From: Homoserinibacter sp. GY 40078
GTDB taxonomy: Bacteria > Actinomycetota > Actinomycetes > Actinomycetales > Microbacteriaceae
NCBI RefSeq assembly: GCF_008017545.1
Contig: NZ_VRTZ01000002.1
Location: 372,001 to 436,000 of the forward strand
Length of the DNA: 64,000 nt
Reading direction: 5' to 3'
In this document: positions 1 to 64,000 of the stretch, one piece after another
Layout of the letters: every line of letters starts with the position of its first letter
How positions within the stretch are numbered: position 1 is the first letter of the stretch
Program-made: the position numbers and the translations under genes
Notes under the pieces: model-generated
Seen by the model: the letters and a program-made list of their open reading frames with translations, nothing else
Told to the model about the DNA's origin: nothing
Databases searched by the model: none

Positions 1-95
1 CCGAGCAGATCCGCCAGAATGCCGAGGCGGGATCGGGATGGCGGCCGGACGCCGACGAGGTCGCCGCGATCGAGGCGCTGTTCCCCGCATCCTGA
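1..95 (+). CDS. Aldo/keto reductase, C-terminal end only (partial)
   Basis: The window opens inside a plus-strand gene read from base 3 to a TGA at 93-95. The 30 residues visible include RQNAEAGSGW and EVAAIEALFP. This matches the usual C-terminal tail of aldo/keto reductases, where a short helix before the end carries a W and an 'E-x-x-x-I-x-x-L' pattern. No catalytic residue is visible, so the assignment rests on this tail alone. It converges on tspO with 20 bases between the two stop codons. Confidence 0.45.
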   Translation, partial: EQIRQNAEAGSGWRPDADEVAAIEALFPAS

Positions 96-115
96 GGCCC
101 AGCGGCCCGTGAGCC

Positions 116-658
116 TCAGCTCGCGTACGCGGCGATCGTCACATTGAGGCTGCCCGCGAACAGCAGCCACGCGGCGTACGGACACAGCAGCAGGCCGGCG
201 AGTCGACTGATCGGCCAGAAGCGCAGAATCGTGTACAGCACGGCGAGCAGCATCGCGATGAGGATCGCGAAGGCAAGCCAGAGCGCTGCGACACCCATCG
301 CCGGGTAGAGGGCGAAGAAAACGGGTGCCCAGGCGGCGTTTATGGCGAGCTGGACGCCGTACGCGAGGAGCGCCCCGCCGACCCGCTCCTGGGTGCGCTG
401 CCGCCAGACGAGCCACGCGGCGACCGCCATGAGCAGGTACAGCACGGTCCACACCGGCGCGAAGACGATGTCGGGCGGGGTCCACTGGGGCTTCTCCGCG
501 GTCGCGTACCACCCCGTCACGTGCGACACGGTCGCGAGCGCGCTGATCGAGCCGACCCCCACCGCGAGAACGATCGATCCGAGCAGGGCGAAGGTCGACA
601 CCCCCGGATGTGCGGCGCTGCGGATGTGCGCGCCCAGCGGCTCGCTCGCCTCGGTCAT
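116..658 (-). CDS. tspO: TspO/MBR family tryptophan-rich sensory protein
   Basis: A 180-residue membrane protein of the TspO/peripheral benzodiazepine receptor family, whose bacterial members bind porphyrins and act in stress or tetrapyrrole responses. It has five hydrophobic segments and the family signature in loop 1 and helix 2 (KPQWTPPDIVFAPVWT, then LYLLMAVAAWLVW). The ATG at 658 is chosen because the family starts just before helix 1 and a GGGGGTGG purine run lies upstream; the frame stays open further upstream, but that part is low-complexity read-through over the neighbouring gene. It is the last gene of the leftward series from the Lrp regulator, 94 bases after the oxidase stop, and may have its own promoter (TACCGT at about 684-689). 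The ligand is unknown. Confidence 0.9.
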   Translation of the reverse strand: MTEASEPLGAHIRSAAHPGVSTFALLGSIVLAVGVGSISALATVSHVTGWYATAEKPQWTPPDIVFAPVWTVLYLLMAVAAWLVWRQRTQERVGGALLAYGVQLAINAAWAPVFFALYPAMGVAALWLAFAILIAMLLAVLYTILRFWPISRLAGLLLCPYAAWLLFAGSLNVTIAAYAS

Positions 659-752
659 ACGCCACCACCCCCGAATCTCACGGTATCCGGACGCGGGTGT
701 CCCCACGCGGGGGTTGACGCGTCGACCGGGGCGTGGCAGCGGCCGGGCCTGG

Positions 753-2147
753 TCAGTGCCCGATGAGGGGCCCGAGTGCGCGCGCGACGAGCGATGGGCG
801 GCCGGTGAGGCCCTCCTCGGCATCCGCGACGCCCATCGCAGCGAGCCCGGCGTTCGCTCCGAGGAAGCGGAAGGGCTCGACCTCCCAGTCGGGGGATCGG
901 TGGCCCACCCAGGGCAGGCGCACGAGCTCGCTGTCGGTGCCGGAGAGAAGATCGGCGAGAGTGCGCCCGGCGAGGTTCGTAGTCGACAGACCGTCGCCGA
1001 CATAGCCTCCGGCCCACGCGATCCGGGTGCGGGGATCGAAGCGCACCCCGGCGTGCCAGTCGCGCGGCACTCCGAGCGGACCACCCCACCGGTGGGTGAC
1101 CTCGACGTCGCCGATCGCGGGGAACAGTTCCCCGAGGGTGCGGCGCAGATGGCTGAATACGCGCTCGACCCGGTCGTAGCCCGGACGGATCGCACTGCCG
1201 AAGTGGTAGCGCGCGCCTCGCCCCCCGAAGGCGAACCGGTCGTCGGCGGTGCGCTGTCCGTAGACCAGCAGGTGCCGGTAGTCGCTGAAGGTGCGTCCGT
1301 GCGGCACATCGATCTCGTCCCACACAGCGGCGGGCAGGGGTTCGGTCGCGATCATGAGCGAATAGAGCGGGAGGATCCGGCGGTGCGTCTGCGCGAGCCC
1401 CGCGCCGTACCCCTCCACGGCGAGCACGATGCGATCGCAGCTGACGACGCCACGATCGGTCTCCACCCGGCCCGGATCGACGCGGGTCACCGTCGTGCCC
1501 TCCGCGATCCGCACGCCGCGCGCCTCGACGGCGCGGGCGATCCCGCGCACCAGCTTGGCGGGGTGTACCCGGGCGCAGCTCGGATCGAAAACCGCCCCGG
1601 TCGCGCCGGCCGCGCGGACCGCGTCAGCATCCCACCACTCGAGCGGATCGACCCCGAAATCGGCGGCCTCGTCGACATCCGCCCGTCCCGCCCGCTCTTG
1701 CACGACCGAGCGGGTGTAGAGCACCGTGCCGCCACGCACATAGTCGCAGTCCACACCGGCCTCGGCGGCGGCGCGTCCGACTTCATCGACGGTGCCGATC
1801 ATGGCGCGTCGCATCGCGACGGCACCCTCGCGGCCGTGCGTGCGGGCGAGCGAGGAGGCGGACCGCGGGAACAGCGCGCTGCACCAGCCGCCGTTGCGCC
1901 CGGAGGCGCCGAACCCCGCGATCTCTTTCTCGATCACCAAGATGCGGGCGGTGGGTTCCCGTTGGGCGAGATACCAGGCCGTCCACAGGCCGGTGAGGCC
2001 CCCGCCCACGATGACGACGTCGGCATCCGTCGGACCGTCGAGGCTTGGACGCTGCGCCAGGTCGTCGCCGTCGGCGGCGACCGAGTCGTGCCAGTACGAG
2101 ATCTCGCGGTAGCCGCCGCCTGCCGGGGTGTTCAGAGTCGTGTCCAC
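753..2147 (-). CDS. FAD-dependent amine oxidase (DAO family, PuuB-like)
   Basis: A 464-residue flavoprotein of the D-amino-acid oxidase/glycine oxidase fold. The N-terminal Rossmann motif VVIVGGGLTGLWTAWYL (residues 44-60) binds FAD, followed by EKEIAGFGASGRNGGW, typical of gamma-glutamylputrescine oxidases and related amine oxidases. The GTG start overlaps the upstream transaminase by 16 bases, so the two are translationally coupled. With a transaminase, an aminoaldehyde dehydrogenase and an Lrp regulator beside it, oxidative deamination of putrescine or a derivative is the likely role. No gamma-glutamylputrescine synthetase (PuuA) is in the window, so the substrate could be the free polyamine or another amine. 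The fold call is firm and the substrate is inferred. Confidence 0.82.
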   Translation of the reverse strand: MDTTLNTPAGGGYREISYWHDSVAADGDDLAQRPSLDGPTDADVVIVGGGLTGLWTAWYLAQREPTARILVIEKEIAGFGASGRNGGWCSALFPRSASSLARTHGREGAVAMRRAMIGTVDEVGRAAAEAGVDCDYVRGGTVLYTRSVVQERAGRADVDEAADFGVDPLEWWDADAVRAAGATGAVFDPSCARVHPAKLVRGIARAVEARGVRIAEGTTVTRVDPGRVETDRGVVSCDRIVLAVEGYGAGLAQTHRRILPLYSLMIATEPLPAAVWDEIDVPHGRTFSDYRHLLVYGQRTADDRFAFGGRGARYHFGSAIRPGYDRVERVFSHLRRTLGELFPAIGDVEVTHRWGGPLGVPRDWHAGVRFDPRTRIAWAGGYVGDGLSTTNLAGRTLADLLSGTDSELVRLPWVGHRSPDWEVEPFRFLGANAGLAAMGVADAEEGLTGRPSLVARALGPLIGH

Positions 2148-3535
2148 GCCTCGGTCAGAACGCCGCGGAGGATCCCCTCGATCTCGTCGAACTCGGCAGG
2201 CCCGATCGTGAGCGGCGGCGCGAGCTGCACCACCGGATCGCCGCGGTCGTCGGCGCGGCAGTAGAGCCCCGCGTCGAACAGCGCCCTCGAGAGGAACCCG
2301 CGCAGCAGCCGCTCCGACTCGTCGTCGTCGAAGGTTTCGCGCGTGACCTTGTCTTTCACGAGCTCGATGCCGAAGAAGTACCCGTCGCCGCGCACATCAC
2401 CGACGATCGGAAGGTCGAGCAGACGCTCGAGCGCCGCGCGGAACACGGGGGAGTTCTGCTTGACGTGATCGACGAGCCCCTCCTCTTCGAAGATGGCGAG
2501 GTTCTCGAGCGCCACGGCCGACGAGACGGGATGCCCGCCGAAGGTGTACCCGTGGTAGAAGGCGGTCGTGCCGTGGCGGAAGGGCTCGTAGAGGCGATCG
2601 CTCACGATGCAGGCGCCGATCGGCGAGTATCCGCTCGTCATGCCCTTGGCGCACGTGATCATGTCGGGGCGGATGTCGTAGGTCGTCGAGGCGAACATGT
2701 CGCCGATGCGTCCGAACCCGGTGATCACCTCGTCGGCGACGAGAAGCACGTCGTACTTGTCGCAGATCTCACGGACCCGCTGGAAGTATCCGGGGGGCGG
2801 AGGGAAGCATCCGCCGGAGTTCTGAACAGGCTCGAGGAACACGGCCGCCACCGTCTCGGGGCCTTCGAAGAGGATCATCTCCTCGATGCGGTTGGCTGCC
2901 CAGCGCCCGAATCCCTCGAGCGACTCGCCCTCGTATCCGGCCTCGGCGGCACGGTAGAAGTTGGTGTTGGGGACGCGGAATCCGCCCGGCGTGATCGGCT
3001 CGAACATCTCCTTCATCGCCGGGATGCCGGTGATGGCGAGTGCGCCCTGCGGAGTGCCGTGGTACGCGACGTAGCGCGAGATCACCTTGTGCTTCGTGGG
3101 GCGCCCCTGGAGCTTCCAGTAGTACTTCGCGAGCTTGAAGGCCGTCTCGACAGCCTCCCCTCCGCCCGTCGTGAAGAACACGCGGTTGAGGTCGCCCGGC
3201 GCGTAATCGGCGAGTCGGTCGGCGAGCTCGATGGCTGCGGGGTGGGCGTAGGACCACAGGGGGAAGAAGGCGAGCTCCTCGGCCTGCTTCGCGGCCGTCT
3301 CGGCGAGACGACGACGTCCGTGCCCCGCGTTCACGACGAACAGCCCCGAGAGGCCGTCGAAGTAGCGCTTGCCGTGGGAGTCCCAGATGTGGTGACCCTC
3401 GCCCTTGACGATGATCGGAGCACCGTGCTCCTCGAGCACCGACTGGCGTGCGAAGTGCATCCAGAGGTGGTCCTTGGCCTTCTGCTGCAGCTCGGCGTCG
3501 GTCTGCGCGCTCAGGGCGTTGTCGGTCATGGTCAT
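2132..3535 (-). CDS. Class III PLP aminotransferase (putrescine/polyamine transaminase, SpuC-like)
   Basis: A 467-residue fold-type I class III transaminase. Visible features are GGGEAVETAFKLAK (PLP phosphate region, 124-137), VADEVITGFGR (267-276, with the Asp that binds the pyridine nitrogen) and CAKGMTSGYSPIG with the Schiff-base Lys297. The N-terminal HLWMHFARQS block is characteristic of omega-amino acid or putrescine:pyruvate transaminases rather than GABA:2-oxoglutarate enzymes. It starts 7 bases after the Lrp gene stop and overlaps the FAD oxidase, forming one operon. The likely reaction is amino transfer from putrescine or another diamine to pyruvate, giving an aminoaldehyde and alanine. 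The co-substrate is inferred from family resemblance. The first of two ATG codons is preferred because AGGTG lies about 10 bases upstream. Confidence 0.85.
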   Translation of the reverse strand: MTMTDNALSAQTDAELQQKAKDHLWMHFARQSVLEEHGAPIIVKGEGHHIWDSHGKRYFDGLSGLFVVNAGHGRRRLAETAAKQAEELAFFPLWSYAHPAAIELADRLADYAPGDLNRVFFTTGGGEAVETAFKLAKYYWKLQGRPTKHKVISRYVAYHGTPQGALAITGIPAMKEMFEPITPGGFRVPNTNFYRAAEAGYEGESLEGFGRWAANRIEEMILFEGPETVAAVFLEPVQNSGGCFPPPPGYFQRVREICDKYDVLLVADEVITGFGRIGDMFASTTYDIRPDMITCAKGMTSGYSPIGACIVSDRLYEPFRHGTTAFYHGYTFGGHPVSSAVALENLAIFEEEGLVDHVKQNSPVFRAALERLLDLPIVGDVRGDGYFFGIELVKDKVTRETFDDDESERLLRGFLSRALFDAGLYCRADDRGDPVVQLAPPLTIGPAEFDEIEGILRGVLTEAWTRL

Positions 3536-3542
3536 GGTGCGA

Positions 3543-4010
3543 TCACCTGGTTCCCCAGTTGTAGAGCTGCTTGTGCAGCTTGAGATAGACGAAGGTCTCG
3601 GTGGACTGCACGCCCTCGATGGTGCGGACGCGCTCGTTGAGCAGCTCGATCAGGTCGTCGTCGTTCTCGCAGACGACTTCGGCGAGCAGGTCGAAGCTGC
3701 CGGCGGTGAGCACCACGTAGTCGACCTCGGGGATCTCGCCCAATCGCTCGGCGACCGCTCGGCTGTCGCCGGTCACGCGCACGCCCACCATGGCCTGCCG
3801 GAAGAATCCGAGCTGCATCGGATCCGTCACCGCGACGACCTGCATGACCCCGGCCTCGGTGAGCTTCTGCACACGCTGGCGCACAGCGGCCTCCGAGAGG
3901 CCCACGGCCTTGCCGATCTCGGCGTACGACCGTCGACCGTCCGCCTGCAGCTGCTCGATGATCGCCTTCGACACGTCGTCGAGCACGGGCGGGCGGCTGC
4001 GCGGGGTCAT
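3543..4010 (-). CDS. Lrp/AsnC family transcriptional regulator
   Basis: A 155-residue regulator with an N-terminal helix-turn-helix (residues 9-55, SYAEIGKAVGLSEAAVRQRVQ) and a C-terminal RAM effector-binding domain ending in TFVYLKLHKQLYNWGTR. The ATG at 4010 is chosen because it places the HTH at the usual distance from the N-terminus; an in-frame upstream start would add 17 unconserved residues. It is first in a leftward operon with the transaminase and oxidase and divergent from the aldehyde dehydrogenase. A perfect 8-bp-arm palindrome lies in the shared 114-base gap (see 4086-4109), so it probably controls both directions. The inducer is plausibly an amine, amino acid or alanine. Confidence 0.92.
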   Translation of the reverse strand: MTPRSRPPVLDDVSKAIIEQLQADGRRSYAEIGKAVGLSEAAVRQRVQKLTEAGVMQVVAVTDPMQLGFFRQAMVGVRVTGDSRAVAERLGEIPEVDYVVLTAGSFDLLAEVVCENDDDLIELLNERVRTIEGVQSTETFVYLKLHKQLYNWGTR

Positions 4011-4085
4011 GCGCCCGATTCTCTCATCCGACACCCACTCCGACAAGCGAATCCGCAACATCAGGCGTCACTTGCGACGGAATCA

Positions 4086-4109
4086 GCAGTTCCGTGGTGC
4101 TGGAACTGC
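4086..4109. promoter_or_regulatory. Perfect 24-bp palindrome, candidate Lrp operator
   Basis: GCAGTTCC and GGAACTGC form 8-bp perfect arms around an 8-base spacer in the lrp/aldehyde-dehydrogenase intergenic region. The right arm ends 3 bases before the -10-like hexamer of the dehydrogenase, a place where bound protein would block or recruit RNA polymerase. Binding by the adjacent Lrp protein is inferred. Confidence 0.6.
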
Positions 4110-4112
4110 GAT

Positions 4113-4118
4113 TAGGGT
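4113..4118 (+). promoter_or_regulatory. -10 element, leaderless start of aldehyde dehydrogenase
   Basis: TAGGGT lies 6 bases before the ATG at 4125, which puts the expected transcription start at or next to the A of the ATG. No Shine-Dalgarno sequence is seen. This favours ATG 4125 over the in-frame GTG at 4119. Confidence 0.55.
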
Positions 4119-4124
4119 GTGGGC

Positions 4125-5561
4125 ATGGCCGATCGGATCCTGCGCAACTTCATCAATGGCGAATATGTCGATGCCCGCGGCGACGACAGTTTCGCGGTCA
4201 TCGACCCCGCGACCGAGCAGAGCTATGCGAGCTCGCCGGTGTCGGGTCAGGCGGACGTCGACGCCGCGTTCGCGGCCGCGGCGACGGCCTTCGAGACCTG
4301 GGGGGAGTCGACCCCCGCCGAGAGGCAGCTCGCTCTCTTCCGGATCGCGGACCGCATGGAGGAGCGCGCCGAGGAGTTCGCCGACCTCGAGTCGCAGGAC
4401 ACCGGCAAGCCCCGTGCGAGCCTCGTCGACGACGAGATCATGCTCTCGGTCGACCAGATCCGCTTCTTCGCCGGAGCTGCTCGGAACCTCGAGGGGCGCG
4501 CCACTGCGGAGTACATGAAGGACCACACGAGCTCCATCCGTCGCGAGCCGATCGGCGTCGTCGGGCAGGTGACCCCCTGGAACTACCCCCTCAACATGGC
4601 CGTGTGGAAGTTCGCCCCGGCCATCGCTGCGGGCAACACGAGCGTGCTGAAGCCCTCCGACACGACGCCCCAGTCGACCCTGCTGCTCGCCGAGATCGCT
4701 GCGGAGTTCCTCCCGGCGGGCGTGCTCAACGTCATCACCGGCGACCGGACGACCGGCGCGAAGATGATCGAGCACCGAACCCCGCAGATGGTGTCCATCA
4801 CCGGATCCGTGCGGGCAGGCATGGAGGTCGCGCGCGCCGCGTCGTCCGACCTCAAGCGCGTCCACCTGGAGCTCGGCGGCAAGGCGCCCGTCATCGTCTT
4901 CCCGGATGCCGACATGGCGGCGGCTGCGGAGGGCATCGCGACGGCCGGCTATTTCAACGCCGGGCAGGACTGCACGGCGGCGACCCGCGTTCTCGTGCAT
5001 CGTGACGCGCACGACGACTTCCTCGCCGCGCTGTCCGCATGGGTTCGCGAGAACGTGTCGACGGGCGACCCCCACGACCCGGACACCTTCTACGGGCCGG
5101 TCAACAACCAGAACCAGCTCGATCGCGTGCTGGGCATGCTCGGTGCTCTTCCCTCCCACGCCGAGGTGGTCGCGGGCGGTGGACGCAAGGAGGGGAACGG
5201 CTACTACATCGAGCCGACGATCGTCGACGCGCTCCGCCAGGACGACGACGCGATCCAGACGGAGATCTTCGGTCCCGTGATCACCGTGCAGACCTTCGCC
5301 GACGAGGCCGAAGCGCTCGCGTGGGCGAACGGGGTGCAATACGGCCTGTCATCGAGCGTGTGGACGTCGGATCACGGGCGGGCCATGCGGTTCGCGAAGC
5401 GCCTCGACTTCGGGTGCGTGTGGATCAACACGCACATCCCGCTCGTGGCCGAGATGCCCCACGGAGGCTTCAAGCACTCCGGGTACGGCAAGGATCTCTC
5501 GATGTACGGCTTCGAGGACTACACGCGCGTGAAGCACGTCATGAGCTACATCGGAGCGTGA
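4125..5561 (+). CDS. Aldehyde dehydrogenase, probably gamma-aminobutyraldehyde dehydrogenase
   Basis: A 478-residue NAD(P)-dependent aldehyde dehydrogenase. The catalytic set is present: Asn153 in TPWNYPLN, Glu249 in HLELGGKAP, and the nucleophile Cys283 in AGQDCTAATR. The NAYQDCTA-like cysteine context and the ending GYGKDLSMYGFEDYTRVKHV resemble gamma-aminobutyraldehyde (PuuC/YdcW-type) dehydrogenases. Divergent linkage to an Lrp regulator and the transaminase/oxidase pair supports oxidation of 4-aminobutanal to GABA, which the two GabT enzymes near 30.5-34.8 kb could use. Succinate semialdehyde is a possible second substrate, since no separate gabD is present. The ATG at 4125 fits the leaderless pattern seen across the window. 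Confidence 0.85.
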   Translation: MADRILRNFINGEYVDARGDDSFAVIDPATEQSYASSPVSGQADVDAAFAAAATAFETWGESTPAERQLALFRIADRMEERAEEFADLESQDTGKPRASLVDDEIMLSVDQIRFFAGAARNLEGRATAEYMKDHTSSIRREPIGVVGQVTPWNYPLNMAVWKFAPAIAAGNTSVLKPSDTTPQSTLLLAEIAAEFLPAGVLNVITGDRTTGAKMIEHRTPQMVSITGSVRAGMEVARAASSDLKRVHLELGGKAPVIVFPDADMAAAAEGIATAGYFNAGQDCTAATRVLVHRDAHDDFLAALSAWVRENVSTGDPHDPDTFYGPVNNQNQLDRVLGMLGALPSHAEVVAGGGRKEGNGYYIEPTIVDALRQDDDAIQTEIFGPVITVQTFADEAEALAWANGVQYGLSSSVWTSDHGRAMRFAKRLDFGCVWINTHIPLVAEMPHGGFKHSGYGKDLSMYGFEDYTRVKHVMSYIGA

Positions 5562-5654
5562 CGGACGGTTCCTCCACAACCCACCCCCTCGGGGGATGGG
5601 GCTCCCCGCAACGACAGGCGAGAATGGGAGGATCGGGAGGGGGGTGAGCCGCGC

Positions 5655-6188
5655 GTGCACGATGACATGGACGACACGGTTCCTCAAGCCGTGCGTGAGC
5701 GCATCGCGCGCACGACGGTTGACGCCGAGGACGTTGACGTCGTCCTGGGCGACACCGTTGCGCGTCCGGGCAGTCGACCCTCGTCACCGGTATCGGTGGA
5801 GCCGCCTCCCGTTCCCGCGGCGCTGCTCCCGCATCACCGGATCCGCATCGGCGACGGCGCGCCCGTCGAGCTCGACCGTCCGATCCACATCGGGCGCCGC
5901 CCCACCGGCGCGCGTGTGCCACAGCCTGTGCCTCCGCGCCTCCTCGAGGTCGAGAGTCCGGCGGGTGGCATCTCTGCGACGCACCTCGAACTGCGCGAAC
6001 TGGGCGGAACGGTCGTCGCGACCGACATGCGCACCTTGAACGGCAGCGAGGTCCGCGTCCCCGGTTCGCCGGTGCGCGCACTCGGACGCGGCGAGTCGGT
6101 GGTCGTCACCCCCGGCACGCGGATCGATCTCGGTGAGGGTGTCGTCATCGAAGTGCTCACACCGGGGCGACCGGGAGGTGCGCGATGA
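5655..6188 (+). CDS. FHA domain protein, first gene of the kinase/phosphatase envelope locus
   Basis: A 177-residue protein with a disordered acidic N-terminal third (residues 1-55) and a C-terminal forkhead-associated domain (about 58-172). FHA domains bind phosphothreonine peptides. Landmarks are IHIGRRP (strand 3), SATHLELRELGG in place of the usual S-x-x-H-x-x, and DMRTLNGSEV for the N-G turn. A strong purine run (GGGAGGGGGG) ends about 11 bases before the GTG start. Its stop overlaps the phosphatase start (ATGA). It is first of nine same-strand genes and probably reads a mark made by the kinase three genes on. Ligand and partner are inferred from context. Confidence 0.75.
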   Translation: MHDDMDDTVPQAVRERIARTTVDAEDVDVVLGDTVARPGSRPSSPVSVEPPPVPAALLPHHRIRIGDGAPVELDRPIHIGRRPTGARVPQPVPPRLLEVESPAGGISATHLELRELGGTVVATDMRTLNGSEVRVPGSPVRALGRGESVVVTPGTRIDLGEGVVIEVLTPGRPGGAR

Positions 6189-7018
6189 CGCGACACGGAG
6201 TCGATGCCGCACGCCAGTCGTTCCCCGTGCCAGGGCGGCCCGGCGAGGTCGTCGCGCTCGGCTGGGCGGCCGCGACCGATGTCGGACGGCGACGCCAGAC
6301 CAACGAAGACAGCCTCGTCGTGGTGCCTCCCGTCTTCGCAGTTGCCGACGGCATGGGCGGGCACACCGCGGGCGACCGGGCGAGCGCCGCCGCAGCGGAG
6401 CGGCTGTCTGCTCTCGGGGATCGCGACGACATCGATTCCGAGGTCGTGATCGGTGCGTTGCGCCAAGCGGCGCACGACATCGACGAGCTCGCCGAGCTGC
6501 TGCCCCTCGGTGCGGGCACGACGGTCACGGGTGCGGTACTGGAGCTCGCCGGAGGACCCCCGAGGTTCCTGGTCTTCAACGTCGGCGACAGCCGTGTGTA
6601 CGGGTTCGAGGGTAACGAGCTCATCCAGATCACTCACGATCATTCGGTGGTGCAGGAGCTCGTCGATGCGGGGCTGATCGACGCGCAGGATGCCGAGGCG
6701 CATCCGGAGTCGAACGTCGTCACTCGCGCTCTCGGGTTCCGTGAGGATCCGCAGCCCGATTTCTGGGAGATCCCGCTTCGCGCCGGCATGCGCCTGCTTC
6801 TGTGCTCCGACGGGCTCACCAAGGAGCTGTCGGCTTCACGCATCCACCTGCACCTCGCGGCGCGTCTCTCGCCGGCCGAGACGGCCGGAGCGCTCGTCGA
6901 CGCAGCTCTTGCCGCAGGGGGGCGCGACAACGTCACGGTCATCGTCCTGGACGTGCTCGACGCACCCGCACACGTGTCGGCACCGCATGCCGACGACGCC
7001 GCCGGGGCGAGGGGGTGA
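6185..7018 (+). CDS. PP2C (PPM) family Ser/Thr phosphatase
   Basis: A 277-residue cytoplasmic metal-dependent protein phosphatase. It shows the ordered PPM motifs RRQTNEDSL (residues 36-43), ADGMGGHTAGD (54-64, metal-binding Asp55), FNVGDSRVYGF, CSDGLTKEL and GGRDNVTVIVLD near the C-terminus. This is the standard catalytic core with no membrane segment or extra domain. Translation is coupled to the FHA gene by a 4-base overlap, and the kinase starts 2 bases after its stop. This kinase-phosphatase pairing is the actinobacterial PknB/PstP logic, but here it sits in a surface-protein locus rather than beside the rodA/pbpA cell-division genes. It presumably erases the phosphorylation that the two FHA proteins read. 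Confidence 0.92.
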   Translation: MTRHGVDAARQSFPVPGRPGEVVALGWAAATDVGRRRQTNEDSLVVVPPVFAVADGMGGHTAGDRASAAAAERLSALGDRDDIDSEVVIGALRQAAHDIDELAELLPLGAGTTVTGAVLELAGGPPRFLVFNVGDSRVYGFEGNELIQITHDHSVVQELVDAGLIDAQDAEAHPESNVVTRALGFREDPQPDFWEIPLRAGMRLLLCSDGLTKELSASRIHLHLAARLSPAETAGALVDAALAAGGRDNVTVIVLDVLDAPAHVSAPHADDAAGARG

Positions 7019-7020
7019 CC

Positions 7021-8472
7021 ATGGCGCGACGACTTCCCTCCCAGCCGCCCGTCCTGCCCGGGTTCTCCTACGTCCACGTGCTCGGTTCCGGCGGCTTCGC
7101 CGACGTCTTCCTGTACGAGCAGAACATGCCGCGTCGCCAGGTGGCGGTGAAGGTCATGCTGAGCGAGGTCGTCAACGACCAGGTTCGGCAGATGTTCCAG
7201 GCAGAGGCCAACCTCATGGCCCAGCTGAGCGCACACCCGTCGATCCTTACGGTGTATCAAGCGAGCGTCTCGAGCGATGGCCGCCCCTATCTCGTCATGG
7301 AGCTCTGCTCGGCCGCGCTCTCTGAGCGTTACCGACGCGAGCCGCTGCCCGTCGCGGAGGTCCTCCGGATCGCGGTCAAGATCGGCTCGGCCATCGAGAC
7401 CGCGCACCGTGCCGGTGTGCTGCACCGCGACATCAAGCCTTCGAACATCCTCCTGACGGCATATGGGCATCCCGTGCTCTCGGACTTCGGCATCGCGTCG
7501 ACCCTCACGGCGCAGCGCGAGCAGGATTCCGTGGGCCTGTCGATTCCGTGGTCGGCACCCGAGGTGCTGCTCGACGAGACGCCCGGCACCATCGCCTCGG
7601 AGGTCTGGTCGCTCGGGGCGACGGTGTACTCGCTGCTGGCTGGGCGCTCGCCGTTCGAGATCCCGGGCGGATCGAACTCCTCGTCCGATCTCATGGCACG
7701 GATCGGGAAGGCGCGGCCGCAGTCGATCGGGCGCCCGGATGTGCCCGCGAGCCTCGAGGCGCTGCTGCGGCGCTCGATGGCTCGGCGCGCCGATCAGCGA
7801 CCCGGAAGCGCGCTCGAGTTCGTGCGGGAGCTGCAGCTCGTGGAGGCAGAGCTCGGCATCCCGCAGACCTCGGCCGAGATCGTCATGGAGGAGTGGGCGC
7901 TCGGCACCGTGGCCGACGATGAGGACCGCACTCGTTTGCGTCCGGTCGCCACCGGCTCGGCACCCCCGCGATCGGGCGGCCGTCGCCGACGTACTCCGGC
8001 GCGGGCCCAAGCGGCGTATGCACCGGTCGGCACCGTCCGCGAGCCGAGTGCGCCGGCATCCGGGCCGTTCTCGAAGTCGCGACCCGCGGAGGCGGGGCCG
8101 CGCGCGCGGGGAGTGGCATGGGTGCTCGCCGCGGCCGCACTCCTCGTGACAGGACTCGGTGCGACCGCACTCGTCGTGCTGCTGCGCACGTTGGGCAGCG
8201 ACGTCCCCGTCGTGAGTGACATCGATGCCCGACTCGACTCCGGCGGGCGTATCGAGTTCAGCTGGCGGGATCCCGGCCTCTCGGAAGGCGATCGGTACCA
8301 GGTGCAGGTCGTCGACGAGGGCGTCGCCGCGACCCCGACCCTGCAGGAGTCGGCGGTCTTCGTGGTCGACGCCGACCCGGGCGACACCGTCTGTGTGACG
8401 GTGGCCGTGAACCGGGAGGGGGCGACCGGCGCCTCGAGCTCCGAGAAGTGCGTGGAAGCGGCCGAGGGCTGA
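7021..8472 (+). CDS. Transmembrane Ser/Thr protein kinase with Fn3-like ectodomain
   Basis: A 483-residue Hanks-type kinase. The kinase domain (about 14-275) has the Gly-rich loop LGSGGFADVF, Lys44 in VAVKVM, HRDIKPSN (135-142, catalytic Asp137) and DFG at 155-157. The activation segment reads GLSIPWSAPEV, without the GT-x-x-Y/F element usual in PknB-type kinases, and the segment usually written SDVYSLG is SEVWSLG, so this is a divergent subfamily. A low-complexity Arg/Pro linker leads to one transmembrane helix (364-390) and an outer domain of about 90 residues resembling a fibronectin type III fold, not PASTA repeats. The ATG at 7021 is chosen because it precedes the kinase fold directly. 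It lies between the phosphatase and the giant repeat protein. Confidence 0.88.
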   Translation: MARRLPSQPPVLPGFSYVHVLGSGGFADVFLYEQNMPRRQVAVKVMLSEVVNDQVRQMFQAEANLMAQLSAHPSILTVYQASVSSDGRPYLVMELCSAALSERYRREPLPVAEVLRIAVKIGSAIETAHRAGVLHRDIKPSNILLTAYGHPVLSDFGIASTLTAQREQDSVGLSIPWSAPEVLLDETPGTIASEVWSLGATVYSLLAGRSPFEIPGGSNSSSDLMARIGKARPQSIGRPDVPASLEALLRRSMARRADQRPGSALEFVRELQLVEAELGIPQTSAEIVMEEWALGTVADDEDRTRLRPVATGSAPPRSGGRRRRTPARAQAAYAPVGTVREPSAPASGPFSKSRPAEAGPRARGVAWVLAAAALLVTGLGATALVVLLRTLGSDVPVVSDIDARLDSGGRIEFSWRDPGLSEGDRYQVQVVDEGVAATPTLQESAVFVVDADPGDTVCVTVAVNREGATGASSSEKCVEAAEG

Positions 8473-8473
8473 T

Positions 8474-11400
8474 ATGGCCTCATGGCTCTCCGCCCACCAT
8501 TCGCTCGTGGCGACTGCTACGAGCGGCACCGTCGTGGCGGCGCTCGTGGCGGCGCTCGCGGTCGTCTCGACGGGATATACCGCACAGCGGATGGATCTGA
8601 GTGATCCGTCCGTATGGGTCGCCGGTGGCGAACGCCAAGCGATCGGACGGGCGAACACACTCGTGCGCGAGCTCGACAGCGTCGTGGAGACGGATGCGGA
8701 CAGTCCGGAACTCGTCCAGGACGCCGACACCGTGCTGCTCGTCGACAGCGCGAGCGCGACGATGCGCGTCGTCGACCCGGCGACGGCGCAGCTCGGGGAG
8801 GATGTGGCGCTCCCGCCGCAGCAGCCCCGGGTGTTCCTCACGGGAGACCGGGCGGTGATCCTGGCGCGGGGAACCGGCGAGCTCTGGTTCGTCCCGATCG
8901 GCGAGCTCGAGAGCTTCGACGCATCCGTGCCGCCCACGCTCAGCCTCGGTGGTGGCGCGGTCGTCGCTGTCACGGAGTCGGGAGCCATCGTCGCGTACCT
9001 TCCTGCAGAACAGGAGCTCTGGCGGGTCGATCCCGGGTCGATCGAAGTCGACGAGCGCACCCCGATCGAGTGGGGAGCGGCCGCGCTGTCGACCGACGCG
9101 GTGCAGGTGACCGCCGCGGGCGAGAACTGGGCGGTGCTCGACACCGTGACGTCCGAGTTCGCCACCGCATCCGGGGTCAGGGACCTCGGCGACGCTCTCG
9201 GCACGGGCGCGCGCATGCAGGAGCCGGGTCCGCCGAACGCGCGGGTCCTCATCGCCGATGCGACGTCCCTCATCACCGTTCCGCTCGAGGGTGGGGATCC
9301 GCGGACTCTCGTGGATGATGCCGCGGGTGTCGCGGTCGACCCTGTCGTCGTCGACGGCTGCCGTTACGCGGCATGGAGCGGAGGGCTCGGATGGCGCGGC
9401 TGCGGTTCGGACGATCCGGAGCGATTCGAGCTCGCCGACATGCCGGGCAATCCTCGGCTCGGTTTCGCGGTGAACGGTGCGCGTGTACTGCTCAATGACG
9501 CCGACGGAGGCGCCAGCTGGGCGGTGCAGTCCTCCGGCGAGCTCATCGACAACTGGGATGAGCTGATCCGTGACGAGGATCGCCAGGAGGACCGCCCGCA
9601 GGCCGACGATGACACGCCTCCCGAGTTGGAGGAGGTGCAGCAGCCCCCCGTGGCGGTCGACGACGAGCTCGGCGCGAGGCCCGGCCGCGCGAGCGTGCTC
9701 CCGGTGCTGCTGAACGACTACGACCCGAACGGCGACGTTCTGGTGATCACGGGCTTCGACCCGATCGACGAGACGGTCGGTCGGCTCGACCTCGTGAGCC
9801 GCAATCAGCAGCTGCAGATCACCCTCGCCGACGACGCGAGCGGCGTGATCCGCTTCGGCTACACGATCAGCGATGGGCGTGGTGGCACGGCGAGCGCCTC
9901 CGTCGAGGTCACCGTGCGCGGGGACGATGAGAACTCCCCTCCGAGGGCGGTGCGCACGTCCACGGCGACGGTAGCCGCCGCAGGGCGGGTCTCGACCCAG
10001 GTGCTGGGCGACTGGTACGACCCGGATGGCGACGCGATCTACCTCACGGGCGCCGCAGTCGCCGCCCCCGACCAGGTGGGCTACAAGCCCGACGGCGTGG
10101 TGGTCTTCACCGACTCGGGCGCCGAGCTCGGAACGAAGACGGTCGCGCTCACGGTGTCCGATGGTCGCGCCCAGACCGGAGGTTCTCTCCAGGTCACGGT
10201 GCGCGAGCGCGGTCAGGTCGACATCACCGTCGAGCCGTGGGTCGCGCTCGCGACGGCGGGGGAGGAGATCACCGTCCGGCCCCTGCTGCACGTCCGCGGC
10301 GGCAATGCGACGATCCGCCTCGGGGGCGTCCCGCCCAAGTCGGGCACGACGATCACGCCGAGCTTCGAGGCGGGCACCTTCACGTTCCTCTCGGACGAGA
10401 TCCGTACCCACTACATCGAGTTCACGGTCACGGACGGCACCCAGACGGCGACGGGCTTCGTCCGGATCGACGTCACGGCGCCCGCCGACGCGTCGACTCG
10501 CCCCGTCACGGTTCCGAAGACGATCTTCATGACGGTCGACTCGACCCAGACCGTCGATCCGACCTCGACCGACATCGATCCGGCCGGTGGGGTGCTCGTC
10601 GTGACGGGAGTCACCAACATTCCGGCGGGGTCCGGTATCCGCGCCGAAGTCCTCGACCAGCGGCGCGTGCGTGTCACCCTCGCGGCGCCGCTCGACGATC
10701 CCGTGCCGATCACCTACCGCATCAGCAACGGGCTCGCGGAGGCGGAAGGCACGATCACGGTCGTGCAGATCCCGCACCCGGCGCGATTGCAGCCTCCGAT
10801 CGCCACCGACGATCAGGTCACCGTGCGGGTCGGAGACGCCATCGACATCCCCGTTCTCGACAACGACGAGCAGCCCGACGGCGAGGAGATCGCGCTGCTG
10901 CCCGACCTCGCGCAGGATGTCCCCGAGGACGCCGGTCTGCTCTTCGTATCCGGCGATCGGCTTCGCTATCTCGCGCCCCAGACGGCAGGAAACTACTCGG
11001 CCGTCTACGCCATCGAAGGACCGGACGGCCAGATCGCCCAAGCTCAGGTGCTCATCTCGGTGCGCGAGCGCAACGCGGCCACGAACAACCCGCCGTTGCC
11101 GCTCACCGTCACGGCGCGCGTGCTCGCCGGGCAGTCGGTGCGCATCGACATCCCGACGAGCGGAATCGATCCCGACGGCGATGCGGTGCAGCTGATCGGT
11201 CAGACGACAAACCCGGAGAAGGGCAACGTCGTGGGTGTCGAGGGCTCGACGATCGAGTATCAGGCGGGGGACTACTCCTCCGGGACCGACGTGTTCCAGT
11301 ACGCGGTCGTCGACGGCCTCGGCGCGCGTGCCACGGGCACCGTGCGCATCGGTATCTCGCCCGCCCTCGACGGGGCGAGGAACCCGGTCGCCAATTTCGA

Positions 11401-14400
11401 CGCCGTGACCGTCCGGCCGGGCGGCACCGTGTCGGTGCAGGCGCTGCTGAACGACTCCGACCCGGACGGCAGCCCGCTGCGGATCCGGCAGGTCGAGCCG
11501 AACGGCGAAGGCATCGTGGCCGAGATCGTCGGCGACGACGTAGTGCGCATCACACCCCCGACGGCGTCCGGCGACTACAGCGTCGTGTACACGATCGAGA
11601 ACGAGACGGGCGGCACGAGCTCGAACTTCATCCGGGTCACCGTCTCGCCCGACGCCCCGCTCGCTCGTCCCACTGTGAGCGACACCGTGTTGAGCGTCGC
11701 AGACGTCCTCGAGCGGACGACGGTCGACGTCTCAGTGCTCGATCGGGTCTTCTTCGCCGACGGCGACGTTCAGGACCTGAGGGTCGAGCTGGTGCCCGGG
11801 TACAGCGAGTCGGCCGAGGTGCTCTCGGACAAGCGGGTGCGTGTGACGATCGGCGATCGCAGCCAGATCATCCCGTTCGCGGTCGTCCGCCCGGATGACC
11901 CGAGCATCCGCGCGTACGCCTTCATCCGGGTTCCCGGCTACGACGATGCCCTTCCGCAGGTCAACCCGAAGGCGCCTCTGCTGAAGGTCGAGTCGGAGTC
12001 CACACTGAGGATCGACCTGACCCGCTACGTCGTCGCACTCGGCGGGCAGACGGTTCGTCTCACCGACTCGAGCACCGTACGCGCGACGCACTCCGATGGG
12101 GGCAGTCTCGTCGTCGACGAGAGCACCCTCCAGTTCACGTCCGCGGACCGATATTGGGGTCCCGCGTCGATCAGCTTCGAAGTCACGGACGGCACATCGG
12201 CGAGCGATCCCGACGGGCACGTGACGACCCTGTCGCTTCCGATCGACGTGACCCCCCGTGAGAACCAGCCTCCGGTGTTCACGGGAGGCGTCGTCGAGTT
12301 CGAGCCCGGGCAGGACAAGGAGCTCGACCTCGTCAAGCTCACGAAGTACCCCTACGACGACGACATCGACGAGCTCACCTACACGGTGCTCGATCCTCTG
12401 CCGTCGGGCTTCAGCTACCGCCTCAACGGGCAGCGACTGCTGCTGACGGCGGATCCCTCGGCGGTGAAGGGGTCGACGACAACCATCACGCTCGGTGTGC
12501 GCGACGCACTCAACGAAGGCCAGAGCGGGCGGATCCAGCTGCGCGTCGTTCCCTCGACTCGGCCGCTCGCCCAGCCGATCGCCGACCGCGCGGTCGCCCA
12601 GCGGGGCGAGACGACCTCCATCGACGTGCTCGCCAACGACGCGTCCACCAATCCGTTCCCCGACGTCCCGCTTCGGGTCGTCGACATCCGCGGGTTGAGC
12701 GGCGACGGCCTGCCGCCGGGTGTCCGTGTCACGCCGAGCGCCGATCGCTCGCGTCTGACCGTCACCGTCTCCGACTCGGCGGAGCCGATCGACACGACCC
12801 TCCAGTACAAGCTCGCCGATGCCACGGGCGATCCGGACCGGATGGTGTGGGGCCTCGTGACGATCTCCGTGCAGGACGTGCCCGATCCGGTCACCGGGCT
12901 CCGCGTGGTCGAGTTCGGCGATCGGTTCCTCCGGCTCTCCTGGTCGGCGGGTCTGTTCAACAATTCGCCGATCAGCGAGTTCCGGGTGACTCTCGCCGAT
13001 CCCGCGTCCGGCTCGCCCATCTCGACCACGAGCTGTGCGGTGACGGTCGCATGCACGGTCTCCACGCCGGGCAACGGGCCCTCGAACGCGGTGCGGATCT
13101 CGGTGGTCGCCGTCAACGCGATCGGCGAGTCGGAGCCGACCGCGCTCGTCGGCTCCATCTGGTCGGACGTGATCCCGCCCCCGCCCGACTCGGTCGCGGC
13201 GACGCCCGTCTCCCACGGGTTGCGCGTGACGTGGCGCAAGCCCTCCTCGGGGTCGGGCAGTCCCATCGACAACTACGTGATCACCGTCGGCGGGCAGTCA
13301 GTGACCCTCCCCGTCTCGGAGGGTGACCCGGTCGGGACGAGCTACGCACGAACGATCACGAGCCCGGGTATCGCGAACGGCAGCGCCGTGGCGTACACCG
13401 TGAGCGCTCGGAACAAGGCGCCGAACTCCCTTGCGACCTGGAACCAGGCGGGCGGATCGGGCACACCCGCGGGAGCGCCGATCTCGACCGCGAGCCCCAC
13501 GGCCACCGCTTCAACGACAGACGGAACGACCGCCAGCGTCTCGTGGTCGGGCGCGTTCGACGACAACGGCAAGGCCTTCGCCGCGTTCTACGTCGTGCGT
13601 CACGCAGGATCGACCCCCAGCTGCACCGTGACCGGTGTCGACGACGGCAACCCCCAGCTCGACGAGCCCACCGGATCCAACGTCCAGAAGCTTGCCGGCA
13701 GCGCCCGCACGGCCACGTTCACGGGGCTCTCGCCCGACACGACCTACACCTTCACGGTGTTCGCGTACAACGGGCAGGGATGCACCGGATCGAGCCCGGT
13801 CACCGCCACTCCGCGCGCCGCGCCGGGGAACGTGGCGTCGGTCACGACCTCGCCGCCGAGCTTCCGCGATGGTTACCTGTGGGACTTCCGGCTCGTCTCG
13901 GCCTCGATCCCGAGCGGATCCGCCGACGTCGACGGCTACATCTACCGACTGAGCGGTGGCAGCACCGACACCTCGACCTCGGACATCATCGATCTCGGCG
14001 ACTACCTGACCGCTGGGACGACCCACTACGGCAACGACATCAGCGTGCAGGTGAAGGCCTGCAAGAGTTATGACGGCGGGGAACTGACGCTCTGCAGCCC
14101 GAACTGGTCTCCCGCGCAGCATCTCGGGCGGCCGGTGAGCATCCAGGTCACCGGCCTGCAGGCGATCGTCACCTCCGACCCCGTCCCCGCGGGCGACCCG
14201 GGCCAGGGCTACTGGAGCTGGACGAGCGGACCCGCGGAAGCCACCGGCGACGGACGCGGCTACGACTCGGTGAGCTTCACCTGCGGCGACGCCGACACCT
14301 CCGACAGCGACAAGATCTGCGAGGTCGTCGGATCCGGACCGCTCGGTACGAGTTATCCCGACCTGGTGGTGTCGGTCGAGGCGAACGGCGCCGTGTATAC

Positions 14401-14434
14401 GCGAACATACTCGTGGAACGACACCCCCCAGTGA
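8474..14434 (+). CDS. Giant Ig-like/Fn3 repeat surface protein (1,986 residues)
   Basis: A very large membrane-anchored or exported protein starting 1 base after the kinase stop. An N-terminal hydrophobic segment (about residues 14-37) acts as signal anchor or signal peptide. Residues about 60-350 look like beta-propeller blades (repeated short strands such as VLLVDSASATMRVVD and TELWFVP-like blocks). An acidic linker precedes about ten tandem domains of roughly 95-100 residues. Several start with P-x-A-x-D-D and contain N-D-x-D-P-x-G-D, for example VAVDDELG at 394 and LLNDYDPNGDVL, as in Ig-like/cadherin-like 'tandem-95' repeats that often bind calcium. From about residue 1470 three to four fibronectin type III domains follow (LRVVEFGDRFLRLSWSAG; GLRVTWRKPSSGSGSPI). 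There is no LPXTG tail. It may be the cargo or main structural part of the locus. Confidence 0.85.
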   Translation: MASWLSAHHSLVATATSGTVVAALVAALAVVSTGYTAQRMDLSDPSVWVAGGERQAIGRANTLVRELDSVVETDADSPELVQDADTVLLVDSASATMRVVDPATAQLGEDVALPPQQPRVFLTGDRAVILARGTGELWFVPIGELESFDASVPPTLSLGGGAVVAVTESGAIVAYLPAEQELWRVDPGSIEVDERTPIEWGAAALSTDAVQVTAAGENWAVLDTVTSEFATASGVRDLGDALGTGARMQEPGPPNARVLIADATSLITVPLEGGDPRTLVDDAAGVAVDPVVVDGCRYAAWSGGLGWRGCGSDDPERFELADMPGNPRLGFAVNGARVLLNDADGGASWAVQSSGELIDNWDELIRDEDRQEDRPQADDDTPPELEEVQQPPVAVDDELGARPGRASVLPVLLNDYDPNGDVLVITGFDPIDETVGRLDLVSRNQQLQITLADDASGVIRFGYTISDGRGGTASASVEVTVRGDDENSPPRAVRTSTATVAAAGRVSTQVLGDWYDPDGDAIYLTGAAVAAPDQVGYKPDGVVVFTDSGAELGTKTVALTVSDGRAQTGGSLQVTVRERGQVDITVEPWVALATAGEEITVRPLLHVRGGNATIRLGGVPPKSGTTITPSFEAGTFTFLSDEIRTHYIEFTVTDGTQTATGFVRIDVTAPADASTRPVTVPKTIFMTVDSTQTVDPTSTDIDPAGGVLVVTGVTNIPAGSGIRAEVLDQRRVRVTLAAPLDDPVPITYRISNGLAEAEGTITVVQIPHPARLQPPIATDDQVTVRVGDAIDIPVLDNDEQPDGEEIALLPDLAQDVPEDAGLLFVSGDRLRYLAPQTAGNYSAVYAIEGPDGQIAQAQVLISVRERNAATNNPPLPLTVTARVLAGQSVRIDIPTSGIDPDGDAVQLIGQTTNPEKGNVVGVEGSTIEYQAGDYSSGTDVFQYAVVDGLGARATGTVRIGISPALDGARNPVANFDAVTVRPGGTVSVQALLNDSDPDGSPLRIRQVEPNGEGIVAEIVGDDVVRITPPTASGDYSVVYTIENETGGTSSNFIRVTVSPDAPLARPTVSDTVLSVADVLERTTVDVSVLDRVFFADGDVQDLRVELVPGYSESAEVLSDKRVRVTIGDRSQIIPFAVVRPDDPSIRAYAFIRVPGYDDALPQVNPKAPLLKVESESTLRIDLTRYVVALGGQTVRLTDSSTVRATHSDGGSLVVDESTLQFTSADRYWGPASISFEVTDGTSASDPDGHVTTLSLPIDVTPRENQPPVFTGGVVEFEPGQDKELDLVKLTKYPYDDDIDELTYTVLDPLPSGFSYRLNGQRLLLTADPSAVKGSTTTITLGVRDALNEGQSGRIQLRVVPSTRPLAQPIADRAVAQRGETTSIDVLANDASTNPFPDVPLRVVDIRGLSGDGLPPGVRVTPSADRSRLTVTVSDSAEPIDTTLQYKLADATGDPDRMVWGLVTISVQDVPDPVTGLRVVEFGDRFLRLSWSAGLFNNSPISEFRVTLADPASGSPISTTSCAVTVACTVSTPGNGPSNAVRISVVAVNAIGESEPTALVGSIWSDVIPPPPDSVAATPVSHGLRVTWRKPSSGSGSPIDNYVITVGGQSVTLPVSEGDPVGTSYARTITSPGIANGSAVAYTVSARNKAPNSLATWNQAGGSGTPAGAPISTASPTATASTTDGTTASVSWSGAFDDNGKAFAAFYVVRHAGSTPSCTVTGVDDGNPQLDEPTGSNVQKLAGSARTATFTGLSPDTTYTFTVFAYNGQGCTGSSPVTATPRAAPGNVASVTTSPPSFRDGYLWDFRLVSASIPSGSADVDGYIYRLSGGSTDTSTSDIIDLGDYLTAGTTHYGNDISVQVKACKSYDGGELTLCSPNWSPAQHLGRPVSIQVTGLQAIVTSDPVPAGDPGQGYWSWTSGPAEATGDGRGYDSVSFTCGDADTSDSDKICEVVGSGPLGTSYPDLVVSVEANGAVYTRTYSWNDTPQ

Positions 14435-14471
14435 ATCCGAACGACTGCGCACCCGTGAGAGGACTACCCAC

Positions 14472-15443
14472 ATGACGATGACGCCCGAACAGGCGAGCAG
14501 CTTCCACGAGACGTTCGGACGTCTCGTCTCGGGGGTCGAACAGGTGCTGCTCGGCAAGACCTTCGTCGTACGCCTGGGGTTCATCGCCCTCTTCAGCGAG
14601 GGTCATCTGCTGCTCGAGGACTTCCCCGGTACGGGAAAGACGTCGCTCGCCCGCGCGATCGCTCAGAGCGTCGATGGCACGAGCAACCGCGTCCAGTTCA
14701 CGCCTGACCTGCTGCCCGGAGACATCACGGGTGTCAGCATCTACGACCAGCGCACGGGCGAATTCGACTTCCATCGCGGTCCGGTGTTTGCGAACATCGT
14801 GCTCGCGGACGAGATCAACCGGGCGAGCCCGAAGACTCAGGCCGCGCTCCTCGAAGTGATGGAGGAAGGGCGGGTCACCGTCGACGGAGCCACCCACCCC
14901 GTCGGCGCACCCTTCATGGTGATCGCCACCCAGAACCCGATCGAACAGGCCGGCACCTACCGGCTCCCCGAGGCGCAGCTCGACCGCTTCCTGCTGAAGG
15001 CATCGATCGGTTATCCCGATCACGCATCGACCGTGCGGATCCTCGAGGGCGCGGGCGTGCGTGCGCACGACACCATCGTCCCGGCCGTCATCTCGGCCCG
15101 GGAGGTCGTCGAGCTCGCGGCGCTCGTGCGGACCGTGCACGTCGACCCGTCGATCAACGACTACGTTTCGCGGCTCACCGAGGCCACCCGCTCCGCGACC
15201 GAAGTGCGGCTCGGGGCGAGCGTACGCGGCGCCCTCGCGCTCATCCGGGCCGCCAAGACGCTCGCCGCGGCGAGTGGCCGCCACTATGTCGTGCCGGACG
15301 ACATCAAGTCGCTCGCCGAGCCCGTCCTCGGGCACCGGCTGCTGCTCGACCCCGAGGCGGAGTTCGACGGCGTGACGGCCTCGAGCATCATGTCGCAGCT
15401 TCTGCTCGAGACGCCTCCGCCCAGCGATCGGCAGGCTGTGTGA
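14472..15443 (+). CDS. MoxR-type AAA+ ATPase
   Basis: A 323-residue MoxR-family AAA+ ATPase with Walker A FPGTGKTSLA (residues 51-60), Walker B NIVLADEINRASPKTQ (108-123), sensor region ATQNPIEQAGTYRLPEAQLDRF and the C-terminal lid helix bundle. MoxR proteins act as chaperones that activate or assemble partners, usually with a DUF58 or von Willebrand A protein encoded next to them, as here. It begins 37 bases after the giant gene with a GAGAGGA ribosome binding site. Its stop overlaps the DUF58 gene start (GTGA). The client is inferred to be the envelope complex of this locus. Confidence 0.92.
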   Translation: MTMTPEQASSFHETFGRLVSGVEQVLLGKTFVVRLGFIALFSEGHLLLEDFPGTGKTSLARAIAQSVDGTSNRVQFTPDLLPGDITGVSIYDQRTGEFDFHRGPVFANIVLADEINRASPKTQAALLEVMEEGRVTVDGATHPVGAPFMVIATQNPIEQAGTYRLPEAQLDRFLLKASIGYPDHASTVRILEGAGVRAHDTIVPAVISAREVVELAALVRTVHVDPSINDYVSRLTEATRSATEVRLGASVRGALALIRAAKTLAAASGRHYVVPDDIKSLAEPVLGHRLLLDPEAEFDGVTASSIMSQLLLETPPPSDRQAV

Positions 15444-16813
15444 CCTCTCGCAGCCGCACCCCGTCGCGCGAGACGACGCCGACGGCCGAGATCTCCGGGC
15501 TCACCAACACGCGTGCCCGGATCGTCGGCGCGCGCACCGGTGTGCTCGCCGACACGGTCGTCGAGATCGTCCGGCTCGCGCGCGCCGTGTCGGAGGCGTT
15601 CGGCCGAATCGGGCGGCGTCTCGGCGGGGTGGTCACGCCGGTGGGGTGGGTCGTGCTCGCGCTCATCCCGGTGGCGCTCGTGGCCGGCTACAGCCTCGGC
15701 TGGCTCGAACTCGTCGCCGTCGGGTGGGCGTCGCTGGCGCTCTCGCTGATCGCGGGGGCTGTACTGGTGGGCCGTGCACCGTTCCGCATGGCTCTCGACC
15801 TCCCGCACCGCCGTGCGGTGGTGGGGGAGCCGGCGCGCGGCTCCGTCGAGGTGCGTAACCCCAGCTCGCGGCGCACACTCGGCGCCGTGCTCGAGATTCC
15901 CGTTGGCGACGGGGTCGTCGAGGTCGCCATCCCCGGTCTGCGGCGCGGACGCTCCCAGGTGCAGGAGTTTCAGATCCCGACCCAGCGACGCGGCGTGGTG
16001 CAGGTCGGGCCGGTGCGCACCGTGCGCGGCGATCCGCTCGGCATCGTGCGTCGTGAGATCGTGTGGACGCCGTCGCGCGAGCTCGTGGTGCATCCGCGAA
16101 CGATCGGCATGCCGTCGACGAGCACCGGACTCATTCGCGACCTCGAGGGATCTCCGACCCGCGACCTCACCTCGAGCGATGTCGCCTTCCACGCCCTCCG
16201 GGAGTATCAGGCGGGCGACGACCGTCGGCACATCCACTGGCGGTCGACCGCGAAGACGGGCACCTACATGGTGCGCCAGTTCGAACAGACCCGACGCAGC
16301 CATCTCGTCGTGGCGCTGAGCCTCGCGACCCACGACTTCACCGATGCCGACGAGTTCGAGCTCGCGGTGAGTGTGGCCGGATCGCTGGGCGTGCAGGCGG
16401 TGCGCGACGGACGGACGGTCTCCGTCGTCGTGTCGGCACTGACGCCGGAGTTCGCCAAGCGCCGTGTGGTGGCCGTTCGCCCTCTTGCCGTGCACTCGCC
16501 CGAGCGGCTGCTCGACGACCTCGCGGTCGTCGAGGCCGACGTCAACGGGCTGCCGCTGAGGGACGTCGCCCGAGTCGTCGCCGACGACACCCCCGGCGTC
16601 TCGATCGCCTTCCTCGTGTGCGGATCGCGCACGAGCGCTCAGGAGTTGCGTGCGTGCGCGGCGCGCTTCCCCCCGGACGTCGAGGTTGTCGCGGTCGTGT
16701 GCGATCCGGAGGCCGAGCCCGGGCTCCGGCGGATCGCGGGCCTCCGCGTGCTCACGATCGGCTACCTCGACGAGCTGAGGCTCGCCCTCGCTCGATCGGC
16801 GGCGGTGGCATGA
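15440..16813 (+). CDS. DUF58 family membrane protein, MoxR partner
   Basis: A 457-residue protein with two adjacent membrane segments near residues 70-112 followed by a beta-rich region and the DUF58 core. The signature REYQAGDDRRHIHWRSTAKT (about 253-272) matches the conserved 'Y-x-x-G-D-x-x-R-x-I-x-W-x-x-S-A-x' motif of DUF58, which adopts a vWA-like fold. The GTG start overlaps the moxR stop by 4 bases and its own stop overlaps the next gene (ATGA). DUF58 proteins commonly occur with MoxR and a transglutaminase-like membrane protein in the same order as here, and are thought to form a MoxR-remodelled membrane complex. Its exact role is unknown. Confidence 0.88.
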   Translation: MTSRSRTPSRETTPTAEISGLTNTRARIVGARTGVLADTVVEIVRLARAVSEAFGRIGRRLGGVVTPVGWVVLALIPVALVAGYSLGWLELVAVGWASLALSLIAGAVLVGRAPFRMALDLPHRRAVVGEPARGSVEVRNPSSRRTLGAVLEIPVGDGVVEVAIPGLRRGRSQVQEFQIPTQRRGVVQVGPVRTVRGDPLGIVRREIVWTPSRELVVHPRTIGMPSTSTGLIRDLEGSPTRDLTSSDVAFHALREYQAGDDRRHIHWRSTAKTGTYMVRQFEQTRRSHLVVALSLATHDFTDADEFELAVSVAGSLGVQAVRDGRTVSVVVSALTPEFAKRRVVAVRPLAVHSPERLLDDLAVVEADVNGLPLRDVARVVADDTPGVSIAFLVCGSRTSAQELRACAARFPPDVEVVAVVCDPEAEPGLRRIAGLRVLTIGYLDELRLALARSAAVA

Positions 16814-19107
16814 AGCGCAGCGTGAGCCTCGGGGTGCTCGTCGACGTCCTCCAGCTCTGGATCGCGATGGGCATCGCGGCCGTCATGCTGTGGCCGATCT
16901 ACCGCTCCGACAGCTTCGTCGTGCTCGCCGCGATCGCGATCGCCCTCGGGACGCTGATCGCACTCGCGGGAGCGGCATTCCGCTGGCCGGGCTGGATCGT
17001 CTTCCTCGTCACCGTTGCCGCGTTCGCGCTCGTCGGGGTCCCCCTCGCCGTCCCCGGTGAGGCGGTTGCCGGGCTGCTCCCCAGCGTCGACGGGCTGGTC
17101 GACCTGTTCAGCTCGGTCGCCCTCGGCTGGAAGCAGCTGCTCACGATCACCTTGCCGGTGGGCGACTACCAGGCTCTCCTCGTGCCCGCGCTCGTGCTGC
17201 TGCTCGGCGGCACGGTCGTGGCGGGCTCCATCGCGTTCCGCTCGAGCCGGGGCGAGCTGGCAGTGATCCCCCCGGTCGTGGTGTTCCTCACCGGCATCGT
17301 CTTCGGTCCGTCCGAGGCATTCTGGCCGATCCCGCTCGGCCTCGGGATGCTCGTCGCCTGCCTCGTGTGGGTCGCATCGTGGCGTTGGCGGCGGCGCCGG
17401 GCAGCGTCGCGCCGATTCGCCCGCGCGACCGGCACCCGCGAGCGCCGCGGGCGAGGTCAACTGCGCACCGTTCTCGGGGCTCTCCTGATCGTTGCGGTCG
17501 CTGGAGCGGGCGCCGCCTCCGCCGCGATCGCCGCCGCCCCCACGGGCGAGCGCGACGTTCTCCGCAACGCCGTGCCGCAGCCGTTCGACCCCCGCGACTA
17601 CGCGAGCCCGCTCTCCTCGTTCCGCAGCTACCTGCGCGAGGGGGAGGCCGACCGCACGATGCTGACCGTCGAGGGACTCCCCGAGGGCGCCCTCCTCCGG
17701 ATCGCCACGCTCGATACCTACGACGGCGTCGTCTATTCCGTCGGATCCGCCACCGTCGACTCTGCGTCGGGCACCTTCGTGCGGCTGCCTTCGGCGATCG
17801 ACCGCAGCTCCGTCTCGGGGCGTCGTGTGCAGCTGACGATCTCGGTCGACGGGTATTCGGGCGTGTGGGTGCCGACGGTCGGCCTCCTCGAACAGATCGA
17901 CTTCCGCGGCGACGACGCCGCGAGCCTGGAGGATGGCTTCGCCTTCAACGAGACCAGCGGGACGGCCGCAGATCTGGCGGGCCTCCACGCTGGCGACGTT
18001 TACCGCCTCGACGCCGTGATCCCTCAGCAGCCGTCGAGCGGCGACCTCATCGACGCGGTGCCCGGGTCGGCGGTGGTTCCGCGCATCGCGGAGGTGCCCG
18101 ACGACCTCACCTCCGCTCTCGAGCGCTACACGACCGGGGTCGACGGGGCGGGTGGGCAGCTCGTCGCCGCCATCGATGGGATGCGCGCCGAGGGGTACAT
18201 CAGCCACGGAATCGGCGAAGACGAGCCCGCGAGCCGATCCGGTCACTCGCTCGACCGTATCGGCGAACTGTTCAGCACACCGCTCATGATCGGCGACGCC
18301 GAGCAGTACGCGGTCGCCGCGGCGCTCATGGCCGATCAGTTGGGCTTCCCCGCTCGTGTGGTGATGGGATTCGTACCGCAGACCACCGAGTCCGGTGCGG
18401 TCGAGGTGCTCGGATCGGACATCTCGGCATGGATCGAGGTCGACACCGCCCAGTACGGGTGGGTTGCGATCAATCCCGTTCCCGAGACGCGCCCCATCCC
18501 GGAGGAGGAGCCGGAGGACCCGACGCCCGTATCTCGTCCTGAGTCGATCGTCCCGCCCCCGGCCGATCGGCCCGATCCGCGTGAGGACCAGACCGATCCC
18601 GACACGACGGCCGAGGATCCGGTGGCCCCCGATCAGACGCTCGAGGTGCTGCTGCAGGCGCTGCGCATCGCGGGCATCTCGCTGCTCGCGGTCGCCATCG
18701 CGCTGTCGCCCTTCCTCCTCGTCGTCGCGGCGAAGGCTCGACGCCGCTACCTGAGGCGCACGGCACCGACCGCGCTCGGGCGCATCCGCGGCGGATGGGA
18801 CGAGTTCGCGGACCTCGTATTGGATCACGGGCTGCAGGTCCCGATCGCCGCAACGCGCACGGAGGTCGCGGCGGTGGTCGGCACCCTCCCATCGCGCGTG
18901 CTCGCAGCCGTAGTCGACCGGGCCGTGTTCGCCCCGGGCGCCCCTGCGGAGGCCGACGCCGATCGCGTCTGGCTGGCGGTAGGGGAGCTGCGCGGATCGC
19001 TCGACGCTCCCCGCACGCGTCGCGAACGTCTGCGTGCGCGGATCTCGCTGCGCTCGCTCGGAGGCGGGGTGCGGCAGTTGCTCCGTCGGCCGGGGAGGCG
19101 ATCGTGA
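16810..19107 (+). CDS. Transglutaminase-fold membrane protein, apparently catalytically dead
   Basis: A 765-residue protein with about six N-terminal membrane helices (residues 8-250), an extracytoplasmic region with the transglutaminase-core fold (about 290-560), a Pro/Glu-rich linker, one further membrane helix (about 620-645) and a basic cytoplasmic tail. This is the architecture of the TgpA/YebA-like partner of MoxR-DUF58. The triad normally read as G-D-C-E-Q, H-A-W-x-E and W-x-x-x-D-P is here GDAEQYA (Ala497), ISAWIEV (Ser539) and WVAINPVP (Asn555), so all three catalytic residues are replaced while the surrounding fold motifs remain. It overlaps its neighbours on both sides by 4 bases. 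I infer a structural or peptide-binding role rather than protease or transglutaminase activity. Confidence 0.85.
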   Translation: MKRSVSLGVLVDVLQLWIAMGIAAVMLWPIYRSDSFVVLAAIAIALGTLIALAGAAFRWPGWIVFLVTVAAFALVGVPLAVPGEAVAGLLPSVDGLVDLFSSVALGWKQLLTITLPVGDYQALLVPALVLLLGGTVVAGSIAFRSSRGELAVIPPVVVFLTGIVFGPSEAFWPIPLGLGMLVACLVWVASWRWRRRRAASRRFARATGTRERRGRGQLRTVLGALLIVAVAGAGAASAAIAAAPTGERDVLRNAVPQPFDPRDYASPLSSFRSYLREGEADRTMLTVEGLPEGALLRIATLDTYDGVVYSVGSATVDSASGTFVRLPSAIDRSSVSGRRVQLTISVDGYSGVWVPTVGLLEQIDFRGDDAASLEDGFAFNETSGTAADLAGLHAGDVYRLDAVIPQQPSSGDLIDAVPGSAVVPRIAEVPDDLTSALERYTTGVDGAGGQLVAAIDGMRAEGYISHGIGEDEPASRSGHSLDRIGELFSTPLMIGDAEQYAVAAALMADQLGFPARVVMGFVPQTTESGAVEVLGSDISAWIEVDTAQYGWVAINPVPETRPIPEEEPEDPTPVSRPESIVPPPADRPDPREDQTDPDTTAEDPVAPDQTLEVLLQALRIAGISLLAVAIALSPFLLVVAAKARRRYLRRTAPTALGRIRGGWDEFADLVLDHGLQVPIAATRTEVAAVVGTLPSRVLAAVVDRAVFAPGAPAEADADRVWLAVGELRGSLDAPRTRRERLRARISLRSLGGGVRQLLRRPGRRS

Positions 19108-19937
19108 ACTGTCGATACTGCGGCACGAGCCTGCCCGTGGGGGCCCTGTTCTGCGTCGAGTGCGGCCGCTCCATCGCGGAGGCTCCCGCGGCGATCCCGT
19201 CTGTTCCTCCGGTTCCGTCTGCGCCGTCCGTCCCACCGGTCCCGGCGCCGCCTGACCCGCACGGAGGGTCGATCCACTGCGCCCAGTGCGGCGCGCTCGT
19301 CGGCTCGGACGAGATCTTCTGCGGCGAGTGCGGCTTCGTGCTGCGCCCGATCACGGGGATTGTGGGGGCCTCGTCGATCGACGTTCCGGAAGCGAGCCCT
19401 GAGACGGCGCCGGAGACGGGGCGAGAGTTCGAGATGTCCGAGCCCGAGCCCGAGCCCGAGCCGGAGCCGGAACCGGAACCGGAGCCGGAACCGGAACCCG
19501 AACCGGAGCCGAATCCCGAGCCGGTGGTCGACCGGGTATCGTCCCCGATCCCATCCGCACCCGCGATGGAGGACGTGGAGGCGACCAGGATGGTCGCTCG
19601 CGCACCTGCGGGAGAGCGCTACGTGCTGCAGTTCAGCACGGGCGAGAGCATCGTCGTCACCGGGAGCGGTTTGGTCGGGCGCAACCCCTCCGCCGAACCC
19701 GGCGAGTACGTCGACGAGTTGATCCCGATCTTCGATGTGGGCAAGTCGGTTTCGAAGACCCACGCGGAATTCGGCCAGGAGTCGGGCAGGTTCTGGATCG
19801 CCGATCGGTACTCGACGAACGGCACGGTCGTGCGCAGCCCTGGCGAGGCTCCTGTGCGTTGCCAACCCGGCCGTCGATACATGATCGGCCGCGGTACCCG
19901 GGTCGAGATCGGGGAGCAGTTCTTCATCGTGAGCTGA
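19104..19937 (+). CDS. Double zinc-ribbon and FHA domain protein
   Basis: A 277-residue cytoplasmic protein starting at a GTG that overlaps the preceding stop. Two zinc ribbons open it (CRYC at 3-6 with CVEC at 17-20; CAQC at 59-62 with CGEC at 73-76). A Glu-Pro repeat of about 28 residues (113-140) forms a stiff acidic spacer, and a C-terminal FHA domain (about 173-277) follows. The FHA domain has canonical phosphothreonine-binding residues: GLVGRNP, SVSKTHAEF and DRYSTNGTVV. Compared with the first FHA protein of the locus it is the more canonical reader. It probably docks a phosphorylated component near the EccC-like ATPase encoded next. The partner is not known. Confidence 0.85.
   Translation: MNCRYCGTSLPVGALFCVECGRSIAEAPAAIPSVPPVPSAPSVPPVPAPPDPHGGSIHCAQCGALVGSDEIFCGECGFVLRPITGIVGASSIDVPEASPETAPETGREFEMSEPEPEPEPEPEPEPEPEPEPEPEPNPEPVVDRVSSPIPSAPAMEDVEATRMVARAPAGERYVLQFSTGESIVVTGSGLVGRNPSAEPGEYVDELIPIFDVGKSVSKTHAEFGQESGRFWIADRYSTNGTVVRSPGEAPVRCQPGRRYMIGRGTRVEIGEQFFIVS
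19440..19523 (+). repeat. In-gene Glu-Pro hexanucleotide repeat
   Basis: Twelve consecutive GAG/GAA-CCG/CCC pairs plus one AAT-CCC and one more GAG-CCG encode (EP)12-NP-EP in the zinc-ribbon/FHA protein. Codons alternate between synonyms, so the DNA repeat is imperfect while the peptide repeat is exact, which suggests selection on the protein. Confidence 0.8.
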
Positions 19938-19964
19938 TCCCTCAGGGGGCGCTCATCGTCCACG

Positions 19965-22730
19965 TTGTCCACGGGTCCGTGTCCCGTGACCGGATCACGA
20001 TTCGGGGACCGCTTCGATCGGAGGATGCGACCACCAACGGAACGACTGACGCTGCCGGTCTTGCCCGACCCGCCACGGCGACCGGGGATCCCGTTGGTCG
20101 CGACCGGAGCACCCGTGGTGATGGCCCTGGTCATGTGGGTGTTGACCTCATCTCCGTTCGCGCTGATGTTCGCCGTTCTCGGCCCGGTCGTCGCGCTCGC
20201 GTCGCTCGTCGACGGGCGACGCTCGGCACGGCGGGAACGTCAGCGCCAGATCACGGAGACGGCGACGAGGCTCGACGAACTGCGAGAACGGATTCTGGGT
20301 CGCGAGAACCGGCTGCGTCAGGAGCTCGTGTCGCGTGTTCCCGACGCACATACGCTCGTTGCCGGGGAGATCCGCGAGGTCGTGGATGGCTGGCTGCTCG
20401 GCTGGGGGCGGCTGCCCTCGGGGATCGAGTTGGTCTCGGAGGGCGCCGTCGACATTCCGCAGCTCGGTGCCGGGGTGTCGGCAGTTCGGCAGGCGGCTGC
20501 GACCGTCTCCGGGGCGCCCGTTGTCGTGCCCGTGGGGTCCGAGGTCGGGGTCGAATCGCCGTCGATCCGGGCTGCGCTCGCCAGGTCATTGGTAATCCAA
20601 GCGGCGGCCGCATGCGCGCCGGGAACCGCGGTGGTGACGGTTCCGCCGGGAGAGGACTGGGCACTCGAACTGCCACATCGGGTTCAGACCGGGGACCACT
20701 GGGCTGTGACGACAGACGCGCGGCGCCTCGTGCGGGTCGCGGCGGACGACGCTCTCCGCCTTCGGGTGCGGATCGACACGGACGCACCGATCCCCGTGCT
20801 CGCACACGTTCCTGAAGAGCTGCCTCTGGATCGTCCCGCCTTGCTCGGGTCCGCCACAGCGCTGCACCTCGCGCGCCGACTCGCACATCGGGCTCATCAG
20901 GCCGGGTGGCGATCCGACGCCGCGCTTCCCGGGCGGGTCTCGTTCTCGAGTGTCGTCGAGATGGGGGTCGGGCCGCGGGTCGCGTTGGGTATGGACCCGG
21001 ACGGCGCCCAATTCGTCGATCTGACCACCGAGGGGCCCCACGCGCTGGTCGCCGGGACGACGGGTTCCGGCAAGAGCGAACTGCTGGTCACCTGGGTGCT
21101 GGCCCTCGCGGCGGCGTCCTCACCGGCGGAGCTTTCGATCCTCCTCATCGACTTCAAAGGGGGCGCGACATTCGCGCCGCTCGCCGCTCTGCCGCACGTC
21201 GTGGGGGTCGTGGACGATCTCGATGAGAGGGCGGCCGCTCGCGCCGTCGCCAGTCTGAGGGCCGAAATGCGGCGTCGGGAACGCGTACTCGCCGAGCGCG
21301 GTGCGCGCTCGATCGCGGAACTTCCCTCCGAGGCTCTGCCCCGGCTCGTGGTGGTGATCGACGAGTTCGCAGCACTCATGTCGCTCGACCCGGGTGCCGA
21401 GCCCGTGCTCGCCGATCTCGCCGCGCGGGGACGCTCCCTCGGCATGCATCTCGTTCTCTGCACGCAGCGGCCGGCGGGTGTCGTCCGGGATGCGGTGCTC
21501 GCGAACGTCACCGTGCGGATCTGCCTGCGCGTGCTCGATCCAGCGGACAGTCGGGCGGTCATCGGCACCGCTCTCGCGGCGGAGCTGCCCGCCGATTCCC
21601 GCGGGCGGGCGGTGCTCGGTCAGGGCGGCGATGCACGCCGATTCCAGGTGGCCCTCGCGGATCAGGACGACGTTGCCGCGGTGATCCGGCGATGGTCCGA
21701 CCACCCGAGACCCGAGGCGCGACCGTGGCTCGATCCTCTTCCCGCAGTGCTCCCTCGCAGTTCCCTTCCCGGACCAGAGCAACCCGGGGGAATCGTCGTG
21801 GGGATGAGCGACCTTCCTCACGAGCAACGGCGAGCACCGCTCGAGCTCGATCCCTGGTCGGGTGGCCTGCTCGTACTCGGAGGTGCCGCTTCGGGGCGCA
21901 CGGCGGCGCTCTGCACCGTTGCGGAGGCGGCGGAAGCCGCGAACGCCGAGATCCGATGGGTGCCGGGCGATCCTGCCGAGCTCTGGCACGCGCTCTCGAG
22001 CCCGCAATCTGGGCGTGTGCTCGTCGTTGCGGACGACGTGGATCGCACACTCGCGCTCGCCGAAACCGACACCCGTGATGACCTCATCGATCTGATCCGG
22101 GCAGCGGCACGCGACTCCCGACGCAGCGGTCTCGCGATCGCTGCGAGCGCGCGGGGTGTGGGAACGGTTCTTTCGGGCGTGCATTCCGCGTTCGAGGCAC
22201 GGATCCTCTTGCGGATGCCGAGCCGTGACGAGCATCTGCTCGCGGGTGGAGGGCACCTCGATCATCGCCCGGATCGGAGGCCGGGATCGACCGTGTGGAG
22301 CGGTGCCGAGTCGCAGCTCGCGATACCCGACGGCCCTCCGCCGACGCCCTGGAGGTTCGATCTGCCCGAGCTGCACCTTCGCGAACTCGCATCCGGGCGA
22401 TGGGGCATCGTCGCCTCTCATCCGGCGGAGGTCGCCGATGCCCTGCGCACACTGGGCATCGGCGTCTGCAGTGTCGAGGCACACCCGCCAGGGGAGCTGG
22501 GCAGCTCAGGGCTCGGGGTCCTGCTCGGCGACCCGGATCAGTGGCTCGGCGCGTTCGGCGCTCTCGGCGCGATCCGGCGAAGCGGGCGGATGCTGATGCT
22601 CGGCTGCGCTTCGTCCGATCATCGGGCCCTCACGCGATCGCGCGCGCCCCTCCCGCCGCTCGGCGGCATCGACGAGGGATGGCTCGTCACCGAGGGCCGC
22701 ACCCTCCGTGTCCGGGTGCGTCGCGCGTGA
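19965..22730 (+). CDS. EccC/FtsK-SpoIIIE-like membrane ATPase
   Basis: A 921-residue ATPase with two hydrophobic helices near the N-terminus (about 43-60 and 64-83), a coiled stretch with a forkhead-like intermediate region, and a complete FtsK/SpoIIIE domain: Walker A GTTGSGKSELL at about 364, LIDFKGGATFAPL and Walker B RLVVVIDEFAAL at about 460. A second, degenerate ATPase domain has GGAASGRTAAL at about 640 instead of a proper P-loop and ends with VADDVDRT. Two helices followed by serial FtsK domains is the plan of type VII secretion motors (EccC/YukB), not of FtsK, which has four helices and a gamma domain. The TTG start is uncertain; GTG 19986 or ATG 20025 are alternatives. No WXG100 substrate gene is adjacent. 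It may drive export for this locus. Confidence 0.8.
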   Translation: MSTGPCPVTGSRFGDRFDRRMRPPTERLTLPVLPDPPRRPGIPLVATGAPVVMALVMWVLTSSPFALMFAVLGPVVALASLVDGRRSARRERQRQITETATRLDELRERILGRENRLRQELVSRVPDAHTLVAGEIREVVDGWLLGWGRLPSGIELVSEGAVDIPQLGAGVSAVRQAAATVSGAPVVVPVGSEVGVESPSIRAALARSLVIQAAAACAPGTAVVTVPPGEDWALELPHRVQTGDHWAVTTDARRLVRVAADDALRLRVRIDTDAPIPVLAHVPEELPLDRPALLGSATALHLARRLAHRAHQAGWRSDAALPGRVSFSSVVEMGVGPRVALGMDPDGAQFVDLTTEGPHALVAGTTGSGKSELLVTWVLALAAASSPAELSILLIDFKGGATFAPLAALPHVVGVVDDLDERAAARAVASLRAEMRRRERVLAERGARSIAELPSEALPRLVVVIDEFAALMSLDPGAEPVLADLAARGRSLGMHLVLCTQRPAGVVRDAVLANVTVRICLRVLDPADSRAVIGTALAAELPADSRGRAVLGQGGDARRFQVALADQDDVAAVIRRWSDHPRPEARPWLDPLPAVLPRSSLPGPEQPGGIVVGMSDLPHEQRRAPLELDPWSGGLLVLGGAASGRTAALCTVAEAAEAANAEIRWVPGDPAELWHALSSPQSGRVLVVADDVDRTLALAETDTRDDLIDLIRAAARDSRRSGLAIAASARGVGTVLSGVHSAFEARILLRMPSRDEHLLAGGGHLDHRPDRRPGSTVWSGAESQLAIPDGPPPTPWRFDLPELHLRELASGRWGIVASHPAEVADALRTLGIGVCSVEAHPPGELGSSGLGVLLGDPDQWLGAFGALGAIRRSGRMLMLGCASSDHRALTRSRAPLPPLGGIDEGWLVTEGRTLRVRVRRA

Positions 22731-22741
22731 ACCGCGGGTAC

Positions 22742-23857
22742 TCAGGCGAGACCGAGCTGCGGCTCCTCCGCGACGAGCCCGTGCGCGGCGGCAACCGCCG
22801 GATTCACCACGTGACCCGCATGCACGTTGAGCCCTCGCGCGAGAGCAGGATCGGTGCGGAGTGCTTCGCGCCATCCCGCGTTCGCGATCGCGCGTACATA
22901 GGGCAAGGTCGCATTCGTCAGGGCGTACGTCGAAGTGTTGGCGACCGCCCCCGGCATGTTCGCCACGCAATAGAAGAGCGAGTCGTGCACCGAGAACGTG
23001 GGGTCGGCGTGCGTCGTCGGTCGCGAGTCCTCGAAGCACCCACCCTGATCGATCGCGATGTCGACCAGCACGCTGCCCGGGCGCATCCGCGCGACGAGAG
23101 CGTTCGTGACGAGTTTCGGGGCCTTGGCGCCCGGCACGAGCACCGACCCGATCACGAGATCCGCATCGAGCACCGCCCGTTCGATCTCGAGGCTGTTCGA
23201 AGCGATCGTGCGCACCCGTCCGGCGTAATGGGCGTCGATCTCGCGCAGGCGCGGGATGTTGGTGTCGAGTACCGTCACCTGCGCCCCGAGACCCACCGCG
23301 ACCGCGACGGCGTTGGTTCCCGCAACTCCGCCTCCGAGAACCACGACGTGCGCGGGCCGAGTCCCGGGCACACCGGGCACGAGCAGCCCCGGCCCTCCCT
23401 GCGGCCGCATCATCACGTTCGCGCCCACGATGGGAGCGAGCCTCCCGGCCACCTCGCTCATCGGAGCGAGAAGCGGCAGAGCCCCGGAGGCGAGCTGGAC
23501 CGTCTCGTACGCGATCGCCGTCACCCCGCGCCCGACGAGCTCACGCGTGAGTTCCGGCTCTGCCGCGAGATGCAGGTACGTGAACAGCACGAGTCCGTCC
23601 CGGAAGCGTGCGAACTCCGACGGGATCGGCTCCTTGACCTTGAGGACGAGATCCGCTTCGCCCCAGGCGGTGTCGGCATCCGGAACGATGCGGGCGCCCG
23701 CCGCGCGGTAGTCGTCGTCGGCGATCGACGAGCCGTTGCCCGCGCCGGCCTGCACGAGCACCTCGTGACCGTGGACGGCGAGATCGTGCACGCCGGACGG
23801 AGTGATCGCAACACGGAACTCGTTGTTCTTGAGTTCGCTGGGCACGCCCACCTTCAT
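22742..23857 (-). CDS. ald: Alanine dehydrogenase
   Basis: A 371-residue NAD-dependent L-alanine dehydrogenase, which interconverts L-alanine and pyruvate plus ammonia. The start MKVGVPSELKNNEFRVAITP, the substrate-contact stretch VLFTYLHLAAEPELT, the Rossmann motif VVVLGGGVAGTNAVAVAVGLG and the region SLFYCVANMPGAV are all typical, and the length equals that of mycobacterial Ald. ATG 23857 is preferred over the in-frame GTG at 23863 because TATGGT sits 6 bases upstream of it, matching the leaderless pattern. It converges on the EccC-like gene (11 bases between stops) and diverges from the polyamine transporter. Alanine formed by pyruvate-dependent transaminases could be recycled by this enzyme. 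Confidence 0.96.
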   Translation of the reverse strand: MKVGVPSELKNNEFRVAITPSGVHDLAVHGHEVLVQAGAGNGSSIADDDYRAAGARIVPDADTAWGEADLVLKVKEPIPSEFARFRDGLVLFTYLHLAAEPELTRELVGRGVTAIAYETVQLASGALPLLAPMSEVAGRLAPIVGANVMMRPQGGPGLLVPGVPGTRPAHVVVLGGGVAGTNAVAVAVGLGAQVTVLDTNIPRLREIDAHYAGRVRTIASNSLEIERAVLDADLVIGSVLVPGAKAPKLVTNALVARMRPGSVLVDIAIDQGGCFEDSRPTTHADPTFSVHDSLFYCVANMPGAVANTSTYALTNATLPYVRAIANAGWREALRTDPALARGLNVHAGHVVNPAVAAAHGLVAEEPQLGLA

Positions 23858-23863
23858 GCGCAC

Positions 23864-23869
23864 ACCATA
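23864..23869 (-). promoter_or_regulatory. -10 element of ald, leaderless
   Basis: TATGGT on the minus strand ends 6 bases before the ald ATG. It decides between the two in-frame starts of ald. Confidence 0.5.
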
Positions 23870-23888
23870 CGCGCCGTGACGCGTGAAT

Positions 23889-23929
23889 CCGAAGCAAAAT
23901 TCGGTTCAGGATGCTGATTTCGTGAAATC
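23889..23929. promoter_or_regulatory. Two inverted repeats in the ald/potD divergent region
   Basis: The 186-base gap between ald and potD is locally AT-richer than its surroundings. It holds CCGAA-N6-TTCGG (23889-23904) and GATTT-CGTG-AAATC (23916-23929), both perfect 5-bp arms with centres 26 bases apart. A TATGTT hexamer follows at 23930. The sites could bind an Lrp-type regulator controlling both genes. No regulator gene lies next to them, so the binding protein is unknown. Confidence 0.4.
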
Positions 23930-24043
23930 TATGTTTCCGGATGGACGCTTTTGCCCGTTTCCCTTCGCCGGGACCCCGACCATGTGCAAGTATCAACGCA
24001 CGGCGTCGCCGCCCGCGTTCAGCTAGCTGAAGGAGTCCTACCG

Positions 24044-25252
24044 ATGGCCCGGTCTCTTCCCGAAGATCCTCTGATCCGTCGACTCGTCGTCGAAGCGCGT
24101 CGCGCGCAGGTGAGTCGCCGCACCGTGCTCGGGGGTGCGGGCCTCGGCGCCGCGGCCCTCACACTTGCCGCGTGCTCCACAGGGGGCGACTCGAAGCCGA
24201 CCCCCGCGGCCGACGACTCCGCCAACGACCCGACCCTCACCTGGGCGAACTGGTCGCTATACCTCGACGAGGACGACGACGGCAACCACCCGACCCTCGA
24301 GCGGTTCATGGACGAGACGGGGATCACCGTCGACTACCGCGTCGATGTCGACGACAACAACTCGTACTACGCGAAGGTCAAGGACCAGCTCAAGCTCGGC
24401 CAGGACATCGGCGCCGACCTCGTCTGCCTCACCGACTGGATGGTGAGCCGCTGGATCCGTCTCGGATACACCCAGACCTTCACCGAGGCGAACATTCCCA
24501 ACAAGGCCAACCTCGAGCCGAACCTGCTCAACGTCGACTTCGACCCGGGTCGCACCCAGTCGCTCCCGTGGCAGGGCGGATTCGCCGGCATCTGCTGGAA
24601 CAAGGAGAAGGTCCCGGGCGGACTGCGCTCGGTGAGCGATCTGTGGGATCCCTCGCTCAAGGGCCGCGTCGGCGTGCTGAGCGAGATGCGCGACACTATC
24701 GGGCTCATCATGCTCGAGCAGGGCGTCGATATCTCGGGCGACTTCACCGACGACCAGTTCGGCGCCGCGATCGACGTCTTCCGTGAGCAGGTCGAGAGCG
24801 GACAGGTCCGCTACATCAAGGGCAACTCCTACATCGACGACCTCGCGAAAGAAGACACCCTCGCCGCGATCGTGTGGTCGGGCGACGTGACGACGCTCAA
24901 CTACGAGAACGGCGACCGCTGGGAGTTCGCGATCCCGGATGCGGGCGGCACGCTCTGGAACGACAACTTCATGATCCCCGTCGGATCGCCGCGCAAGACG
25001 AACGCCGAGAAGCTCATCAACTTCTACTACGACCCCGAGATCGCAGCCGAGGTTGCGGCATGGGTGAACTACATCACCCCGGTCGTGGGCGCGAAGGAGG
25101 CGGCCGAGGCGATCGACCCGGAGCTCGTCGACAACCAGCTGATCTTCCCCAACGAAGAGACGCTCTCGAAGGTCAAGGTGTTCCGCACGCTCTCCGCCGC
25201 CCAGGAGCAGAGCTACGGCGCCGAGTTCCAGTCGGTGCTGATCGGCGCCTGA
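24044..25252 (+). CDS. potD: Spermidine/putrescine ABC transporter, substrate-binding lipoprotein
   Basis: A 402-residue PotD/PotF-type solute-binding protein. The N-terminus carries a twin-arginine motif ([15 protein letters not shown]) followed by a lipobox (LAAC, Cys about 45), so it is likely folded before Tat export and then lipidated. The mature region begins LTWANWSLYLDED and contains the Asp/Trp-rich segments expected for polyamine binding. AAGGAG lies about 9 bases before the ATG at 24044; an in-frame upstream extension lacks support. The potA gene overlaps its stop by one base. It delivers polyamine to the PotB/PotC channel encoded downstream. Putrescine or spermidine preference cannot be told from sequence. 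Confidence 0.92.
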   Translation: MARSLPEDPLIRRLVVEARRAQVSRRTVLGGAGLGAAALTLAACSTGGDSKPTPAADDSANDPTLTWANWSLYLDEDDDGNHPTLERFMDETGITVDYRVDVDDNNSYYAKVKDQLKLGQDIGADLVCLTDWMVSRWIRLGYTQTFTEANIPNKANLEPNLLNVDFDPGRTQSLPWQGGFAGICWNKEKVPGGLRSVSDLWDPSLKGRVGVLSEMRDTIGLIMLEQGVDISGDFTDDQFGAAIDVFREQVESGQVRYIKGNSYIDDLAKEDTLAAIVWSGDVTTLNYENGDRWEFAIPDAGGTLWNDNFMIPVGSPRKTNAEKLINFYYDPEIAAEVAAWVNYITPVVGAKEAAEAIDPELVDNQLIFPNEETLSKVKVFRTLSAAQEQSYGAEFQSVLIGA

Positions 25253-26448
25253 TGGCCGGTTCGTTCGACGAGTCGGGAGCCGACCTGGAACTGGTCGGAG
25301 TCACGAAGCGCTTCCCCGGCTTCACCGCGATCGAGAATCTCAACCTCACGATCCCCGCGGGCTCGTTCTTCGCGCTCCTCGGCCCGTCCGGATGCGGGAA
25401 GACGACCACCTTGCGGCTCGTCGCCGGGCTCGAAGAGCCGAGCGCCGGACGCATCCTCATCGGCGGCAAGGACGTCACCGCCACGAAGCCGCACCAGCGC
25501 CCCGTGAACACGGTGTTCCAGAGCTACGCACTGTTCCCGCACATGAGCGTGCTCGGCAACGTCGCATTCGGGCTCCGCAGGCGTGGCATCCCCAACGCCG
25601 ACGAGCGTGCGCACGAGGCGCTCCGCCTCGTCGAGCTCGACCACCTCGCGGCCCGGCGTCCCACACAGCTCTCCGGCGGTCAGCAACAGCGCGTCGCCCT
25701 CGCGCGCGCGATCGTGAACCGCCCTGCGCTGCTGCTCCTCGACGAGCCGCTCGGTGCGCTCGACCTCAAGTTGCGTCGCCAGATGCAGCTCGAGCTCAAG
25801 TCCATCCAAGGTGAAGTGGGGCTCACGTTCCTCCACGTCACCCACGACCAGGAGGAGGCCATGACGATGGCCGACACGGTCGCGGTGATGAACAAGGGCC
25901 GCATCGAGCAGATGGGCGCGCCCGAGGAGCTGTACGAGCTGCCCCGCACCGCGTTCGTCGCGAACTTCCTCGGGCAGTCGAATCTCTTCACCGGGGACGT
26001 CGTGCAGTCGTCGCAGGACTCGATCACCGTCGACATCGCGGGCGTCGGGATCACCGTGCCGCGCGAGCGCGCACAGCGTCACGCGGGGGAGGTCACGATC
26101 GGCGTCCGCCCCGAGAAGCTCACCCTCCACACGACGAAGCCCGCTCCGGCGAGTGAGACCAACGTCCTCGGCCCGGGAACCGTGACCGACGTGTCGTTCA
26201 CGGGTGTCTCCACGCAGTACCTCGTGCAGGTCCCCGGACTGCCGGTCATCACGGTGTTCGCCCAGAACATGTCGTTCGGACCGGTCGTCGAGCCGGGCGC
26301 CGAGGTCTGGGTCTCCTGGCGTGTCGAGCACGGCTTCGGCCTCGCCGACGAGCCCTCCGCCGAGCCGCGCTTCGCGGACGACGACGACACCCGCACGATC
26401 GCCGTCCAGCGACGTCAGCGGCTCGAGGACGAGCTGGACGAGGCCTGA
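25252..26448 (+). CDS. potA: Spermidine/putrescine ABC transporter, ATP-binding protein
   Basis: A 398-residue ATPase with Walker A GPSGCGKT (44-51), Q-loop VFQSYALFPHM, signature LSGGQQQRVALARA, Walker B LLLLDEPLGALD and the H-loop histidine in VTHDQEEAMTMAD. After residue 240 there is a TOBE domain (TIGVRPEKL), usual for PotA/MalK-type importers. The ATG overlaps the potD stop (TGATG). The permease gene starts one base after its stop. The protein energises polyamine import on the cytoplasmic face. Confidence 0.94.
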   Translation: MAGSFDESGADLELVGVTKRFPGFTAIENLNLTIPAGSFFALLGPSGCGKTTTLRLVAGLEEPSAGRILIGGKDVTATKPHQRPVNTVFQSYALFPHMSVLGNVAFGLRRRGIPNADERAHEALRLVELDHLAARRPTQLSGGQQQRVALARAIVNRPALLLLDEPLGALDLKLRRQMQLELKSIQGEVGLTFLHVTHDQEEAMTMADTVAVMNKGRIEQMGAPEELYELPRTAFVANFLGQSNLFTGDVVQSSQDSITVDIAGVGITVPRERAQRHAGEVTIGVRPEKLTLHTTKPAPASETNVLGPGTVTDVSFTGVSTQYLVQVPGLPVITVFAQNMSFGPVVEPGAEVWVSWRVEHGFGLADEPSAEPRFADDDDTRTIAVQRRQRLEDELDEA

Positions 26449-26449
26449 G

Positions 26450-27364
26450 ATGGCCTTCGGCGCGTTCGCGAACACGGGCCCGGATCTCTCCGCCGCAGCC
26501 CCGCGTCGGCGCAGCTACGTCGCCCTCATCCTCCTGCTGCCGGGTGTCCTGTATCTCGTCGCGACCTTCGTCGCGCCGCTCGTCTCGCTCGTTCTCACGA
26601 GCTTCAAGGAACCGGGCGGCGACTTCGAGGTCGGCGAGTACGTCTACGCGTTCCGGTGGGAGAACTACACGGAGGCGATCGGTCGCTTCGGCGAGATCTT
26701 CCTGCGCACCTTCGGCTACTCGGCGCTCGCGACGATCCTCGCCCTCCTGATCAGCTATCCGCTCGCCTACTTCATCGGGGTCTCGCTGCGAAGGTTCCCG
26801 CTGTGGCAGAGCCTCACGCTGATCCTCGTGATCGCGCCGTTCTTCATCAGCTTCCTGCTGCGGACGCTCGCGCTCAAGGCGATCTTCGCCGACGAGGGGC
26901 CGGTCGTCCCGGCGCTGCAGAGCATCGGCATCCTCAGCTCCGATCAGTACCTCAACGGCACCGCGTTCACCGTGGTGCTCGGTCTCACGTACAACTACAT
27001 CCCGTTCATGACCCTGCCGATCTACGCCTCGCTCGAGCGACTCGATCTGCGCTACGTCGAAGCCGGGGGAGACCTGTACGCGGGACCCGCCCAACGCTTC
27101 TGGCGGATCATCCTCCCGCTCTCGATTCCGGGTGTCGTGTCCGGGACGCTCCTGACCTTCATCCCCGCATCGGGCGACTACGTCAACGCGAGCAAGGACT
27201 TCCTGGGATCGACGAACACCGTGATGGCGGGCAATGTGATCAACGACCTGTTCTTCCAGAGCTTCTATCCGGTGTCCGCGGCGGTATCGATCCTCCTGAT
27301 GATCGCGATCCTCATCCCCGTGACGGCATACGTCGCCCGAAGCGGATCGGAGGACCTGCTGTGA
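26450..27364 (+). CDS. potB: Polyamine ABC transporter permease (PotB-type)
   Basis: A 304-residue permease with six predicted membrane helices starting at residue 22 (YVALILLLPGVLYLVATFV). The cytoplasmic EAA loop that docks on the ATPase is visible as EAGGDLYAGPAQRFWRIILPLSIPG. The start ATG lies one base after potA, and potC overlaps its stop by 4 bases. It forms the channel together with PotC. Confidence 0.92.
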   Translation: MAFGAFANTGPDLSAAAPRRRSYVALILLLPGVLYLVATFVAPLVSLVLTSFKEPGGDFEVGEYVYAFRWENYTEAIGRFGEIFLRTFGYSALATILALLISYPLAYFIGVSLRRFPLWQSLTLILVIAPFFISFLLRTLALKAIFADEGPVVPALQSIGILSSDQYLNGTAFTVVLGLTYNYIPFMTLPIYASLERLDLRYVEAGGDLYAGPAQRFWRIILPLSIPGVVSGTLLTFIPASGDYVNASKDFLGSTNTVMAGNVINDLFFQSFYPVSAAVSILLMIAILIPVTAYVARSGSEDLL

Positions 27365-28230
27365 GCACTCAGGAGGCGGCCGCTCTCGCCGAGGCGGAGC
27401 GCGCACCGCGCGAGCGTCGCCCGCGCTCGGGCCGAGGAGGCGCGGGCACCTGGGTGGTGGGGGCGTACTCGCTCCTGGCGCTCGGGCTCATGCTCATCCC
27501 GATCGTCTACACGATCGTGTTCTCGTTCAACGACGCGCGCCGCACGAACATCGTCTGGCGCGGTTTCACGCTCGACAACTGGCTCGGCATCTGCGATGAC
27601 GCACGCGTGTGCGAAGCGTTCGGCAACAGCATCCTCGTCGGAGTCACGGCGACACTCGTCGCCACGATCCTCGGAACGATGATCGCGATCGCGATCGTGC
27701 GATACACCTTCCGGTTCCGCACGCTCGTGACGGTGCTGCTGTTCCTGCCGATGGCCACGCCGGAGGTCGTGCTCGGCTCGGGGCTCGGCTCCCAGTTCGT
27801 GAACCTCGGCGTCGAGCGCGGACTCTGGACCGTGATCGTCGCGCACATCATGTTCTGCATCAGCTTCGTCGTCGTCACCGTCCGTGCGCGGGTGGCGAGC
27901 CTCGACCCCTCGCTCGAGGAGGCGGGTCGCGATCTCTACGCGAGTCCCGCGCAGGTGTTCTGGCGCGTCACTCTGCCGCTGCTCATGCCCGGGATCCTCG
28001 CCGCCGCCTTGCTGTGCTTCGCGCTCAGCTTCGACGACTTCATCATCACCAACTTCGTCTCGGGCAACGCCGAGACCTTCCCGAAGTTCGTCTACGTCGC
28101 CGCCTCGCGCGGCATACCGCCGCAGGCGAACGTGATCGCCTCCGCGGTCTTCGTGCTCGCGATCCTCATCGTGCTCATCGCCCAGCTCTCGGCCGGATTC
28201 CGGCGCAGGCGGCTCGCGAAGTCGGGGTGA
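27361..28230 (+). CDS. potC: Polyamine ABC transporter permease (PotC-type)
   Basis: A 289-residue permease with a longer basic and Gly-rich N-terminal tail, six membrane helices starting near residue 31, and the EAA loop EAGRDLYASPAQVFWRVTLPLLMPG followed by the PotC-typical SFDDFIITNFVSG. The GTG start overlaps potB (GTGA) and its stop overlaps the transaminase gene (GTGA), so five genes from potD onward form one tightly coupled unit. It pairs with PotB to form the import channel. Confidence 0.92.
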   Translation: MSTQEAAALAEAERAPRERRPRSGRGGAGTWVVGAYSLLALGLMLIPIVYTIVFSFNDARRTNIVWRGFTLDNWLGICDDARVCEAFGNSILVGVTATLVATILGTMIAIAIVRYTFRFRTLVTVLLFLPMATPEVVLGSGLGSQFVNLGVERGLWTVIVAHIMFCISFVVVTVRARVASLDPSLEEAGRDLYASPAQVFWRVTLPLLMPGILAAALLCFALSFDDFIITNFVSGNAETFPKFVYVAASRGIPPQANVIASAVFVLAILIVLIAQLSAGFRRRRLAKSG

Positions 28231-29600
28231 GCGTGTACGGCGATCGAGCGCGCCTCACGACGCTGTGGGACGCCGAGCGGGAGCTCTTCCGGGCGACCCA
28301 TCCCGCGTCGGGCGAACTGTGGAGCCGTGCGTCCGCGCACCTGCCGGGCGGCGTTCCGATGCTCTGGATGTCGAAGTGGCCGGGCGACTGGCCGGTCTAC
28401 GTCGAGGAGGCGTCCGGCGCGCACTTCCGCTGCGCGGACGGTATCGATTACGTCGACCTGTGCCTCGGCGACACAGGGGCGATGGTCGGTCATGCGCCGG
28501 AGGCGGCGGTGCGGGCGCTGACCGCCCGGCTCACGGCCGGCTCGACCTTCATGCTCCCCACGGAGGATGCGGCGATCGCTGCGGAGACGCTCTCGGAGCG
28601 CTTCGGACTGCCGGAGTGGCAGTTCACCCTCTCCGCGACCGATGCGAATCGGCACGTGCTCCGCTACGCGCGTCAGGCCACCGGGCGGCGCAAGGTTCTC
28701 GTGATCGACTACTGCTATCACGGCACCGTCGACGAGGCGTACGCCACCCTCGACGGCGACGGCAGAGTCGTCTCACGGCGGCGCAACATCGGACCGCCCG
28801 TGCCACTGGATGAGACCACGGTCGTGGTCGAGTTCGACGACCTGCCGGGTCTCGAGGCGGCGCTGGCGACGCGCGAGGTGGCCGCCGTGCTCATCGAACC
28901 CGCGATGACCAACATCGGCATCGTGCTGCCGTCACCCGGCTGGCACGACGCCGTGCGCGCGGCGTGCGACCGTACCGGAACGGTGCTCGTGATCGACGAG
29001 ACGCACACCCTGTCCGCGGGGCCCGGCGGCATGACCGCCCGCGACGGCCTGCGACCGGATGTGGTCGTCGTCGGAAAAACGATCGGGGGAGGCGTACCTG
29101 CCGGGGCGTGGGGGATGACCCGCGAGCTCGCCGATCGTGTGCGCGCGAGCCTCGACTGGGATGGCGAGGGGCGCGAAGACCTCGACGTCGGCGGGGTGGG
29201 CGGCACGCTCGCCGGGAACGCGCTCTCGATGGCGGGCATCCGGGCGACCCTCTCCGAGGTGCTCACGCCGGAGGTGTATCCCGGGATGATCGCGCGCGCG
29301 ACCGAGTGGACCCAGGGCGTTCAGGCCGCGATCGACCGGTTGGGCGCGCCGTGGCAGGTGACCCAGCTCGGGTGCCGGGCGGAATACAGTTTCCGCCCCA
29401 CGCCGCCCCGCAACGGGCAGGAGGCCGCCGATGCCGACGACTTCGCGCTGCAGCAGTACCTTCACCTGCACGCCCTCAACCGCGGCATCCTCATGACGCC
29501 GTTCCACAACATGGCGCTCATGAGCCCGGCGACCACGAGCGCAGATGTCGAGCGGCACACCGAGGCGTTCCACGACGCCGTCGAGGCTCTCTACGGCTGA
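28227..29600 (+). CDS. Class III aminotransferase, glutamate-1-semialdehyde-aminomutase-like
   Basis: A 457-residue fold-type I PLP enzyme most like the 'aspartate aminotransferase family' and glutamate-1-semialdehyde aminomutase branch. Visible are IDETHTLSAGPGG with Asp258, VVVGKTIGGGVPAGAWG with Schiff-base Lys284, and LCLGDTGAMVGHAP near the N-terminus. The usual S-G-T/S-E-A motif of this group reads SATDANRHVLR (136-146), a change found in a subset of omega-amino acid transaminases. Translational coupling to potC argues that it acts on an imported amine or omega-amino acid, not in tetrapyrrole synthesis. GTG 28227 overlaps the potC stop; GTG 28233 is an alternative. The substrate is unknown. 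Confidence 0.8.
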   Translation: MSVYGDRARLTTLWDAERELFRATHPASGELWSRASAHLPGGVPMLWMSKWPGDWPVYVEEASGAHFRCADGIDYVDLCLGDTGAMVGHAPEAAVRALTARLTAGSTFMLPTEDAAIAAETLSERFGLPEWQFTLSATDANRHVLRYARQATGRRKVLVIDYCYHGTVDEAYATLDGDGRVVSRRRNIGPPVPLDETTVVVEFDDLPGLEAALATREVAAVLIEPAMTNIGIVLPSPGWHDAVRAACDRTGTVLVIDETHTLSAGPGGMTARDGLRPDVVVVGKTIGGGVPAGAWGMTRELADRVRASLDWDGEGREDLDVGGVGGTLAGNALSMAGIRATLSEVLTPEVYPGMIARATEWTQGVQAAIDRLGAPWQVTQLGCRAEYSFRPTPPRNGQEAADADDFALQQYLHLHALNRGILMTPFHNMALMSPATTSADVERHTEAFHDAVEALYG

Positions 29601-29608
29601 ACCGCCGA

Positions 29609-30526
29609 TCAGAACGAGACGCGGAGCCCCGGGGTTCCGATCTCGGCGAGCACCGCGTCCGCCGTCGAGCGGGCGAGCAGCCCTTCCCGAACGAGCAGCT
29701 CGAGGCCCGCCGGTGTCGTCGCACGGTGCGACCCGTCGAGCGCCTTCACGGCGACGGAGGCGCCATCCGGTGTGACGAGCACGAGCACTCCCTCCGCCCC
29801 GAGCTTCGCGACGAGGCCGGTCTTCTCGATCGTCACCGTATTGGCGCGCCCGGGGCCATCGATGGCCCAGGGATGCGAACGGATCGCGTCGCCGAGAGCC
29901 GTGCCGCTGCGGGCCGTGCGCGACGCGGCACGCGCGAGCCCGACGAGGCTCATGAGCGGGACGGGTGCGCCGCATCCGTCGATTCCGAGGGTGCTGAGCG
30001 TCTCGCCTGCGAGAGAGGACGTCAGCTCCAGCACGTGCCGTTGCATCGGATGCGCCGGGTCCAGGTAGCCCTCCGTGTCCCATCCGTTCGCGACGCACGC
30101 AGCAAGGAATCCGGCGTGCTTGCCCGAGCAGTTCATCGTGATCGGACGCGGAGCGTCGGCCGCTCGGCGGGCGACCGGATCGGCGGGCCAGTCCGCGGGG
30201 CATCGCAGCGAGCTCTCGTCGAGCCCCGCGTGGTCGAGGATGCGGCGCACAACCTCGACGTGCCGAGGCGTTCCGGCATGACTCGCGGCGGTGAGGGCCG
30301 TTGCGACCTGATCGAGTACGACCCCCGCGAGTTCGACCGCCGTCGCCTGCACGAGCTTGAGGGTCGAGCGGGGATAGATGAGCGCGTCAGGGGAGCCGAG
30401 CGAGGCGAGGAGCGTGCCGTCCGGATCCACGACGGCCGCCGCACCGAGATGGCGCGACTCCGGGACCTCGCTCCGCCACACGGCACAGAGCTCGACCGAG
30501 CTCGCCGGGTCGAGCAGCGCCGTCAC
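29609..30526 (-). CDS. Asparaginase (AnsA/L-asparaginase II family)
   Basis: A 305-residue protein of the L-asparaginase II family (PF06089 type, distinct from the E. coli AnsB fold). Conserved blocks are YPRSTLKLVQA, NCSGKHAGFLAACVANG, IDGCGAPVPLM and EKTGLVAKLGAEGV. The STLK Ser/Lys pair and the CSGKH block are thought to form the active site, as in serine beta-lactamase-like enzymes. The start is GTG 30526, which overlaps the gabT stop by 4 bases, so it is the second gene of a gabT-asparaginase operon. It may hydrolyse asparagine or a related omega-amide. The link to GABA metabolism is by position only. Confidence 0.85.
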   Translation of the reverse strand: MTALLDPASSVELCAVWRSEVPESRHLGAAAVVDPDGTLLASLGSPDALIYPRSTLKLVQATAVELAGVVLDQVATALTAASHAGTPRHVEVVRRILDHAGLDESSLRCPADWPADPVARRAADAPRPITMNCSGKHAGFLAACVANGWDTEGYLDPAHPMQRHVLELTSSLAGETLSTLGIDGCGAPVPLMSLVGLARAASRTARSGTALGDAIRSHPWAIDGPGRANTVTIEKTGLVAKLGAEGVLVLVTPDGASVAVKALDGSHRATTPAGLELLVREGLLARSTADAVLAEIGTPGLRVSF

Positions 30527-31875
30527 GCGCCTACGGCCGCGAAGCACTCCGCGAGCACGTCCATCGCGTCGGTGAGCAGCTCGTCGCTGAGGGCGAGGCT
30601 CGGCAGGAAACGCAGCACGTTGCCGTACGTGCCGGCCGTCAGCACCAGCACGCCCCGCTGGGCGGCCTCTGCCGCGATCGCGTTCACCAGGTCGGCGCGT
30701 TCCGCTCCGGTCTCAGGGTCGAGCAGTTCGATCGCGATCATCGCGCCGATCCCGCGGACCTCCGCGATGACGGGGTACCGCTCGCGCAAGCTCTCGAGCG
30801 CCGTGCGCAGACCCGCCTCGATGCGACGCCCTTGGGCGAGGAGGTCGTCCTTCTCGATGCGCTCGAAGACGGCGACCGCCGCGGCGCACGCCACCGGGTT
30901 GCCGCCGAAGGTGCCACCGAGCCCGCCGGGCTGGGAGGCGTCCATGATCTCGGCGCGCCCCGTGACCCCGGCGAGCGGAAGGCCGCCCGCGATGCCCTTC
31001 GCCGAGAGCACGATGTCGGGCACGAGCCCGAAGTGGGAGCTGGCGAAGTAGGCGCCGGTGCGGGCCATACCCGACTGGATCTCGTCGGCGATGAACACGA
31101 TGCCGTTCGCCGTGCACCACTCCTGGAGCGCCGGAAGGTACCCCTCGGCGGGGACGATGAATCCGCCCTCGCCCTGGATCGGCTCGACGACGAGGCAGGC
31201 GAGATCCGCCGCTCCGACCGTCTTCTCGAGGTAGGCGATGGTCCGAGCCGCGGCGGCCGGCCCGTCGAGACCGTCGCGCAGCGGGTAGGAGTTCGGGGCG
31301 CGGTAGACATCGCCCGCGAACGGTCCGAATCCCAGCGAATAGGGCATCGCCTTGAAGTTCATGGCCATGGTGAGGTTCGTGCGCCCGTGGTAGGCGTGCT
31401 CGAGCACAGCCACCCCCGAGCGGCCCGTGTACTTGCGGGCGATCTTCACTCCGTTCTCCACGGCCTCCGCGCCGGAGTTCACGAGCACGGTCTTCTTCGC
31501 GAAGTCGCCCGGCGTGTGGGCCGCGAGCAGCTCGGCGACCCGGACGTATTCCTCGTACGGGGTGATCGTGAAGAGGGTGTGGACCACATCCGCCAACTGG
31601 GTCTGCGCGGCGGCGACCACCGCGTCGTCGGTGTGGCCGATCGTCGTGACGCCGATCCCCGCACCCAGATCGATGAACTGGTTGCCGTCGACGTCGAGGA
31701 GGATCGCGCCGTGCGCCCGCTCCACGAACACGGGCAGTGCGCTCGACACGCCGCCCGACACGACCGCGCGTCGGCGCTCCTGGAGCTCCACCGACCGCGG
31801 TCCGGGGATCGCGGTCACGACTCGGCGCTCCTGGGGGAGCGGCGCTACCGTGGGGGTGGTCAGGGTGTCGGTCAT
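30523..31875 (-). CDS. gabT: 4-aminobutyrate aminotransferase, copy 1
   Basis: A 450-residue GABA:2-oxoglutarate transaminase, giving succinate semialdehyde and glutamate. Key blocks are VLVNSGAEAVENGVKIARKYT, FIADEIQSGMARTG (Asp264) and VLSAKGIAGGLPLAGVTGRAE with Schiff-base Lys293. The N-terminal LPQERRVVTAIPGPRS is characteristic of actinobacterial GabT. A second copy lies at 33484-34806 and differs mainly in the N-terminus and in the 165-205 region. It is divergent from OsmC and leaderless, with TAGGAT 6 bases upstream. 5-Aminovalerate or beta-alanine are possible alternative substrates for one of the two copies. Confidence 0.92.
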   Translation of the reverse strand: MTDTLTTPTVAPLPQERRVVTAIPGPRSVELQERRRAVVSGGVSSALPVFVERAHGAILLDVDGNQFIDLGAGIGVTTIGHTDDAVVAAAQTQLADVVHTLFTITPYEEYVRVAELLAAHTPGDFAKKTVLVNSGAEAVENGVKIARKYTGRSGVAVLEHAYHGRTNLTMAMNFKAMPYSLGFGPFAGDVYRAPNSYPLRDGLDGPAAAARTIAYLEKTVGAADLACLVVEPIQGEGGFIVPAEGYLPALQEWCTANGIVFIADEIQSGMARTGAYFASSHFGLVPDIVLSAKGIAGGLPLAGVTGRAEIMDASQPGGLGGTFGGNPVACAAAVAVFERIEKDDLLAQGRRIEAGLRTALESLRERYPVIAEVRGIGAMIAIELLDPETGAERADLVNAIAAEAAQRGVLVLTAGTYGNVLRFLPSLALSDELLTDAMDVLAECFAAVGA

Positions 31876-31881
31876 GGAGCG

Positions 31882-31887
31882 ATCCTA
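31882..31887 (-). promoter_or_regulatory. -10 element of gabT copy 1, leaderless
   Basis: TAGGAT on the minus strand ends 6 bases before the ATG. There is no Shine-Dalgarno sequence between them. Confidence 0.55.
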
Positions 31888-31955
31888 ACTCGCGCGGACG
31901 CCGACCCAGCAGGTGCTGATTCCGACGTTCTGGCCCTCTCGAAGTGAGGAATCTG

Positions 31956-32444
31956 ATGGATCTGACCCACGAGTATGCGGTTTCCGTCGAATGGACGGGA
32001 AATCTCGGCACGGGCACGAGCGGCGGGCGCCGCGCGCACTCGCGCGATCACGTGGTACGTGCGGCGGGCAAGGTGCACGAGATCCACGGGTCGGCAGACC
32101 CCGCGTTCTTCGGCGACGCCGAGCGCTGGAATCCCGAGGAGATGCTGCTGTCCGCGCTGGCCCAGTGCCACATGCTGAGCTACCTCTACGTGGCGGTCCA
32201 GCGGGGCGTCGTCGTGGTCGCCTATCGGGACGACGCCGTGGCTCACCTTGAGCGTGACGCCGACGGCAGCGGCCGGATCACGGGCGCCACCCTGCGGCCC
32301 GTCGTGACGATCGCGGCGGGCTCGCCCGCCGACGCGGATGACGCACATGCGGAAGCGGCCCGCCTGTGCTTCATCGCCTCTTCCGTCGCGTTCCCCGTGC
32401 GTCACGAGGCGACGCTTCTGCTCGCGGACGACCCGCTCAGCTGA
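31956..32444 (+). CDS. OsmC family peroxide reductase
   Basis: A 162-residue OsmC/Ohr-like protein. It has the two redox cysteines in ALAQCHMLSYLYVA and AARLCFIASSVAFPVRH, plus the catalytic-loop glutamate in NPEEMLLSALAQC. Such proteins reduce organic hydroperoxides. An AGGA element 5-8 bases ahead supports ATG 31956 over the in-frame GTG at 31944. It is a single gene, divergent from gabT copy 1 and convergent with the HExxH protein. I see no redox-sensing regulator beside it. Confidence 0.88.
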   Translation: MDLTHEYAVSVEWTGNLGTGTSGGRRAHSRDHVVRAAGKVHEIHGSADPAFFGDAERWNPEEMLLSALAQCHMLSYLYVAVQRGVVVVAYRDDAVAHLERDADGSGRITGATLRPVVTIAAGSPADADDAHAEAARLCFIASSVAFPVRHEATLLLADDPLS

Positions 32445-32447
32445 GCG

Positions 32448-33476
32448 TCACGGGGCCTTCCGACTGTCGAGCTGGGCATAGAGGTCGGCGCGGTCCGCGT
32501 CGAGTGCCTGGAGCTCCGCAACCTTCTCGTTGTAGGCGTCGACGTCCGCGTTGAGCGCGAGACGTTCCGCCTCCAGGTCGTCGCCTCGTGCCAGCAGCTC
32601 CGCCCGTTCGGCGAAGAACTGCTGCTGCGACGCGAACGCTCCGGCGTCGGCGCGCGCATTGAAGTCGATGATGTCGGCATCGAGTTGCGCGCGCGCGGCG
32701 TCGTACGCGGCGGAGCGCTTCTCGAGGTCGGAATTCGCGGCGTCGAGCTCGTCGCTCAGCTCCTCGATGCGCGCGGTGACCTCATCGAGCGCAGCGGTCG
32801 ACGCGTCGTCGTACGCGAGCACGACGCTCCGGTCGGCGAAGACGCCGGCGTAGTGCGTCTCGAGCGCGGCGGGGAGGTCCGTGTACGAGGTGCCGAGACG
32901 CGAGTGCCACTCGTCGGCTTGTTGGGCCTCGGGATACCCGCTGACGATCCGCACGTTCTCGTCGTCGTCGGGGAGGGTGGCGACGTACTCCGCGACCAGC
33001 TCGTCGATGCGACGCGCCTCCGTGCGGGGCATGCGCTCGTACACGGCGTGCAGCAGCTCGTGCGCGGCAGTCGCCTCGACGGTCCCGGACAGTCGCTCGT
33101 CGCTCACATTGAAGACGTAGATCGTGCCGTCGTAGCAGCCGAGCACCACCTCACCCTCGAAGTCGCAGTGCTCCTCGAACGTACGTGCCTCGTCGACCTG
33201 CGGTCTCGAGGCGAAGAACACCCGACGTCCGTCCTCGGTGAGCGTCAGGTCGTCCGCAAGCTGCTCGATGTCGGACGCGGGCGGTTCCGTCCAGACGACC
33301 CACTGGTCCGCATAGACCTGACGCCGCTGCGCGTCCCACGGAGCGGCGACGATCCCGACGGTCGCGAGCACTGCGGTCACGGCGGTGAGGGCGATCCACC
33401 CGCGTGCGCGACGTCGCCGCCTCGGTCGCTCCCGCACCGGATGCGGCGGGAGCAGCGCGTCGATTCCGTCTGACAT
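32448..33476 (-). CDS. Membrane-anchored protein with HExxH metalloprotease-like motif and coiled coil
   Basis: A 342-residue protein of no recognised family. After a very basic N-terminus (RERPRRRRRARG) there is one membrane helix (about 27-45), so the rest is probably outside. The outer part contains AAHELLHAVYERM with His139-Glu140-x-x-His143, the zinc signature of gluzincin-type peptidases, and two cysteines (104 and 114) that could pair. From about residue 225 to the end the sequence is a long Ala/Glu/Asp-rich coiled coil. The gene follows gabT copy 2 by 7 bases and is probably co-transcribed with it, an odd partner for a metabolic enzyme. The third zinc ligand is not certain (Glu159 or Glu163 are candidates). 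ATG 33476 is chosen because upstream in-frame codons overlap gabT. Confidence 0.7.
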   Translation of the reverse strand: MSDGIDALLPPHPVRERPRRRRRARGWIALTAVTAVLATVGIVAAPWDAQRRQVYADQWVVWTEPPASDIEQLADDLTLTEDGRRVFFASRPQVDEARTFEEHCDFEGEVVLGCYDGTIYVFNVSDERLSGTVEATAAHELLHAVYERMPRTEARRIDELVAEYVATLPDDDENVRIVSGYPEAQQADEWHSRLGTSYTDLPAALETHYAGVFADRSVVLAYDDASTAALDEVTARIEELSDELDAANSDLEKRSAAYDAARAQLDADIIDFNARADAGAFASQQQFFAERAELLARGDDLEAERLALNADVDAYNEKVAELQALDADRADLYAQLDSRKAP

Positions 33477-33483
33477 CGTTCGG

Positions 33484-34806
33484 TCAGAGCGCCGCGAGGG
33501 CCTCTTCCAGGACGCCCGCGGCGTCGTCGATGAGGTCGTCACCGATGACGACGCTCGGGAGGAGACGCAGGACGGAGTCCCACGATCCCGCGTCGAGCGG
33601 GATCACACCGTTGGCGGTCGCGTGGCGCAACACGGCGGTGAGGGCGGCAGGATGCGGGTTCGTCGTGCCCGGCTCGACCAGCTCGATGCCGAACATCGCC
33701 CCCTTGCCGCGAACCTCGCCTACCACGCCGAAGCGTTCGGGCCAGTCGCCGATGCGTGCCATGAGCGAGCGTTCCACGCGGCGCGCCTCGCCGAGGAGGT
33801 CGTCTCGCTCGATGATCTCGAGCACCTTCAGCGCTGCGGCCGTCGAGACGGGATTGCCGCCGAAGGTGCCGCCGATGCCGCCGGGCTGCACGGCATCCAT
33901 GATCTCGGCGCGCCCGGTGACCGCCGCGAGCGGCAACCCGCCCGCGATCCCCTTCGCACTCGTCACCAGATCCGGAACGACGTCGTGGTGTTCGATGGAG
34001 AACCACGTGCCGGTGCGTGCGATGCCGGCCTGGATCTCGTCCGCGACGAACACGATGCCGTGCTCCTCGCAGAAGCGCTTGATCGCCGCGAAGTAGCCCG
34101 GGGCAGGGATCACGACTCCGCCGTCGCCCTGGATCGGCTCGACGAAGAACGCCGCCACCTCCTCGGGGCCGATATGGGTCGTGATGTAGTCGATCGTGCG
34201 GGCGGCGGCTTCTTCGCCCGTCAGACCGTCGCGGAAGGGATACGAGACCGGCACCGAGTAGAGCTCGCCGGGGAACGGCCCCATCCCGGCACGCTCGGGC
34301 CACGGGCGGTACGTCATCGCCATCGTCAGGTTCGTGCGCCCGTGGAACGCGTGGTCGAGGCTCACGATCGCGCGGCGGCCGGTGTAGCGCCGGGCGATCT
34401 TCACGGCGTTCTCGACCGCCTCGGCGCCCGAGTTCACGAGGATCGAGTGCTTCTCGAAGTCGCCCGGGGTGATCTCGGCGAGCTTCTCCGCCACGCGGAC
34501 GTAGTTCTCGTAGGGCGTCACCGTGAACAACGTGTGCGTGAGCTGTGCGGCCTGGGTCGCCACCGCCTCGGCGACCTCGGGGTGCGCGTGCCCGATCGTG
34601 GTCACGCCGATTCCGCATCCGAGGTCGATCAGCTGGTTGCCGTCGACGTCGACGAGGATCGCGCCCGAGCCGCGCTCCATGTAGATGTTGGCCAGAGTCC
34701 CGGCACCTCGCGACACGCTCGCGACGCGACGCTCCTGCAGAGCCCGAGACTTGGGGCCGGGGAGTTCGGTGACGAGCTTGCGCTCCTGGGGCACGCTGAA
34801 CGGCAT
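33484..34806 (-). CDS. gabT: 4-aminobutyrate aminotransferase, copy 2
   Basis: A 440-residue paralogue of the GabT at 30523-31875. It keeps PQERKLVTELPGPKS, ILVNSGAEAVENAVKIARRYTG, FVADEIQAGIARTG (Asp256) and VTSAKGIAGGLPLAAVTGRAE with Lys285. The two copies are close enough to suggest an old duplication, yet differ throughout the substrate-facing 160-200 stretch (ATYRPWPERAGMG-like here versus NFKAMPYSLGFG). One may therefore be specialised for another omega-amino acid. It is leaderless, with TAGACT 6 bases upstream, and is followed closely by the HExxH membrane protein gene. Confidence 0.9.
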   Translation of the reverse strand: MPFSVPQERKLVTELPGPKSRALQERRVASVSRGAGTLANIYMERGSGAILVDVDGNQLIDLGCGIGVTTIGHAHPEVAEAVATQAAQLTHTLFTVTPYENYVRVAEKLAEITPGDFEKHSILVNSGAEAVENAVKIARRYTGRRAIVSLDHAFHGRTNLTMAMTYRPWPERAGMGPFPGELYSVPVSYPFRDGLTGEEAAARTIDYITTHIGPEEVAAFFVEPIQGDGGVVIPAPGYFAAIKRFCEEHGIVFVADEIQAGIARTGTWFSIEHHDVVPDLVTSAKGIAGGLPLAAVTGRAEIMDAVQPGGIGGTFGGNPVSTAAALKVLEIIERDDLLGEARRVERSLMARIGDWPERFGVVGEVRGKGAMFGIELVEPGTTNPHPAALTAVLRHATANGVIPLDAGSWDSVLRLLPSVVIGDDLIDDAAGVLEEALAAL

Positions 34807-34812
34807 TCTTCG

Positions 34813-34818
34813 AGTCTA
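34813..34818 (-). promoter_or_regulatory. -10 element of gabT copy 2, leaderless
   Basis: TAGACT on the minus strand ends 6 bases before the ATG of gabT copy 2. Confidence 0.55.
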
Positions 34819-34919
34819 GGCGGGAGGGTGAACTCGGCCGGATGCGTCGCGTTCACCGAACACAGAGCATCCGTGGGGCAGGATGGGGTGTTCCCGTCCT
34901 TTGCACCGAGGAGATCGTC

Positions 34920-35888
34920 GTGCGCCGAATCCTGCCCGTCCTCACCGTGGCCGCCCTGGCGGTCACGCTCGCCGGGTGCGCCGGCACAGCCGAGCCGGAT
35001 GCGACATCGACTGCGAACGCAGACGAGTGCGCCGTTTCGGGCTCCTCCTCGGAGGCGGTGACCGCCTCGAGCGACTTCGGGACGCTCCCGACGGTCTCGT
35101 TCGACGCGCCGCTCGAGCCGGAGGTCACGGAGCGCACGCTCGTGACCCAGGGAGACGGCGACCCGGCGCCTCACGGCGCGGTCGCCACCATCGACTACAG
35201 CTTCTACAACGGCCGCAGCGGCGAGGTGATCGAGTCGACCGATTACACGGATGGCCAGCAGGCGGTGTTCGTTCTCGGTGACCAGTTGCTCGCCGGCCTG
35301 CGCAAGACGATCGAGTGCACGCCGGTCGGGTCACGCGTGATCGGCGTCGCACCCGCGGCGGATGCGTTCGGAGACGAAGGGCTCTCGGACTACGGCATCG
35401 AGGCAGGGGACCCGCTCGTGTTCGTGGTCGACCTGCTCGCCGCCGAGACTCGCGCGTGGGGCGAGCCCCAGGACGCGCCCGACGGCTTCCCCACGGTGGA
35501 GCTCGACGACGACGGACGCCCGACGGTGACCATGCCGGACGGATTCGAGACGCCGAAGACGAGTGAATCTGCCGTCCTGATCCAGGGCGACGGCCGTGCG
35601 GTGGAGGAGACCGATCAGGTCTACATCCAGTACCAGGGCCTCGACGCGGCTACCGGCGAGATCTTCGACGAGACCTGGGACGACGGCAACCCCTACTCGG
35701 GATCCGCGAGCGGCTTCATCACGGGCTTCACCGACGCGCTGGTCGGTCAGAAGGTCGGCTCGCAGTTCATCGTCGTGATTCCGCCCGCGGAGGGCTACGG
35801 CGAGGCGTCCGACGACAACACCAACGAGCTCGCGGGCAAGACGCTCGTCTTCGTCGTGGATCTGCTGGGGGCCGTGCCGACGGTCTGA
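34920..35888 (+). CDS. Tandem FKBP-type peptidyl-prolyl isomerase lipoprotein
   Basis: A 322-residue secreted lipoprotein with a signal peptide ending in a lipobox (VTLAGC) and two FKBP-like domains (about 80-185 and 215-322). The second domain keeps the active-site pattern VYIQYQG, GEIFDETW (Phe-Asp pair), GFITGFTDALVG and IPPAEGYG. The first has VIEST in place of the F-D pair and lacks the aromatic lid, so it looks degenerate. A role in folding exported proteins is likely. GTG 34920 is chosen because GAGGAG precedes it and the signal peptide begins there; the frame is open further upstream. It stands 30 bases before dxr, which has its own -10 element. Confidence 0.88.
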   Translation: MRRILPVLTVAALAVTLAGCAGTAEPDATSTANADECAVSGSSSEAVTASSDFGTLPTVSFDAPLEPEVTERTLVTQGDGDPAPHGAVATIDYSFYNGRSGEVIESTDYTDGQQAVFVLGDQLLAGLRKTIECTPVGSRVIGVAPAADAFGDEGLSDYGIEAGDPLVFVVDLLAAETRAWGEPQDAPDGFPTVELDDDGRPTVTMPDGFETPKTSESAVLIQGDGRAVEETDQVYIQYQGLDAATGEIFDETWDDGNPYSGSASGFITGFTDALVGQKVGSQFIVVIPPAEGYGEASDDNTNELAGKTLVFVVDLLGAVPTV

Positions 35889-35905
35889 TGACCTCCACGC
35901 GACGT

Positions 35906-35911
35906 TAGGCT
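35906..35911 (+). promoter_or_regulatory. -10 element of dxr, leaderless
   Basis: TAGGCT ends 7 bases before the dxr ATG, with no Shine-Dalgarno sequence between them. Confidence 0.55.
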
Positions 35912-35918
35912 CGGGCGC

Positions 35919-37013
35919 ATGGGCCGCCGTCGTGTCATCGTCCTTGGATCCACCGGATCGATCGGAGTCCAGGCGCTCGAGGTGATCGCGGCGAACGCCG
36001 ATCGCTTCGAGCTCGTGGGACTCGCGGCCGGTCGTGACGAGGCGGGCCTGTCGCGGCAGGCATCCGAGACGGGCGTCACCCGGACAGCGCTCGGCATCGA
36101 CGAGGCCGTGCAGCTCGTGCACGAGGTGCCGGCCGATGTCGTGCTCAACGGAATCACCGGCTCGGTCGGCCTCGCCGCGACGCTCGCCGTGCTCGAGACG
36201 GGAGCCACGCTCGCCCTTGCCAACAAGGAGAGCCTCATCGTCGGAGGCGAGCTCGTGCTCGCCGCCGCTGCGCCGGGGCAGATCGTGCCGGTCGACTCCG
36301 AGCACTCCGCGATCGCCCAGGCACTCCGCTCGGGAGAGCACGGGGAGGTGCGGCGGCTCGTCGTCACCGCCTCGGGCGGCCCGTTCCGCGGTCGCACTCG
36401 GGATGAGCTCGCCGCGGTCCGTCCCGAGGATGCGCTGGCGCACCCCACGTGGGACATGGGGAGGGTGATCACCACGAACTCGGCCACCCTCGTCAACAAG
36501 GGACTCGAGGTCATCGAGGCCCATCTGCTGTTCGGCATCCCGTACGACCGCATCGACGTCGTCGTGCATCCCCAGTCGATCGTGCACTCGATGGTCGAGT
36601 TCGTCGACGGGTCCACGATCGCGCAGGCCTCTCCGCCGGACATGCGGCTCCCGATCTCGCTCGGCCTCGACTGGCCGCATCGGCTCGCCGGGGTCGGTGC
36701 GCCGATCGATTGGACTGCGTCGCAGCATTGGAGTTTCGAGCCTCTCGACGACGGCACCTTCCCGGCGGTCGCCCTCGCCCGCCGAGTTGGTGAACTCGGG
36801 GGCACCTATCCGGCTGTCTACAACGCCGCGAACGAGCAGGCTGTCGAGGCGTTCCACGCGCGACGCGTGCCGTTCCTCGGCATCGTCGAGACCATCCGGC
36901 GGGTCGTCGATGCACATGAGCCGGGGGATGCGAGTCTCGCTGGTGTGCTCGCCGCTGAGACGTGGGCGCGCGATGAGGCAGACAGGCTGCTCGCAGGAGG
37001 GGTGAACGGATGA
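35919..37013 (+). CDS. dxr: 1-deoxy-D-xylulose 5-phosphate reductoisomerase
   Basis: A 364-residue enzyme of the MEP isoprenoid pathway that converts 1-deoxy-D-xylulose 5-phosphate to 2-C-methyl-D-erythritol 4-phosphate with NADPH. The dinucleotide motif [15 protein letters not shown], the linker [13 protein letters not shown], the metal/substrate motif [23 protein letters not shown] and [15 protein letters not shown] are all present. The pathway's sixth enzyme, ispG, lies 4.4 kb downstream, with rseP between, an arrangement common in Actinomycetota. Its stop overlaps the DUF2330 gene start (ATGA). The length is slightly short for the family because the C-terminal helix ends early, which is usual in this group. 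Confidence 0.97.
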
Positions 37014-38044
37014 CGCGACGCGTTCTCGCCGGATCGACCGCCGTGGCGCTGCTCGCCGTCGCGCTGACCGCAGGAGGCCTCGCTCAGCCCGCCTCGGCTT
37101 GCGCCTGCGGTGCACCCGCACCGCCCGCCGGGACCGTGGTCTCGGTCGGCGAGGAGCACGCTCTGATCAGCCACGACGGTACGACGGAACGCATCGAGAT
37201 GGTGCTCGACATGCTCGCCGACGGGGCAGAAACGGGTCTCATCGTGCCCACCCCGAACCCCGCGAAGGTCTCGGTGGGTTCCGCGAGCCTGTTCGAGGCG
37301 ATCGACGAGTTGACGGCCCGGGACGTCGAGGTCGTCGAGGACTGGTGGGGAGCCACCGGCGACGGTGGCGGCGGCGCAGCACCGGAGGTGCTCTCCGAGG
37401 TGGATCTCGGCCCCATCACCGCGGTGACGCTCGCCGCATCCGATGCCGAGGGGCTGGATGCGTGGCTCACCGAGAACGGGTACGGGATCGACGCCTCCGT
37501 GAGCGACCTGTTCGCCGACTACATCGACCGCGGCTGGTCGTTCGCCGCGTTCAAACTCACCGGTGAGGACCCGCTCGACGGGGCTCTCGACCCGATCCGT
37601 CTCGACTTCCGATCGCGGCACATCGTGTATCCGCTTCTGCTCTCGCAGGCCGCGACCACCCCGCAGACCGTGCGGCTGTACCTTTTCGGCGAGGATCGCA
37701 TGCAGGCGGCGTTCCCCGATGAGACGGCGGTCGGAAGCGTCGTCTGGGCGGGCCCGGTGACCGACTCGACGCTCGAGCCGCTCGGCGCCTACCTGACCGA
37801 GATCGAGGCGTACTTCCCCGATCCGGCCAGCCAGATCACGGGCGACCTCACGATCACGTCGACGGGAGTGCGAGAGGACTACACCTCGACCGAGATCCGC
37901 ACCAAATATGTGCAGATCGCCGGGCTCCCCGTTGGCGTGGCGATTGTGGGTGTCGCTTCCGTGTTCGGGTTCATGCTGTTGATCGTGGTGATCGGCGGCA
38001 TCATCCATCGCCGCGCGGAGAAGCGCCGCCGTCGCGTCTGGTAG
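37010..38044 (+). CDS. DUF2330 family exported membrane protein
   Basis: A 344-residue protein with a signal peptide cut near ASA (about residue 30), an opening CACGAPA motif typical of DUF2330, the conserved [13 protein letters not shown] stretch and a C-terminal membrane helix (about 303-330) followed by [11 protein letters not shown]. The bulk therefore faces outward and is tethered by its tail. The function is unknown for the whole family. It overlaps dxr by 4 bases, so it is translated with an isoprenoid enzyme, and it precedes rseP by 64 bases. Confidence 0.85.
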
Positions 38045-38096
38045 GCGTTCAGCCGGAGCACTGTCAGGCCTCGGCCCGCTCCCAGCGCGCGTGCCC

Positions 38097-38102
38097 TAGC
38101 CT
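38097..38102 (+). promoter_or_regulatory. -10 element of rseP, leaderless
   Basis: TAGCCT ends 6 bases before the rseP GTG start. Confidence 0.5.
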
Positions 38103-38108
38103 GGCGCC

Positions 38109-39434
38109 GTGGAAACCGTGCTGCTCTACGTGCTCGGCATCGTCGTCGTGGCGCTCGGGCTCGCGATCTCGATCGGCCTACACGAGTTGGGGCACCTGGT
38201 GCCCGCGAAGCTCTTCGGTGTGAAGGTCGGCCAGTACATGATCGGCTTCGGTCCGACGCTGTGGTCGCGACGCAAGGGCGAGACCGAATACGGGGTCAAG
38301 GCGATCCCGCTCGGCGGCTACATCTCGATGGCGGGCATGTATCCGCCTGCGCGTGACGGCGGTGGAGCCCGCACCGCCAGCACCGGATTCCTCGACACGC
38401 TCGTTCAGGATGCGCGAGAGCAGTCCGCGGAGTCGATCACCGTCGGTGAGGAGGATCGCGTCTTCTACCGGCTCCCGGTCCACAAGCGGATCGTCATCAT
38501 GCTCGGCGGCCCGTTCATGAACCTCGTGATCGCGATCGTGCTCTACGGCGTGGTGCTCTGCGGGTTCGGCATTCCGCAGGATTCGACGACGCTCGGCAGC
38601 GTGAGCGCCTGCATCGCCACCGACAGCTCGCAGACCGAGTGCACGGATGCGGACCCGGTGGCGCCCGCGGCCGCGGCGGACCTGCTGCCCGGCGACCGTC
38701 TCATGTCGATCGACGGCACCCCGGTGACGAGTGCGGAGCAGGCGAGCGAGCTCATTCGCGATCATCCCGGAACGACGATCCCGTTCGTGGTCGACCGTGA
38801 CGGCGAGCAGCTGACCCTCGAGGTCACGCCGCTCCTCACCGAGCGCCCCGTCACCGACGCCGACGGCAATGCGGTGGTGGACTCGTCCGGGGGGACTGTC
38901 ACGGAAGCCGTCGGATTCATCGGTGTGGGTTTCGCCACCGAGACGGTACGGCAGCCGGTGACGGCCGTGCTGCCCGCGGTGTGGGACAACTCGGTGTCGG
39001 TCGGCAAGATCATCGTCACCCTTCCCCAGCGGCTCGTGCAGGTGGCCCAGGCGGCCTTCGGAGGCGACGAGCGCGACCCCAACGGACCGATCAGCGTCGT
39101 GGGGGTCGGGCGCCTTGCGGGCGAGATCACCTCGCTCGACTCCGCGCCTGTCGCAGATCGCGCCTCCGCACTGCTGCAGGTGCTCGCTGCGCTCAACGTG
39201 GCTCTGTTCGTGTTCAACCTCATCCCGCTGCTGCCGCTCGACGGAGGGCACGTCGCAGGCGCGCTGTGGGAGGCGATCCGCCGACGCATCGCGAAGATCC
39301 GGGGCCGCCCCGACCCCGGACCCGTCGACATCGCGCGTCTCATTCCCCTCACGATGGCGATCGTCATCGTGCTCGGGCTCTCGAGCGTGCTGCTGATCTA
39401 CGCGGACATCGTGAACCCGATCACTCTCGGCTGA
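38109..39434 (+). CDS. rseP: Site-2 intramembrane metalloprotease (RseP/Rip1)
   Basis: A 441-residue zinc protease that cleaves membrane-spanning substrates such as anti-sigma factors. Helix 1 holds GLHELGHL (zinc His25, catalytic Glu26, His29), a PDZ domain occupies about 180-260 (PGDRLMSIDGTPVTS), and the third ligand motif NLIPLLPLDGGHV lies in a C-terminal helix. The position between dxr and ispG is conserved in Actinomycetota. The ECF sigma factor and membrane partner at 48.7-50.7 kb could be one of its signalling outputs, but nothing in the sequence shows this. The GTG start fits the leaderless pattern. Confidence 0.96.
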   Translation: METVLLYVLGIVVVALGLAISIGLHELGHLVPAKLFGVKVGQYMIGFGPTLWSRRKGETEYGVKAIPLGGYISMAGMYPPARDGGGARTASTGFLDTLVQDAREQSAESITVGEEDRVFYRLPVHKRIVIMLGGPFMNLVIAIVLYGVVLCGFGIPQDSTTLGSVSACIATDSSQTECTDADPVAPAAAADLLPGDRLMSIDGTPVTSAEQASELIRDHPGTTIPFVVDRDGEQLTLEVTPLLTERPVTDADGNAVVDSSGGTVTEAVGFIGVGFATETVRQPVTAVLPAVWDNSVSVGKIIVTLPQRLVQVAQAAFGGDERDPNGPISVVGVGRLAGEITSLDSAPVADRASALLQVLAALNVALFVFNLIPLLPLDGGHVAGALWEAIRRRIAKIRGRPDPGPVDIARLIPLTMAIVIVLGLSSVLLIYADIVNPITLG

Positions 39435-39473
39435 CCCCTTCCGCCCGTCGGTGGTGCGGGCGAGGATGTCGCC

Positions 39474-40070
39474 ATGGACGAGATCCGCGTGGTGACGGCA
39501 GACCAGGTGTCGTGGGAGCAGTTGCAGACGGCACTCGGCAGCCGGGGTGAGGCGGCACGTTGTCAGTGCCAGTGGTTCCATGCCCGCGATCGCGAGTTCT
39601 CGTCGATGCCGCGCGAGGAGCGTGAGGCGCGGTTGCGCGAGCAGACCTCGTGTGGTCATCCCGGTGCGCCCACGAGCGGTCTTGTCGCGTTCCTGGGGGA
39701 GGAACCGGTGGGCTGGTGTGCGGTCGAGCCCCGCTCGCACTACGTGCGACTCGCCCGCACGCGGATCCCCTGGAGCGGTCGCGACGAGGATCCCGCCGAC
39801 GACACGGTCTGGGCGATCGTCTGCTTCGCCGTTCGCGTGGGCTTCCGGCGGCGCGGGGTCAGCACGGCCCTCGCCGTCGCCGCCGTCGGGCATGCGGAGC
39901 GCAACGGAGCCGCCGCGGTCGAGGGGTACCCGAAAGAGCTCGCGCCCGGCAAGCAGGAGATCTGGGGGGAGCTCTTCGTGGGCACGCCTCCGATGTTCGA
40001 GGCCGCAGGAATGCGGGTCGTCTCCCGTCCGACGCTTCGGCGGCTCGTGATGCGGCGCGACTTCGCCTGA
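39474..40070 (+). CDS. GNAT family N-acetyltransferase
   Basis: A 198-residue protein with the acetyl-CoA-binding GNAT motif A as VGFRRRGVSTALAVAAVGHA (about 124-143) and the preceding strand VWAIVCFAV. The N-terminal third contains ARCQCQWFHARDREF, seen in a subgroup of actinobacterial GNATs next to isoprenoid genes. Substrate unknown. The start ATG 39474 has GAGGAT 6 bases upstream, a variant of the leaderless hexamer. It converges on ltrA with adjacent stop codons. Confidence 0.85.
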   Translation: MDEIRVVTADQVSWEQLQTALGSRGEAARCQCQWFHARDREFSSMPREEREARLREQTSCGHPGAPTSGLVAFLGEEPVGWCAVEPRSHYVRLARTRIPWSGRDEDPADDTVWAIVCFAVRVGFRRRGVSTALAVAAVGHAERNGAAAVEGYPKELAPGKQEIWGELFVGTPPMFEAAGMRVVSRPTLRRLVMRRDFA

Positions 40071-41309
40071 TCAGCCGGTGAGCCGCTCGAGCTGCTGCGC
40101 CTGGTGGCGATGCCCGATCGTCTCGTAGCCGACGACCACGAGGACCGGTGCGAGGACGACGATCCCGAGCCACGCCCAGATCGATGCACCGGCCCAAGCG
40201 GCGAGCACGCCGGCGCCGAGGATCACGATCGCGGCCGCGAAGAGCATCACATGGAACGGGTCCACGGTCGAGAGCAGGATCGAGTACAGCGCGAAGAGGG
40301 TCAGCAGCAGCGCAGCCACGGGGATCACGACGGCTGCTGCCGCTGCCACCGGCGGCAGCGGAGTCTCTCCCTGGGTGGCGAGCGCTGCCACCTCGAGCCC
40401 CGCACCGGTCGCGACCAGCGTCCCGAGGAGCACGATCTGGCCGTATCCCCACACGAATCCCAGATCGCGGAATCTCTCGAGCACGTATCCGGACGGCATG
40501 CTGAAGTAGACCCACCAGAGGGCGAATGCGAGGGCGATACCCGCGACAGCCACAAGGCCGGCATCGATCGACCACCCCGTCTTCTGGACCACGGCCCCGA
40601 TGGTGGTCGCTGTGCCCAACACGACCTCACCGAGGGTGATGATCACGAGCAGCCCGTACCGCTCCGCGATGTGATGCGGGTGCCACGGCGTGCCTCCGAA
40701 GCGGCGCTCGGCGATCACCGGCCCCGCGGTCTCCACGACGTAGAGGGGCACGGTGGCAAGCAACGTCCAGCCGATGCTGAGGTTGGAGACCGCGACGACG
40801 ATCCAGCCGAGTTGAGCGGTCACGAGCGTCACGGCGTAGACGGTCGCGGCGGATCGGCGCGCTGCATCCTGCACGGCCACACGGATCCACAGCGGGAGCA
40901 GGCCGAGGCGCATGATGACGTACCCCGTGACCATGACCTCGTTATGGAAGTCGCCGTGCTCCACGCTCTGGAACACCTCAGGGATGCCGAGAGCGAGCAG
41001 GATCACGCCGACCATTTGCACGAGGGTGCAGATGCGGACGAACCAGTCGTCGGTATCGAACGCCGACGCCCACCAGGAGAAGTTGATCCACGCCCAGCTG
41101 ACCGCGAACGTGGTGAAGGCGAAGGCGAGGAGCCCGTCGACGGTGTGCCCGAATGCGATCGCGTGAGCCAACTGGGTCGAGGTCGCGCCGAACGCGATGA
41201 CGAAGGTGAGGTCGTACAGCAGCTCGAGCGGGGTCGCGGTGCGGTGCGGCTCCGAGGGATCGCGGCCGATCGCGCGGCGCAGTCCGTGCTGGAGGGTCGG
41301 CATCGTCAC
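40071..41309 (-). CDS. ltrA: Low temperature requirement protein A family
   Basis: A 412-residue LtrA-type membrane protein with about ten helices. The hallmark ATPLELLYDLTFVIAFG lies near the N-terminus, followed by WAWINFSWWASAFDTDDWF and WHPHHIAERYGLLVIITLGEVVLG, which carries the conserved H-x-x-E-R-x-x-L-x-x-I-x-L-G-E. The molecular function is not settled; the name comes from a Listeria cold-growth phenotype. GTG 41309 is chosen because TACTCT lies exactly 6 bases upstream; the ATG two codons later would not fit that spacing. It is divergent from ispG. Confidence 0.88.
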   Translation of the reverse strand: MTMPTLQHGLRRAIGRDPSEPHRTATPLELLYDLTFVIAFGATSTQLAHAIAFGHTVDGLLAFAFTTFAVSWAWINFSWWASAFDTDDWFVRICTLVQMVGVILLALGIPEVFQSVEHGDFHNEVMVTGYVIMRLGLLPLWIRVAVQDAARRSAATVYAVTLVTAQLGWIVVAVSNLSIGWTLLATVPLYVVETAGPVIAERRFGGTPWHPHHIAERYGLLVIITLGEVVLGTATTIGAVVQKTGWSIDAGLVAVAGIALAFALWWVYFSMPSGYVLERFRDLGFVWGYGQIVLLGTLVATGAGLEVAALATQGETPLPPVAAAAAVVIPVAALLLTLFALYSILLSTVDPFHVMLFAAAIVILGAGVLAAWAGASIWAWLGIVVLAPVLVVVGYETIGHRHQAQQLERLTG

Positions 41310-41315
41310 GGCGCG

Positions 41316-41321
41316 AGAGTA
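41316..41321 (-). promoter_or_regulatory. -10 element of ltrA, leaderless
   Basis: TACTCT on the minus strand ends 6 bases before GTG 41309. It faces the ispG element across about 33 bases. Confidence 0.5.
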
Positions 41322-41354
41322 GCAGCGGGTCCGGCGTCGTCGCGGAGTCGGTCC

Positions 41355-41360
41355 TAAGCT
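41355..41360 (+). promoter_or_regulatory. -10 element of ispG
   Basis: TAAGCT ends 6 bases before GTG 41367. The six bases are GGAGGG, too close to the start to act as a normal ribosome binding site if transcription begins at the GTG. Confidence 0.5.
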
Positions 41361-41366
41361 GGAGGG

Positions 41367-42521
41367 GTGCCCGCAGTGAACATCGGGATGCCCAAGCCCG
41401 CACCGGAGACCCTCGCCCCGCGACGGAAGTCGCGGCAGATCCGTGTCGGCAAGGTGCTCGTGGGCGGTGACGCCCCGGTGAGCGTGCAGTCGATGACCAC
41501 GACGCCGACGACCAACATCAACGCGACCCTGCAGCAGATCGCCGAACTGACGGCCTCCGGATGCGACATCGTTCGTGTCGCCGTGCCGAGCCAGGACGAC
41601 GCGGACGTGCTGCACATCATCGCCAAGAAAAGTCAGATCCCGGTCATCGCCGACATCCACTTCCAGCCGAAATACGTGTTCCAGGCGATCGATGCGGGGT
41701 GCGCGGCGGTCCGCGTGAACCCCGGCAACATCCGTCAGTTCGACGACAAGGTCGGCGAGATCGCCGCAGCGGCGAAAGCCGCGGGCGTGTCGCTTCGCAT
41801 CGGGGTGAACGCCGGTTCCCTCGACAAGCGCCTCCTCGAGAAGTATGGCAAGGCGACGCCCGAGGCCCTCGTGGAGAGCGCTGTATGGGAGGCGAGCCTC
41901 TTCGAGGAGCACGACTTCCACGACTTCAAGATCTCCGTGAAGCACAACGACCCGATCGTGATGGTCAAGGCGTACCGGATGCTCGCCGAGCGCGGCGACT
42001 GGCCCCTGCACCTGGGAGTCACGGAGGCGGGCCCCGCGTTCCAGGGCACCATCAAGTCGGCGACGGCGTTCGGCATCCTGCTCTCGGAGGGCATCGGCGA
42101 CACGATCCGGGTCTCCCTCTCCGCGCCTCCCGCGGAGGAGGTCAAGGTGGGCCTGCAGATTCTGCAGTCGCTCAACCTCCGCGAACGCAAGCTCGAGATC
42201 GTCTCCTGCCCGTCCTGCGGCCGCGCCCAGGTCGACGTCTACACGCTCGCCGACTCGGTCACCGAGGGGCTCCAGGGCATGACGGTGCCGCTGCGCGTCG
42301 CCGTCATGGGATGCGTCGTCAACGGCCCGGGCGAGGCGCGCGAGGCGGACCTCGGAGTCGCATCCGGTAACGGCAAGGGTCAGATCTTCGTGAAGGGCGA
42401 GGTCATCAAGACCGTCCCCGAGTCGGAGATCGTCGAGACGTTGATCGCGGAAGCGAACCGGATCGCGGACGAGATGGGTGCCGACGCACCCGTCGGCGCG
42501 CCCCAGGTCATCACTAATTAG
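41367..42521 (+). CDS. ispG: 4-hydroxy-3-methylbut-2-en-1-yl diphosphate synthase (flavodoxin)
   Basis: A 384-residue [4Fe-4S] enzyme, sixth step of the MEP pathway, converting the cyclic diphosphate MEcPP to HMBPP. The TIM-barrel begins [20 protein letters not shown] and includes VRVNPGNIR. The iron-sulfur ligands are in [11 protein letters not shown] and [11 protein letters not shown]. The length is that of the short bacterial form. It is a single-gene transcript and divergent from ltrA. It is followed after 146 bases by the SipW cluster, where many Actinomycetota instead run on to a GNAT gene and proS. Confidence 0.97.
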
Positions 42522-42667
42522 CACTTATGCAGGGGCATGTCCAGCCCCAAAATGCGATCACCACCTTCCTCTACACCCCGCTTAGCATCGGCGCAAGGAT
42601 CAGGACGACGACGTCCGACCGGACGCCGCCAGCTCCCGATCTCCCGAACGAGATCAAGGGGGAAATC
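42522..42667 (+). promoter_or_regulatory. Intergenic leader of the SipW cluster, hairpin and possible promoter
   Basis: The 146-base gap after ispG holds a GGGGC-N7-GCCCC hairpin (42532-42548), which could end ispG transcription although no T-run follows. A TAGCAT hexamer (42583-42588) would give a leader of about 70 bases. GGGGG just before the first gene is its ribosome binding site. The promoter call is weak because no -35 box is evident. Confidence 0.35.
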
Positions 42668-43342
42668 ATGCCCGGAACTCGAGTCGCCGAGCGCCGTGGG
42701 CGCACGCGTGATCGCGTTCTCGCGATCAGCGCCGCCAGCGTCGTACTCGTGGCCGGAATCACTGTCCCGTCGCTTGCGGCGTGGACTGACACCGAGTGGA
42801 TCACGGGAGGCGTGGGCAATGACGCCGGCGTCGGTGCATCCACTTTCGAAGTACAGCAGTTCGCCGCGGGGGACACCGTGTGGGACGACTACGAGACCCA
42901 GCCCGAGGCGAACGTCATCGACTTCAGCGCCCAGGCAGTCCAGCTGACTCCGGGCGACACGGTCTACGGATACGTGAGGCTCCGCACGGTCGCGGGGTCG
43001 CTCGGGGGAGACCTGACACTCGGAGCCGACACCTCGGTGGTCGCCGATTCGCTCGAGGACGCCCTCACCTACGGCGCCCGCGTGATGAACGACACGACGG
43101 GCTGCACCGCCGGCTCGTACGCCTCGACGGGAACAGAGCTCCAGGCACTCGGGTCTGCACTCGACGCCTCCGCGGGTGGGACGTTCTCGCTCGCCGCGGC
43201 GGCCGACGAGTCGACGCCCGGCGTCGAGCAGGTGGTCTGCTTCGCGCTGACCTTCCCGGCCTCATTCGCCGGTGACGACACGCTCCAGGGCGCGACGGCA
43301 TCGACGGTGTGGCACTTCGACGCGGTGTCCGTCACCGCCTGA
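42668..43342 (+). CDS. Exported protein with SipW-type signal peptide (TasA/camelysin-like)
   Basis: A 224-residue protein with a basic N-terminus, a hydrophobic helix (RVLAISAASVVLVAGITVP, about 16-34) and the junction LAAWTDTEW. The A-A-W-x-D-x-E-W junction is the mark of 'alternate' signal peptides processed by SipW-type peptidases, as in TasA of Bacillus. The mature part (about 185 residues) is beta-rich with an early YGYVRLRT strand and two cysteines (CTAGSY and VVCFAL) that could pair. Similar proteins assemble into surface fibres elsewhere. The next gene, 4 bases downstream, encodes the matching peptidase. ATG 42668 is chosen because it has a GGGGGA site and directly precedes the signal peptide. 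Confidence 0.8.
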   Translation: MPGTRVAERRGRTRDRVLAISAASVVLVAGITVPSLAAWTDTEWITGGVGNDAGVGASTFEVQQFAAGDTVWDDYETQPEANVIDFSAQAVQLTPGDTVYGYVRLRTVAGSLGGDLTLGADTSVVADSLEDALTYGARVMNDTTGCTAGSYASTGTELQALGSALDASAGGTFSLAAAADESTPGVEQVVCFALTFPASFAGDDTLQGATASTVWHFDAVSVTA

Positions 43343-43346
43343 GATC

Positions 43347-43925
43347 ATGACGTCCCACGTCGGGCCCGCGACGGCCGCACACGTCGCGCGTCCACGTGAA
43401 CCGATGCGATGGCATCGGCTCGCGCGGCGGGCGCGCACGGGCGCCGTCACGGCGGCTGCCCTCATCGGACTGGTCGTGCTTCTTGCCGCTCTTGCGCCGT
43501 TCCTCGGCATGCGGCTCGTACGACTCGAGACCGGATCCATGTCCCCGGGTTTCCCCACGGGATCGGTTCTGCTCGTGCGCGACGCCGACGCGTCGGAGGC
43601 GGTTGCCGGTGACATCGTCACCGTGCGGCGCGCCGACGGCGCGTCGGTCACGCACCGGGTGGTCTCGACATCCGCGGCGGGAGACGGCGTCTCGCTCACC
43701 CTCAAGGGTGATGCGAATGACCAGGTCGACCCGAAGCCGTACCTCGCCAACCGGGTCGGTATCGTCCTCGGCGGCATCCCATGGGGCGGCGATCTCGTCG
43801 TCCTCGCGCGGTCGGAGGGCGCCATCCCGCTGCTTGCGGGGTTCGTCAGTCTGCTCGTGCTGTGGGCGTGGTGGCCCCAGGGGCGGAATCCGGCGCATGC
43901 GCGGCGTCGGACGGAGGTGGCCTGA
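43347..43925 (+). CDS. ER-type signal peptidase I (SipW-like)
   Basis: A 192-residue membrane peptidase with helices at about 33-55 and 155-175. The catalytic Ser64 lies in LETGSMSPGFPTGS. In place of the bacterial catalytic lysine there is His103 in SVTHRVVS, and the acidic motif is KGDANDQVDP. A Ser-His arrangement is the ER/archaeal type used by SipW, not by the housekeeping LepB. The gene sits between two putative substrates with atypical signal peptides, so it is probably dedicated to them. It has a 4-base gap upstream and overlaps the next gene by one base. Confidence 0.88.
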   Translation: MTSHVGPATAAHVARPREPMRWHRLARRARTGAVTAAALIGLVVLLAALAPFLGMRLVRLETGSMSPGFPTGSVLLVRDADASEAVAGDIVTVRRADGASVTHRVVSTSAAGDGVSLTLKGDANDQVDPKPYLANRVGIVLGGIPWGGDLVVLARSEGAIPLLAGFVSLLVLWAWWPQGRNPAHARRRTEVA

Positions 43926-44602
43926 TGCGTGCTCTGACCATCGCCGCAGCGCTCATGGTGGGCCTGGGTCTCGCGACCGTTTCCGCGGGCCCGGCGTCCG
44001 CGACCCGTATGGACCACGTCGATGACGGTGAGCCGGGTCTGCTGACTCTCCAAGAGGAGAACCTTCCAGACGACGTCATTCTTCAGCCCGGGGACAGCGT
44101 GTACTGGCTCGTGACGACGTCGCTCGAAGCGGAGACGGACGGCGATCTTGATCTGACGATCGAGAGCGCGGGAAGCCTTGCCGAGCATCCGGGCGGTCTG
44201 ACGGTCGACATCGATGAGTGTGCAGCGCCATGGCTGCTCGGTGCGACTGCTACATGCCCGGCCGGCGAGCGCACCCACTTGGTCGAGACGCCGTTCGCGC
44301 TGCTCCGTTCGCCCGAGACGCTCGACATGGGCGAGCTGGTCAACTATTCCGATCGCTATCTGCTCGTGACCCTCGCACTCCCCGATGCCACTCCCGCGGA
44401 ACTGCAAGGGGGAGAGGCGGAGTTCCAGCTCACGTTCTCGGCCGTGGGCGACTTGGAGACGATTGGGGTCGACCCCAGCGCGGGCGGCAGCGGCACAGCG
44501 GCGCTCGGAGCGACGGGCGCCGCGGCGACCGCGCCACTTGCAGTGGCGGTCCTGATGGGCGTCATCGGGATCGCAATGCGGATTCGGGGGAGGCGAGTCT
44601 GA
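43925..44602 (+). CDS. Secreted protein with C-terminal anchor (LGATG tail), function unknown
   Basis: A 225-residue protein with an ordinary Sec signal peptide (cut near ASA, about residue 27), a beta-rich middle and a C-terminal segment reading ALGATGAAATAPLAV, then a hydrophobic helix and RIRGRRV. L-G-A-T-G plus helix plus basic tail resembles a sortase sorting signal (L-P/A-x-T-G) with Gly at the second position. No sortase gene lies in the window, so it may just be a membrane anchor. The middle carries a Cys pair (DECAAPWLLGATATC). One-base overlaps on both sides tie it to the peptidase and the choice-of-anchor G gene. It could be the membrane base for the exported fibre proteins. Confidence 0.7.
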   Translation: MRALTIAAALMVGLGLATVSAGPASATRMDHVDDGEPGLLTLQEENLPDDVILQPGDSVYWLVTTSLEAETDGDLDLTIESAGSLAEHPGGLTVDIDECAAPWLLGATATCPAGERTHLVETPFALLRSPETLDMGELVNYSDRYLLVTLALPDATPAELQGGEAEFQLTFSAVGDLETIGVDPSAGGSGTAALGATGAAATAPLAVAVLMGVIGIAMRIRGRRV

Positions 44603-46404
44603 TGGCTCGGGGCGACCGACGGGCGCGGACCGGTATCGCGGTCACCTCGTCGGCCGTGTTCGCGGTGCTGCTGGTCGGCACCACGGTGAACGCGAGTGCG
44701 GCGGCGTGGGTCGACGAGGAGTGGGACACCGCCGACGTCGCCGCGCTCGACTGCTCGGCGTCCGCGACGATGGACTCCGTGGCCTGGGGGCGTGTGCTCA
44801 CCGGTGCCGTCTCGGGGGCGTCGCTCGACCCGATCGCCTCGACCGACGGCATCACCGTCACGAATGTCGCCCCCGCGACCACGAGCACCGGCACGAGCCA
44901 GGCGGCTCCCGTCACGTCGCTCGGCTCGGACGCGTGGTCGGCCGCGCTCGGGCTGTCCGCCCTCTCCTCACTCGACCTCGGTGCCGGCGTCGTGCTCCCC
45001 CTCGACGCCGGCACCGGCTCGTACACCCAGTACGGTCGCGCGACGAGCAACGGGATCGCGATCGGGGCGTCCGGAGCGGTCACGAGCCAGGCGGGAGGCC
45101 TCGTCTCGCTCGACACCCCGACCGCGTCGACCCCGCGCCTCGGAACGCTCCGGCTCTCGGAGGTGCTCGACGCCGTCCTGCCGGGTCTCGGCACTCCGGT
45201 GTCGCGCCTGTCGGACGTCGACCTCGAGATCGGGGCGGTCGGCTCGGTCGCCGAGCTCGACGGATGCGAGGTCGCGTGGAACGAGGCCAGCCTCTCGACC
45301 CACCTCGATCGCGACTATCTCGCGTCGGCGCTCGACCTCGGCCTCACCAGCGATCTCGCATCCGGGCTCGGGACCTCGACCGATGCGACGCTCGCCGGGC
45401 TCCAGACCACCCTGAACTCGACCCTCAACGCGAGCGTGAGCGCATCCGTCGTCTCGAGTGTGGCCTCCCTGCTGACGACTGCCTTCGCCGGGATCGCGGG
45501 TGTCACCGTCGATCCCGACGCCGTCACCGTCACTGTCGCGGGCACGATCGATCTGACCTCTGTCCGCGCGCTCATCACGAACGACATCAGCGACGGCGTC
45601 GTCACGATCAACCTGTCGACGGGACGCATCACGGCCGACCTCGCGGCGCTCGTCGGCGAGGCCTACGCCGACAGCGACGGCCTCAACGGGCGGGCACCGA
45701 ACACCTCGGTGCTGACCCCCGCGGTGCTGAACGCCCTGATGGCCCGTCTCAGCACGGTGCTCGGGAACTTCGTCACGAACACCCTGCAACCGGCGGTCGC
45801 GACCGCGATCCTCAACACCGCGATCACGGTGCGAGTCGTCGCTCTCCTCGATGCCACCGTCACAGTGATCGTGCCTGTGACCGTTCCGCAGGTCCTCCGC
45901 GTGGACTCCCTCTTCAGTGGCACGATCGGGGGCTTCACGGGCGCCTCCGGGTACCCGGCGCCGACGGTGTCGACGAGCGTGACCCTGGTGCCGGGTCAGA
46001 CCGGCGCCCTGCTCACCGCCCTCAACACGCTGCTCTCGACGGTCACGACGCCGATCATCAACGCGGTGCAGAACACGGTCCGTCCCGCGATCGGCGGGAT
46101 CGTGGTGACGCCCATCCTCACAAGCCTCTCGGCGAGCACCACCGCGGCGCTCGCGACCCTCACCGGGTCGACTATTCCGGCCTTCATCACGGCGCTCGAA
46201 CCGGTCCTGGATCAGCTTGCGCTCCTCGTGAAGGTCACGCTCAACGCGCAGCCTGATCAGACCGGATCCGTGGGCCCGCCGATCACGGCGCTCTCCGGCC
46301 GATACATGGTGAGTGCGCTGCACGTCGGTGCCGTCAACGGGCCGACGAGCCTCTTGGGTCTGTGGGCGGCATCGTCGGCGGTGGGACCCCAGACCCTCCG
46401 CTGA
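44602..46404 (+). CDS. Choice-of-anchor G family exported protein with SipW-type signal
   Basis: A 600-residue Ala/Thr/Ser/Leu-rich protein. The N-terminus RRARTGIAVTSSAVFAVLLV leads to the processing junction NASAAAWVDEEWDTADV, the same A-A-W-x-D-x-E-W pattern as the protein at 42668, so both are probably cut by the neighbouring SipW-like peptidase. The rest contains repeated segments of amphipathic helix and strand (for example TLNSTLNASVSASVVSS and ALLTALNTLLSTVTT). It resembles the choice-of-anchor G family of actinobacterial surface proteins. There is no C-terminal LPXTG; it ends ALHVGAVNGPTSLLGLWAASS. The function is unknown; a surface adhesin or fibre subunit is plausible. Confidence 0.75.
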   Translation: MARGDRRARTGIAVTSSAVFAVLLVGTTVNASAAAWVDEEWDTADVAALDCSASATMDSVAWGRVLTGAVSGASLDPIASTDGITVTNVAPATTSTGTSQAAPVTSLGSDAWSAALGLSALSSLDLGAGVVLPLDAGTGSYTQYGRATSNGIAIGASGAVTSQAGGLVSLDTPTASTPRLGTLRLSEVLDAVLPGLGTPVSRLSDVDLEIGAVGSVAELDGCEVAWNEASLSTHLDRDYLASALDLGLTSDLASGLGTSTDATLAGLQTTLNSTLNASVSASVVSSVASLLTTAFAGIAGVTVDPDAVTVTVAGTIDLTSVRALITNDISDGVVTINLSTGRITADLAALVGEAYADSDGLNGRAPNTSVLTPAVLNALMARLSTVLGNFVTNTLQPAVATAILNTAITVRVVALLDATVTVIVPVTVPQVLRVDSLFSGTIGGFTGASGYPAPTVSTSVTLVPGQTGALLTALNTLLSTVTTPIINAVQNTVRPAIGGIVVTPILTSLSASTTAALATLTGSTIPAFITALEPVLDQLALLVKVTLNAQPDQTGSVGPPITALSGRYMVSALHVGAVNGPTSLLGLWAASSAVGPQTLR

Positions 46405-46459
46405 GCGTCGCATCGGGGACGCTGCGAAACGTTGGGTCGTGGGCGAGGATCCGGCTCGC

Positions 46460-46465
46460 TACCGT
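46460..46465 (+). promoter_or_regulatory. -10 element of the 46473 lipoprotein, leaderless
   Basis: TACCGT ends 7 bases before ATG 46473. Confidence 0.45.
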
Positions 46466-46472
46466 GACGGAT

Positions 46473-46928
46473 ATGAGCCCTCGACGACTCGCCATCGCCT
46501 CTCTCGCGCTGCTCCTCGCAGCACCCGCGCTCTCCGGATGCGTCGGCACGCCGCAGACGTGCGTATCGTGGGTCGACTTCGCCGACGCCGACGACATGGC
46601 GGCGAGCGCGACCCTGGTGGTGGTAGGAGTCGCGGAGCCCGCGACGCGGACGATCGAGTTGCTGTCGGGGCAGGCGGAACTGCACCGGGTGAGCATCGAG
46701 GAGGTTCGGCAGGGGGACTTCGACGCCGACGAGCTTTGGGCGGCAGCGCCGCGCGACTACTGCGTAGCCGATGCGCCCCAGCCGAGCGAGGACCCGATCC
46801 CTGTCGGTGAGCGCGTGGTGCTCTTCCTGAACCCGGCGAAGGGCTCGCCCGCGCCCGGCGATCTGGAGAAGGTGGATGCGTGGAGCACTCTGACGCCTCA
46901 CGCGGGAGTCCTGCCCGCCTCCGAGTGA
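46473..46928 (+). CDS. Small putative lipoprotein, function unknown
   Basis: A 151-residue protein with a signal peptide and lipobox (ALSGC, Cys about 24), two more cysteines (TCVSW at about 30 and DYCVAD), and a beta-rich outer domain with VVGVAEPATRTIELLSG. No known family is recognised. It lies between the SipW cluster and proS and has its own leaderless promoter element. The ATG at 46473 is supported by that element and by the signal peptide start. Confidence 0.65.
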   Translation: MSPRRLAIASLALLLAAPALSGCVGTPQTCVSWVDFADADDMAASATLVVVGVAEPATRTIELLSGQAELHRVSIEEVRQGDFDADELWAAAPRDYCVADAPQPSEDPIPVGERVVLFLNPAKGSPAPGDLEKVDAWSTLTPHAGVLPASE

Positions 46929-46952
46929 ACCGTCGGCCCTGGTCGACGCGGC

Positions 46953-46958
46953 TACAGT
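46953..46958 (+). promoter_or_regulatory. -10 element of proS, leaderless
   Basis: TACAGT ends 6 bases before GTG 46965, with no Shine-Dalgarno sequence in between. Confidence 0.55.
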
Positions 46959-46964
46959 GATCGG

Positions 46965-48740
46965 GTGCCCACGCTCCTGTCCCAGCTCTTCGTCCGCACC
47001 CTGAAGGAAGACCCGGCCGACGCCGAGGCGACGAGCCACAAGCTGCTCGTCCGCGCCGGATACATCCGCCGCCAGGCTCCGGGGATCTTCGCCTGGCTGC
47101 CGCTCGGGCTGCGGGTGCGCGCCAAGATCGAGAAGGTCATCCGCGAGGAGATGGCGGCGGCCGGTGCGCAGGAGGTGCTGTTCCCCGCGCTGCTCCCGAG
47201 GGAGCCCTACGAGGCGACCGGCCGCTGGGAGGAGTACGGCGACAACATCTTCCGCCTCAAGGACCGCAAGGGCGCCGACTACCTCCTGGCGCCGACCCAC
47301 GAGGAGGCGTTCACCCTGCTCGTGAAGGACCTCTACTCGTCGTACAAAGACCTCCCGCTCATGATCTTCCAGATCCAGGACAAGTACCGCGACGAAGCGC
47401 GTCCGCGTGCGGGGCTCCTGCGGGGGCGCGAGTTCTCGATGAAGGACGCCTACTCCTTCGACTACACCGACGCAGGACTCGACGTCTCGTATCAGGCCCA
47501 GCGCGATGCCTACGAGCGCATCTTCGCCCGTCTCGGACTCGACTACGTGATCGTTCAGGCGGATGCGGGTGCGATGGGCGGGTCGCGCTCGGAGGAGTTC
47601 CTGCACCCGACGCCCATCGGGGAGGACACCTTCGTGCGCTCTGCCGGAGGATACGCGGCGAACGTCGAGGCGTTCACCACGACAGCTCCCGAGGCGAGGC
47701 CGTTCGACGACCTGCCCGCGGCTGTCATCCACGACACCCCGAACACCCCGACCATCGCGACGCTCGTCGACGTGGCGAACGCGCAGATCCCGCGCGATGC
47801 CGGCCCCTGGACGGCGGCCGACACCCTCAAGAACGTGGTGCTCGCTCTCACCCATCTGGATGGCCGCCGAGAGCTCGTGATCGTCGCTGTCCCGGGTGAT
47901 CGCGAGGTCGACCTGAAGCGCGCCGAGGTCGCCTTCGCGCCCGCGGAAGTGGAGCCCGCGACCGAGGCGGACTTCGATGCCAACCCGGTGCTCGTGAAGG
48001 GCTACATCGGTCCGTGGTCGCCCACGGGGCCCGTGCTCGGCGAGGAGTCGGCATCCGCGATCCGATACCTCGGCGACCCGCGGGTCGTCGACGGCACGGC
48101 CTGGATCACCGGCGCGAACGTCGAGGGGCGGCACGTGTTCGACCTCGTGGCAGGACGCGACTTCACGTTCGACGGCAGCGCCGAGATCGCGGAGGTGCGC
48201 GCGGGCGACCCGGCACCCGACGGGTCGGGTCCCGTGGAACTCGCGCGTGGCATGGAGATCGGGCACGTGTTCCAGCTCGGGCGCAAGTACGCGGAGGCTC
48301 TCGGCCTCAAAGTCCTCGACGAGAACGGCAAGCTCGTGACCGTCACGATGGGCTCGTACGGCATCGGGGTCACCCGCATCCTCGCCGCGATCGCCGAGAC
48401 CACCGCCGACGACCGGGGGCTCCTCTGGCCCCGAGGTATCGCGCCCTTCGATGTGCACGTCGTCGCTACCGGGAAGGACGACGCCGCATTCTCGCTCGCA
48501 TCCGGTCTCTCCTCGGAACTCGAGGGTGCCGGTTTCGACGTGCTCTACGACGACCGTCCGAAGGTCTCGCCCGGGGTCAAATTCGGCGACGCGGAACTGC
48601 TCGGCGTGCCGACGATAGTGATCGCCGGTCGGGGGGCCGCCGACGGCGTCGTCGAGCTGTGGGACCGCCGTTCTGGAGAGCGTGTCGAGGTTCCGGCGAC
48701 CGAGCTCGTCGACCGGATTCGCAGCATCACCTCCGCCTGA
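46965..48740 (+). CDS. proS: Prolyl-tRNA synthetase
   Basis: A 591-residue class II synthetase of the bacterial type with the editing insertion. Motif 1 region ([19 protein letters not shown]), motif 2 ([21 protein letters not shown]-like stretch at about 137-156) and motif 3 ([16 protein letters not shown] at about 461-476) are present. The insertion (about 230-390) contains the YbaK-like fold, which hydrolyses misacylated Ala-tRNA(Pro). The GTG start is set by [15 protein letters not shown] and the leaderless -10. It converges on the anti-sigma-like gene, 8 bases between stops. Confidence 0.97.
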
Positions 48741-48748
48741 GAGGCGAG

Positions 48749-50122
48749 CTACTGCACCTCGGCGGGCATGGGCTCCACCTGCGCGGGGTCGGGAAGTGCG
48801 ATGACGCCCTCGACGAGCGAGACGACCGAGGTCCAGAAGCCTTGGTCCGGATCCTCGAAGGCGTGGCCGGGGACGAGCCAGGCATTGCCGTCCACATCCC
48901 ACAGGAGCAGGAGCGTCGACTCGGCGTGGTCGAGCGTCACCACCACGGACTCCGGCGTCGGAAGCGGCTCCTCGACACCGGGCTCCGGCTCGGGCTCCAG
49001 CCCGGGCTCCGGCTCGGGAAGAACCGTCGGCTGCTCGTCGGGCTCCGCGGGAGCGGGTGTCGTCAGCGCATCCGAGTCGCCCGAGTCCTCCGTCCCCGCG
49101 CCGCGCACGAGTGAGTCGGCCGCGTACATGACGCCCCCGCCGTACTCGGGGCTCGCGGCGCCGAACCAGCGGCCGTCCTCGAGGCGGCCGACGGCGTCGA
49201 CGGGCGACACGGTGTCGTACTCGCCCTTCGCGACTGCCTCCACCGCATGCCCGCTTGCCCACCAGATCGAGCCGAGCGGCGACCAGGCGACCGTCCACTC
49301 GAGGGCCGTGGAGGTGCCGTCGATCGTCAGCGTCGCCGACGCGTAGGTCTGGGTCTCGTCGGCGGTGACCATCACGTCGGAGGCCTCGACGGCCAGCCCG
49401 GTCGCCGAGAACAGGCGTGCAGCCAGCTCCCGCGCCTCCGCTTCACCGGGTGCGGCCGACTCCGCGACCTCGGGGGTCGTGCATTCCTGATAGCTGCCGG
49501 CCTCCTCATCCTCGGAGTCGACGGGCACATCGATGCACACCGGGGCGGGGGACGCGGCGGGATCGTTGTACCACCAGTCGCCCGATCCGGCCCATGAGAG
49601 GGTCAGCGACGCGCCGCTGCCGTCCTCCGGACCGACGACGTAGCTCGGATAGTCCGGAGTGGAGTACTGCGACAGCTCGGCGGACCCGTCGAGTGCGAAC
49701 TGGGAGGCGATCCGTTCGGCCACGACGGCGGGGTCGCCGCTGCGCCGGAGCTCGTAGACGGTGCCGCGACCTCCGTTGGATGAGAGCCCGTCTCCCGCGA
49801 CGTAGTCATAATCGACCCACATCGCGATCCGGGAAGCATCCGCCGAGGCGGAGGCCTCCGCGCCTCCGTCTCCTCCAGCCGCCGCGGCGGCGAACAGCGG
49901 CTTGGGGGCGGCGAATGGGTTCGTGATCACGAGCGCGCCGACAGTCACAGCGGCGAGTGCGGTCACGCCGATTCCGGCGCCGCGAGCCAGGCGACCGTGA
50001 CGCACGAGGCGGGGCGCGGGGCGGTCGGGAGCCTCGGCGATGAGGGCCGAGTCGAGGGCGGGAGCTGCAGGGGCGCCCGCGGCGGCTCGGAGCCGCTCGG
50101 TCGGGTCGGTGTGGTGATCCAT
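48749..50122 (-). CDS. Membrane protein encoded after an ECF sigma factor, possible anti-sigma or sensor
   Basis: A 457-residue protein with a short cytoplasmic N-terminus (about 45 residues), one membrane helix (about 47-68) and a large outer domain with a Cys pair, ending in an acidic Glu-Pro-rich stretch and a final domain with LLLLWDVDGNAWLVPG. It begins 7 bases after the sigma gene stop, with AGGG ahead of the ATG. Co-transcription and topology are those of an anti-sigma factor, but the H-x-x-x-C-x-x-C zinc motif of ZAS domains is absent, so binding to the sigma factor is unproven. It contains no recognised catalytic motif. Confidence 0.6.
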   Translation of the reverse strand: MDHHTDPTERLRAAAGAPAAPALDSALIAEAPDRPAPRLVRHGRLARGAGIGVTALAAVTVGALVITNPFAAPKPLFAAAAAGGDGGAEASASADASRIAMWVDYDYVAGDGLSSNGGRGTVYELRRSGDPAVVAERIASQFALDGSAELSQYSTPDYPSYVVGPEDGSGASLTLSWAGSGDWWYNDPAASPAPVCIDVPVDSEDEEAGSYQECTTPEVAESAAPGEAEARELAARLFSATGLAVEASDVMVTADETQTYASATLTIDGTSTALEWTVAWSPLGSIWWASGHAVEAVAKGEYDTVSPVDAVGRLEDGRWFGAASPEYGGGVMYAADSLVRGAGTEDSGDSDALTTPAPAEPDEQPTVLPEPEPGLEPEPEPGVEEPLPTPESVVVTLDHAESTLLLLWDVDGNAWLVPGHAFEDPDQGFWTSVVSLVEGVIALPDPAQVEPMPAEVQ

Positions 50123-50129
50123 ACCCTGT

Positions 50130-50675
50130 CTATGTCGCGGTGCCGGCAGATCTTTCATCGGGCGCATCTGCCGCATCCCCGGCCTGTTCTCGGCGCGGGC
50201 CTCCGAGCTGTTCGGCGAGGGCGCGCTTGGCGCGATGGAGGCGGATGCTGAGGGCGTTGGCGCTCACGCCGAGCGCGATCGCCGCTTCCGCAACCGTCGC
50301 GCCGTCGAGGACGACGAGCGCGAGCACCTCGCGATGGGTCGTACTGAGCTGCCGCCACGCCGCCGCGAGCTCCGGGTCGCGATCGATGAACGTGTCCGCG
50401 GGCGGTGCGGAATCCGGTGCGGCGAACAGCGCGAGTGCACTCGCTCGGACAGCCGCACGTCGGCGGAGGTTCGCCACCTGGTAGGAGGCGATGCGGTAGA
50501 GCCAGGGGAGTTCCTCACCGGGCGTCACGGCGTCCCGCTTCCGCCACGCGATCGCGAAGACGTCTGCGGCTAGATCCTCGACCTCGTCACTCGCGACGCG
50601 CCGGGCGAGGTATGCGCTCACCGCCGGAAGATGCCGTCGGTAGACGGAATCGAACTCGGCGCGCGCGTCGGGCAT
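50130..50675 (-). CDS. ECF-type RNA polymerase sigma factor
   Basis: A 181-residue sigma-70 family factor of the ECF class. Region 2 reads YLARRVASDEVEDLAADVFAIAWRKRD (about 22-48) with WLYRIASYQVANLRRR for region 2.4, and region 4 reads LVVLDGATVAEAAIALGVSANALSIRLHRAKRAL (about 122-155) with the promoter-binding HTH. There is no C-terminal regulatory extension. It lies upstream of and in one operon with the membrane protein at 48749. ATG 50675 has GAGACT 6 bases ahead, a one-base variant of the leaderless hexamer. Target promoters are unknown. Confidence 0.92.
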   Translation of the reverse strand: MPDARAEFDSVYRRHLPAVSAYLARRVASDEVEDLAADVFAIAWRKRDAVTPGEELPWLYRIASYQVANLRRRAAVRASALALFAAPDSAPPADTFIDRDPELAAAWRQLSTTHREVLALVVLDGATVAEAAIALGVSANALSIRLHRAKRALAEQLGGPRREQAGDAADAPDERSAGTAT

Positions 50676-50744
50676 GATTCCAGTCTCCGGCAGTCGATGA
50701 CGACGACAAGCCCAACGTTTCGCGCGCGGCGCGCGTCGACCTGT

Positions 50745-52211
50745 TCAGCGATGGTGGTCGACGACGGGGAGCGGGCCGGTGACGCTCAGCTCGTCGTCCC
50801 AGCACTGCACCCCCGAGAGCTCCGGGAGGCGGTCTCGGGTGAACACGGGATCTCGCCCGGCACGACGTTGGGCGCTGTAGTCGCGCAGCAGTCGGAATGC
50901 GACGCCGGAGAGCAGGGCGATCGCGACGAGGTTGACGACCGCCATGAGGCCCATGATGCCGTCGGCCGCATCCCACACGAGGCCCGCGGAGGCGATCGAG
51001 CCCGCGAAGATCGCCACGACCACGAGCACGCGGTACACCACGAGCACACCGCGACGCGGCGTCACGAACTCGATGTTCGACTCGCCGTAGTAGTAGTTGC
51101 CGAGGATCGAACTGAACGCCAGGAGGAACACGATGACGCTCAGGAGAACGCTCGACCAGTCGCCGAGGGTGCTCGTGATCGCGGTCTGGGTGAGCGAGAT
51201 GCCCCGCTCCGCGCTGGCGAGATCGGGCTGGGAGACGAGGATGATGAACGCCGTGATCGAGCAGATGAGGAACGTGTCGAAGTAGACGCCGAGCGTCTGC
51301 ACGAGCCCCTGCTTCACCGGGTGTGTGACAGCGGCGCTCGCACCCGCGTTCGGGGCCGAGCCGAGACCCGCTTCGTTGGAGAACATCCCGCGCTTGACGC
51401 CCGTCATGATGATCGTGCCGAGCGTCGCGCCCACGACCTCGTTGACGCCGAAGGCCTGCTGGTAGATCGACGCGAACACGACCGGCACCTGATCGGCGTG
51501 CAGGGCGACGATGACGAGCCCGATGAGCAGGTACCCGAGCGCCATGAGCGGCACGACCGCCTGCGTGACGGAGGCGATGCGCCGCACCCCGCCGAACACG
51601 ACGAGCGCCGTGAGGACGGCGAGCACGACGCCGACGATCCACGGGATCGTATCCGCGCCGCCGTCGGGCGCGATCGTCGCGGCGACCGTCGCGCTGATGG
51701 TGTTGGCCTGCAGCGAGCTGAAGGCGAACGGGAAGCAGAGGATGAGGATCACGGCGAACAGGACGCCCATCCAGCGCGCTCGCAGGCCGTACTGCATGTA
51801 GTAGGCCGGGCCGCCTCGGAATCCGTCGGCGTCGCGCACCTTGTAGAGCTGGCCGAGGGTCGACTCGACGAAGCTCGATGCGCCGCCGATGAACGCCATC
51901 GTCCACATCCAGAACACCGCGCCTGGCCCTCCGATCGCGATCGCGGTGCCGACTCCGGCGATATTGCCGACGCCCACGCGCGAGGCCGCCGAGATGGTGA
52001 ATGCACCGAACGCGGAGACCGACTGCGGCTTGCCGTCGGGGGTGAGCGGGGTGCGGTTCGTGAGCGTGCGGAACATCTCCGGGATCAGGCGGAACTGCAC
52101 GACCCCGCTGCGGATCGTGAAGTAGAGACCCAGCACGGCGACGAGCGGCAGCACGATCCATGTCCAGAGTGCGTCGCCCGAGGCGACCACGACGGCATCG
52201 ACGACATCCAT
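50745..52211 (-). CDS. Sodium:alanine (AGCS) symporter
   Basis: A 488-residue sodium-coupled amino acid carrier of the alanine/glycine:cation symporter family, with about eleven helices. Family blocks include SAFGAFTISAASRVGVGNIAGVGTAIAIGGPGAVFWMW, AYYMQYGLRARWMG, and MFSNEAGLGSAPNAGASA, which holds the conserved N-E-A-G-x-G-S-A-P. Alanine, glycine or serine is the likely substrate. It could feed Ald, encoded 27 kb away, but there is no shared promoter evidence. ATG 52211 is chosen because it starts the first helix; the frame is open upstream into nusA's promoter region. Confidence 0.92.
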   Translation of the reverse strand: MDVVDAVVVASGDALWTWIVLPLVAVLGLYFTIRSGVVQFRLIPEMFRTLTNRTPLTPDGKPQSVSAFGAFTISAASRVGVGNIAGVGTAIAIGGPGAVFWMWTMAFIGGASSFVESTLGQLYKVRDADGFRGGPAYYMQYGLRARWMGVLFAVILILCFPFAFSSLQANTISATVAATIAPDGGADTIPWIVGVVLAVLTALVVFGGVRRIASVTQAVVPLMALGYLLIGLVIVALHADQVPVVFASIYQQAFGVNEVVGATLGTIIMTGVKRGMFSNEAGLGSAPNAGASAAVTHPVKQGLVQTLGVYFDTFLICSITAFIILVSQPDLASAERGISLTQTAITSTLGDWSSVLLSVIVFLLAFSSILGNYYYGESNIEFVTPRRGVLVVYRVLVVVAIFAGSIASAGLVWDAADGIMGLMAVVNLVAIALLSGVAFRLLRDYSAQRRAGRDPVFTRDRLPELSGVQCWDDELSVTGPLPVVDHHR

Positions 52212-52275
52212 GCGGCCAGTATTGATGGCCGACCGGCTGAACGGAAGGGGTGCTGAAGATCCACGTCGGCTCCGG

Positions 52276-52335
52276 TAGAGTTGACGGTCGCACCCATTGC
52301 GGACGGGTGCAGAGATCTGAATATCGGAGGCTGAC
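52276..52335 (+). promoter_or_regulatory. nusA promoter and 5' leader with hairpin
   Basis: TAGAGT at 52276-52281 is a -10 candidate, giving a leader of about 48 bases. It contains a GCACCC-N9-GGGTGC hairpin (52290-52310) and a GGAGG ribosome binding site (52326-52330) ahead of GTG 52336. No rimP gene is present between the AGCS gene and nusA. Confidence 0.45.
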
Positions 52336-53316
52336 GTGGACATCGACCTCGCCGTACTACGGCTGATGGAGCGCGAGCGGGAGATCCCCTTCGACGAACT
52401 GGTTCAGATCATCGAGCAGGCCATTCTCACGGCATACCTGAAGCACACGGGCAAGGGCCCGGAGTCGGGCGCCCGGGCCGAGCTCGACCGCAAGTCGGGG
52501 CATGTCGCGATCTACCTTCCGGAGCTCGACGACGAGGGCGAGGTCATCGGCGAGGCGGTCGACAGCCCCGACGACTTCGGGCGGATCGCAGCCTTCGCCG
52601 CGAAGCAGGTGATCAACCAACGCCTCCGCGACATCGGCGACGACAAGGTGCTGGGAGAGTTCCGCGGGCGCGAGGGCGACATCGTCGCGGGCATCATCCA
52701 GCAGGGGCCGAATCCGCGGATGGTGCACATCGACCTCGGCACCGTCGAGGCGATCCTGCCGCCCGAGGAGCAGGTGCCGGGCGAGGAGTACGCGCACGGC
52801 TCGCGCATCCGCGTCTACGTCACGAGCGTCGCGAAGGGTCTGAAGGGTCCGTCGATCACGGTCAGCCGCACTCATCCGGGGCTCGTGCGCAAGCTGTTCG
52901 CGCTCGAGGTGCCCGAGATCGCCTCCGGCGCGGTCGAGATCGCGTCGCTCGCCCGTGAGGCGGGGCACCGCACGAAGATCGCGGTTCGCGCAACCCAGCC
53001 GGGCATCAACGCCAAGGGCGCGTGCATCGGCGAGCTGGGCGCCCGTGTGCGCGCGGTGACTTCGGAGCTCAACGACGAGAAGATCGACATCGTCGACTGG
53101 TCGGAGGACCTCGGCACATTCGTCGGCAACGCGTTGAGTCCTGCGAAGGTCACGAGCACGGTGGTGGTGGATCCGGCCCTCAAGGCGGTCCGCGCGCTCG
53201 TTCCCGACTACCAGCTCTCGCTCGCGATCGGCAAGGAGGGGCAGAACGCCCGTCTGGCCGCGAAGCTCACCGGAGCCCGAATCGACATCCAACCCGACTC
53301 TGTCATCGAGTCATAG
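52336..53316 (+). CDS. nusA: Transcription termination/antitermination factor NusA
   Basis: A 326-residue NusA of the short actinobacterial form. It has the N-terminal RNA polymerase-binding domain (1-105), an S1 domain (about 108-180, GDIVAGIIQQGPNPRMVHIDLG), KH1 and KH2 domains with SELNDEKIDIVDW and LSLAIGKEGQNARLAAKLTG near the end, and no C-terminal acidic repeats. It modulates pausing, termination and ribosomal RNA antitermination. It heads the nusA-ylxR-infB-rbfA group; a strong hairpin in the 93-base gap after it (53327-53364) may tune flow into the downstream genes. Confidence 0.97.
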   Translation: MDIDLAVLRLMEREREIPFDELVQIIEQAILTAYLKHTGKGPESGARAELDRKSGHVAIYLPELDDEGEVIGEAVDSPDDFGRIAAFAAKQVINQRLRDIGDDKVLGEFRGREGDIVAGIIQQGPNPRMVHIDLGTVEAILPPEEQVPGEEYAHGSRIRVYVTSVAKGLKGPSITVSRTHPGLVRKLFALEVPEIASGAVEIASLAREAGHRTKIAVRATQPGINAKGACIGELGARVRAVTSELNDEKIDIVDWSEDLGTFVGNALSPAKVTSTVVVDPALKAVRALVPDYQLSLAIGKEGQNARLAAKLTGARIDIQPDSVIES

Positions 53317-53326
53317 ACATGTCTGT

Positions 53327-53364
53327 GACCGGATAGACACCCGCGCGGCGGTGTCCATCCGGTC
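53327..53364 (+). terminator. Strong hairpin between nusA and ylxR
   Basis: GACCGGAT-A-GACACC pairs with GGTGTC-C-ATCCGGTC: 8 plus 6 base pairs with a single internal mismatch and an 8-base loop. No T-run follows, so it may be an intrinsic terminator of the actinobacterial stem-only type, a pause site, or an RNase III processing site. The palindrome AGACATGTCT (53315-53324) directly precedes it. Confidence 0.6.
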
Positions 53365-53409
53365 GGAGCCATGTCTAGCGCGGGAAAACAGAGCAGGGGA
53401 GGGGGTAGG

Positions 53410-53688
53410 ATGGAAGCCGTCAGAACCTGCCTGGGTTGCCGGCAGCGTGCTCCCCGCCTCTCACTCGTGAGGGTGGTGGCGCGTGACGGACGAGTCGCGG
53501 TGGATGCCGCGGCGCGACTCCCGGGCCGTGGCGCCTGGGTCCACCCGGATCCCGGGTGCGTGCGGACCGCCATCCGCAGGAACGCTTTCGGGCGTGCACT
53601 GCGCGTGACCGGTTCGCTCGACGCCACGGAACTGACAAACCTCTATCCAGTCCCTGAAGAACAGGCTGAACGGCACATGGACAACTAA
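53410..53688 (+). CDS. ylxR: YlxR family RNA-binding protein (DUF448)
   Basis: A 92-residue basic protein with the conserved opening RTCLGCRQRAPRLSLVRVV and the strand/loop AARLPGRGAWVHPDPGCV. YlxR proteins are encoded between nusA and infB in many bacteria and are thought to bind RNA, possibly with RNase P. ATG 53410 is chosen because the family starts immediately before R-T-C; upstream in-frame codons are not conserved. Confidence 0.9.
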   Translation: MEAVRTCLGCRQRAPRLSLVRVVARDGRVAVDAAARLPGRGAWVHPDPGCVRTAIRRNAFGRALRVTGSLDATELTNLYPVPEEQAERHMDN

Positions 53689-53725
53689 TGAGCGGCTCGA
53701 AATGAGACCCCTCCACCGATAACGT

Positions 53726-53750
53726 CCGCTCCTGCCTGGAGCGGTTCCAG
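53726..53750 (+). other. Two mutually exclusive hairpins upstream of infB
   Basis: CCGCTCC (53726-53732) can pair with GGAGCGG (53738-53744). Alternatively CTGGA (53736-53740) can pair with TCCAG (53746-53750), ending just before the ribosome binding site AGGAG at 53753-53757. The shared bases make the two folds exclusive, as in an attenuator. This is computed by eye only. Confidence 0.35.
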
Positions 53751-53761
53751 ACAGGAGAATT

Positions 53762-56467
53762 GTGGCCAACCCCCGCGTGCACGAGATCGCAAGCGAACTC
53801 GGCATCGAATCCAACATCGCGCTCGACAAGCTCAAGGAGATGGGCGAGTACGTCAAGAGCGCGTCCTCGTCGATCGCTCCGCCGGTCGCGCGTCGTCTGA
53901 AGGCGGCGCTCGAGGCGGACGGCGTCGCGACCGCGCCCAAGACGCAGGCGAAGCCGGCACCCAAGCCCGGCCCGAAGCCGGCAGCGGCGCCCAAGCCCGC
54001 CCCCGCGCCCGCTGCAGAGACGACGCCTGAGCCCGAGGCTCCGGCCGCCCCGCCGGCTTCGGCGACCCCCGCCGCTCCCGCGGCGCCCGCAGCCCCCGCG
54101 GCCGAGGAGCGCCCCGCGGCATCCGGCGGAACCGCAGGCCCGCGTCCCGGCGCCCCGCGTCCGGGCAACAACCCCTACGCACCCAGCCAGGGCATGGCCC
54201 GTCCGGGCGCCCCGCGCCCCGGCAACAATCCGTACTCGTCCTCCCAGGGCATGCCGCGTCCGGGTGGCGGCGGTGGCGCGATCCCGCGTCCGGCCGCTCC
54301 GCGTCCCGGTGCTCCGCGCCCGGGTGCCCCGCGCCCCGGTGCTCCCCGTCCGGGTGCTCCGCGTCCGGGCGCCCCGTTCCAGCAGCGTCCGGGCGGTGGC
54401 GGTGGCGCCGGTCGTCCGGGTGGTGGCGCAGGCGGTGGCGGATTCCAGCGCCCCGGTGGCGGGTACGCCGGCCGCCCGGGTGGTGGTGGTGGCCGCGGTC
54501 GTGGCCCCGGTGGCGGCACCGCGGGTGCCTTCGGTAAGGGCGGCGGCAAGTCGCGTGCACGGAAGTCGAAGCGGACGAAGCGCGCCGAATTCGAGATGCG
54601 GGATGCCCCGCAGCTCGGCGGCGTCAGCATCCCTCGTGGCGACGGATCGCGTGCGATCCGCCTGCGTCGGGGTGCGTCCATCTCGGACCTCGCCGACAAG
54701 CTGGAGAGTCTGACGGGCTTCACCGTCCAGCCCGGCGCCCTCGTGACGGCCCTCTTCCACCTAGGAGAGATGGCGACGGCGACCGAGTCGCTCGACGAGG
54801 CGACGTTCTCGATCCTCGGTGAAGAGCTCGGGTACAAGATCCAGATCGTGAGCCCCGAGGATGAGGACAAGGAGCTCCTGGAGGGCTTCGGTCTCGATCT
54901 CGAGCAGGAGCTCGAGGACGAGGACGACGAGGACCTCGAGATCCGCCCGCCCGTCGTCACGGTCATGGGTCACGTCGACCACGGAAAGACCAAGCTGCTC
55001 GACGCCATCCGCCAGGCGAACGTCGTGGCGGGTGAGGCCGGCGGCATCACCCAGCACATCGGCGCCTACCAGGTGTGGACCGAGCACGAGGGCATCGAGC
55101 GCGCGATCACCTTCATCGACACCCCGGGTCACGAGGCGTTCACCGCCATGCGTGCCCGTGGTGCGCAGGTGACCGACATCGCGATCCTGGTGGTCGCGGC
55201 CGACGACGGCATCATGCCGCAGACGGTCGAGGCGCTGAACCACGCGCAGGCGGCCGGCGTGCCGATCGTCGTCGCGGTGAACAAGATCGACAAGGAGGGC
55301 GCGAACCCGGCGAAGGTTCGTCAGCAGCTCACCGAGTTCGGTCTCATCGCGGAAGAGTACGGCGGCGACACGATGTTCGTCGACGTCTCGGCGCTCAACG
55401 CCATCGGTATCAACGACCTGCTCGACGCGGTGCTGCTCACCGCCGACGCCGGTCTCGACCTGCGCGCGAACCCGAACAAGGACGCCCGCGGTGTTGCGAT
55501 CGAGGCGAAGCTCGACAAGGGCCGCGGTGCGGTCGCGACGGTGCTCATCCAGTCCGGAACCCTGCGCGTCGGAGATGCGATCGTCGCGGGAACCGCGTAC
55601 GGACGCGTCCGAGCGATGCACGACGAGAACGGCGAAGCGGTCGAGGAGGCCTGGCCTTCCCGCCCGGTGCAGGTGCAGGGTCTCTCGACCGTGCCCCGAG
55701 CCGGCGACACCTTCCTCGTCACCGAGGAGGACCGCACGGCGCGTCAGATCGCCGAGAAGCGCGAAGCCGTCGAGCGCAACGCCCAGCTGGCGAAGGCCCG
55801 CAAGCGCATCAGCCTCGAGGACTTCACCCGCGCTCTCGAAGAGGGCAAGGTCGACTCGCTCAACCTCATCATCAAGGGTGATGTCTCCGGTGCCGTCGAG
55901 GCACTCGAGGAGGCGCTGCTCAAGATCGAGGTCGACGACTCGGTCCAGCTGCGCATCCTGCACCGCGGTGTCGGTGCGATCACCGAGTCGGACGTGGATC
56001 TCGCGACGATCGACAACGCGATCGTCATCGGATTCAACGTGCGCCCCGACGTCAAGGCCCGCGAGCGTGCCGCGCGCGAGGGCATCGACATCCGCTTCTA
56101 CTCGGTCATCTACGCCGCGCTCGAGGACATCGAGCAGTCCCTCAAGGGAATGCTCAAGCCCGAGTACGAGGAGGTCCAGTCGGGTCTCGCCGAGATCCGC
56201 GAGGTGTTCCGCTCGTCGAAGTTCGGCAACATCGCCGGTGTCCTGGTGCAGGGCGGCACGATCACCCGCAACGCCAAGGCGCGCGTCATCCGCGAGGGTG
56301 TCGTGCTGGCCGATGGCCTGGCGATCGAGTCGCTCCGCCGGTTCAAGGACGACGTCACCGAGGTCCGTGAGGGCTACGAGGCCGGTATCGGTCTCGGCAA
56401 GTTCAACGACATCCGTGTCGGCGACGAGATCGAGACGATCGAGCTGGTCGAGAAGCCGCGCGGCTGA
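53762..56467 (+). CDS. infB: Translation initiation factor IF-2
   Basis: A 901-residue GTPase that places initiator tRNA on the ribosome. It has an IF2_N domain (1-55, [24 protein letters not shown]), a long Pro/Ala/Lys then Gly/Arg/Pro linker (about 60-270), the G domain with [11 protein letters not shown] (403-413), D-T-P-G-H-E at about 456-461 and NKID at about 510, and two C-terminal beta-barrel domains ending [13 protein letters not shown]. The linker includes (RPGAP)5 and Gly/Arg blocks, usual for high-GC Actinomycetota. GTG 53762 is preceded by a strong AGGAG site. It is followed by a 13-bp-stem hairpin and rbfA. Confidence 0.97.
54302..54376 (+). repeat. Five 15-bp tandem units encoding RPGAP in infB
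   Basis: Five consecutive in-frame 15-base units (residues 181-205) encode Arg-Pro-Gly-Ala-Pro with synonymous changes. Related [12 protein letters not shown] units lie just upstream (from about 54139). Repeat number probably varies between strains. Confidence 0.8.
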
Positions 56468-56473
56468 GTGATA

Positions 56474-56508
56474 ACGACGGTGCCGGGGCGAGGCTCCGGC
56501 ACCGTCGT
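56474..56508 (+). terminator. Perfect 13-bp hairpin between infB and rbfA
   Basis: ACGACGGTGCCGG (56474-56486) and CCGGCACCGTCGT (56496-56508) form a perfect 13-bp stem with a 9-base loop in the 64-base infB-rbfA gap. No T-run follows. It is the strongest hairpin in the region and probably limits read-through or marks an RNA processing point before rbfA, whose GAGAGGAGAG site follows 10 bases later. Confidence 0.6.
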
Positions 56509-56531
56509 CGGCTCTCGGAGAGGAGAGATCC

Positions 56532-56972
56532 ATGGGTGAGAACCCTCGGGCGGCGAAGCTCGCCGACCGCATCAAGGAGATCGTGGCCCGACGTTTGGAG
56601 CGCGGCATCCGCGATCCGCGCCTCGGGTTCGTGACGATCACGGATGTGCGCGTGACGGGCGACCTGCAGCACGCGAGCGTCTTCTACACGGTCTACGGCA
56701 CCGACGAGGAGCGGGTGAACTCCGCCGCCGCGCTCACCGCCGCGACCGGGATGCTCCGTACCGAGGTGGGGCGCAACCTCAACGTGCGCCTCACTCCGAG
56801 CCTCGAGTTCATCCCCGACGGGATCCCCGAGAACGCGGCCCACATCGAGGAGCTGCTGCGGGAGGCATCGGAGCGCGACCGCGAGGCGGCCGCGCTGGCG
56901 TCGGAGGCGCAGTACGCGGGCGAGGCTGACCCGTACGTGAAGCCGCGCGAGCTCGACGACGACGAAGACTGA
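56532..56972 (+). CDS. rbfA: 30S ribosome-binding factor A
   Basis: A 146-residue RbfA with the KH-like fold, needed for late maturation of the 30S subunit. It has RAAKLADRIKEIVARRLERGI at the N-terminus, IRDPRLGFVTITDVRVTGDLQHASVFYTV, the kinked-helix region VGRNLNVRLTPSLEFIPDG, and an acidic C-terminal tail (LDDDED). A GAGAGGAGAG site precedes the ATG. Downstream, many bacteria have truB next; here truB lies 6.6 kb away beyond repair and transport genes. Confidence 0.96.
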   Translation: MGENPRAAKLADRIKEIVARRLERGIRDPRLGFVTITDVRVTGDLQHASVFYTVYGTDEERVNSAAALTAATGMLRTEVGRNLNVRLTPSLEFIPDGIPENAAHIEELLREASERDREAAALASEAQYAGEADPYVKPRELDDDED

Positions 56973-56988
56973 CTCCGAAGACTGACTC
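56963..56988 (+). repeat. 13-bp tandem duplication at the rbfA stop codon
   Basis: CGAAGACTGACTC occurs twice in direct succession, spanning the last codons and TGA stop of rbfA. The second copy repeats the GAAGACTGA end, so a second in-frame-looking stop follows. It looks like a recent slippage duplication. Confidence 0.75.
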
Positions 56989-57028
56989 CGGCAGGAATCG
57001 TCCGGCGTCCGCGGGCGTTGAGCCCGAG

Positions 57029-58081
57029 GTGACTCCCGCTCTCTCCGTCCTCGACCTCGTGCCGGTGCGAATCGGCCAGACCTCCTCCGACGCGATCTCG
57101 GCATCCCTCGCTTTGGCTTCGAGGGCCGACGAGCTCGGATACTCGCGGTACTGGTTCGCGGAGCATCACAACATGCCCGCGGTGGCGTCCACCACGCCGC
57201 CTGTGCTGATTGCCGCGGCCGCGACACGTACTCGCCGCATCCGGCTCGGATCGGGCGGCGTGATGCTGCCCAACCACGCGCCGCTCGTCGTCGCGGAGCA
57301 GTTCGCAGCGCTCGAGGCGATCGCCCCGGGGCGCATCGATTTGGGAATCGGCCGCGCCCCCGGATCCGATCCGGTGATCACGGCGCTGCTGCGCGCGAGT
57401 GGTCCGACGAGCGAGGTCGACAGGTTCGAGGAGCATCTCGGTGACATCCGCGCGTTGGCCGGAGACGGGGCCACGATCACGGTGAACACCCGCGACGGGC
57501 TCCGCGACTACGAGGTGCGCGCAACTCCCGCAGCCCGCGGAGTGCCCGAGCTCTGGCTTCTCGGGTCGAGCGACTACTCCGCGCATCTCGCGGCGAAGCT
57601 CGGTCTGCCGTACGTCTTCGCGCACCACTTCTCGGGCGAGGGCACCCAGCGCGCACTCGACATCTATCGCGGTGAGTTCCGGCCGCGCGAATGCCTCGCG
57701 GCTCCCCGCACCTTCCTGACGCTCAACGTCGTCGTCGCAGAGACCGCCGAGGAGGCGGATGCGCGCGCTCTTCCCGCTCTGCAGAACATGGCGCGTCTGC
57801 GCACGGGTTCGCCGTTGCGACCTCTCGATTCGGTGGAGGCCGCCGAGCGCGAGGAGCTGTCGAGCGCCGCGGCGCAGGTCATCGAGGCGATGCGTGCGAC
57901 GTGGGTCATCGGGGCGGCGCAGGATGCGGCCGAGAGCATCCGCCGCCTCGCGGACCGCTTCGGGGTGGACGAGGTGATGGTCTCCCCGAGCGCGGGCGCG
58001 CGCGACGGGGAGCTGATGGATCGTGCCGTCGGGCGCGAACGCTCGCTCGAGCTGCTCGCGGAGTCGCTCCTCACGGAGTAA
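57029..58081 (+). CDS. Luciferase-like flavin-dependent monooxygenase (LLM class)
   Basis: A 350-residue F420- or FMN-dependent TIM-barrel oxidoreductase of the luciferase-like group 1 type. It has SVLDLVPVRIGQTSSDAI at the N-terminus, YWFAEHHNMPAVAST, LGSGGVMLPNHAPLVVAEQF, RIDLGIGRAPGSDP and LWLLGSSDYSAHLAA. This resembles the MsnO8-family 'alkanal monooxygenase-like' oxidoreductases found widely in Actinomycetota. The substrate is unknown. The GTG start lacks a clear ribosome binding site and follows rbfA by 56 bases. Confidence 0.85.
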   Translation: MTPALSVLDLVPVRIGQTSSDAISASLALASRADELGYSRYWFAEHHNMPAVASTTPPVLIAAAATRTRRIRLGSGGVMLPNHAPLVVAEQFAALEAIAPGRIDLGIGRAPGSDPVITALLRASGPTSEVDRFEEHLGDIRALAGDGATITVNTRDGLRDYEVRATPAARGVPELWLLGSSDYSAHLAAKLGLPYVFAHHFSGEGTQRALDIYRGEFRPRECLAAPRTFLTLNVVVAETAEEADARALPALQNMARLRTGSPLRPLDSVEAAEREELSSAAAQVIEAMRATWVIGAAQDAAESIRRLADRFGVDEVMVSPSAGARDGELMDRAVGRERSLELLAESLLTE

Positions 58082-58099
58082 GCCGTTCGACCTGACCCG

Positions 58100-58963
58100 C
58101 TACTTGAGAAGTCGGTCAAGCACCCGGTCGCTCAACTTGCGGCCGCCGGTCTGGCAGCCGGGGCAGTACTGGAACGTCCGGTCGGCGAAGATCACCTGCT
58201 CGATGCGCGTCCCGCACACCGGGCACGGTTCGCCGAACCGCCCGTGCACGCGCAGATTCGACTTCTTCTCGGCCTTGAGCTCCGAGGCGGCGACCCCGTC
58301 GGCGCGCGCGACGGCGTCGGAGAGGGTCTCGCGCATCGCGGAGTAGAGGGCGGCCGAGTCGGCGTCGTCCATCGCGGCCGGCTTGTAGGGCGACATGCGC
58401 GCGACGTGCAGGATCTCGTCGGAGTAGGCGTTGCCGATCCCCGCGATGACGGACTGGTCGCGCAGCACGCCCTTGAGCTGGGCGCGACCCTGCGCCGCGA
58501 GGATGCCACGGAACTGCTCGAGCGAGAAGTCATCGGCGAGCGGATCGGGGCCGAGACGAGCGACGCCGGGAACGTCGCCCAGATCCCGCACCAGATACAG
58601 CGCAAGGCTCTTCTTCGTGCCGGCCTCGGTCACGTCGAACCCGCTGCCGTCGTCGAGCGCGAGCCGCGCCGCGAGGGGGCCGGACCCCGGGCGACCGGAG
58701 GTCTTCGGCTGGCCCGCGCGCCAGCGGATCCACCCGGCGCGCGCGAGGTGCATCACGAGGTGCAGGCCCCCGTCGGTGGCGAGGTCGAGGAACTTTCCCT
58801 GACGTGAGACCCCTGTGATCCGTTCGCCGGAGAGCGCCTCGATCGGCGGGTCGTAGGTCTTGAGCGCCGGGAAAGCCGTCACCTGGAGGCGGCCGATGAC
58901 GCGGCCGCGCAGGCGCGCATCCAGGTCGGATGCGAGCGCGTGCACTTCCGGTAGTTCCGGCAT
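58100..58963 (-). CDS. Formamidopyrimidine-DNA glycosylase/Nei family protein
   Basis: A 287-residue DNA glycosylase/AP lyase that removes oxidised bases. It has the N-terminal MPELPEV with catalytic Pro2 and Glu3, Lys57-like residue in SRQGKFLDLA, the H2TH stretch around LKGVLRDQSVIAGIGNAYSDEILH, and a C-terminal zinc finger PCPVCGT...QYCPGCQTGG with four cysteines. It is closer to the actinobacterial Fpg/Nei paralogues than to the main MutM. The gene is on the minus strand like mutY, with 39 bases between them; the pair fits 8-oxoguanine repair. Confidence 0.9.
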   Translation of the reverse strand: MPELPEVHALASDLDARLRGRVIGRLQVTAFPALKTYDPPIEALSGERITGVSRQGKFLDLATDGGLHLVMHLARAGWIRWRAGQPKTSGRPGSGPLAARLALDDGSGFDVTEAGTKKSLALYLVRDLGDVPGVARLGPDPLADDFSLEQFRGILAAQGRAQLKGVLRDQSVIAGIGNAYSDEILHVARMSPYKPAAMDDADSAALYSAMRETLSDAVARADGVAASELKAEKKSNLRVHGRFGEPCPVCGTRIEQVIFADRTFQYCPGCQTGGRKLSDRVLDRLLK

Positions 58964-59002
58964 GCGAAAAGTGTGCCTCAGCGTGCGCCGCGCCGCATCG
59001 CG

Positions 59003-59875
59003 TCAGTGCATCGGAAGGCGGAACCCGCCGTCGCCGATCTCGACGAGCCCGTCCGCGACGAGTCCCCGGAGCGCCCGCTCGAGCTGATCCGCGTCGGTCC
59101 ACAGCTGGGCGATCCGGTCGCGCGGCACCGGCAGCTCGTTCGCCCGCAGCTCGCGCAGGATCCGCCCGCGCACCTCGCGGTCCGACCCCGCATACGGCTT
59201 CTGCCGCGGTGCAGCCGGGCCGGTGTAGGCGGGGTATCCGGCGGCCCGCCACGCACACGCGTCGGCGATGGGGCAGCTGTCGCATCGGGGCGCGCGGGCG
59301 GTACAGACGGTCTGCCCGAGTTCCATGGTGCCCGCGTTCGTGAGGCGCGCCCGGGCGGGATCGGCCGGCAGCAGCGCCTCCGTGAGTGCGTGCTCCTCGT
59401 TCGTGCGTGCGGGTCCCGGTTCACCCACGCCTCGCACCGCACGTGCGAGGACGCGACGCACGTTGACATCGACCACAGGAACCCGCGACCCGTACGCGAA
59501 CGCCGCGACCGCTCGCGCGGTGTACGGCCCGACGCCGGGGAGTGCGAGCAGCTCGTCGACATCCGACGGCACGATTCCGCCGTGGCGCTCGGTGATGGCG
59601 ACCGACGCGGCATGCAGATTGAGCGCGCGCCGAGGGTAGCCGAGCCGGTCCCACGCGCGCACGGCCTCACCGGGAGGCACGGCGGCGAGATCCGCGGGCG
59701 TCGGCCAGCGTGCGAGCCATTCCTCGAGCCGCGGGATCACGCGCGCGACCGGCGTCTGCTGCAGCATGAACTCCGACACGAGCACCCCCCACGCGGGGAA
59801 GTCCGGTGCGCGCCATGGGAGCGGGCGGTGTCCGGCAGCGAACCAGCTCGCGATCCGCTCGCCCATCTCCGACAC
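59003..59875 (-). CDS. mutY: A/G-specific adenine glycosylase
   Basis: A 290-residue MutY that removes adenine mispaired with 8-oxoguanine. It shows catalytic Glu35 in VSEFMLQQTPV, HhH motif LLALPGVGPYTARAVAAFAYG, Asp136 in PVVDVNVRRVL, and the [4Fe-4S] cysteines C191-x6-C198-x2-C201-x5-C207. The C-terminal MutT-like domain of E. coli MutY is absent, as usual in many Actinomycetota. GTG 59875 is favoured over ATG 59866 because TAACGT lies 6 bases upstream. It is divergent from the 59913 gene. Confidence 0.95.
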   Translation of the reverse strand: MSEMGERIASWFAAGHRPLPWRAPDFPAWGVLVSEFMLQQTPVARVIPRLEEWLARWPTPADLAAVPPGEAVRAWDRLGYPRRALNLHAASVAITERHGGIVPSDVDELLALPGVGPYTARAVAAFAYGSRVPVVDVNVRRVLARAVRGVGEPGPARTNEEHALTEALLPADPARARLTNAGTMELGQTVCTARAPRCDSCPIADACAWRAAGYPAYTGPAAPRQKPYAGSDREVRGRILRELRANELPVPRDRIAQLWTDADQLERALRGLVADGLVEIGDGGFRLPMH

Positions 59876-59881
59876 CCCACC

Positions 59882-59887
59882 ACGTTA
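59882..59887 (-). promoter_or_regulatory. -10 element of mutY, leaderless
   Basis: TAACGT on the minus strand ends 6 bases before GTG 59875, deciding the start codon. Confidence 0.5.
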
Positions 59888-59900
59888 CGGCGACAGCGCC

Positions 59901-59906
59901 TACCCT
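59901..59906 (+). promoter_or_regulatory. -10 element of the 59913 gene, leaderless
   Basis: TACCCT ends 6 bases before ATG 59913. With the mutY element it packs two divergent promoters into a 37-base gap. Confidence 0.5.
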
Positions 59907-59912
59907 GGGCGC

Positions 59913-60398
59913 ATGACGGACGAGTACCACGGGGTCGCGGTCGGCCTCGCGGACGAACTGCTGCACAACTATCCGCACGGGCGGGTCACCGCCGCGATCG
60001 ATGCGCTGCCGGGGGATCCGACCGCGCCGCTGGCCGATGCCCTCGCTGACGAGCTCCGCGGGCGGGGCGCCTGGGCGACCCGCCTCACGCTGGGCGACGA
60101 GGCCGCGATCGCCGCGTTCCGCTCGGCAGGGATCGCCGGGTTCCGCGCCGAGGAGGGCGACGGCATCCTCGTGGTCGACGGCACGGGCCTGCACGCCGAC
60201 GGCATCGTCGACATCTGGAACCTCTCCGTGTGGGTGAGTTCCGATCCGGAGCCCGACCCGCGTGACCCGGCGGCGCGCCGCTATCTCATCGATGCCGACC
60301 CGCCGCGTCGTGCGGACGCCGTGGTCGACATCTCCGATCCGGAGGAGGCGGTGCGGCGCTTCTCCGACTGGTGCGTCGTGCCCCGGCGTCGACGCTAG
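59913..60398 (+). CDS. Hypothetical protein, 161 residues
   Basis: A soluble acidic protein with no signal peptide, membrane helix or recognised motif. It shows GLADELLHNYPHGRVTAAI near the N-terminus, a strand-rich middle (DGILVVDGTGLHADGIVDIW) and a Pro/Arg-rich end. It is divergent from mutY and overlaps panE tail to tail by 4 bases. ATG 59913 is fixed by the -10 element 6 bases upstream. Function unknown. Confidence 0.65.
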   Translation: MTDEYHGVAVGLADELLHNYPHGRVTAAIDALPGDPTAPLADALADELRGRGAWATRLTLGDEAAIAAFRSAGIAGFRAEEGDGILVVDGTGLHADGIVDIWNLSVWVSSDPEPDPRDPAARRYLIDADPPRRADAVVDISDPEEAVRRFSDWCVVPRRRR

Positions 60399-61390
60399 AG
60401 CGGGATCCGCCTGATCACGTCGTCGCGGGCGATGAACTCGCCCGTGCGCTCGACCTCGTGTACGAGTTCGACGATGCGATCGTTGACGGGCGAATCGAGG
60501 CCGGCCGCTCGTGCATGCTCGACGACCGCGCCGTTCAGGAAGTCGATCTCGGTCGGCTGACCGCGTCGGATGCTCTGGAGCGTTGATCCCGGGTTCGGCA
60601 CGTCACCCATGCGGCGGGCGAGGAGCCGGGGGAGCAGACTGCCGAGCGCGAGGGGGAGGGCTCCCACGAGACCGATGACCGCGCCGGAGATCCCCTGGAC
60701 GCGCCCGAACCGCACCCCCGTGCGACGCGCCACGCGCGCCGTCTCGCGCATGCTGGCGGTCATGATCCGGCGGAGCGGCGCATCCGCGATGACCTCCTGC
60801 ACCGACATCCCGGTGATGGCAGGCAGTGCGTTCACATGGTTGATCAGGAGCTTCGTCCACTGCGCGCCGACGATGTCGCGGGTCACCTCGACCGGCAGCG
60901 CTGCGCCGACGACATCCGCGACGGTCCGCAGGAGTGCGTCGTCAGCTCCCGGTCCCGCGCCGATGACCGTCGGATTCGCCCCGGTCACGGTCACATGTCC
61001 CGGCTCGAGATACGACGCGGCGAAGAGGGCGAGGCCGCCGAGCAGGGGAGAGCGGGGAAGCTCCTGGTGGGCGACGCGGAGCCCGCCCAGTCCGTTCTGG
61101 ACCACGAGCACGGGCACGCCGTCGAGCCGTGCTGCGTTCGCGGCCAGAGCCGTCGCGGCATCCTGCGCTTTGGTCGCGAGGATCGCCAGCTCGGGCACCG
61201 AGGTGAGCGCTTCGCCGGCCTGCACGTAGACGAGATGGTCGCCCCATCCGCCGTCGAGGTGGAGGCCATCGGCGCGGATGGCATCCAGTTGCCGTCCGCG
61301 CGCGACGACCTCCACCTCGTGGCCCTGAGCGCTGAGCAGCGCGGCGAAGACCCCGCCGACCGCTCCCGCCCCGATCACGCCGATCCGCAT
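60395..61390 (-). CDS. panE: 2-dehydropantoate 2-reductase
   Basis: A 331-residue NADPH-dependent reductase that converts ketopantoate to pantoate in coenzyme A synthesis. The motif IGVIGAGAVGGVFAALLSAQGHEV lies at residues 3-26, VVQNGLGG with the Asn contact near 98, KLLINHVNALPAITGMSVQEV with the catalytic Lys at about 181, and TEIDFLNGAVVEHARAAGLDSPVND near the C-terminus with the active Glu. It belongs to the ApbA/PanE superfamily, so other ketoacid substrates are possible. The promoter element TAGGCT overlaps the 3' end of the MFS gene upstream. Confidence 0.9.
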   Translation of the reverse strand: MRIGVIGAGAVGGVFAALLSAQGHEVEVVARGRQLDAIRADGLHLDGGWGDHLVYVQAGEALTSVPELAILATKAQDAATALAANAARLDGVPVLVVQNGLGGLRVAHQELPRSPLLGGLALFAASYLEPGHVTVTGANPTVIGAGPGADDALLRTVADVVGAALPVEVTRDIVGAQWTKLLINHVNALPAITGMSVQEVIADAPLRRIMTASMRETARVARRTGVRFGRVQGISGAVIGLVGALPLALGSLLPRLLARRMGDVPNPGSTLQSIRRGQPTEIDFLNGAVVEHARAAGLDSPVNDRIVELVHEVERTGEFIARDDVIRRIPL

Positions 61391-61397
61391 GCGATCG

Positions 61398-61403
61398 AGC
61401 CTA
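61398..61403 (-). promoter_or_regulatory. -10 element of panE, leaderless
   Basis: TAGGCT on the minus strand ends 7 bases before the panE ATG and overlaps the MFS stop codon (61401-61403). Confidence 0.5.
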
Positions 61404-62867
61404 GGCGGCGACCTCCGCGGGCGCGTCCGACTCGCGAGCGATCTCCTCGACGGCGCGCGTCGCCACCGAACGTCCGGCGGGAAGCAGGAGCGAGGCGACC
61501 GCCGTGGCCGCGACGACTCCGGCGCCGGTCAGCACCGCGGGAATCGCGGCGTCAATGTATCCCGTGGGCGTGAGCTCGCCGCCGGCGCCCGTGAACACCG
61601 CCGTGAGCACGGCGATGCCGAGAGCGACCCCGACCTCGCGGATGGTGGAGTTGGTGCCCGAAGCCTTCGCCGTGTCGGCTGGAGCGATGTTCGCGAGGAC
61701 CGCCGTCGACGACGGCGCGAACACGAGTCCCATCCCGACCCCGGCCATGATGAACGGTCCGACCATCTCGGAGTACGGGGTGTCGACGGCCATCGTCAGG
61801 CCGAGCCAGGTGAGAGCACCCGCCTGGAACAGGAGTCCCGCGAGGATCAGCAGCCGCGTGCCGACACGGGGCGCGACGAGGCCTGCGAGGGGGGCGATGA
61901 TCATCGGCGCCATCGTCCACGGTGCCGTCGCGAGACCCGCTCCCAGTGGCGAGTAGCCGCGCACGATCTGGAGGTACTGGATCAGGATGAACACGGCGCC
62001 GAACATCCCGAAGCTGAATCCGAGGCCGACGACGTTAGCGACGGTGAACGACCGGTCGCGGAAGAGCCCGAGAGGCAGGAGAGGCGCGGCGGCACGACGC
62101 TGCCAGAGCACGAAGAGCACGAGCAGCAGCCCGCCGCCGACGAGGCCGGTGAGCACCTCGGCGCTGTCCCATCCCGCGTCGTTTCCGCGGACGATGCCCC
62201 AGACCAGGCCGAGCACACCGAGGCCCGCGAGGATCAGCCCGAGCACGTCCGGACGCTGACGGCGCCCGAACGGGTTGGGGAGCAGGGCGAGCACAAGGGG
62301 GATCGCGATGATGCCGATCGGGACGTTGATCCAGAAGATCGCGTTCCAGTCCCAACCTTCGACGACCGCCCCGCCGATGAGCGGGCCGAGAGCGACGCCG
62401 AGGCCGGCGGTGCCGCCCCAGATGCCGATCGCGAGGGGGCGACGCGCATCGGGCACGGCGCCGGCGAGCAGCGAGAGCGAGAGCGGCATGACCGCCGCGC
62501 CGCCGAGTCCCTGTACAACGCGCGCGACGATCAGCTGAGTCGGGTCGGTCGCGAGTGCGGCCGCGGCCGATGCGAGCGTGAACAGTCCGATGCCGACCGC
62601 GAAGACCGTGCGTCGACCGTAGCGGTCGCCGAGCGCGACGGACATCAGGATGAAGCTCGCGAACGCGAGTGTGTAGGCGTTCATGAACCACTGCAGCTCC
62701 TCGATGCTCGCATCGAGGTCGAGGCGTATCGCGGGCAGCGCGTTGGTCATCACCAGGTTGTCGAGGGTTGCCATGAACATCGGGAGGGCAGCGGCCAGGA
62801 TCACGAGCCCGACGGGAATCCGCCTCGGTAGGCGGGTCGGGGTTCGGGTGTCCAGAGGTGCGGTCAT
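61401..62867 (-). CDS. MFS drug efflux transporter, DHA2 (EmrB/QacA) type
   Basis: A 488-residue proton-driven antiporter with fourteen predicted helices. It has the DHA2 motif A GDRYGRRTVFAVGIG, motif C-like VMPLSLSLLAGAVPDARRPLAIGIWGGTAGLGVALGPLIGG and helix-1 Asp in FMATLDNLVMTNALPAI. These export lipophilic drugs or cations. It is divergent from a TetR regulator with two operators in the gap, the standard efflux-repressor pair. ATG 62867 is chosen over an upstream TTG because GGAG lies 5 bases before it. Confidence 0.92.
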   Translation of the reverse strand: MTAPLDTRTPTRLPRRIPVGLVILAAALPMFMATLDNLVMTNALPAIRLDLDASIEELQWFMNAYTLAFASFILMSVALGDRYGRRTVFAVGIGLFTLASAAAALATDPTQLIVARVVQGLGGAAVMPLSLSLLAGAVPDARRPLAIGIWGGTAGLGVALGPLIGGAVVEGWDWNAIFWINVPIGIIAIPLVLALLPNPFGRRQRPDVLGLILAGLGVLGLVWGIVRGNDAGWDSAEVLTGLVGGGLLLVLFVLWQRRAAAPLLPLGLFRDRSFTVANVVGLGFSFGMFGAVFILIQYLQIVRGYSPLGAGLATAPWTMAPMIIAPLAGLVAPRVGTRLLILAGLLFQAGALTWLGLTMAVDTPYSEMVGPFIMAGVGMGLVFAPSSTAVLANIAPADTAKASGTNSTIREVGVALGIAVLTAVFTGAGGELTPTGYIDAAIPAVLTGAGVVAATAVASLLLPAGRSVATRAVEEIARESDAPAEVAA

Positions 62868-62901
62868 GATTGCTCCGAGGGTGAGGGGAACCAAGAAAGT
62901 G

Positions 62902-62946
62902 GTAATCGGATGATTACAAACGCGAGATTAGTAATCGGTTGATAAC
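62902..62946. promoter_or_regulatory. Two 16-bp TetR operators
   Basis: Operator 1, GTAATCGGATGATTAC (62902-62917), has perfect 6-bp arms. Operator 2, GTAATCGGTTGATAAC (62931-62946), differs at three bases and ends at the base before the tetR ATG. Their centres are 29 bases apart, close to three helical turns. They should control both the pump and tetR. Confidence 0.8.
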
Positions 62947-63579
62947 ATGTCAAGCATGAAGTCTGAGGCGTCCGCGAGCCCCACTCGCATGAGGTCCGAA
63001 GATCGGCGAGCGCTCATCCTCGAGGCGGCGACGGCGGTATTCGGGGAGCACGGTTACCACGGCGCGACGACCGACCAGATCGCCCGAGCGGCGGGCGTCA
63101 GTCAGCCCTACGTCGTGCGGATGTTCGGGGGCAAGGAAGCCATGTTCCTCGAGGTGCTCGACCGCACGCTCCAGCGGATCATCGCGTCGTTCGATGCGGC
63201 GGTCGAAGAGAACCGTGCGTCCGGCGCTGAAGGAGAAGAGGCGCTCGCTCACTGCATCGGGCGCAATTATGCGGATCTGCTCTCCGACCGGGGGCTCCTG
63301 CTCAGCCTCATGCAGGCCTTCATGCTCGGCGCCGACCCGGTCGTCGGTCCTCACGCGCGTGCCGGATTCCTCCGGGTCTACCGGTACCTGCGCGAGGTCG
63401 TGGGGCTCGACGCGACCGCCGCGAACGACTTCCTGGCGTACGGGATGTTCCTCAACACGATCGTCGGCGTGCGGATGGTAGACGACTACGAGAACGACAG
63501 CTCGGCCCGGGAGATGCTCGACGAGATCCTCCCCACGAAGCTCGAACTCCTGATGACCGACCGGAGCTCCGCCTCGTGA
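62947..63579 (+). CDS. TetR family transcriptional repressor
   Basis: A 210-residue regulator with the TetR HTH (about 20-65, AATAVFGEHGYHGATTDQIARAAGVSQPYVVRMFGGKEAMF) and an all-helical ligand-binding domain. The recognition helix GVSQPYVVRMF is unusual in having PYVVRMF where many have xxLYxHF. It is divergent from the MFS pump and probably represses both genes through the two operators. The ATG directly abuts operator 2, so translation may start on a leaderless or nearly leaderless message. truB overlaps its stop by 4 bases. Confidence 0.92.
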   Translation: MSSMKSEASASPTRMRSEDRRALILEAATAVFGEHGYHGATTDQIARAAGVSQPYVVRMFGGKEAMFLEVLDRTLQRIIASFDAAVEENRASGAEGEEALAHCIGRNYADLLSDRGLLLSLMQAFMLGADPVVGPHARAGFLRVYRYLREVVGLDATAANDFLAYGMFLNTIVGVRMVDDYENDSSAREMLDEILPTKLELLMTDRSSAS

Positions 63580-64000
63580 CGAGCGGGCTGCTGCTCGTCG
63601 ACAAGCCCGCAGGCATCACGAGCCACGACGTTGTGGCACGCACCCGCCGCATCGCCGGCACGCGCAAGGTGGGCCACGCGGGAACCCTCGATCCGATGGC
63701 GACGGGTCTGCTCCTCGTCGGGATCGACAGCACCACCCGGCTGCTCACCTACCTCGTCGGGCTCGACAAGGAGTACACCGCCACCATCCGGTTGGGGGAG
63801 TCGACCGACACGGACGACGCCGAAGGCACGACGACCGCGCGTATCGACGCCGGGGGTGTCGCGGATTCGGCGATCGCGTCGGGCATCGCCGCGCTGACCG
63901 GACCGATCGAGCAGGTTCCGAGCTCCGTGAGCGCGATCAAGGTCGACGGCCGTCGCGCGTACGACCGCGTCCGATCCGGAGAAGACGTGCAGCTTGCCGC
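63576..64000 (+). CDS. truB: tRNA pseudouridine synthase B (partial, 3' end outside window)
   Basis: The first 141 residues of TruB, which makes pseudouridine 55 in tRNA. It has the opening SGLLLVDKPAGITSHDVV, the catalytic motif VGHAGTLDPMATGLLLV with Asp about 41, YTATIRLGESTDTDDAEG and PSSVSAIKVDGRRAYDRVRSGE. GTG 63576 overlaps the tetR stop (GTGA). The rest continues past base 64000. It usually follows rbfA but here is coupled to a drug-efflux regulator. Confidence 0.95.
   Translation, partial: MTSGLLLVDKPAGITSHDVVARTRRIAGTRKVGHAGTLDPMATGLLLVGIDSTTRLLTYLVGLDKEYTATIRLGESTDTDDAEGTTTARIDAGGVADSAIASGIAALTGPIEQVPSSVSAIKVDGRRAYDRVRSGEDVQLA

Follow-up and report, generated by a model that had tools for sequence, protein, structure and literature searches.

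Nine clustered genes encode signalling proteins, a giant FN3 protein, a MoxR trio and an EccC-like ATPase

The window, a stretch of 64,000 nucleotides of Homoserinibacter sp. GY 40078 (contig NZ_VRTZ01000002.1), carries nine open reading frames on the forward strand between positions 5655 and 22730, all of which were confirmed at their coordinates in its ORF list (Table 1). Consistently with an earlier note on this DNA, which had reported nine same-strand genes spaced by -4, +2, +1, +37, -4, -4, -4 and +27 bases, the gene junctions (end/next start) were 6188/6185, 7018/7021, 8472/8474, 14434/14472, 15443/15440, 16813/16810, 19107/19104 and 19937/19965. The same nine genes were called by a purpose-built codon-usage gene finder, which placed the starts of the zinc-ribbon FHA protein and the motor further downstream, at 19137 and 20115, and that of the kinase further upstream, at 7015. 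Pfam supported PP2C, protein kinase, Big_9/cadherin/fn3 repeats, AAA_3 (MoxR), DUF58, TgpA_N with Transglut_core, double zinc ribbon with FHA, and FtsK_SpoIIIE.

Table 1 Genes of the locus, in window coordinates.
Feature	Position	Strand	Evidence
Small FHA protein, 177 aa, phospho-threonine reader	5655..6188	+	FHA profile of related loci; GR, SATH, NG residues
PP2C-type phosphatase (PrpC/PstP-like), eraser	6185..7018	+	PP2C_2 E 1.2e-10; motifs
Ser/Thr kinase (Pkb2-like)	7021..8472	+	Pkinase E 6e-42; motifs; hydropathy
Giant FN3 protein, 1986 aa	8474..14434	+	Pfam; AlphaFold2; Foldseek
MoxR AAA+ ATPase	14472..15443	+	AAA_3 E 3e-62; AAA_lid_2
DUF58 membrane protein	15440..16813	+	PF01882 E 2e-11; hydropathy
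TGM, polytopic, transglutaminase-fold extracytoplasmic domain	16810..19107	+	TgpA_N, Transglut_core; fold match
Double zinc ribbon + FHA protein	19104..19937	+	DZR E 4e-9; FHA E 4e-7; GR, SKTH, STNGT
Short EccC-like FtsK/SpoIIIE-family membrane ATPase, 921 aa	19965..22730	+	FtsK_SpoIIIE E 1.5e-32

The write-erase-read set described in the earlier note proved complete, with a membrane kinase, a PP2C phosphatase and two FHA proteins that all bear their motifs. The kinase has VAVK, HRDIKPSN and DFG and, by hydropathy, a single transmembrane helix (~368-386) followed by a short extracellular C-terminal domain, and the phosphatase has NED, DGMGGH, GDSR, SDGL and DNVT. The small first protein (P0001) had no Pfam or NCBIfam match at E<=0.01; by a profile built in this analysis it was similar to FHA proteins of related loci, one of which matches Pfam FHA, and its sequence has G-R, S-x-x-H and N-G, which we take to be the FHA residues that bind phospho-threonine.

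The MoxR/DUF58/transglutaminase-fold trio was likewise borne out by matches to AAA_3, DUF58, and TgpA_N with Transglut_core. PGTGKT and ADEINR of MoxR were invariant in an alignment of 14 sequences; the DUF58 protein has a hydrophobic stretch at 64-115, and a search of it for the DxSxS motif was negative. DUF58 is the vWA-type partner of MoxR, and MoxR-vWA pairs are known remodelling chaperones. A MoxR-vWA-beta-propeller ternary conflict system was rejected, the bpMoxR model scoring 39 bits against 209 for AAA_3; this match exceeds the model's own cut-off of 27, and kinship with the ternary conflict group, which the accessible text of PMC7159879 places mostly in Bacteroidetes, Planctomycetes, Verrucomicrobia and Proteobacteria, is possible.

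Most of the locus corresponds to the PFNA operon, and its core is conserved

The PFNA operon published in Bifidobacterium encodes an STPK, a giant FN3 protein, MoxR, DUF58, a transglutaminase-like protein, PP2C and FHA in a cluster of 5-8 genes (pkb2-fn3-aaa-atp-duf58-tgm, plus prpC, a hypothetical gene and fha); its FN3 protein binds TNF-alpha and Pkb2 phosphorylates the MoxR ATPase (PMC8430577, PMC6803598). It has been described as unique to bifidobacteria and studied as a probiotic cytokine-binding system (PMC8430577), and the word FtsK does not occur in the available text of either paper. Going by the published description, the window shares with this operon seven protein types and operon-like packing, and has the order kinase-fn3-MoxR-duf58-tgm on one strand, as in PMC8430577. 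It differs from it in that PP2C and a small FHA gene precede the core and a zinc-ribbon FHA protein and an EccC-like motor close the locus, and its host belongs to Microbacteriaceae, not to the family of Bifidobacterium. The earlier note, which knew of no described system joining all of these genes, is not supported on this point, and the idea of a wholly new combination was rejected, since the PFNA papers, as far as their available text goes, describe most of it (PMC8430577, PMC6803598).

Within the window's taxonomic order, 33 loci were fetched, and 30 of them contained all of FN3-MoxR-DUF58-TGM; the exceptions were L053 (contig end), L055 (no MoxR) and L066 (no FN3). These 33 came from 37 listed places, of which the window itself, G007:C16 (55 bits) and, as second pieces of genes already fetched, one place each in G021 and G022 were left out. 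A wider search listed 93 places, 81 of them outside this order; 13 of the 81, picked by score, were examined in context together with the own paralogue of the window's genome. Four of these 14 places (G091, G140, G059 and the own paralogue; ~149-185 bits) were generic TgpA with Cys, and the core recurred in another order in G146 and G101. A scan of genome contigs, from which 80 named loci were kept (no Bifidobacterium among them), found STPK-FN3-MoxR-DUF58-TGM-FHA-FtsK uninterrupted in 34 and STPK-FN3-MoxR-DUF58-TGM in 23 more; the remaining 23 comprised three with the long order described below, nine with FN3-MoxR-DUF58-TGM only and 11 cut or otherwise arranged. Such recurrence of gene order argues that the set is not due to chance. 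The earlier proposal of a conserved unit thus stands for the core, whose genes were not found to occur independently in most relatives. The genera of the named loci include Cryobacterium, Agromyces, Salinibacterium and Curtobacterium; these are soil, water and plant bacteria, so host-cytokine sensing could hardly be the general role.

A motor gene was absent within 8 kb downstream in 20 of 66 named loci (15 of the 20 from Curtobacterium), and among the order's 28 other TGM-positive genomes, 11 had, as sampled, neither the short motor nor the EccC clade described below (G003, G013, G017, G019, G020, G022, G028, G034, G037, G045, G055). Since such loci and genomes exist, and FtsK goes unreported in the available text of the Bifidobacterium papers, the core can exist without a motor.

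The giant protein has its own membrane anchor, and TGM lacks the catalytic cysteine

AlphaFold2 modelled residues 1-490 of the giant protein (pLDDT 86.6) as a helix (3-31), a propeller (~46-360) and an Ig domain (~392-482), the propeller and Ig limits being taken from the strand list of the model, and the best Foldseek match of this region was 1l0q, a YVTN propeller with PKD. Beyond the N-terminal membrane helix and beta-propeller, Pfam found Big_9/cadherin repeats and fn3 domains. As modelled, the protein is anchored by its N-terminal helix and continues into the beta-propeller and Ig-type domains; a protein that starts with its own membrane helix would point to ordinary Sec/YidC insertion. 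That the motor exports the giant protein, as the earlier note had suggested, is accordingly doubtful, and we regard export or assembly of this protein by the motor or the MoxR trio as very improbable. Both genes do lie in the same gene run, and remodelling by MoxR-vWA chaperones would fit; however, a membrane helix followed by a propeller/Ig rod is what Sec-dependent insertion would predict, and of the 20 named loci where no motor gene lay within 8 kb downstream, 17 include the gene of the giant protein and the other three end before reaching it. In one genome (G046) this gene encodes only 420 aa.

TGM matched TgpA both in fold (6g4h, Foldseek E 9e-10) and in sequence (E 8e-9), and shares with TgpA of Pseudomonas aeruginosa (6G49/6G4H) the polytopic N-terminus (TgpA_N) and the transglutaminase fold. 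Unlike in TgpA, the active-site Cys was missing from all 116 PFNA-type sequences (column of the G-x-C-x-x-[YF]-A motif; 117 distinct rows aligned, the sole Cys row being the non-PFNA locus L066). The window's protein has GDAEQYA at the Cys column and DISAW at the His column; His (H-A-W motif) was found in 19 of the 117 rows, both residues were kept in four of four generic TgpA rows, and the TGM paralogue in the window's own genome keeps the catalytic Cys. With this residue gone, TGM probably does not act as a cross-linking enzyme of the classical kind, and cross-linking of the giant protein by classical transglutaminase chemistry was rejected. The loss also puts in doubt, at any rate beyond Bifidobacterium, the label "transglutaminase, presumably a cysteine protease".

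A long form of the locus carries an EccC clade of its own

Of the 28 other TGM-positive genomes, 11 encode an EccC-like ATPase just downstream of the core, always of the same clade, and eight of these 11 have WXG100-like genes with it. The PFNA-linked EccCs formed a single clade (21 rows, support 100/99), inside which fell none of the 28 EccC-type rows from TGM-negative genomes (25 of 30 such genomes, G055 being counted as TGM-positive); this tree did not include the EccC of G010, which had no Walker A match, or some of the EccC hits in genomes with multiple copies. Eight genomes of four families have the long order FN3>MoxR>DUF58>TGM>FHA>PP2C>FHA>STPK>c1>EccC. WXG100-like genes come next in G041, G008, G011, G046 and G029 (EccC 1478-1492 aa), in G005 and G024 the surroundings of EccC yielded none, and in G030 the sequence ends within EccC. 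Other arrangements of these genes occur in G023 and G007 and, in another taxonomic order, in G146 and G101, and the clade EccC is located away from the PFNA locus in G031, G047 and G054. A divergent locus in G013 reads EccC>FN3-like>MoxR>DUF58>TGM, with two WXG100-like genes upstream. Read by eye from sequence stretches, the long EccCs carry an FHA domain with pThr-type residues (the G-R part not being covered in G039, and G029 having H for N); a strict FHA pattern matched one of 21 because it required N-G-[TS].

The WXG100-like genes often scored below the Pfam cut-off, and some are without W-x-G; neither the window locus nor any of the 34 named loci in the compact order yielded a WXG100 gene, and the single WXG100 match of the window's own genome (G000:C1:1129374) is an orphan. 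EccB was found in four of the 31 genomes searched (its model matched none of 14 control genomes), YukD above cut-off in four of 31 and EssB (PF10140) in none of 31 (B. subtilis control positive), with no match to PF05108 (EccB) or PF08817 (EccD/YukD) in the window's own genome. Ten of the 11 genomes with an adjacent clade EccC had no Pfam match to EccB, YukD/EccD or EssB; only G007 has EccB/YukD, elsewhere in its genome. By these matches, most of the genomes lack the canonical membrane partners of T7SSa and T7SSb. Judged from gene content, the EccC-clade motor, private to PFNA genomes in our sample and often accompanied by WXG100-like genes, is part of the full form of the locus.

In the published view, PFNA is a surface adhesion/sensing operon, and the motor would be a passenger or a separate function sharing its promoter. 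Binding of TNF-alpha by FN3, phosphorylation of the MoxR ATPase by Pkb2 and the silence of the available text on FtsK (PMC8430577, PMC6803598) agree with this view, as does the lack of a motor within 8 kb in 20 of the 66 named loci. We nevertheless consider it rather unlikely, as the PFNA-linked EccC clade was seen only with PFNA in the sample and is adjacent to it in two taxonomic orders and several gene orders, and the divergent set in G013 again adjoins an EccC. Together with the private EccC clade and the WXG100-like genes, the presence of the core in other families suggests a general secretion or envelope role.

In Actinomycetota, T7SSd has an EccC with a pThr-type FHA, a membrane Ser/Thr kinase, WXG100, a giant Ig-type envelope protein and no ubiquitin-like protein (Garrett, Higginson and Palmer 2024, PMC11217815). 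The window shares the kinase, the giant protein and the absence of YukD, but its motor has no FHA and its locus no WXG100; the long-form relatives match the T7SSd features by type, with a different topology of the giant protein. T7SSd further has TsdH, and neither MoxR nor transglutaminase occurs in the main text of PMC11217815 as available.

The short motor of the window probably descends from the PFNA-linked EccC

The best NCBIfam models for the motor were EssC (226 bits, cut-off 778), EccCa (205, cut-off 509) and EccCb (160, cut-off 347), all below cut-off, against 72 bits for FtsK. The assignment in the earlier note to an ATPase of type VII secretion plan is supported as a link to a type VII-type motor, which in relatives comes with WXG100-like genes, with the qualification that the scores lie far below the NCBIfam cut-offs of EccC/EssC. 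That it is simply FtsK was rejected, the T7SS models scoring far higher; the FtsK-type protein at C1:1703590 of the own genome is likely to be FtsK.

At 921 aa (871 aa from the gene-finder start 20115) versus about 1478-1552 in the long form, the motor is without the N-terminal FHA of the latter, and its N-terminal region matches residues ~200-522 of the PFNA-linked EccCs. A profile of this region, built from 45 of 47 short motors (trees took 13-14 of the 47), ranked the 21 PFNA-clade EccCs top (166-216 bits), with 92-146 bits for 11 other EccC rows and <=41 for a WhiB-adjacent family. In a joint tree the short motor grouped with the long PFNA EccCs, with support that was not strong (85/64); ATPase domain 1 alone placed it beside the WhiB-adjacent EccC-like family (95/87), the alternative to this grouping not being rejected (AU p 0.244). 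As ATPase domain 1 contradicts descent from the PFNA-linked EccC and the pre-ATPase region supports it, certain descent was dropped and, from these comparisons, descent is kept as likely.

The motor might instead be a kinase-controlled FtsK/HerA-type translocase or membrane ATPase with another substrate, not a secretion ATPase. The grouping of ATPase domain 1, the lack of an adjacent WXG100 gene and a short-motor orthologue in G038, which lies outside PFNA beside PP2C and an FHA protein (the neighbouring T7SS there being a different EccC lineage), speak for this possibility; we hold it to be improbable, given that the pre-ATPase region is closest to the PFNA-linked EccC and that T7SS EssC/EccC models match best, the DNA translocase FtsK far more weakly.

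A possible T7SS-like envelope machine

We give about even chances to the reading that an envelope machine in which a PFNA core is coupled to an EccC-type motor is widespread in actinobacteria and that the locus represents its compact form, that of Microbacteriaceae. The giant protein is best read as a structural part, and not the cargo, of a T7SS-like envelope machine controlled by kinase, phosphatase and FHA proteins. The kinase would sense an outside cue, and threonines would be phosphorylated as a result; FHA proteins would dock on the phospho-threonine, as would the FHA domain of EccC itself in the long form; MoxR and DUF58 would remodel or assemble a TGM-FN3-EccC membrane complex; and the motor would export small helical WXG100-type proteins, the envelope being spanned by FN3. 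In the lineage of the window, whose motor is shorter in its C-terminal part and devoid of an FHA domain, the FHA function would reside in separate proteins, and the orphan WXG100 gene elsewhere in the genome is a candidate cargo. The switch would resemble the proposed T7SSd and the threonine phosphorylation of type VI secretion, whose PpkA/PppA/Fha pathway includes a phosphatase. An analogy with type VI secretion, where a kinase and an FHA protein switch the machine, has been drawn for the new T7SSs (PMC11217815); for the window, which is without T6SS parts, it is an analogy only.

More tentatively, and a little short of an even chance, PFNA may not be primarily host-sensing but the membrane part of an undescribed T7SS variant, an eleventh subtype beside T7SSa-j, in which an EccC of its own clade would export WXG100-type proteins via the propeller/Ig giant, a polytopic pseudo-transglutaminase and a MoxR-DUF58 remodeller, switched by threonine phosphorylation and with no EccB, EccD/YukD or EssB, the Microbacteriaceae having streamlined it to a short motor.

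The available text of PMC8430577 and PMC6803598 mentions neither the core beyond bifidobacteria, its tie to type VII secretion and the compact short-motor form, nor the loss of the TGM cysteine and the anchor/propeller/Ig architecture of the giant protein. The finding joins two literatures, that on PFNA, with no FtsK, and that on new T7SS subtypes, with no MoxR and no transglutaminase, as far as the available texts go. A PFNA-type locus outside bifidobacteria makes a general secretion or envelope role testable in harmless bacteria.

A known core operon with a short motor

All nine open reading frames of the locus are present as the earlier note had described them, on one strand with spacings of -4, +2, +1, +37, -4, -4, -4 and +27 bases, and motifs of the kinase and the phosphatase that it proposed were found in the sequences. 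Pfam matched PP2C, kinase, Big_9/cadherin/fn3, MoxR, DUF58, TgpA_N/Transglut_core, zinc ribbon plus FHA, and FtsK_SpoIIIE; the first small protein had no Pfam match and showed a profile match to FHA proteins of related loci. The earlier note knew of no described system that joins all of these genes; most of them, the kinase, FN3 giant, MoxR, DUF58, transglutaminase-fold membrane protein (TGM), PP2C and FHA, make up the published PFNA operon of Bifidobacterium, which two papers call unique to bifidobacteria, with 5-8 genes, co-transcription in B. longum GT15 and MoxR as a substrate of the kinase (PMC8430577, PMC6803598). "FtsK" occurs 0 times in their texts. Another paper points out a likeness between PFNA and the mycobacterial moxR operon (PMC12067865).

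By eye from translations, the operon has a polyamine-type neighbourhood; a quartet of matching gene lengths recurred at 26 of the 34 loci of compact order among the named ones (L095-L174). In the assemblies of Homoserinibacter gongjuensis (L107) and Pseudolysinimonas kribbensis (L146) several operon genes look split, through sequencing error or decay.

Coordinates of the locus and of related sites (G000, the window's own genome of 2.98 Mb, with the window at G000:C2:372001-436000; L, fetched loci)
Feature	Location	Strand	Remark
Nine-gene locus	window 5655-22730	+	
AsnC-like regulator and aldehyde dehydrogenase	window 3543-5561		before operon; named by eye
Putrescine/spermidine-type ABC transporter	window 24044-28230		after operon; binding protein, ATPase, two permeases; by eye
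Further MoxR-DUF58 locus L186	G000:C2:25000-44999		own genome
Further MoxR-DUF58 locus L187	G000:C3:65000-84999		own genome
WXG100 gene	C1:1129374		own genome, in L088 (G000:C1:1120000-1139999)
Short-motor orthologue, L087	G038:C1:1240000-1259999		with PP2C and FHA-type protein, behind ATP-synthase-like genes, away from G038's PFNA

The PFNA core beyond bifidobacteria

The PFNA core is not restricted to bifidobacteria. In a draw of 59 genomes from the window's order, 29 had TGM relatives, and FN3-MoxR-DUF58-TGM was complete at 30 of the 33 loci fetched around them. For named organisms we took the best 80 of 474 relatives, ranked by how closely they resemble the window protein; nearest by TGM were H. 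gongjuensis (70%, best segment) and P. kribbensis (60%). Homoserinibacter belongs to Microbacteriaceae, which is most likely the family of the window too. Among these best 80 of 474, with each count restricted to loci that extend far enough, FN3 was present in 68 of 68, MoxR in 73 of 73, DUF58 in 73 of 74 and STPK in 65 of 68. Downstream, 66 of 70 had an FHA-type protein no more than 2.5 kb away, and 46 of 66 had an FtsK-type motor (41 short, 5 long) no more than 8 kb away, with Curtobacterium accounting for 15 of the 20 loci that had no motor in that range. At Curtobacterium loci (L116, L119, L122, L123, L125-L128 and others) the motor gene is missing and the zinc-ribbon/FHA-type protein after TGM has grown to ~480-750 aa. 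Among 98 genomes drawn across the class, the only family beyond the order with strong TGMs of PFNA type (>550 bits) was f45 (G101, G133, G146).

EccC and WXG100-like genes beside PFNA

Relatives of the window motor, ~1,445-1,552 aa long, lay downstream of TGM in the same orientation in 12 of the 28 other TGM-positive genomes, a group in which the TGM locus of G034 is not PFNA and the EccC of G030 runs off its contig; G038's EccC is from a different lineage, which leaves 11. One gene order, FN3-MoxR-DUF58-TGM-FHA-PP2C-FHA-STPK-c1-EccC, is common to eight of the 11, spread over four families; it is followed by WXG100-like genes in G041, G008, G011, G046 and G029 and by none in G005 and G024, while G030's contig stops within EccC. 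G023 and G007 have FHA-STPK-c1-FN3-MoxR-DUF58-TGM-EccC with WXG100-like genes next, after one intervening FHA-type gene in G007; G009 has kinase-FN3-MoxR-DUF58-TGM-FHA-type-PP2C-c19-EccC, with a WXG100 gene 3.6 kb past EccC behind opposite-strand genes. WXG100-like genes thus accompany 8 of the 11 PFNA-adjacent EccCs, scoring above the Pfam cut-off in G023 and G009 and below it in G008, G007 and G041. Two genomes of another taxonomic order, G146 and G101, repeat the PFNA and EccC set; in G101 its kinase, FHA and PP2C genes are encoded on the opposite strand.

The PFNA-linked EccCs formed one clade (21 rows, 100/99), which also includes G054, G031 and G047, where FHA-type, EccC and small helical proteins stand apart from PFNA. 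Of the 30 TGM-negative genomes, 25 contributed 28 rows, none of which fell in this clade. In the material sampled, 11 of the 28 other TGM-positive genomes showed no clade EccC and no short motor, which counts against the link. EccB, YukD (above cut-off) and EssB occurred in 4, 4 and 0 of 31 genomes; among the 11, EccB/YukD were found in G007 only, at a different site. At the N-terminus of the long EccCs is an FHA domain with the pThr-binding residues, read by eye. For these long relatives, gene linkage gives good support to a type VII secretion reading.

In G046 (L048, G046:C3) the giant's gene before MoxR encodes only 420 aa (propeller part), a true shortening or an assembly collapse. A second kind of type VII system, seen at L092 (G021) and L084 (G038), comprises a secreted-looking protein of 356-373 aa, an EccC of ~1,450 aa falling outside the PFNA clade, an FHA protein, a protein of 1,210-1,993 aa and three WXG100-like genes.

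Affinity of the short motor

The window motor is without the N-terminal FHA. Near its N-terminus, hydrophobic stretches at 42-82 fit two membrane helices; it also has ATPase domain 1, in which Walker motifs are present, and its C-terminal part is shorter. A tree of ATPase 1 alone placed short motors with a WhiB-adjacent family (95/87; WhiB named by eye), and under these data a clade of short and PFNA motors was not rejected (p 0.244). The joint tree favoured that clade (85/64), with the WhiB-adjacent family outside (98/99), and a pre-ATPase profile from 45 short motors scored 166-216 bits for the 21 PFNA-clade EccCs versus 92-146 for 11 other EccC rows, and at most 41 for the WhiB-adjacent family. 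We infer type VII secretion for the compact form as well. The sole WXG100 match of its genome, with no EccC in the surrounding 20 kb, is a candidate cargo or orphan.

Members of the WhiB-adjacent EccC-like family (L195, L198-L202, L207-L209, L212, L214) have ~960-1,500 aa, by eye an N-terminal FHA in some, and recur throughout the order next to one and the same small gene.

TGM and the giant protein

The TGM model (mean pLDDT 77.8, pTM 0.46) has eight N-terminal helices and a domain like TgpA (6g4h, E 9e-10). Of 117 distinct sequences, 116 have D, E, A, G, Q or S in the Cys column; the single Cys row, L066, is not PFNA because its locus is without FN3 or kinase. Cys and His were kept in 4 of 4 generic TgpA rows, one of them the TgpA-type protein at L186 in the window's own genome. 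In seven distant MoxR-TGM sets, of which some have FN3-like neighbours, the residue there is Ser (6) or Ala (1). Residues 1-490 of the giant were modelled (pLDDT 86.6) as a helix (3-31), a propeller (~46-360) and an Ig domain (~392-482); the top solved-structure match was 1l0q, from an archaeal surface-layer protein with a YVTN propeller and a PKD domain (E 4e-14; TM-score 0.38 when both modelled domains are compared), followed by the NirF, AztD and BamB propellers.

A putative envelope machine

Among the open-access papers listed, and judging from titles, the opening lines of abstracts and counts of terms, none joins PFNA or MoxR-DUF58-TGM with EccC/WXG100. The paper on the T7SSd subtype proposes a similar logic, with a kinase, an FHA-EccC, a giant Ig protein as possible conduit and the ubiquitin-like protein absent; MoxR and transglutaminase have 0 occurrences in its main text (PMC11217815). 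The core of the locus is already known as PFNA, and the linkage is new. Given the kinase, phosphatase and FHA proteins, the EccC motor, the giant, TGM and MoxR-DUF58, the likeliest device would be an envelope machine switched by threonine phosphorylation and driven by EccC, in which the FN3 giant may be the structural part crossing the wall, TGM the scaffold and MoxR-DUF58 the remodeller.
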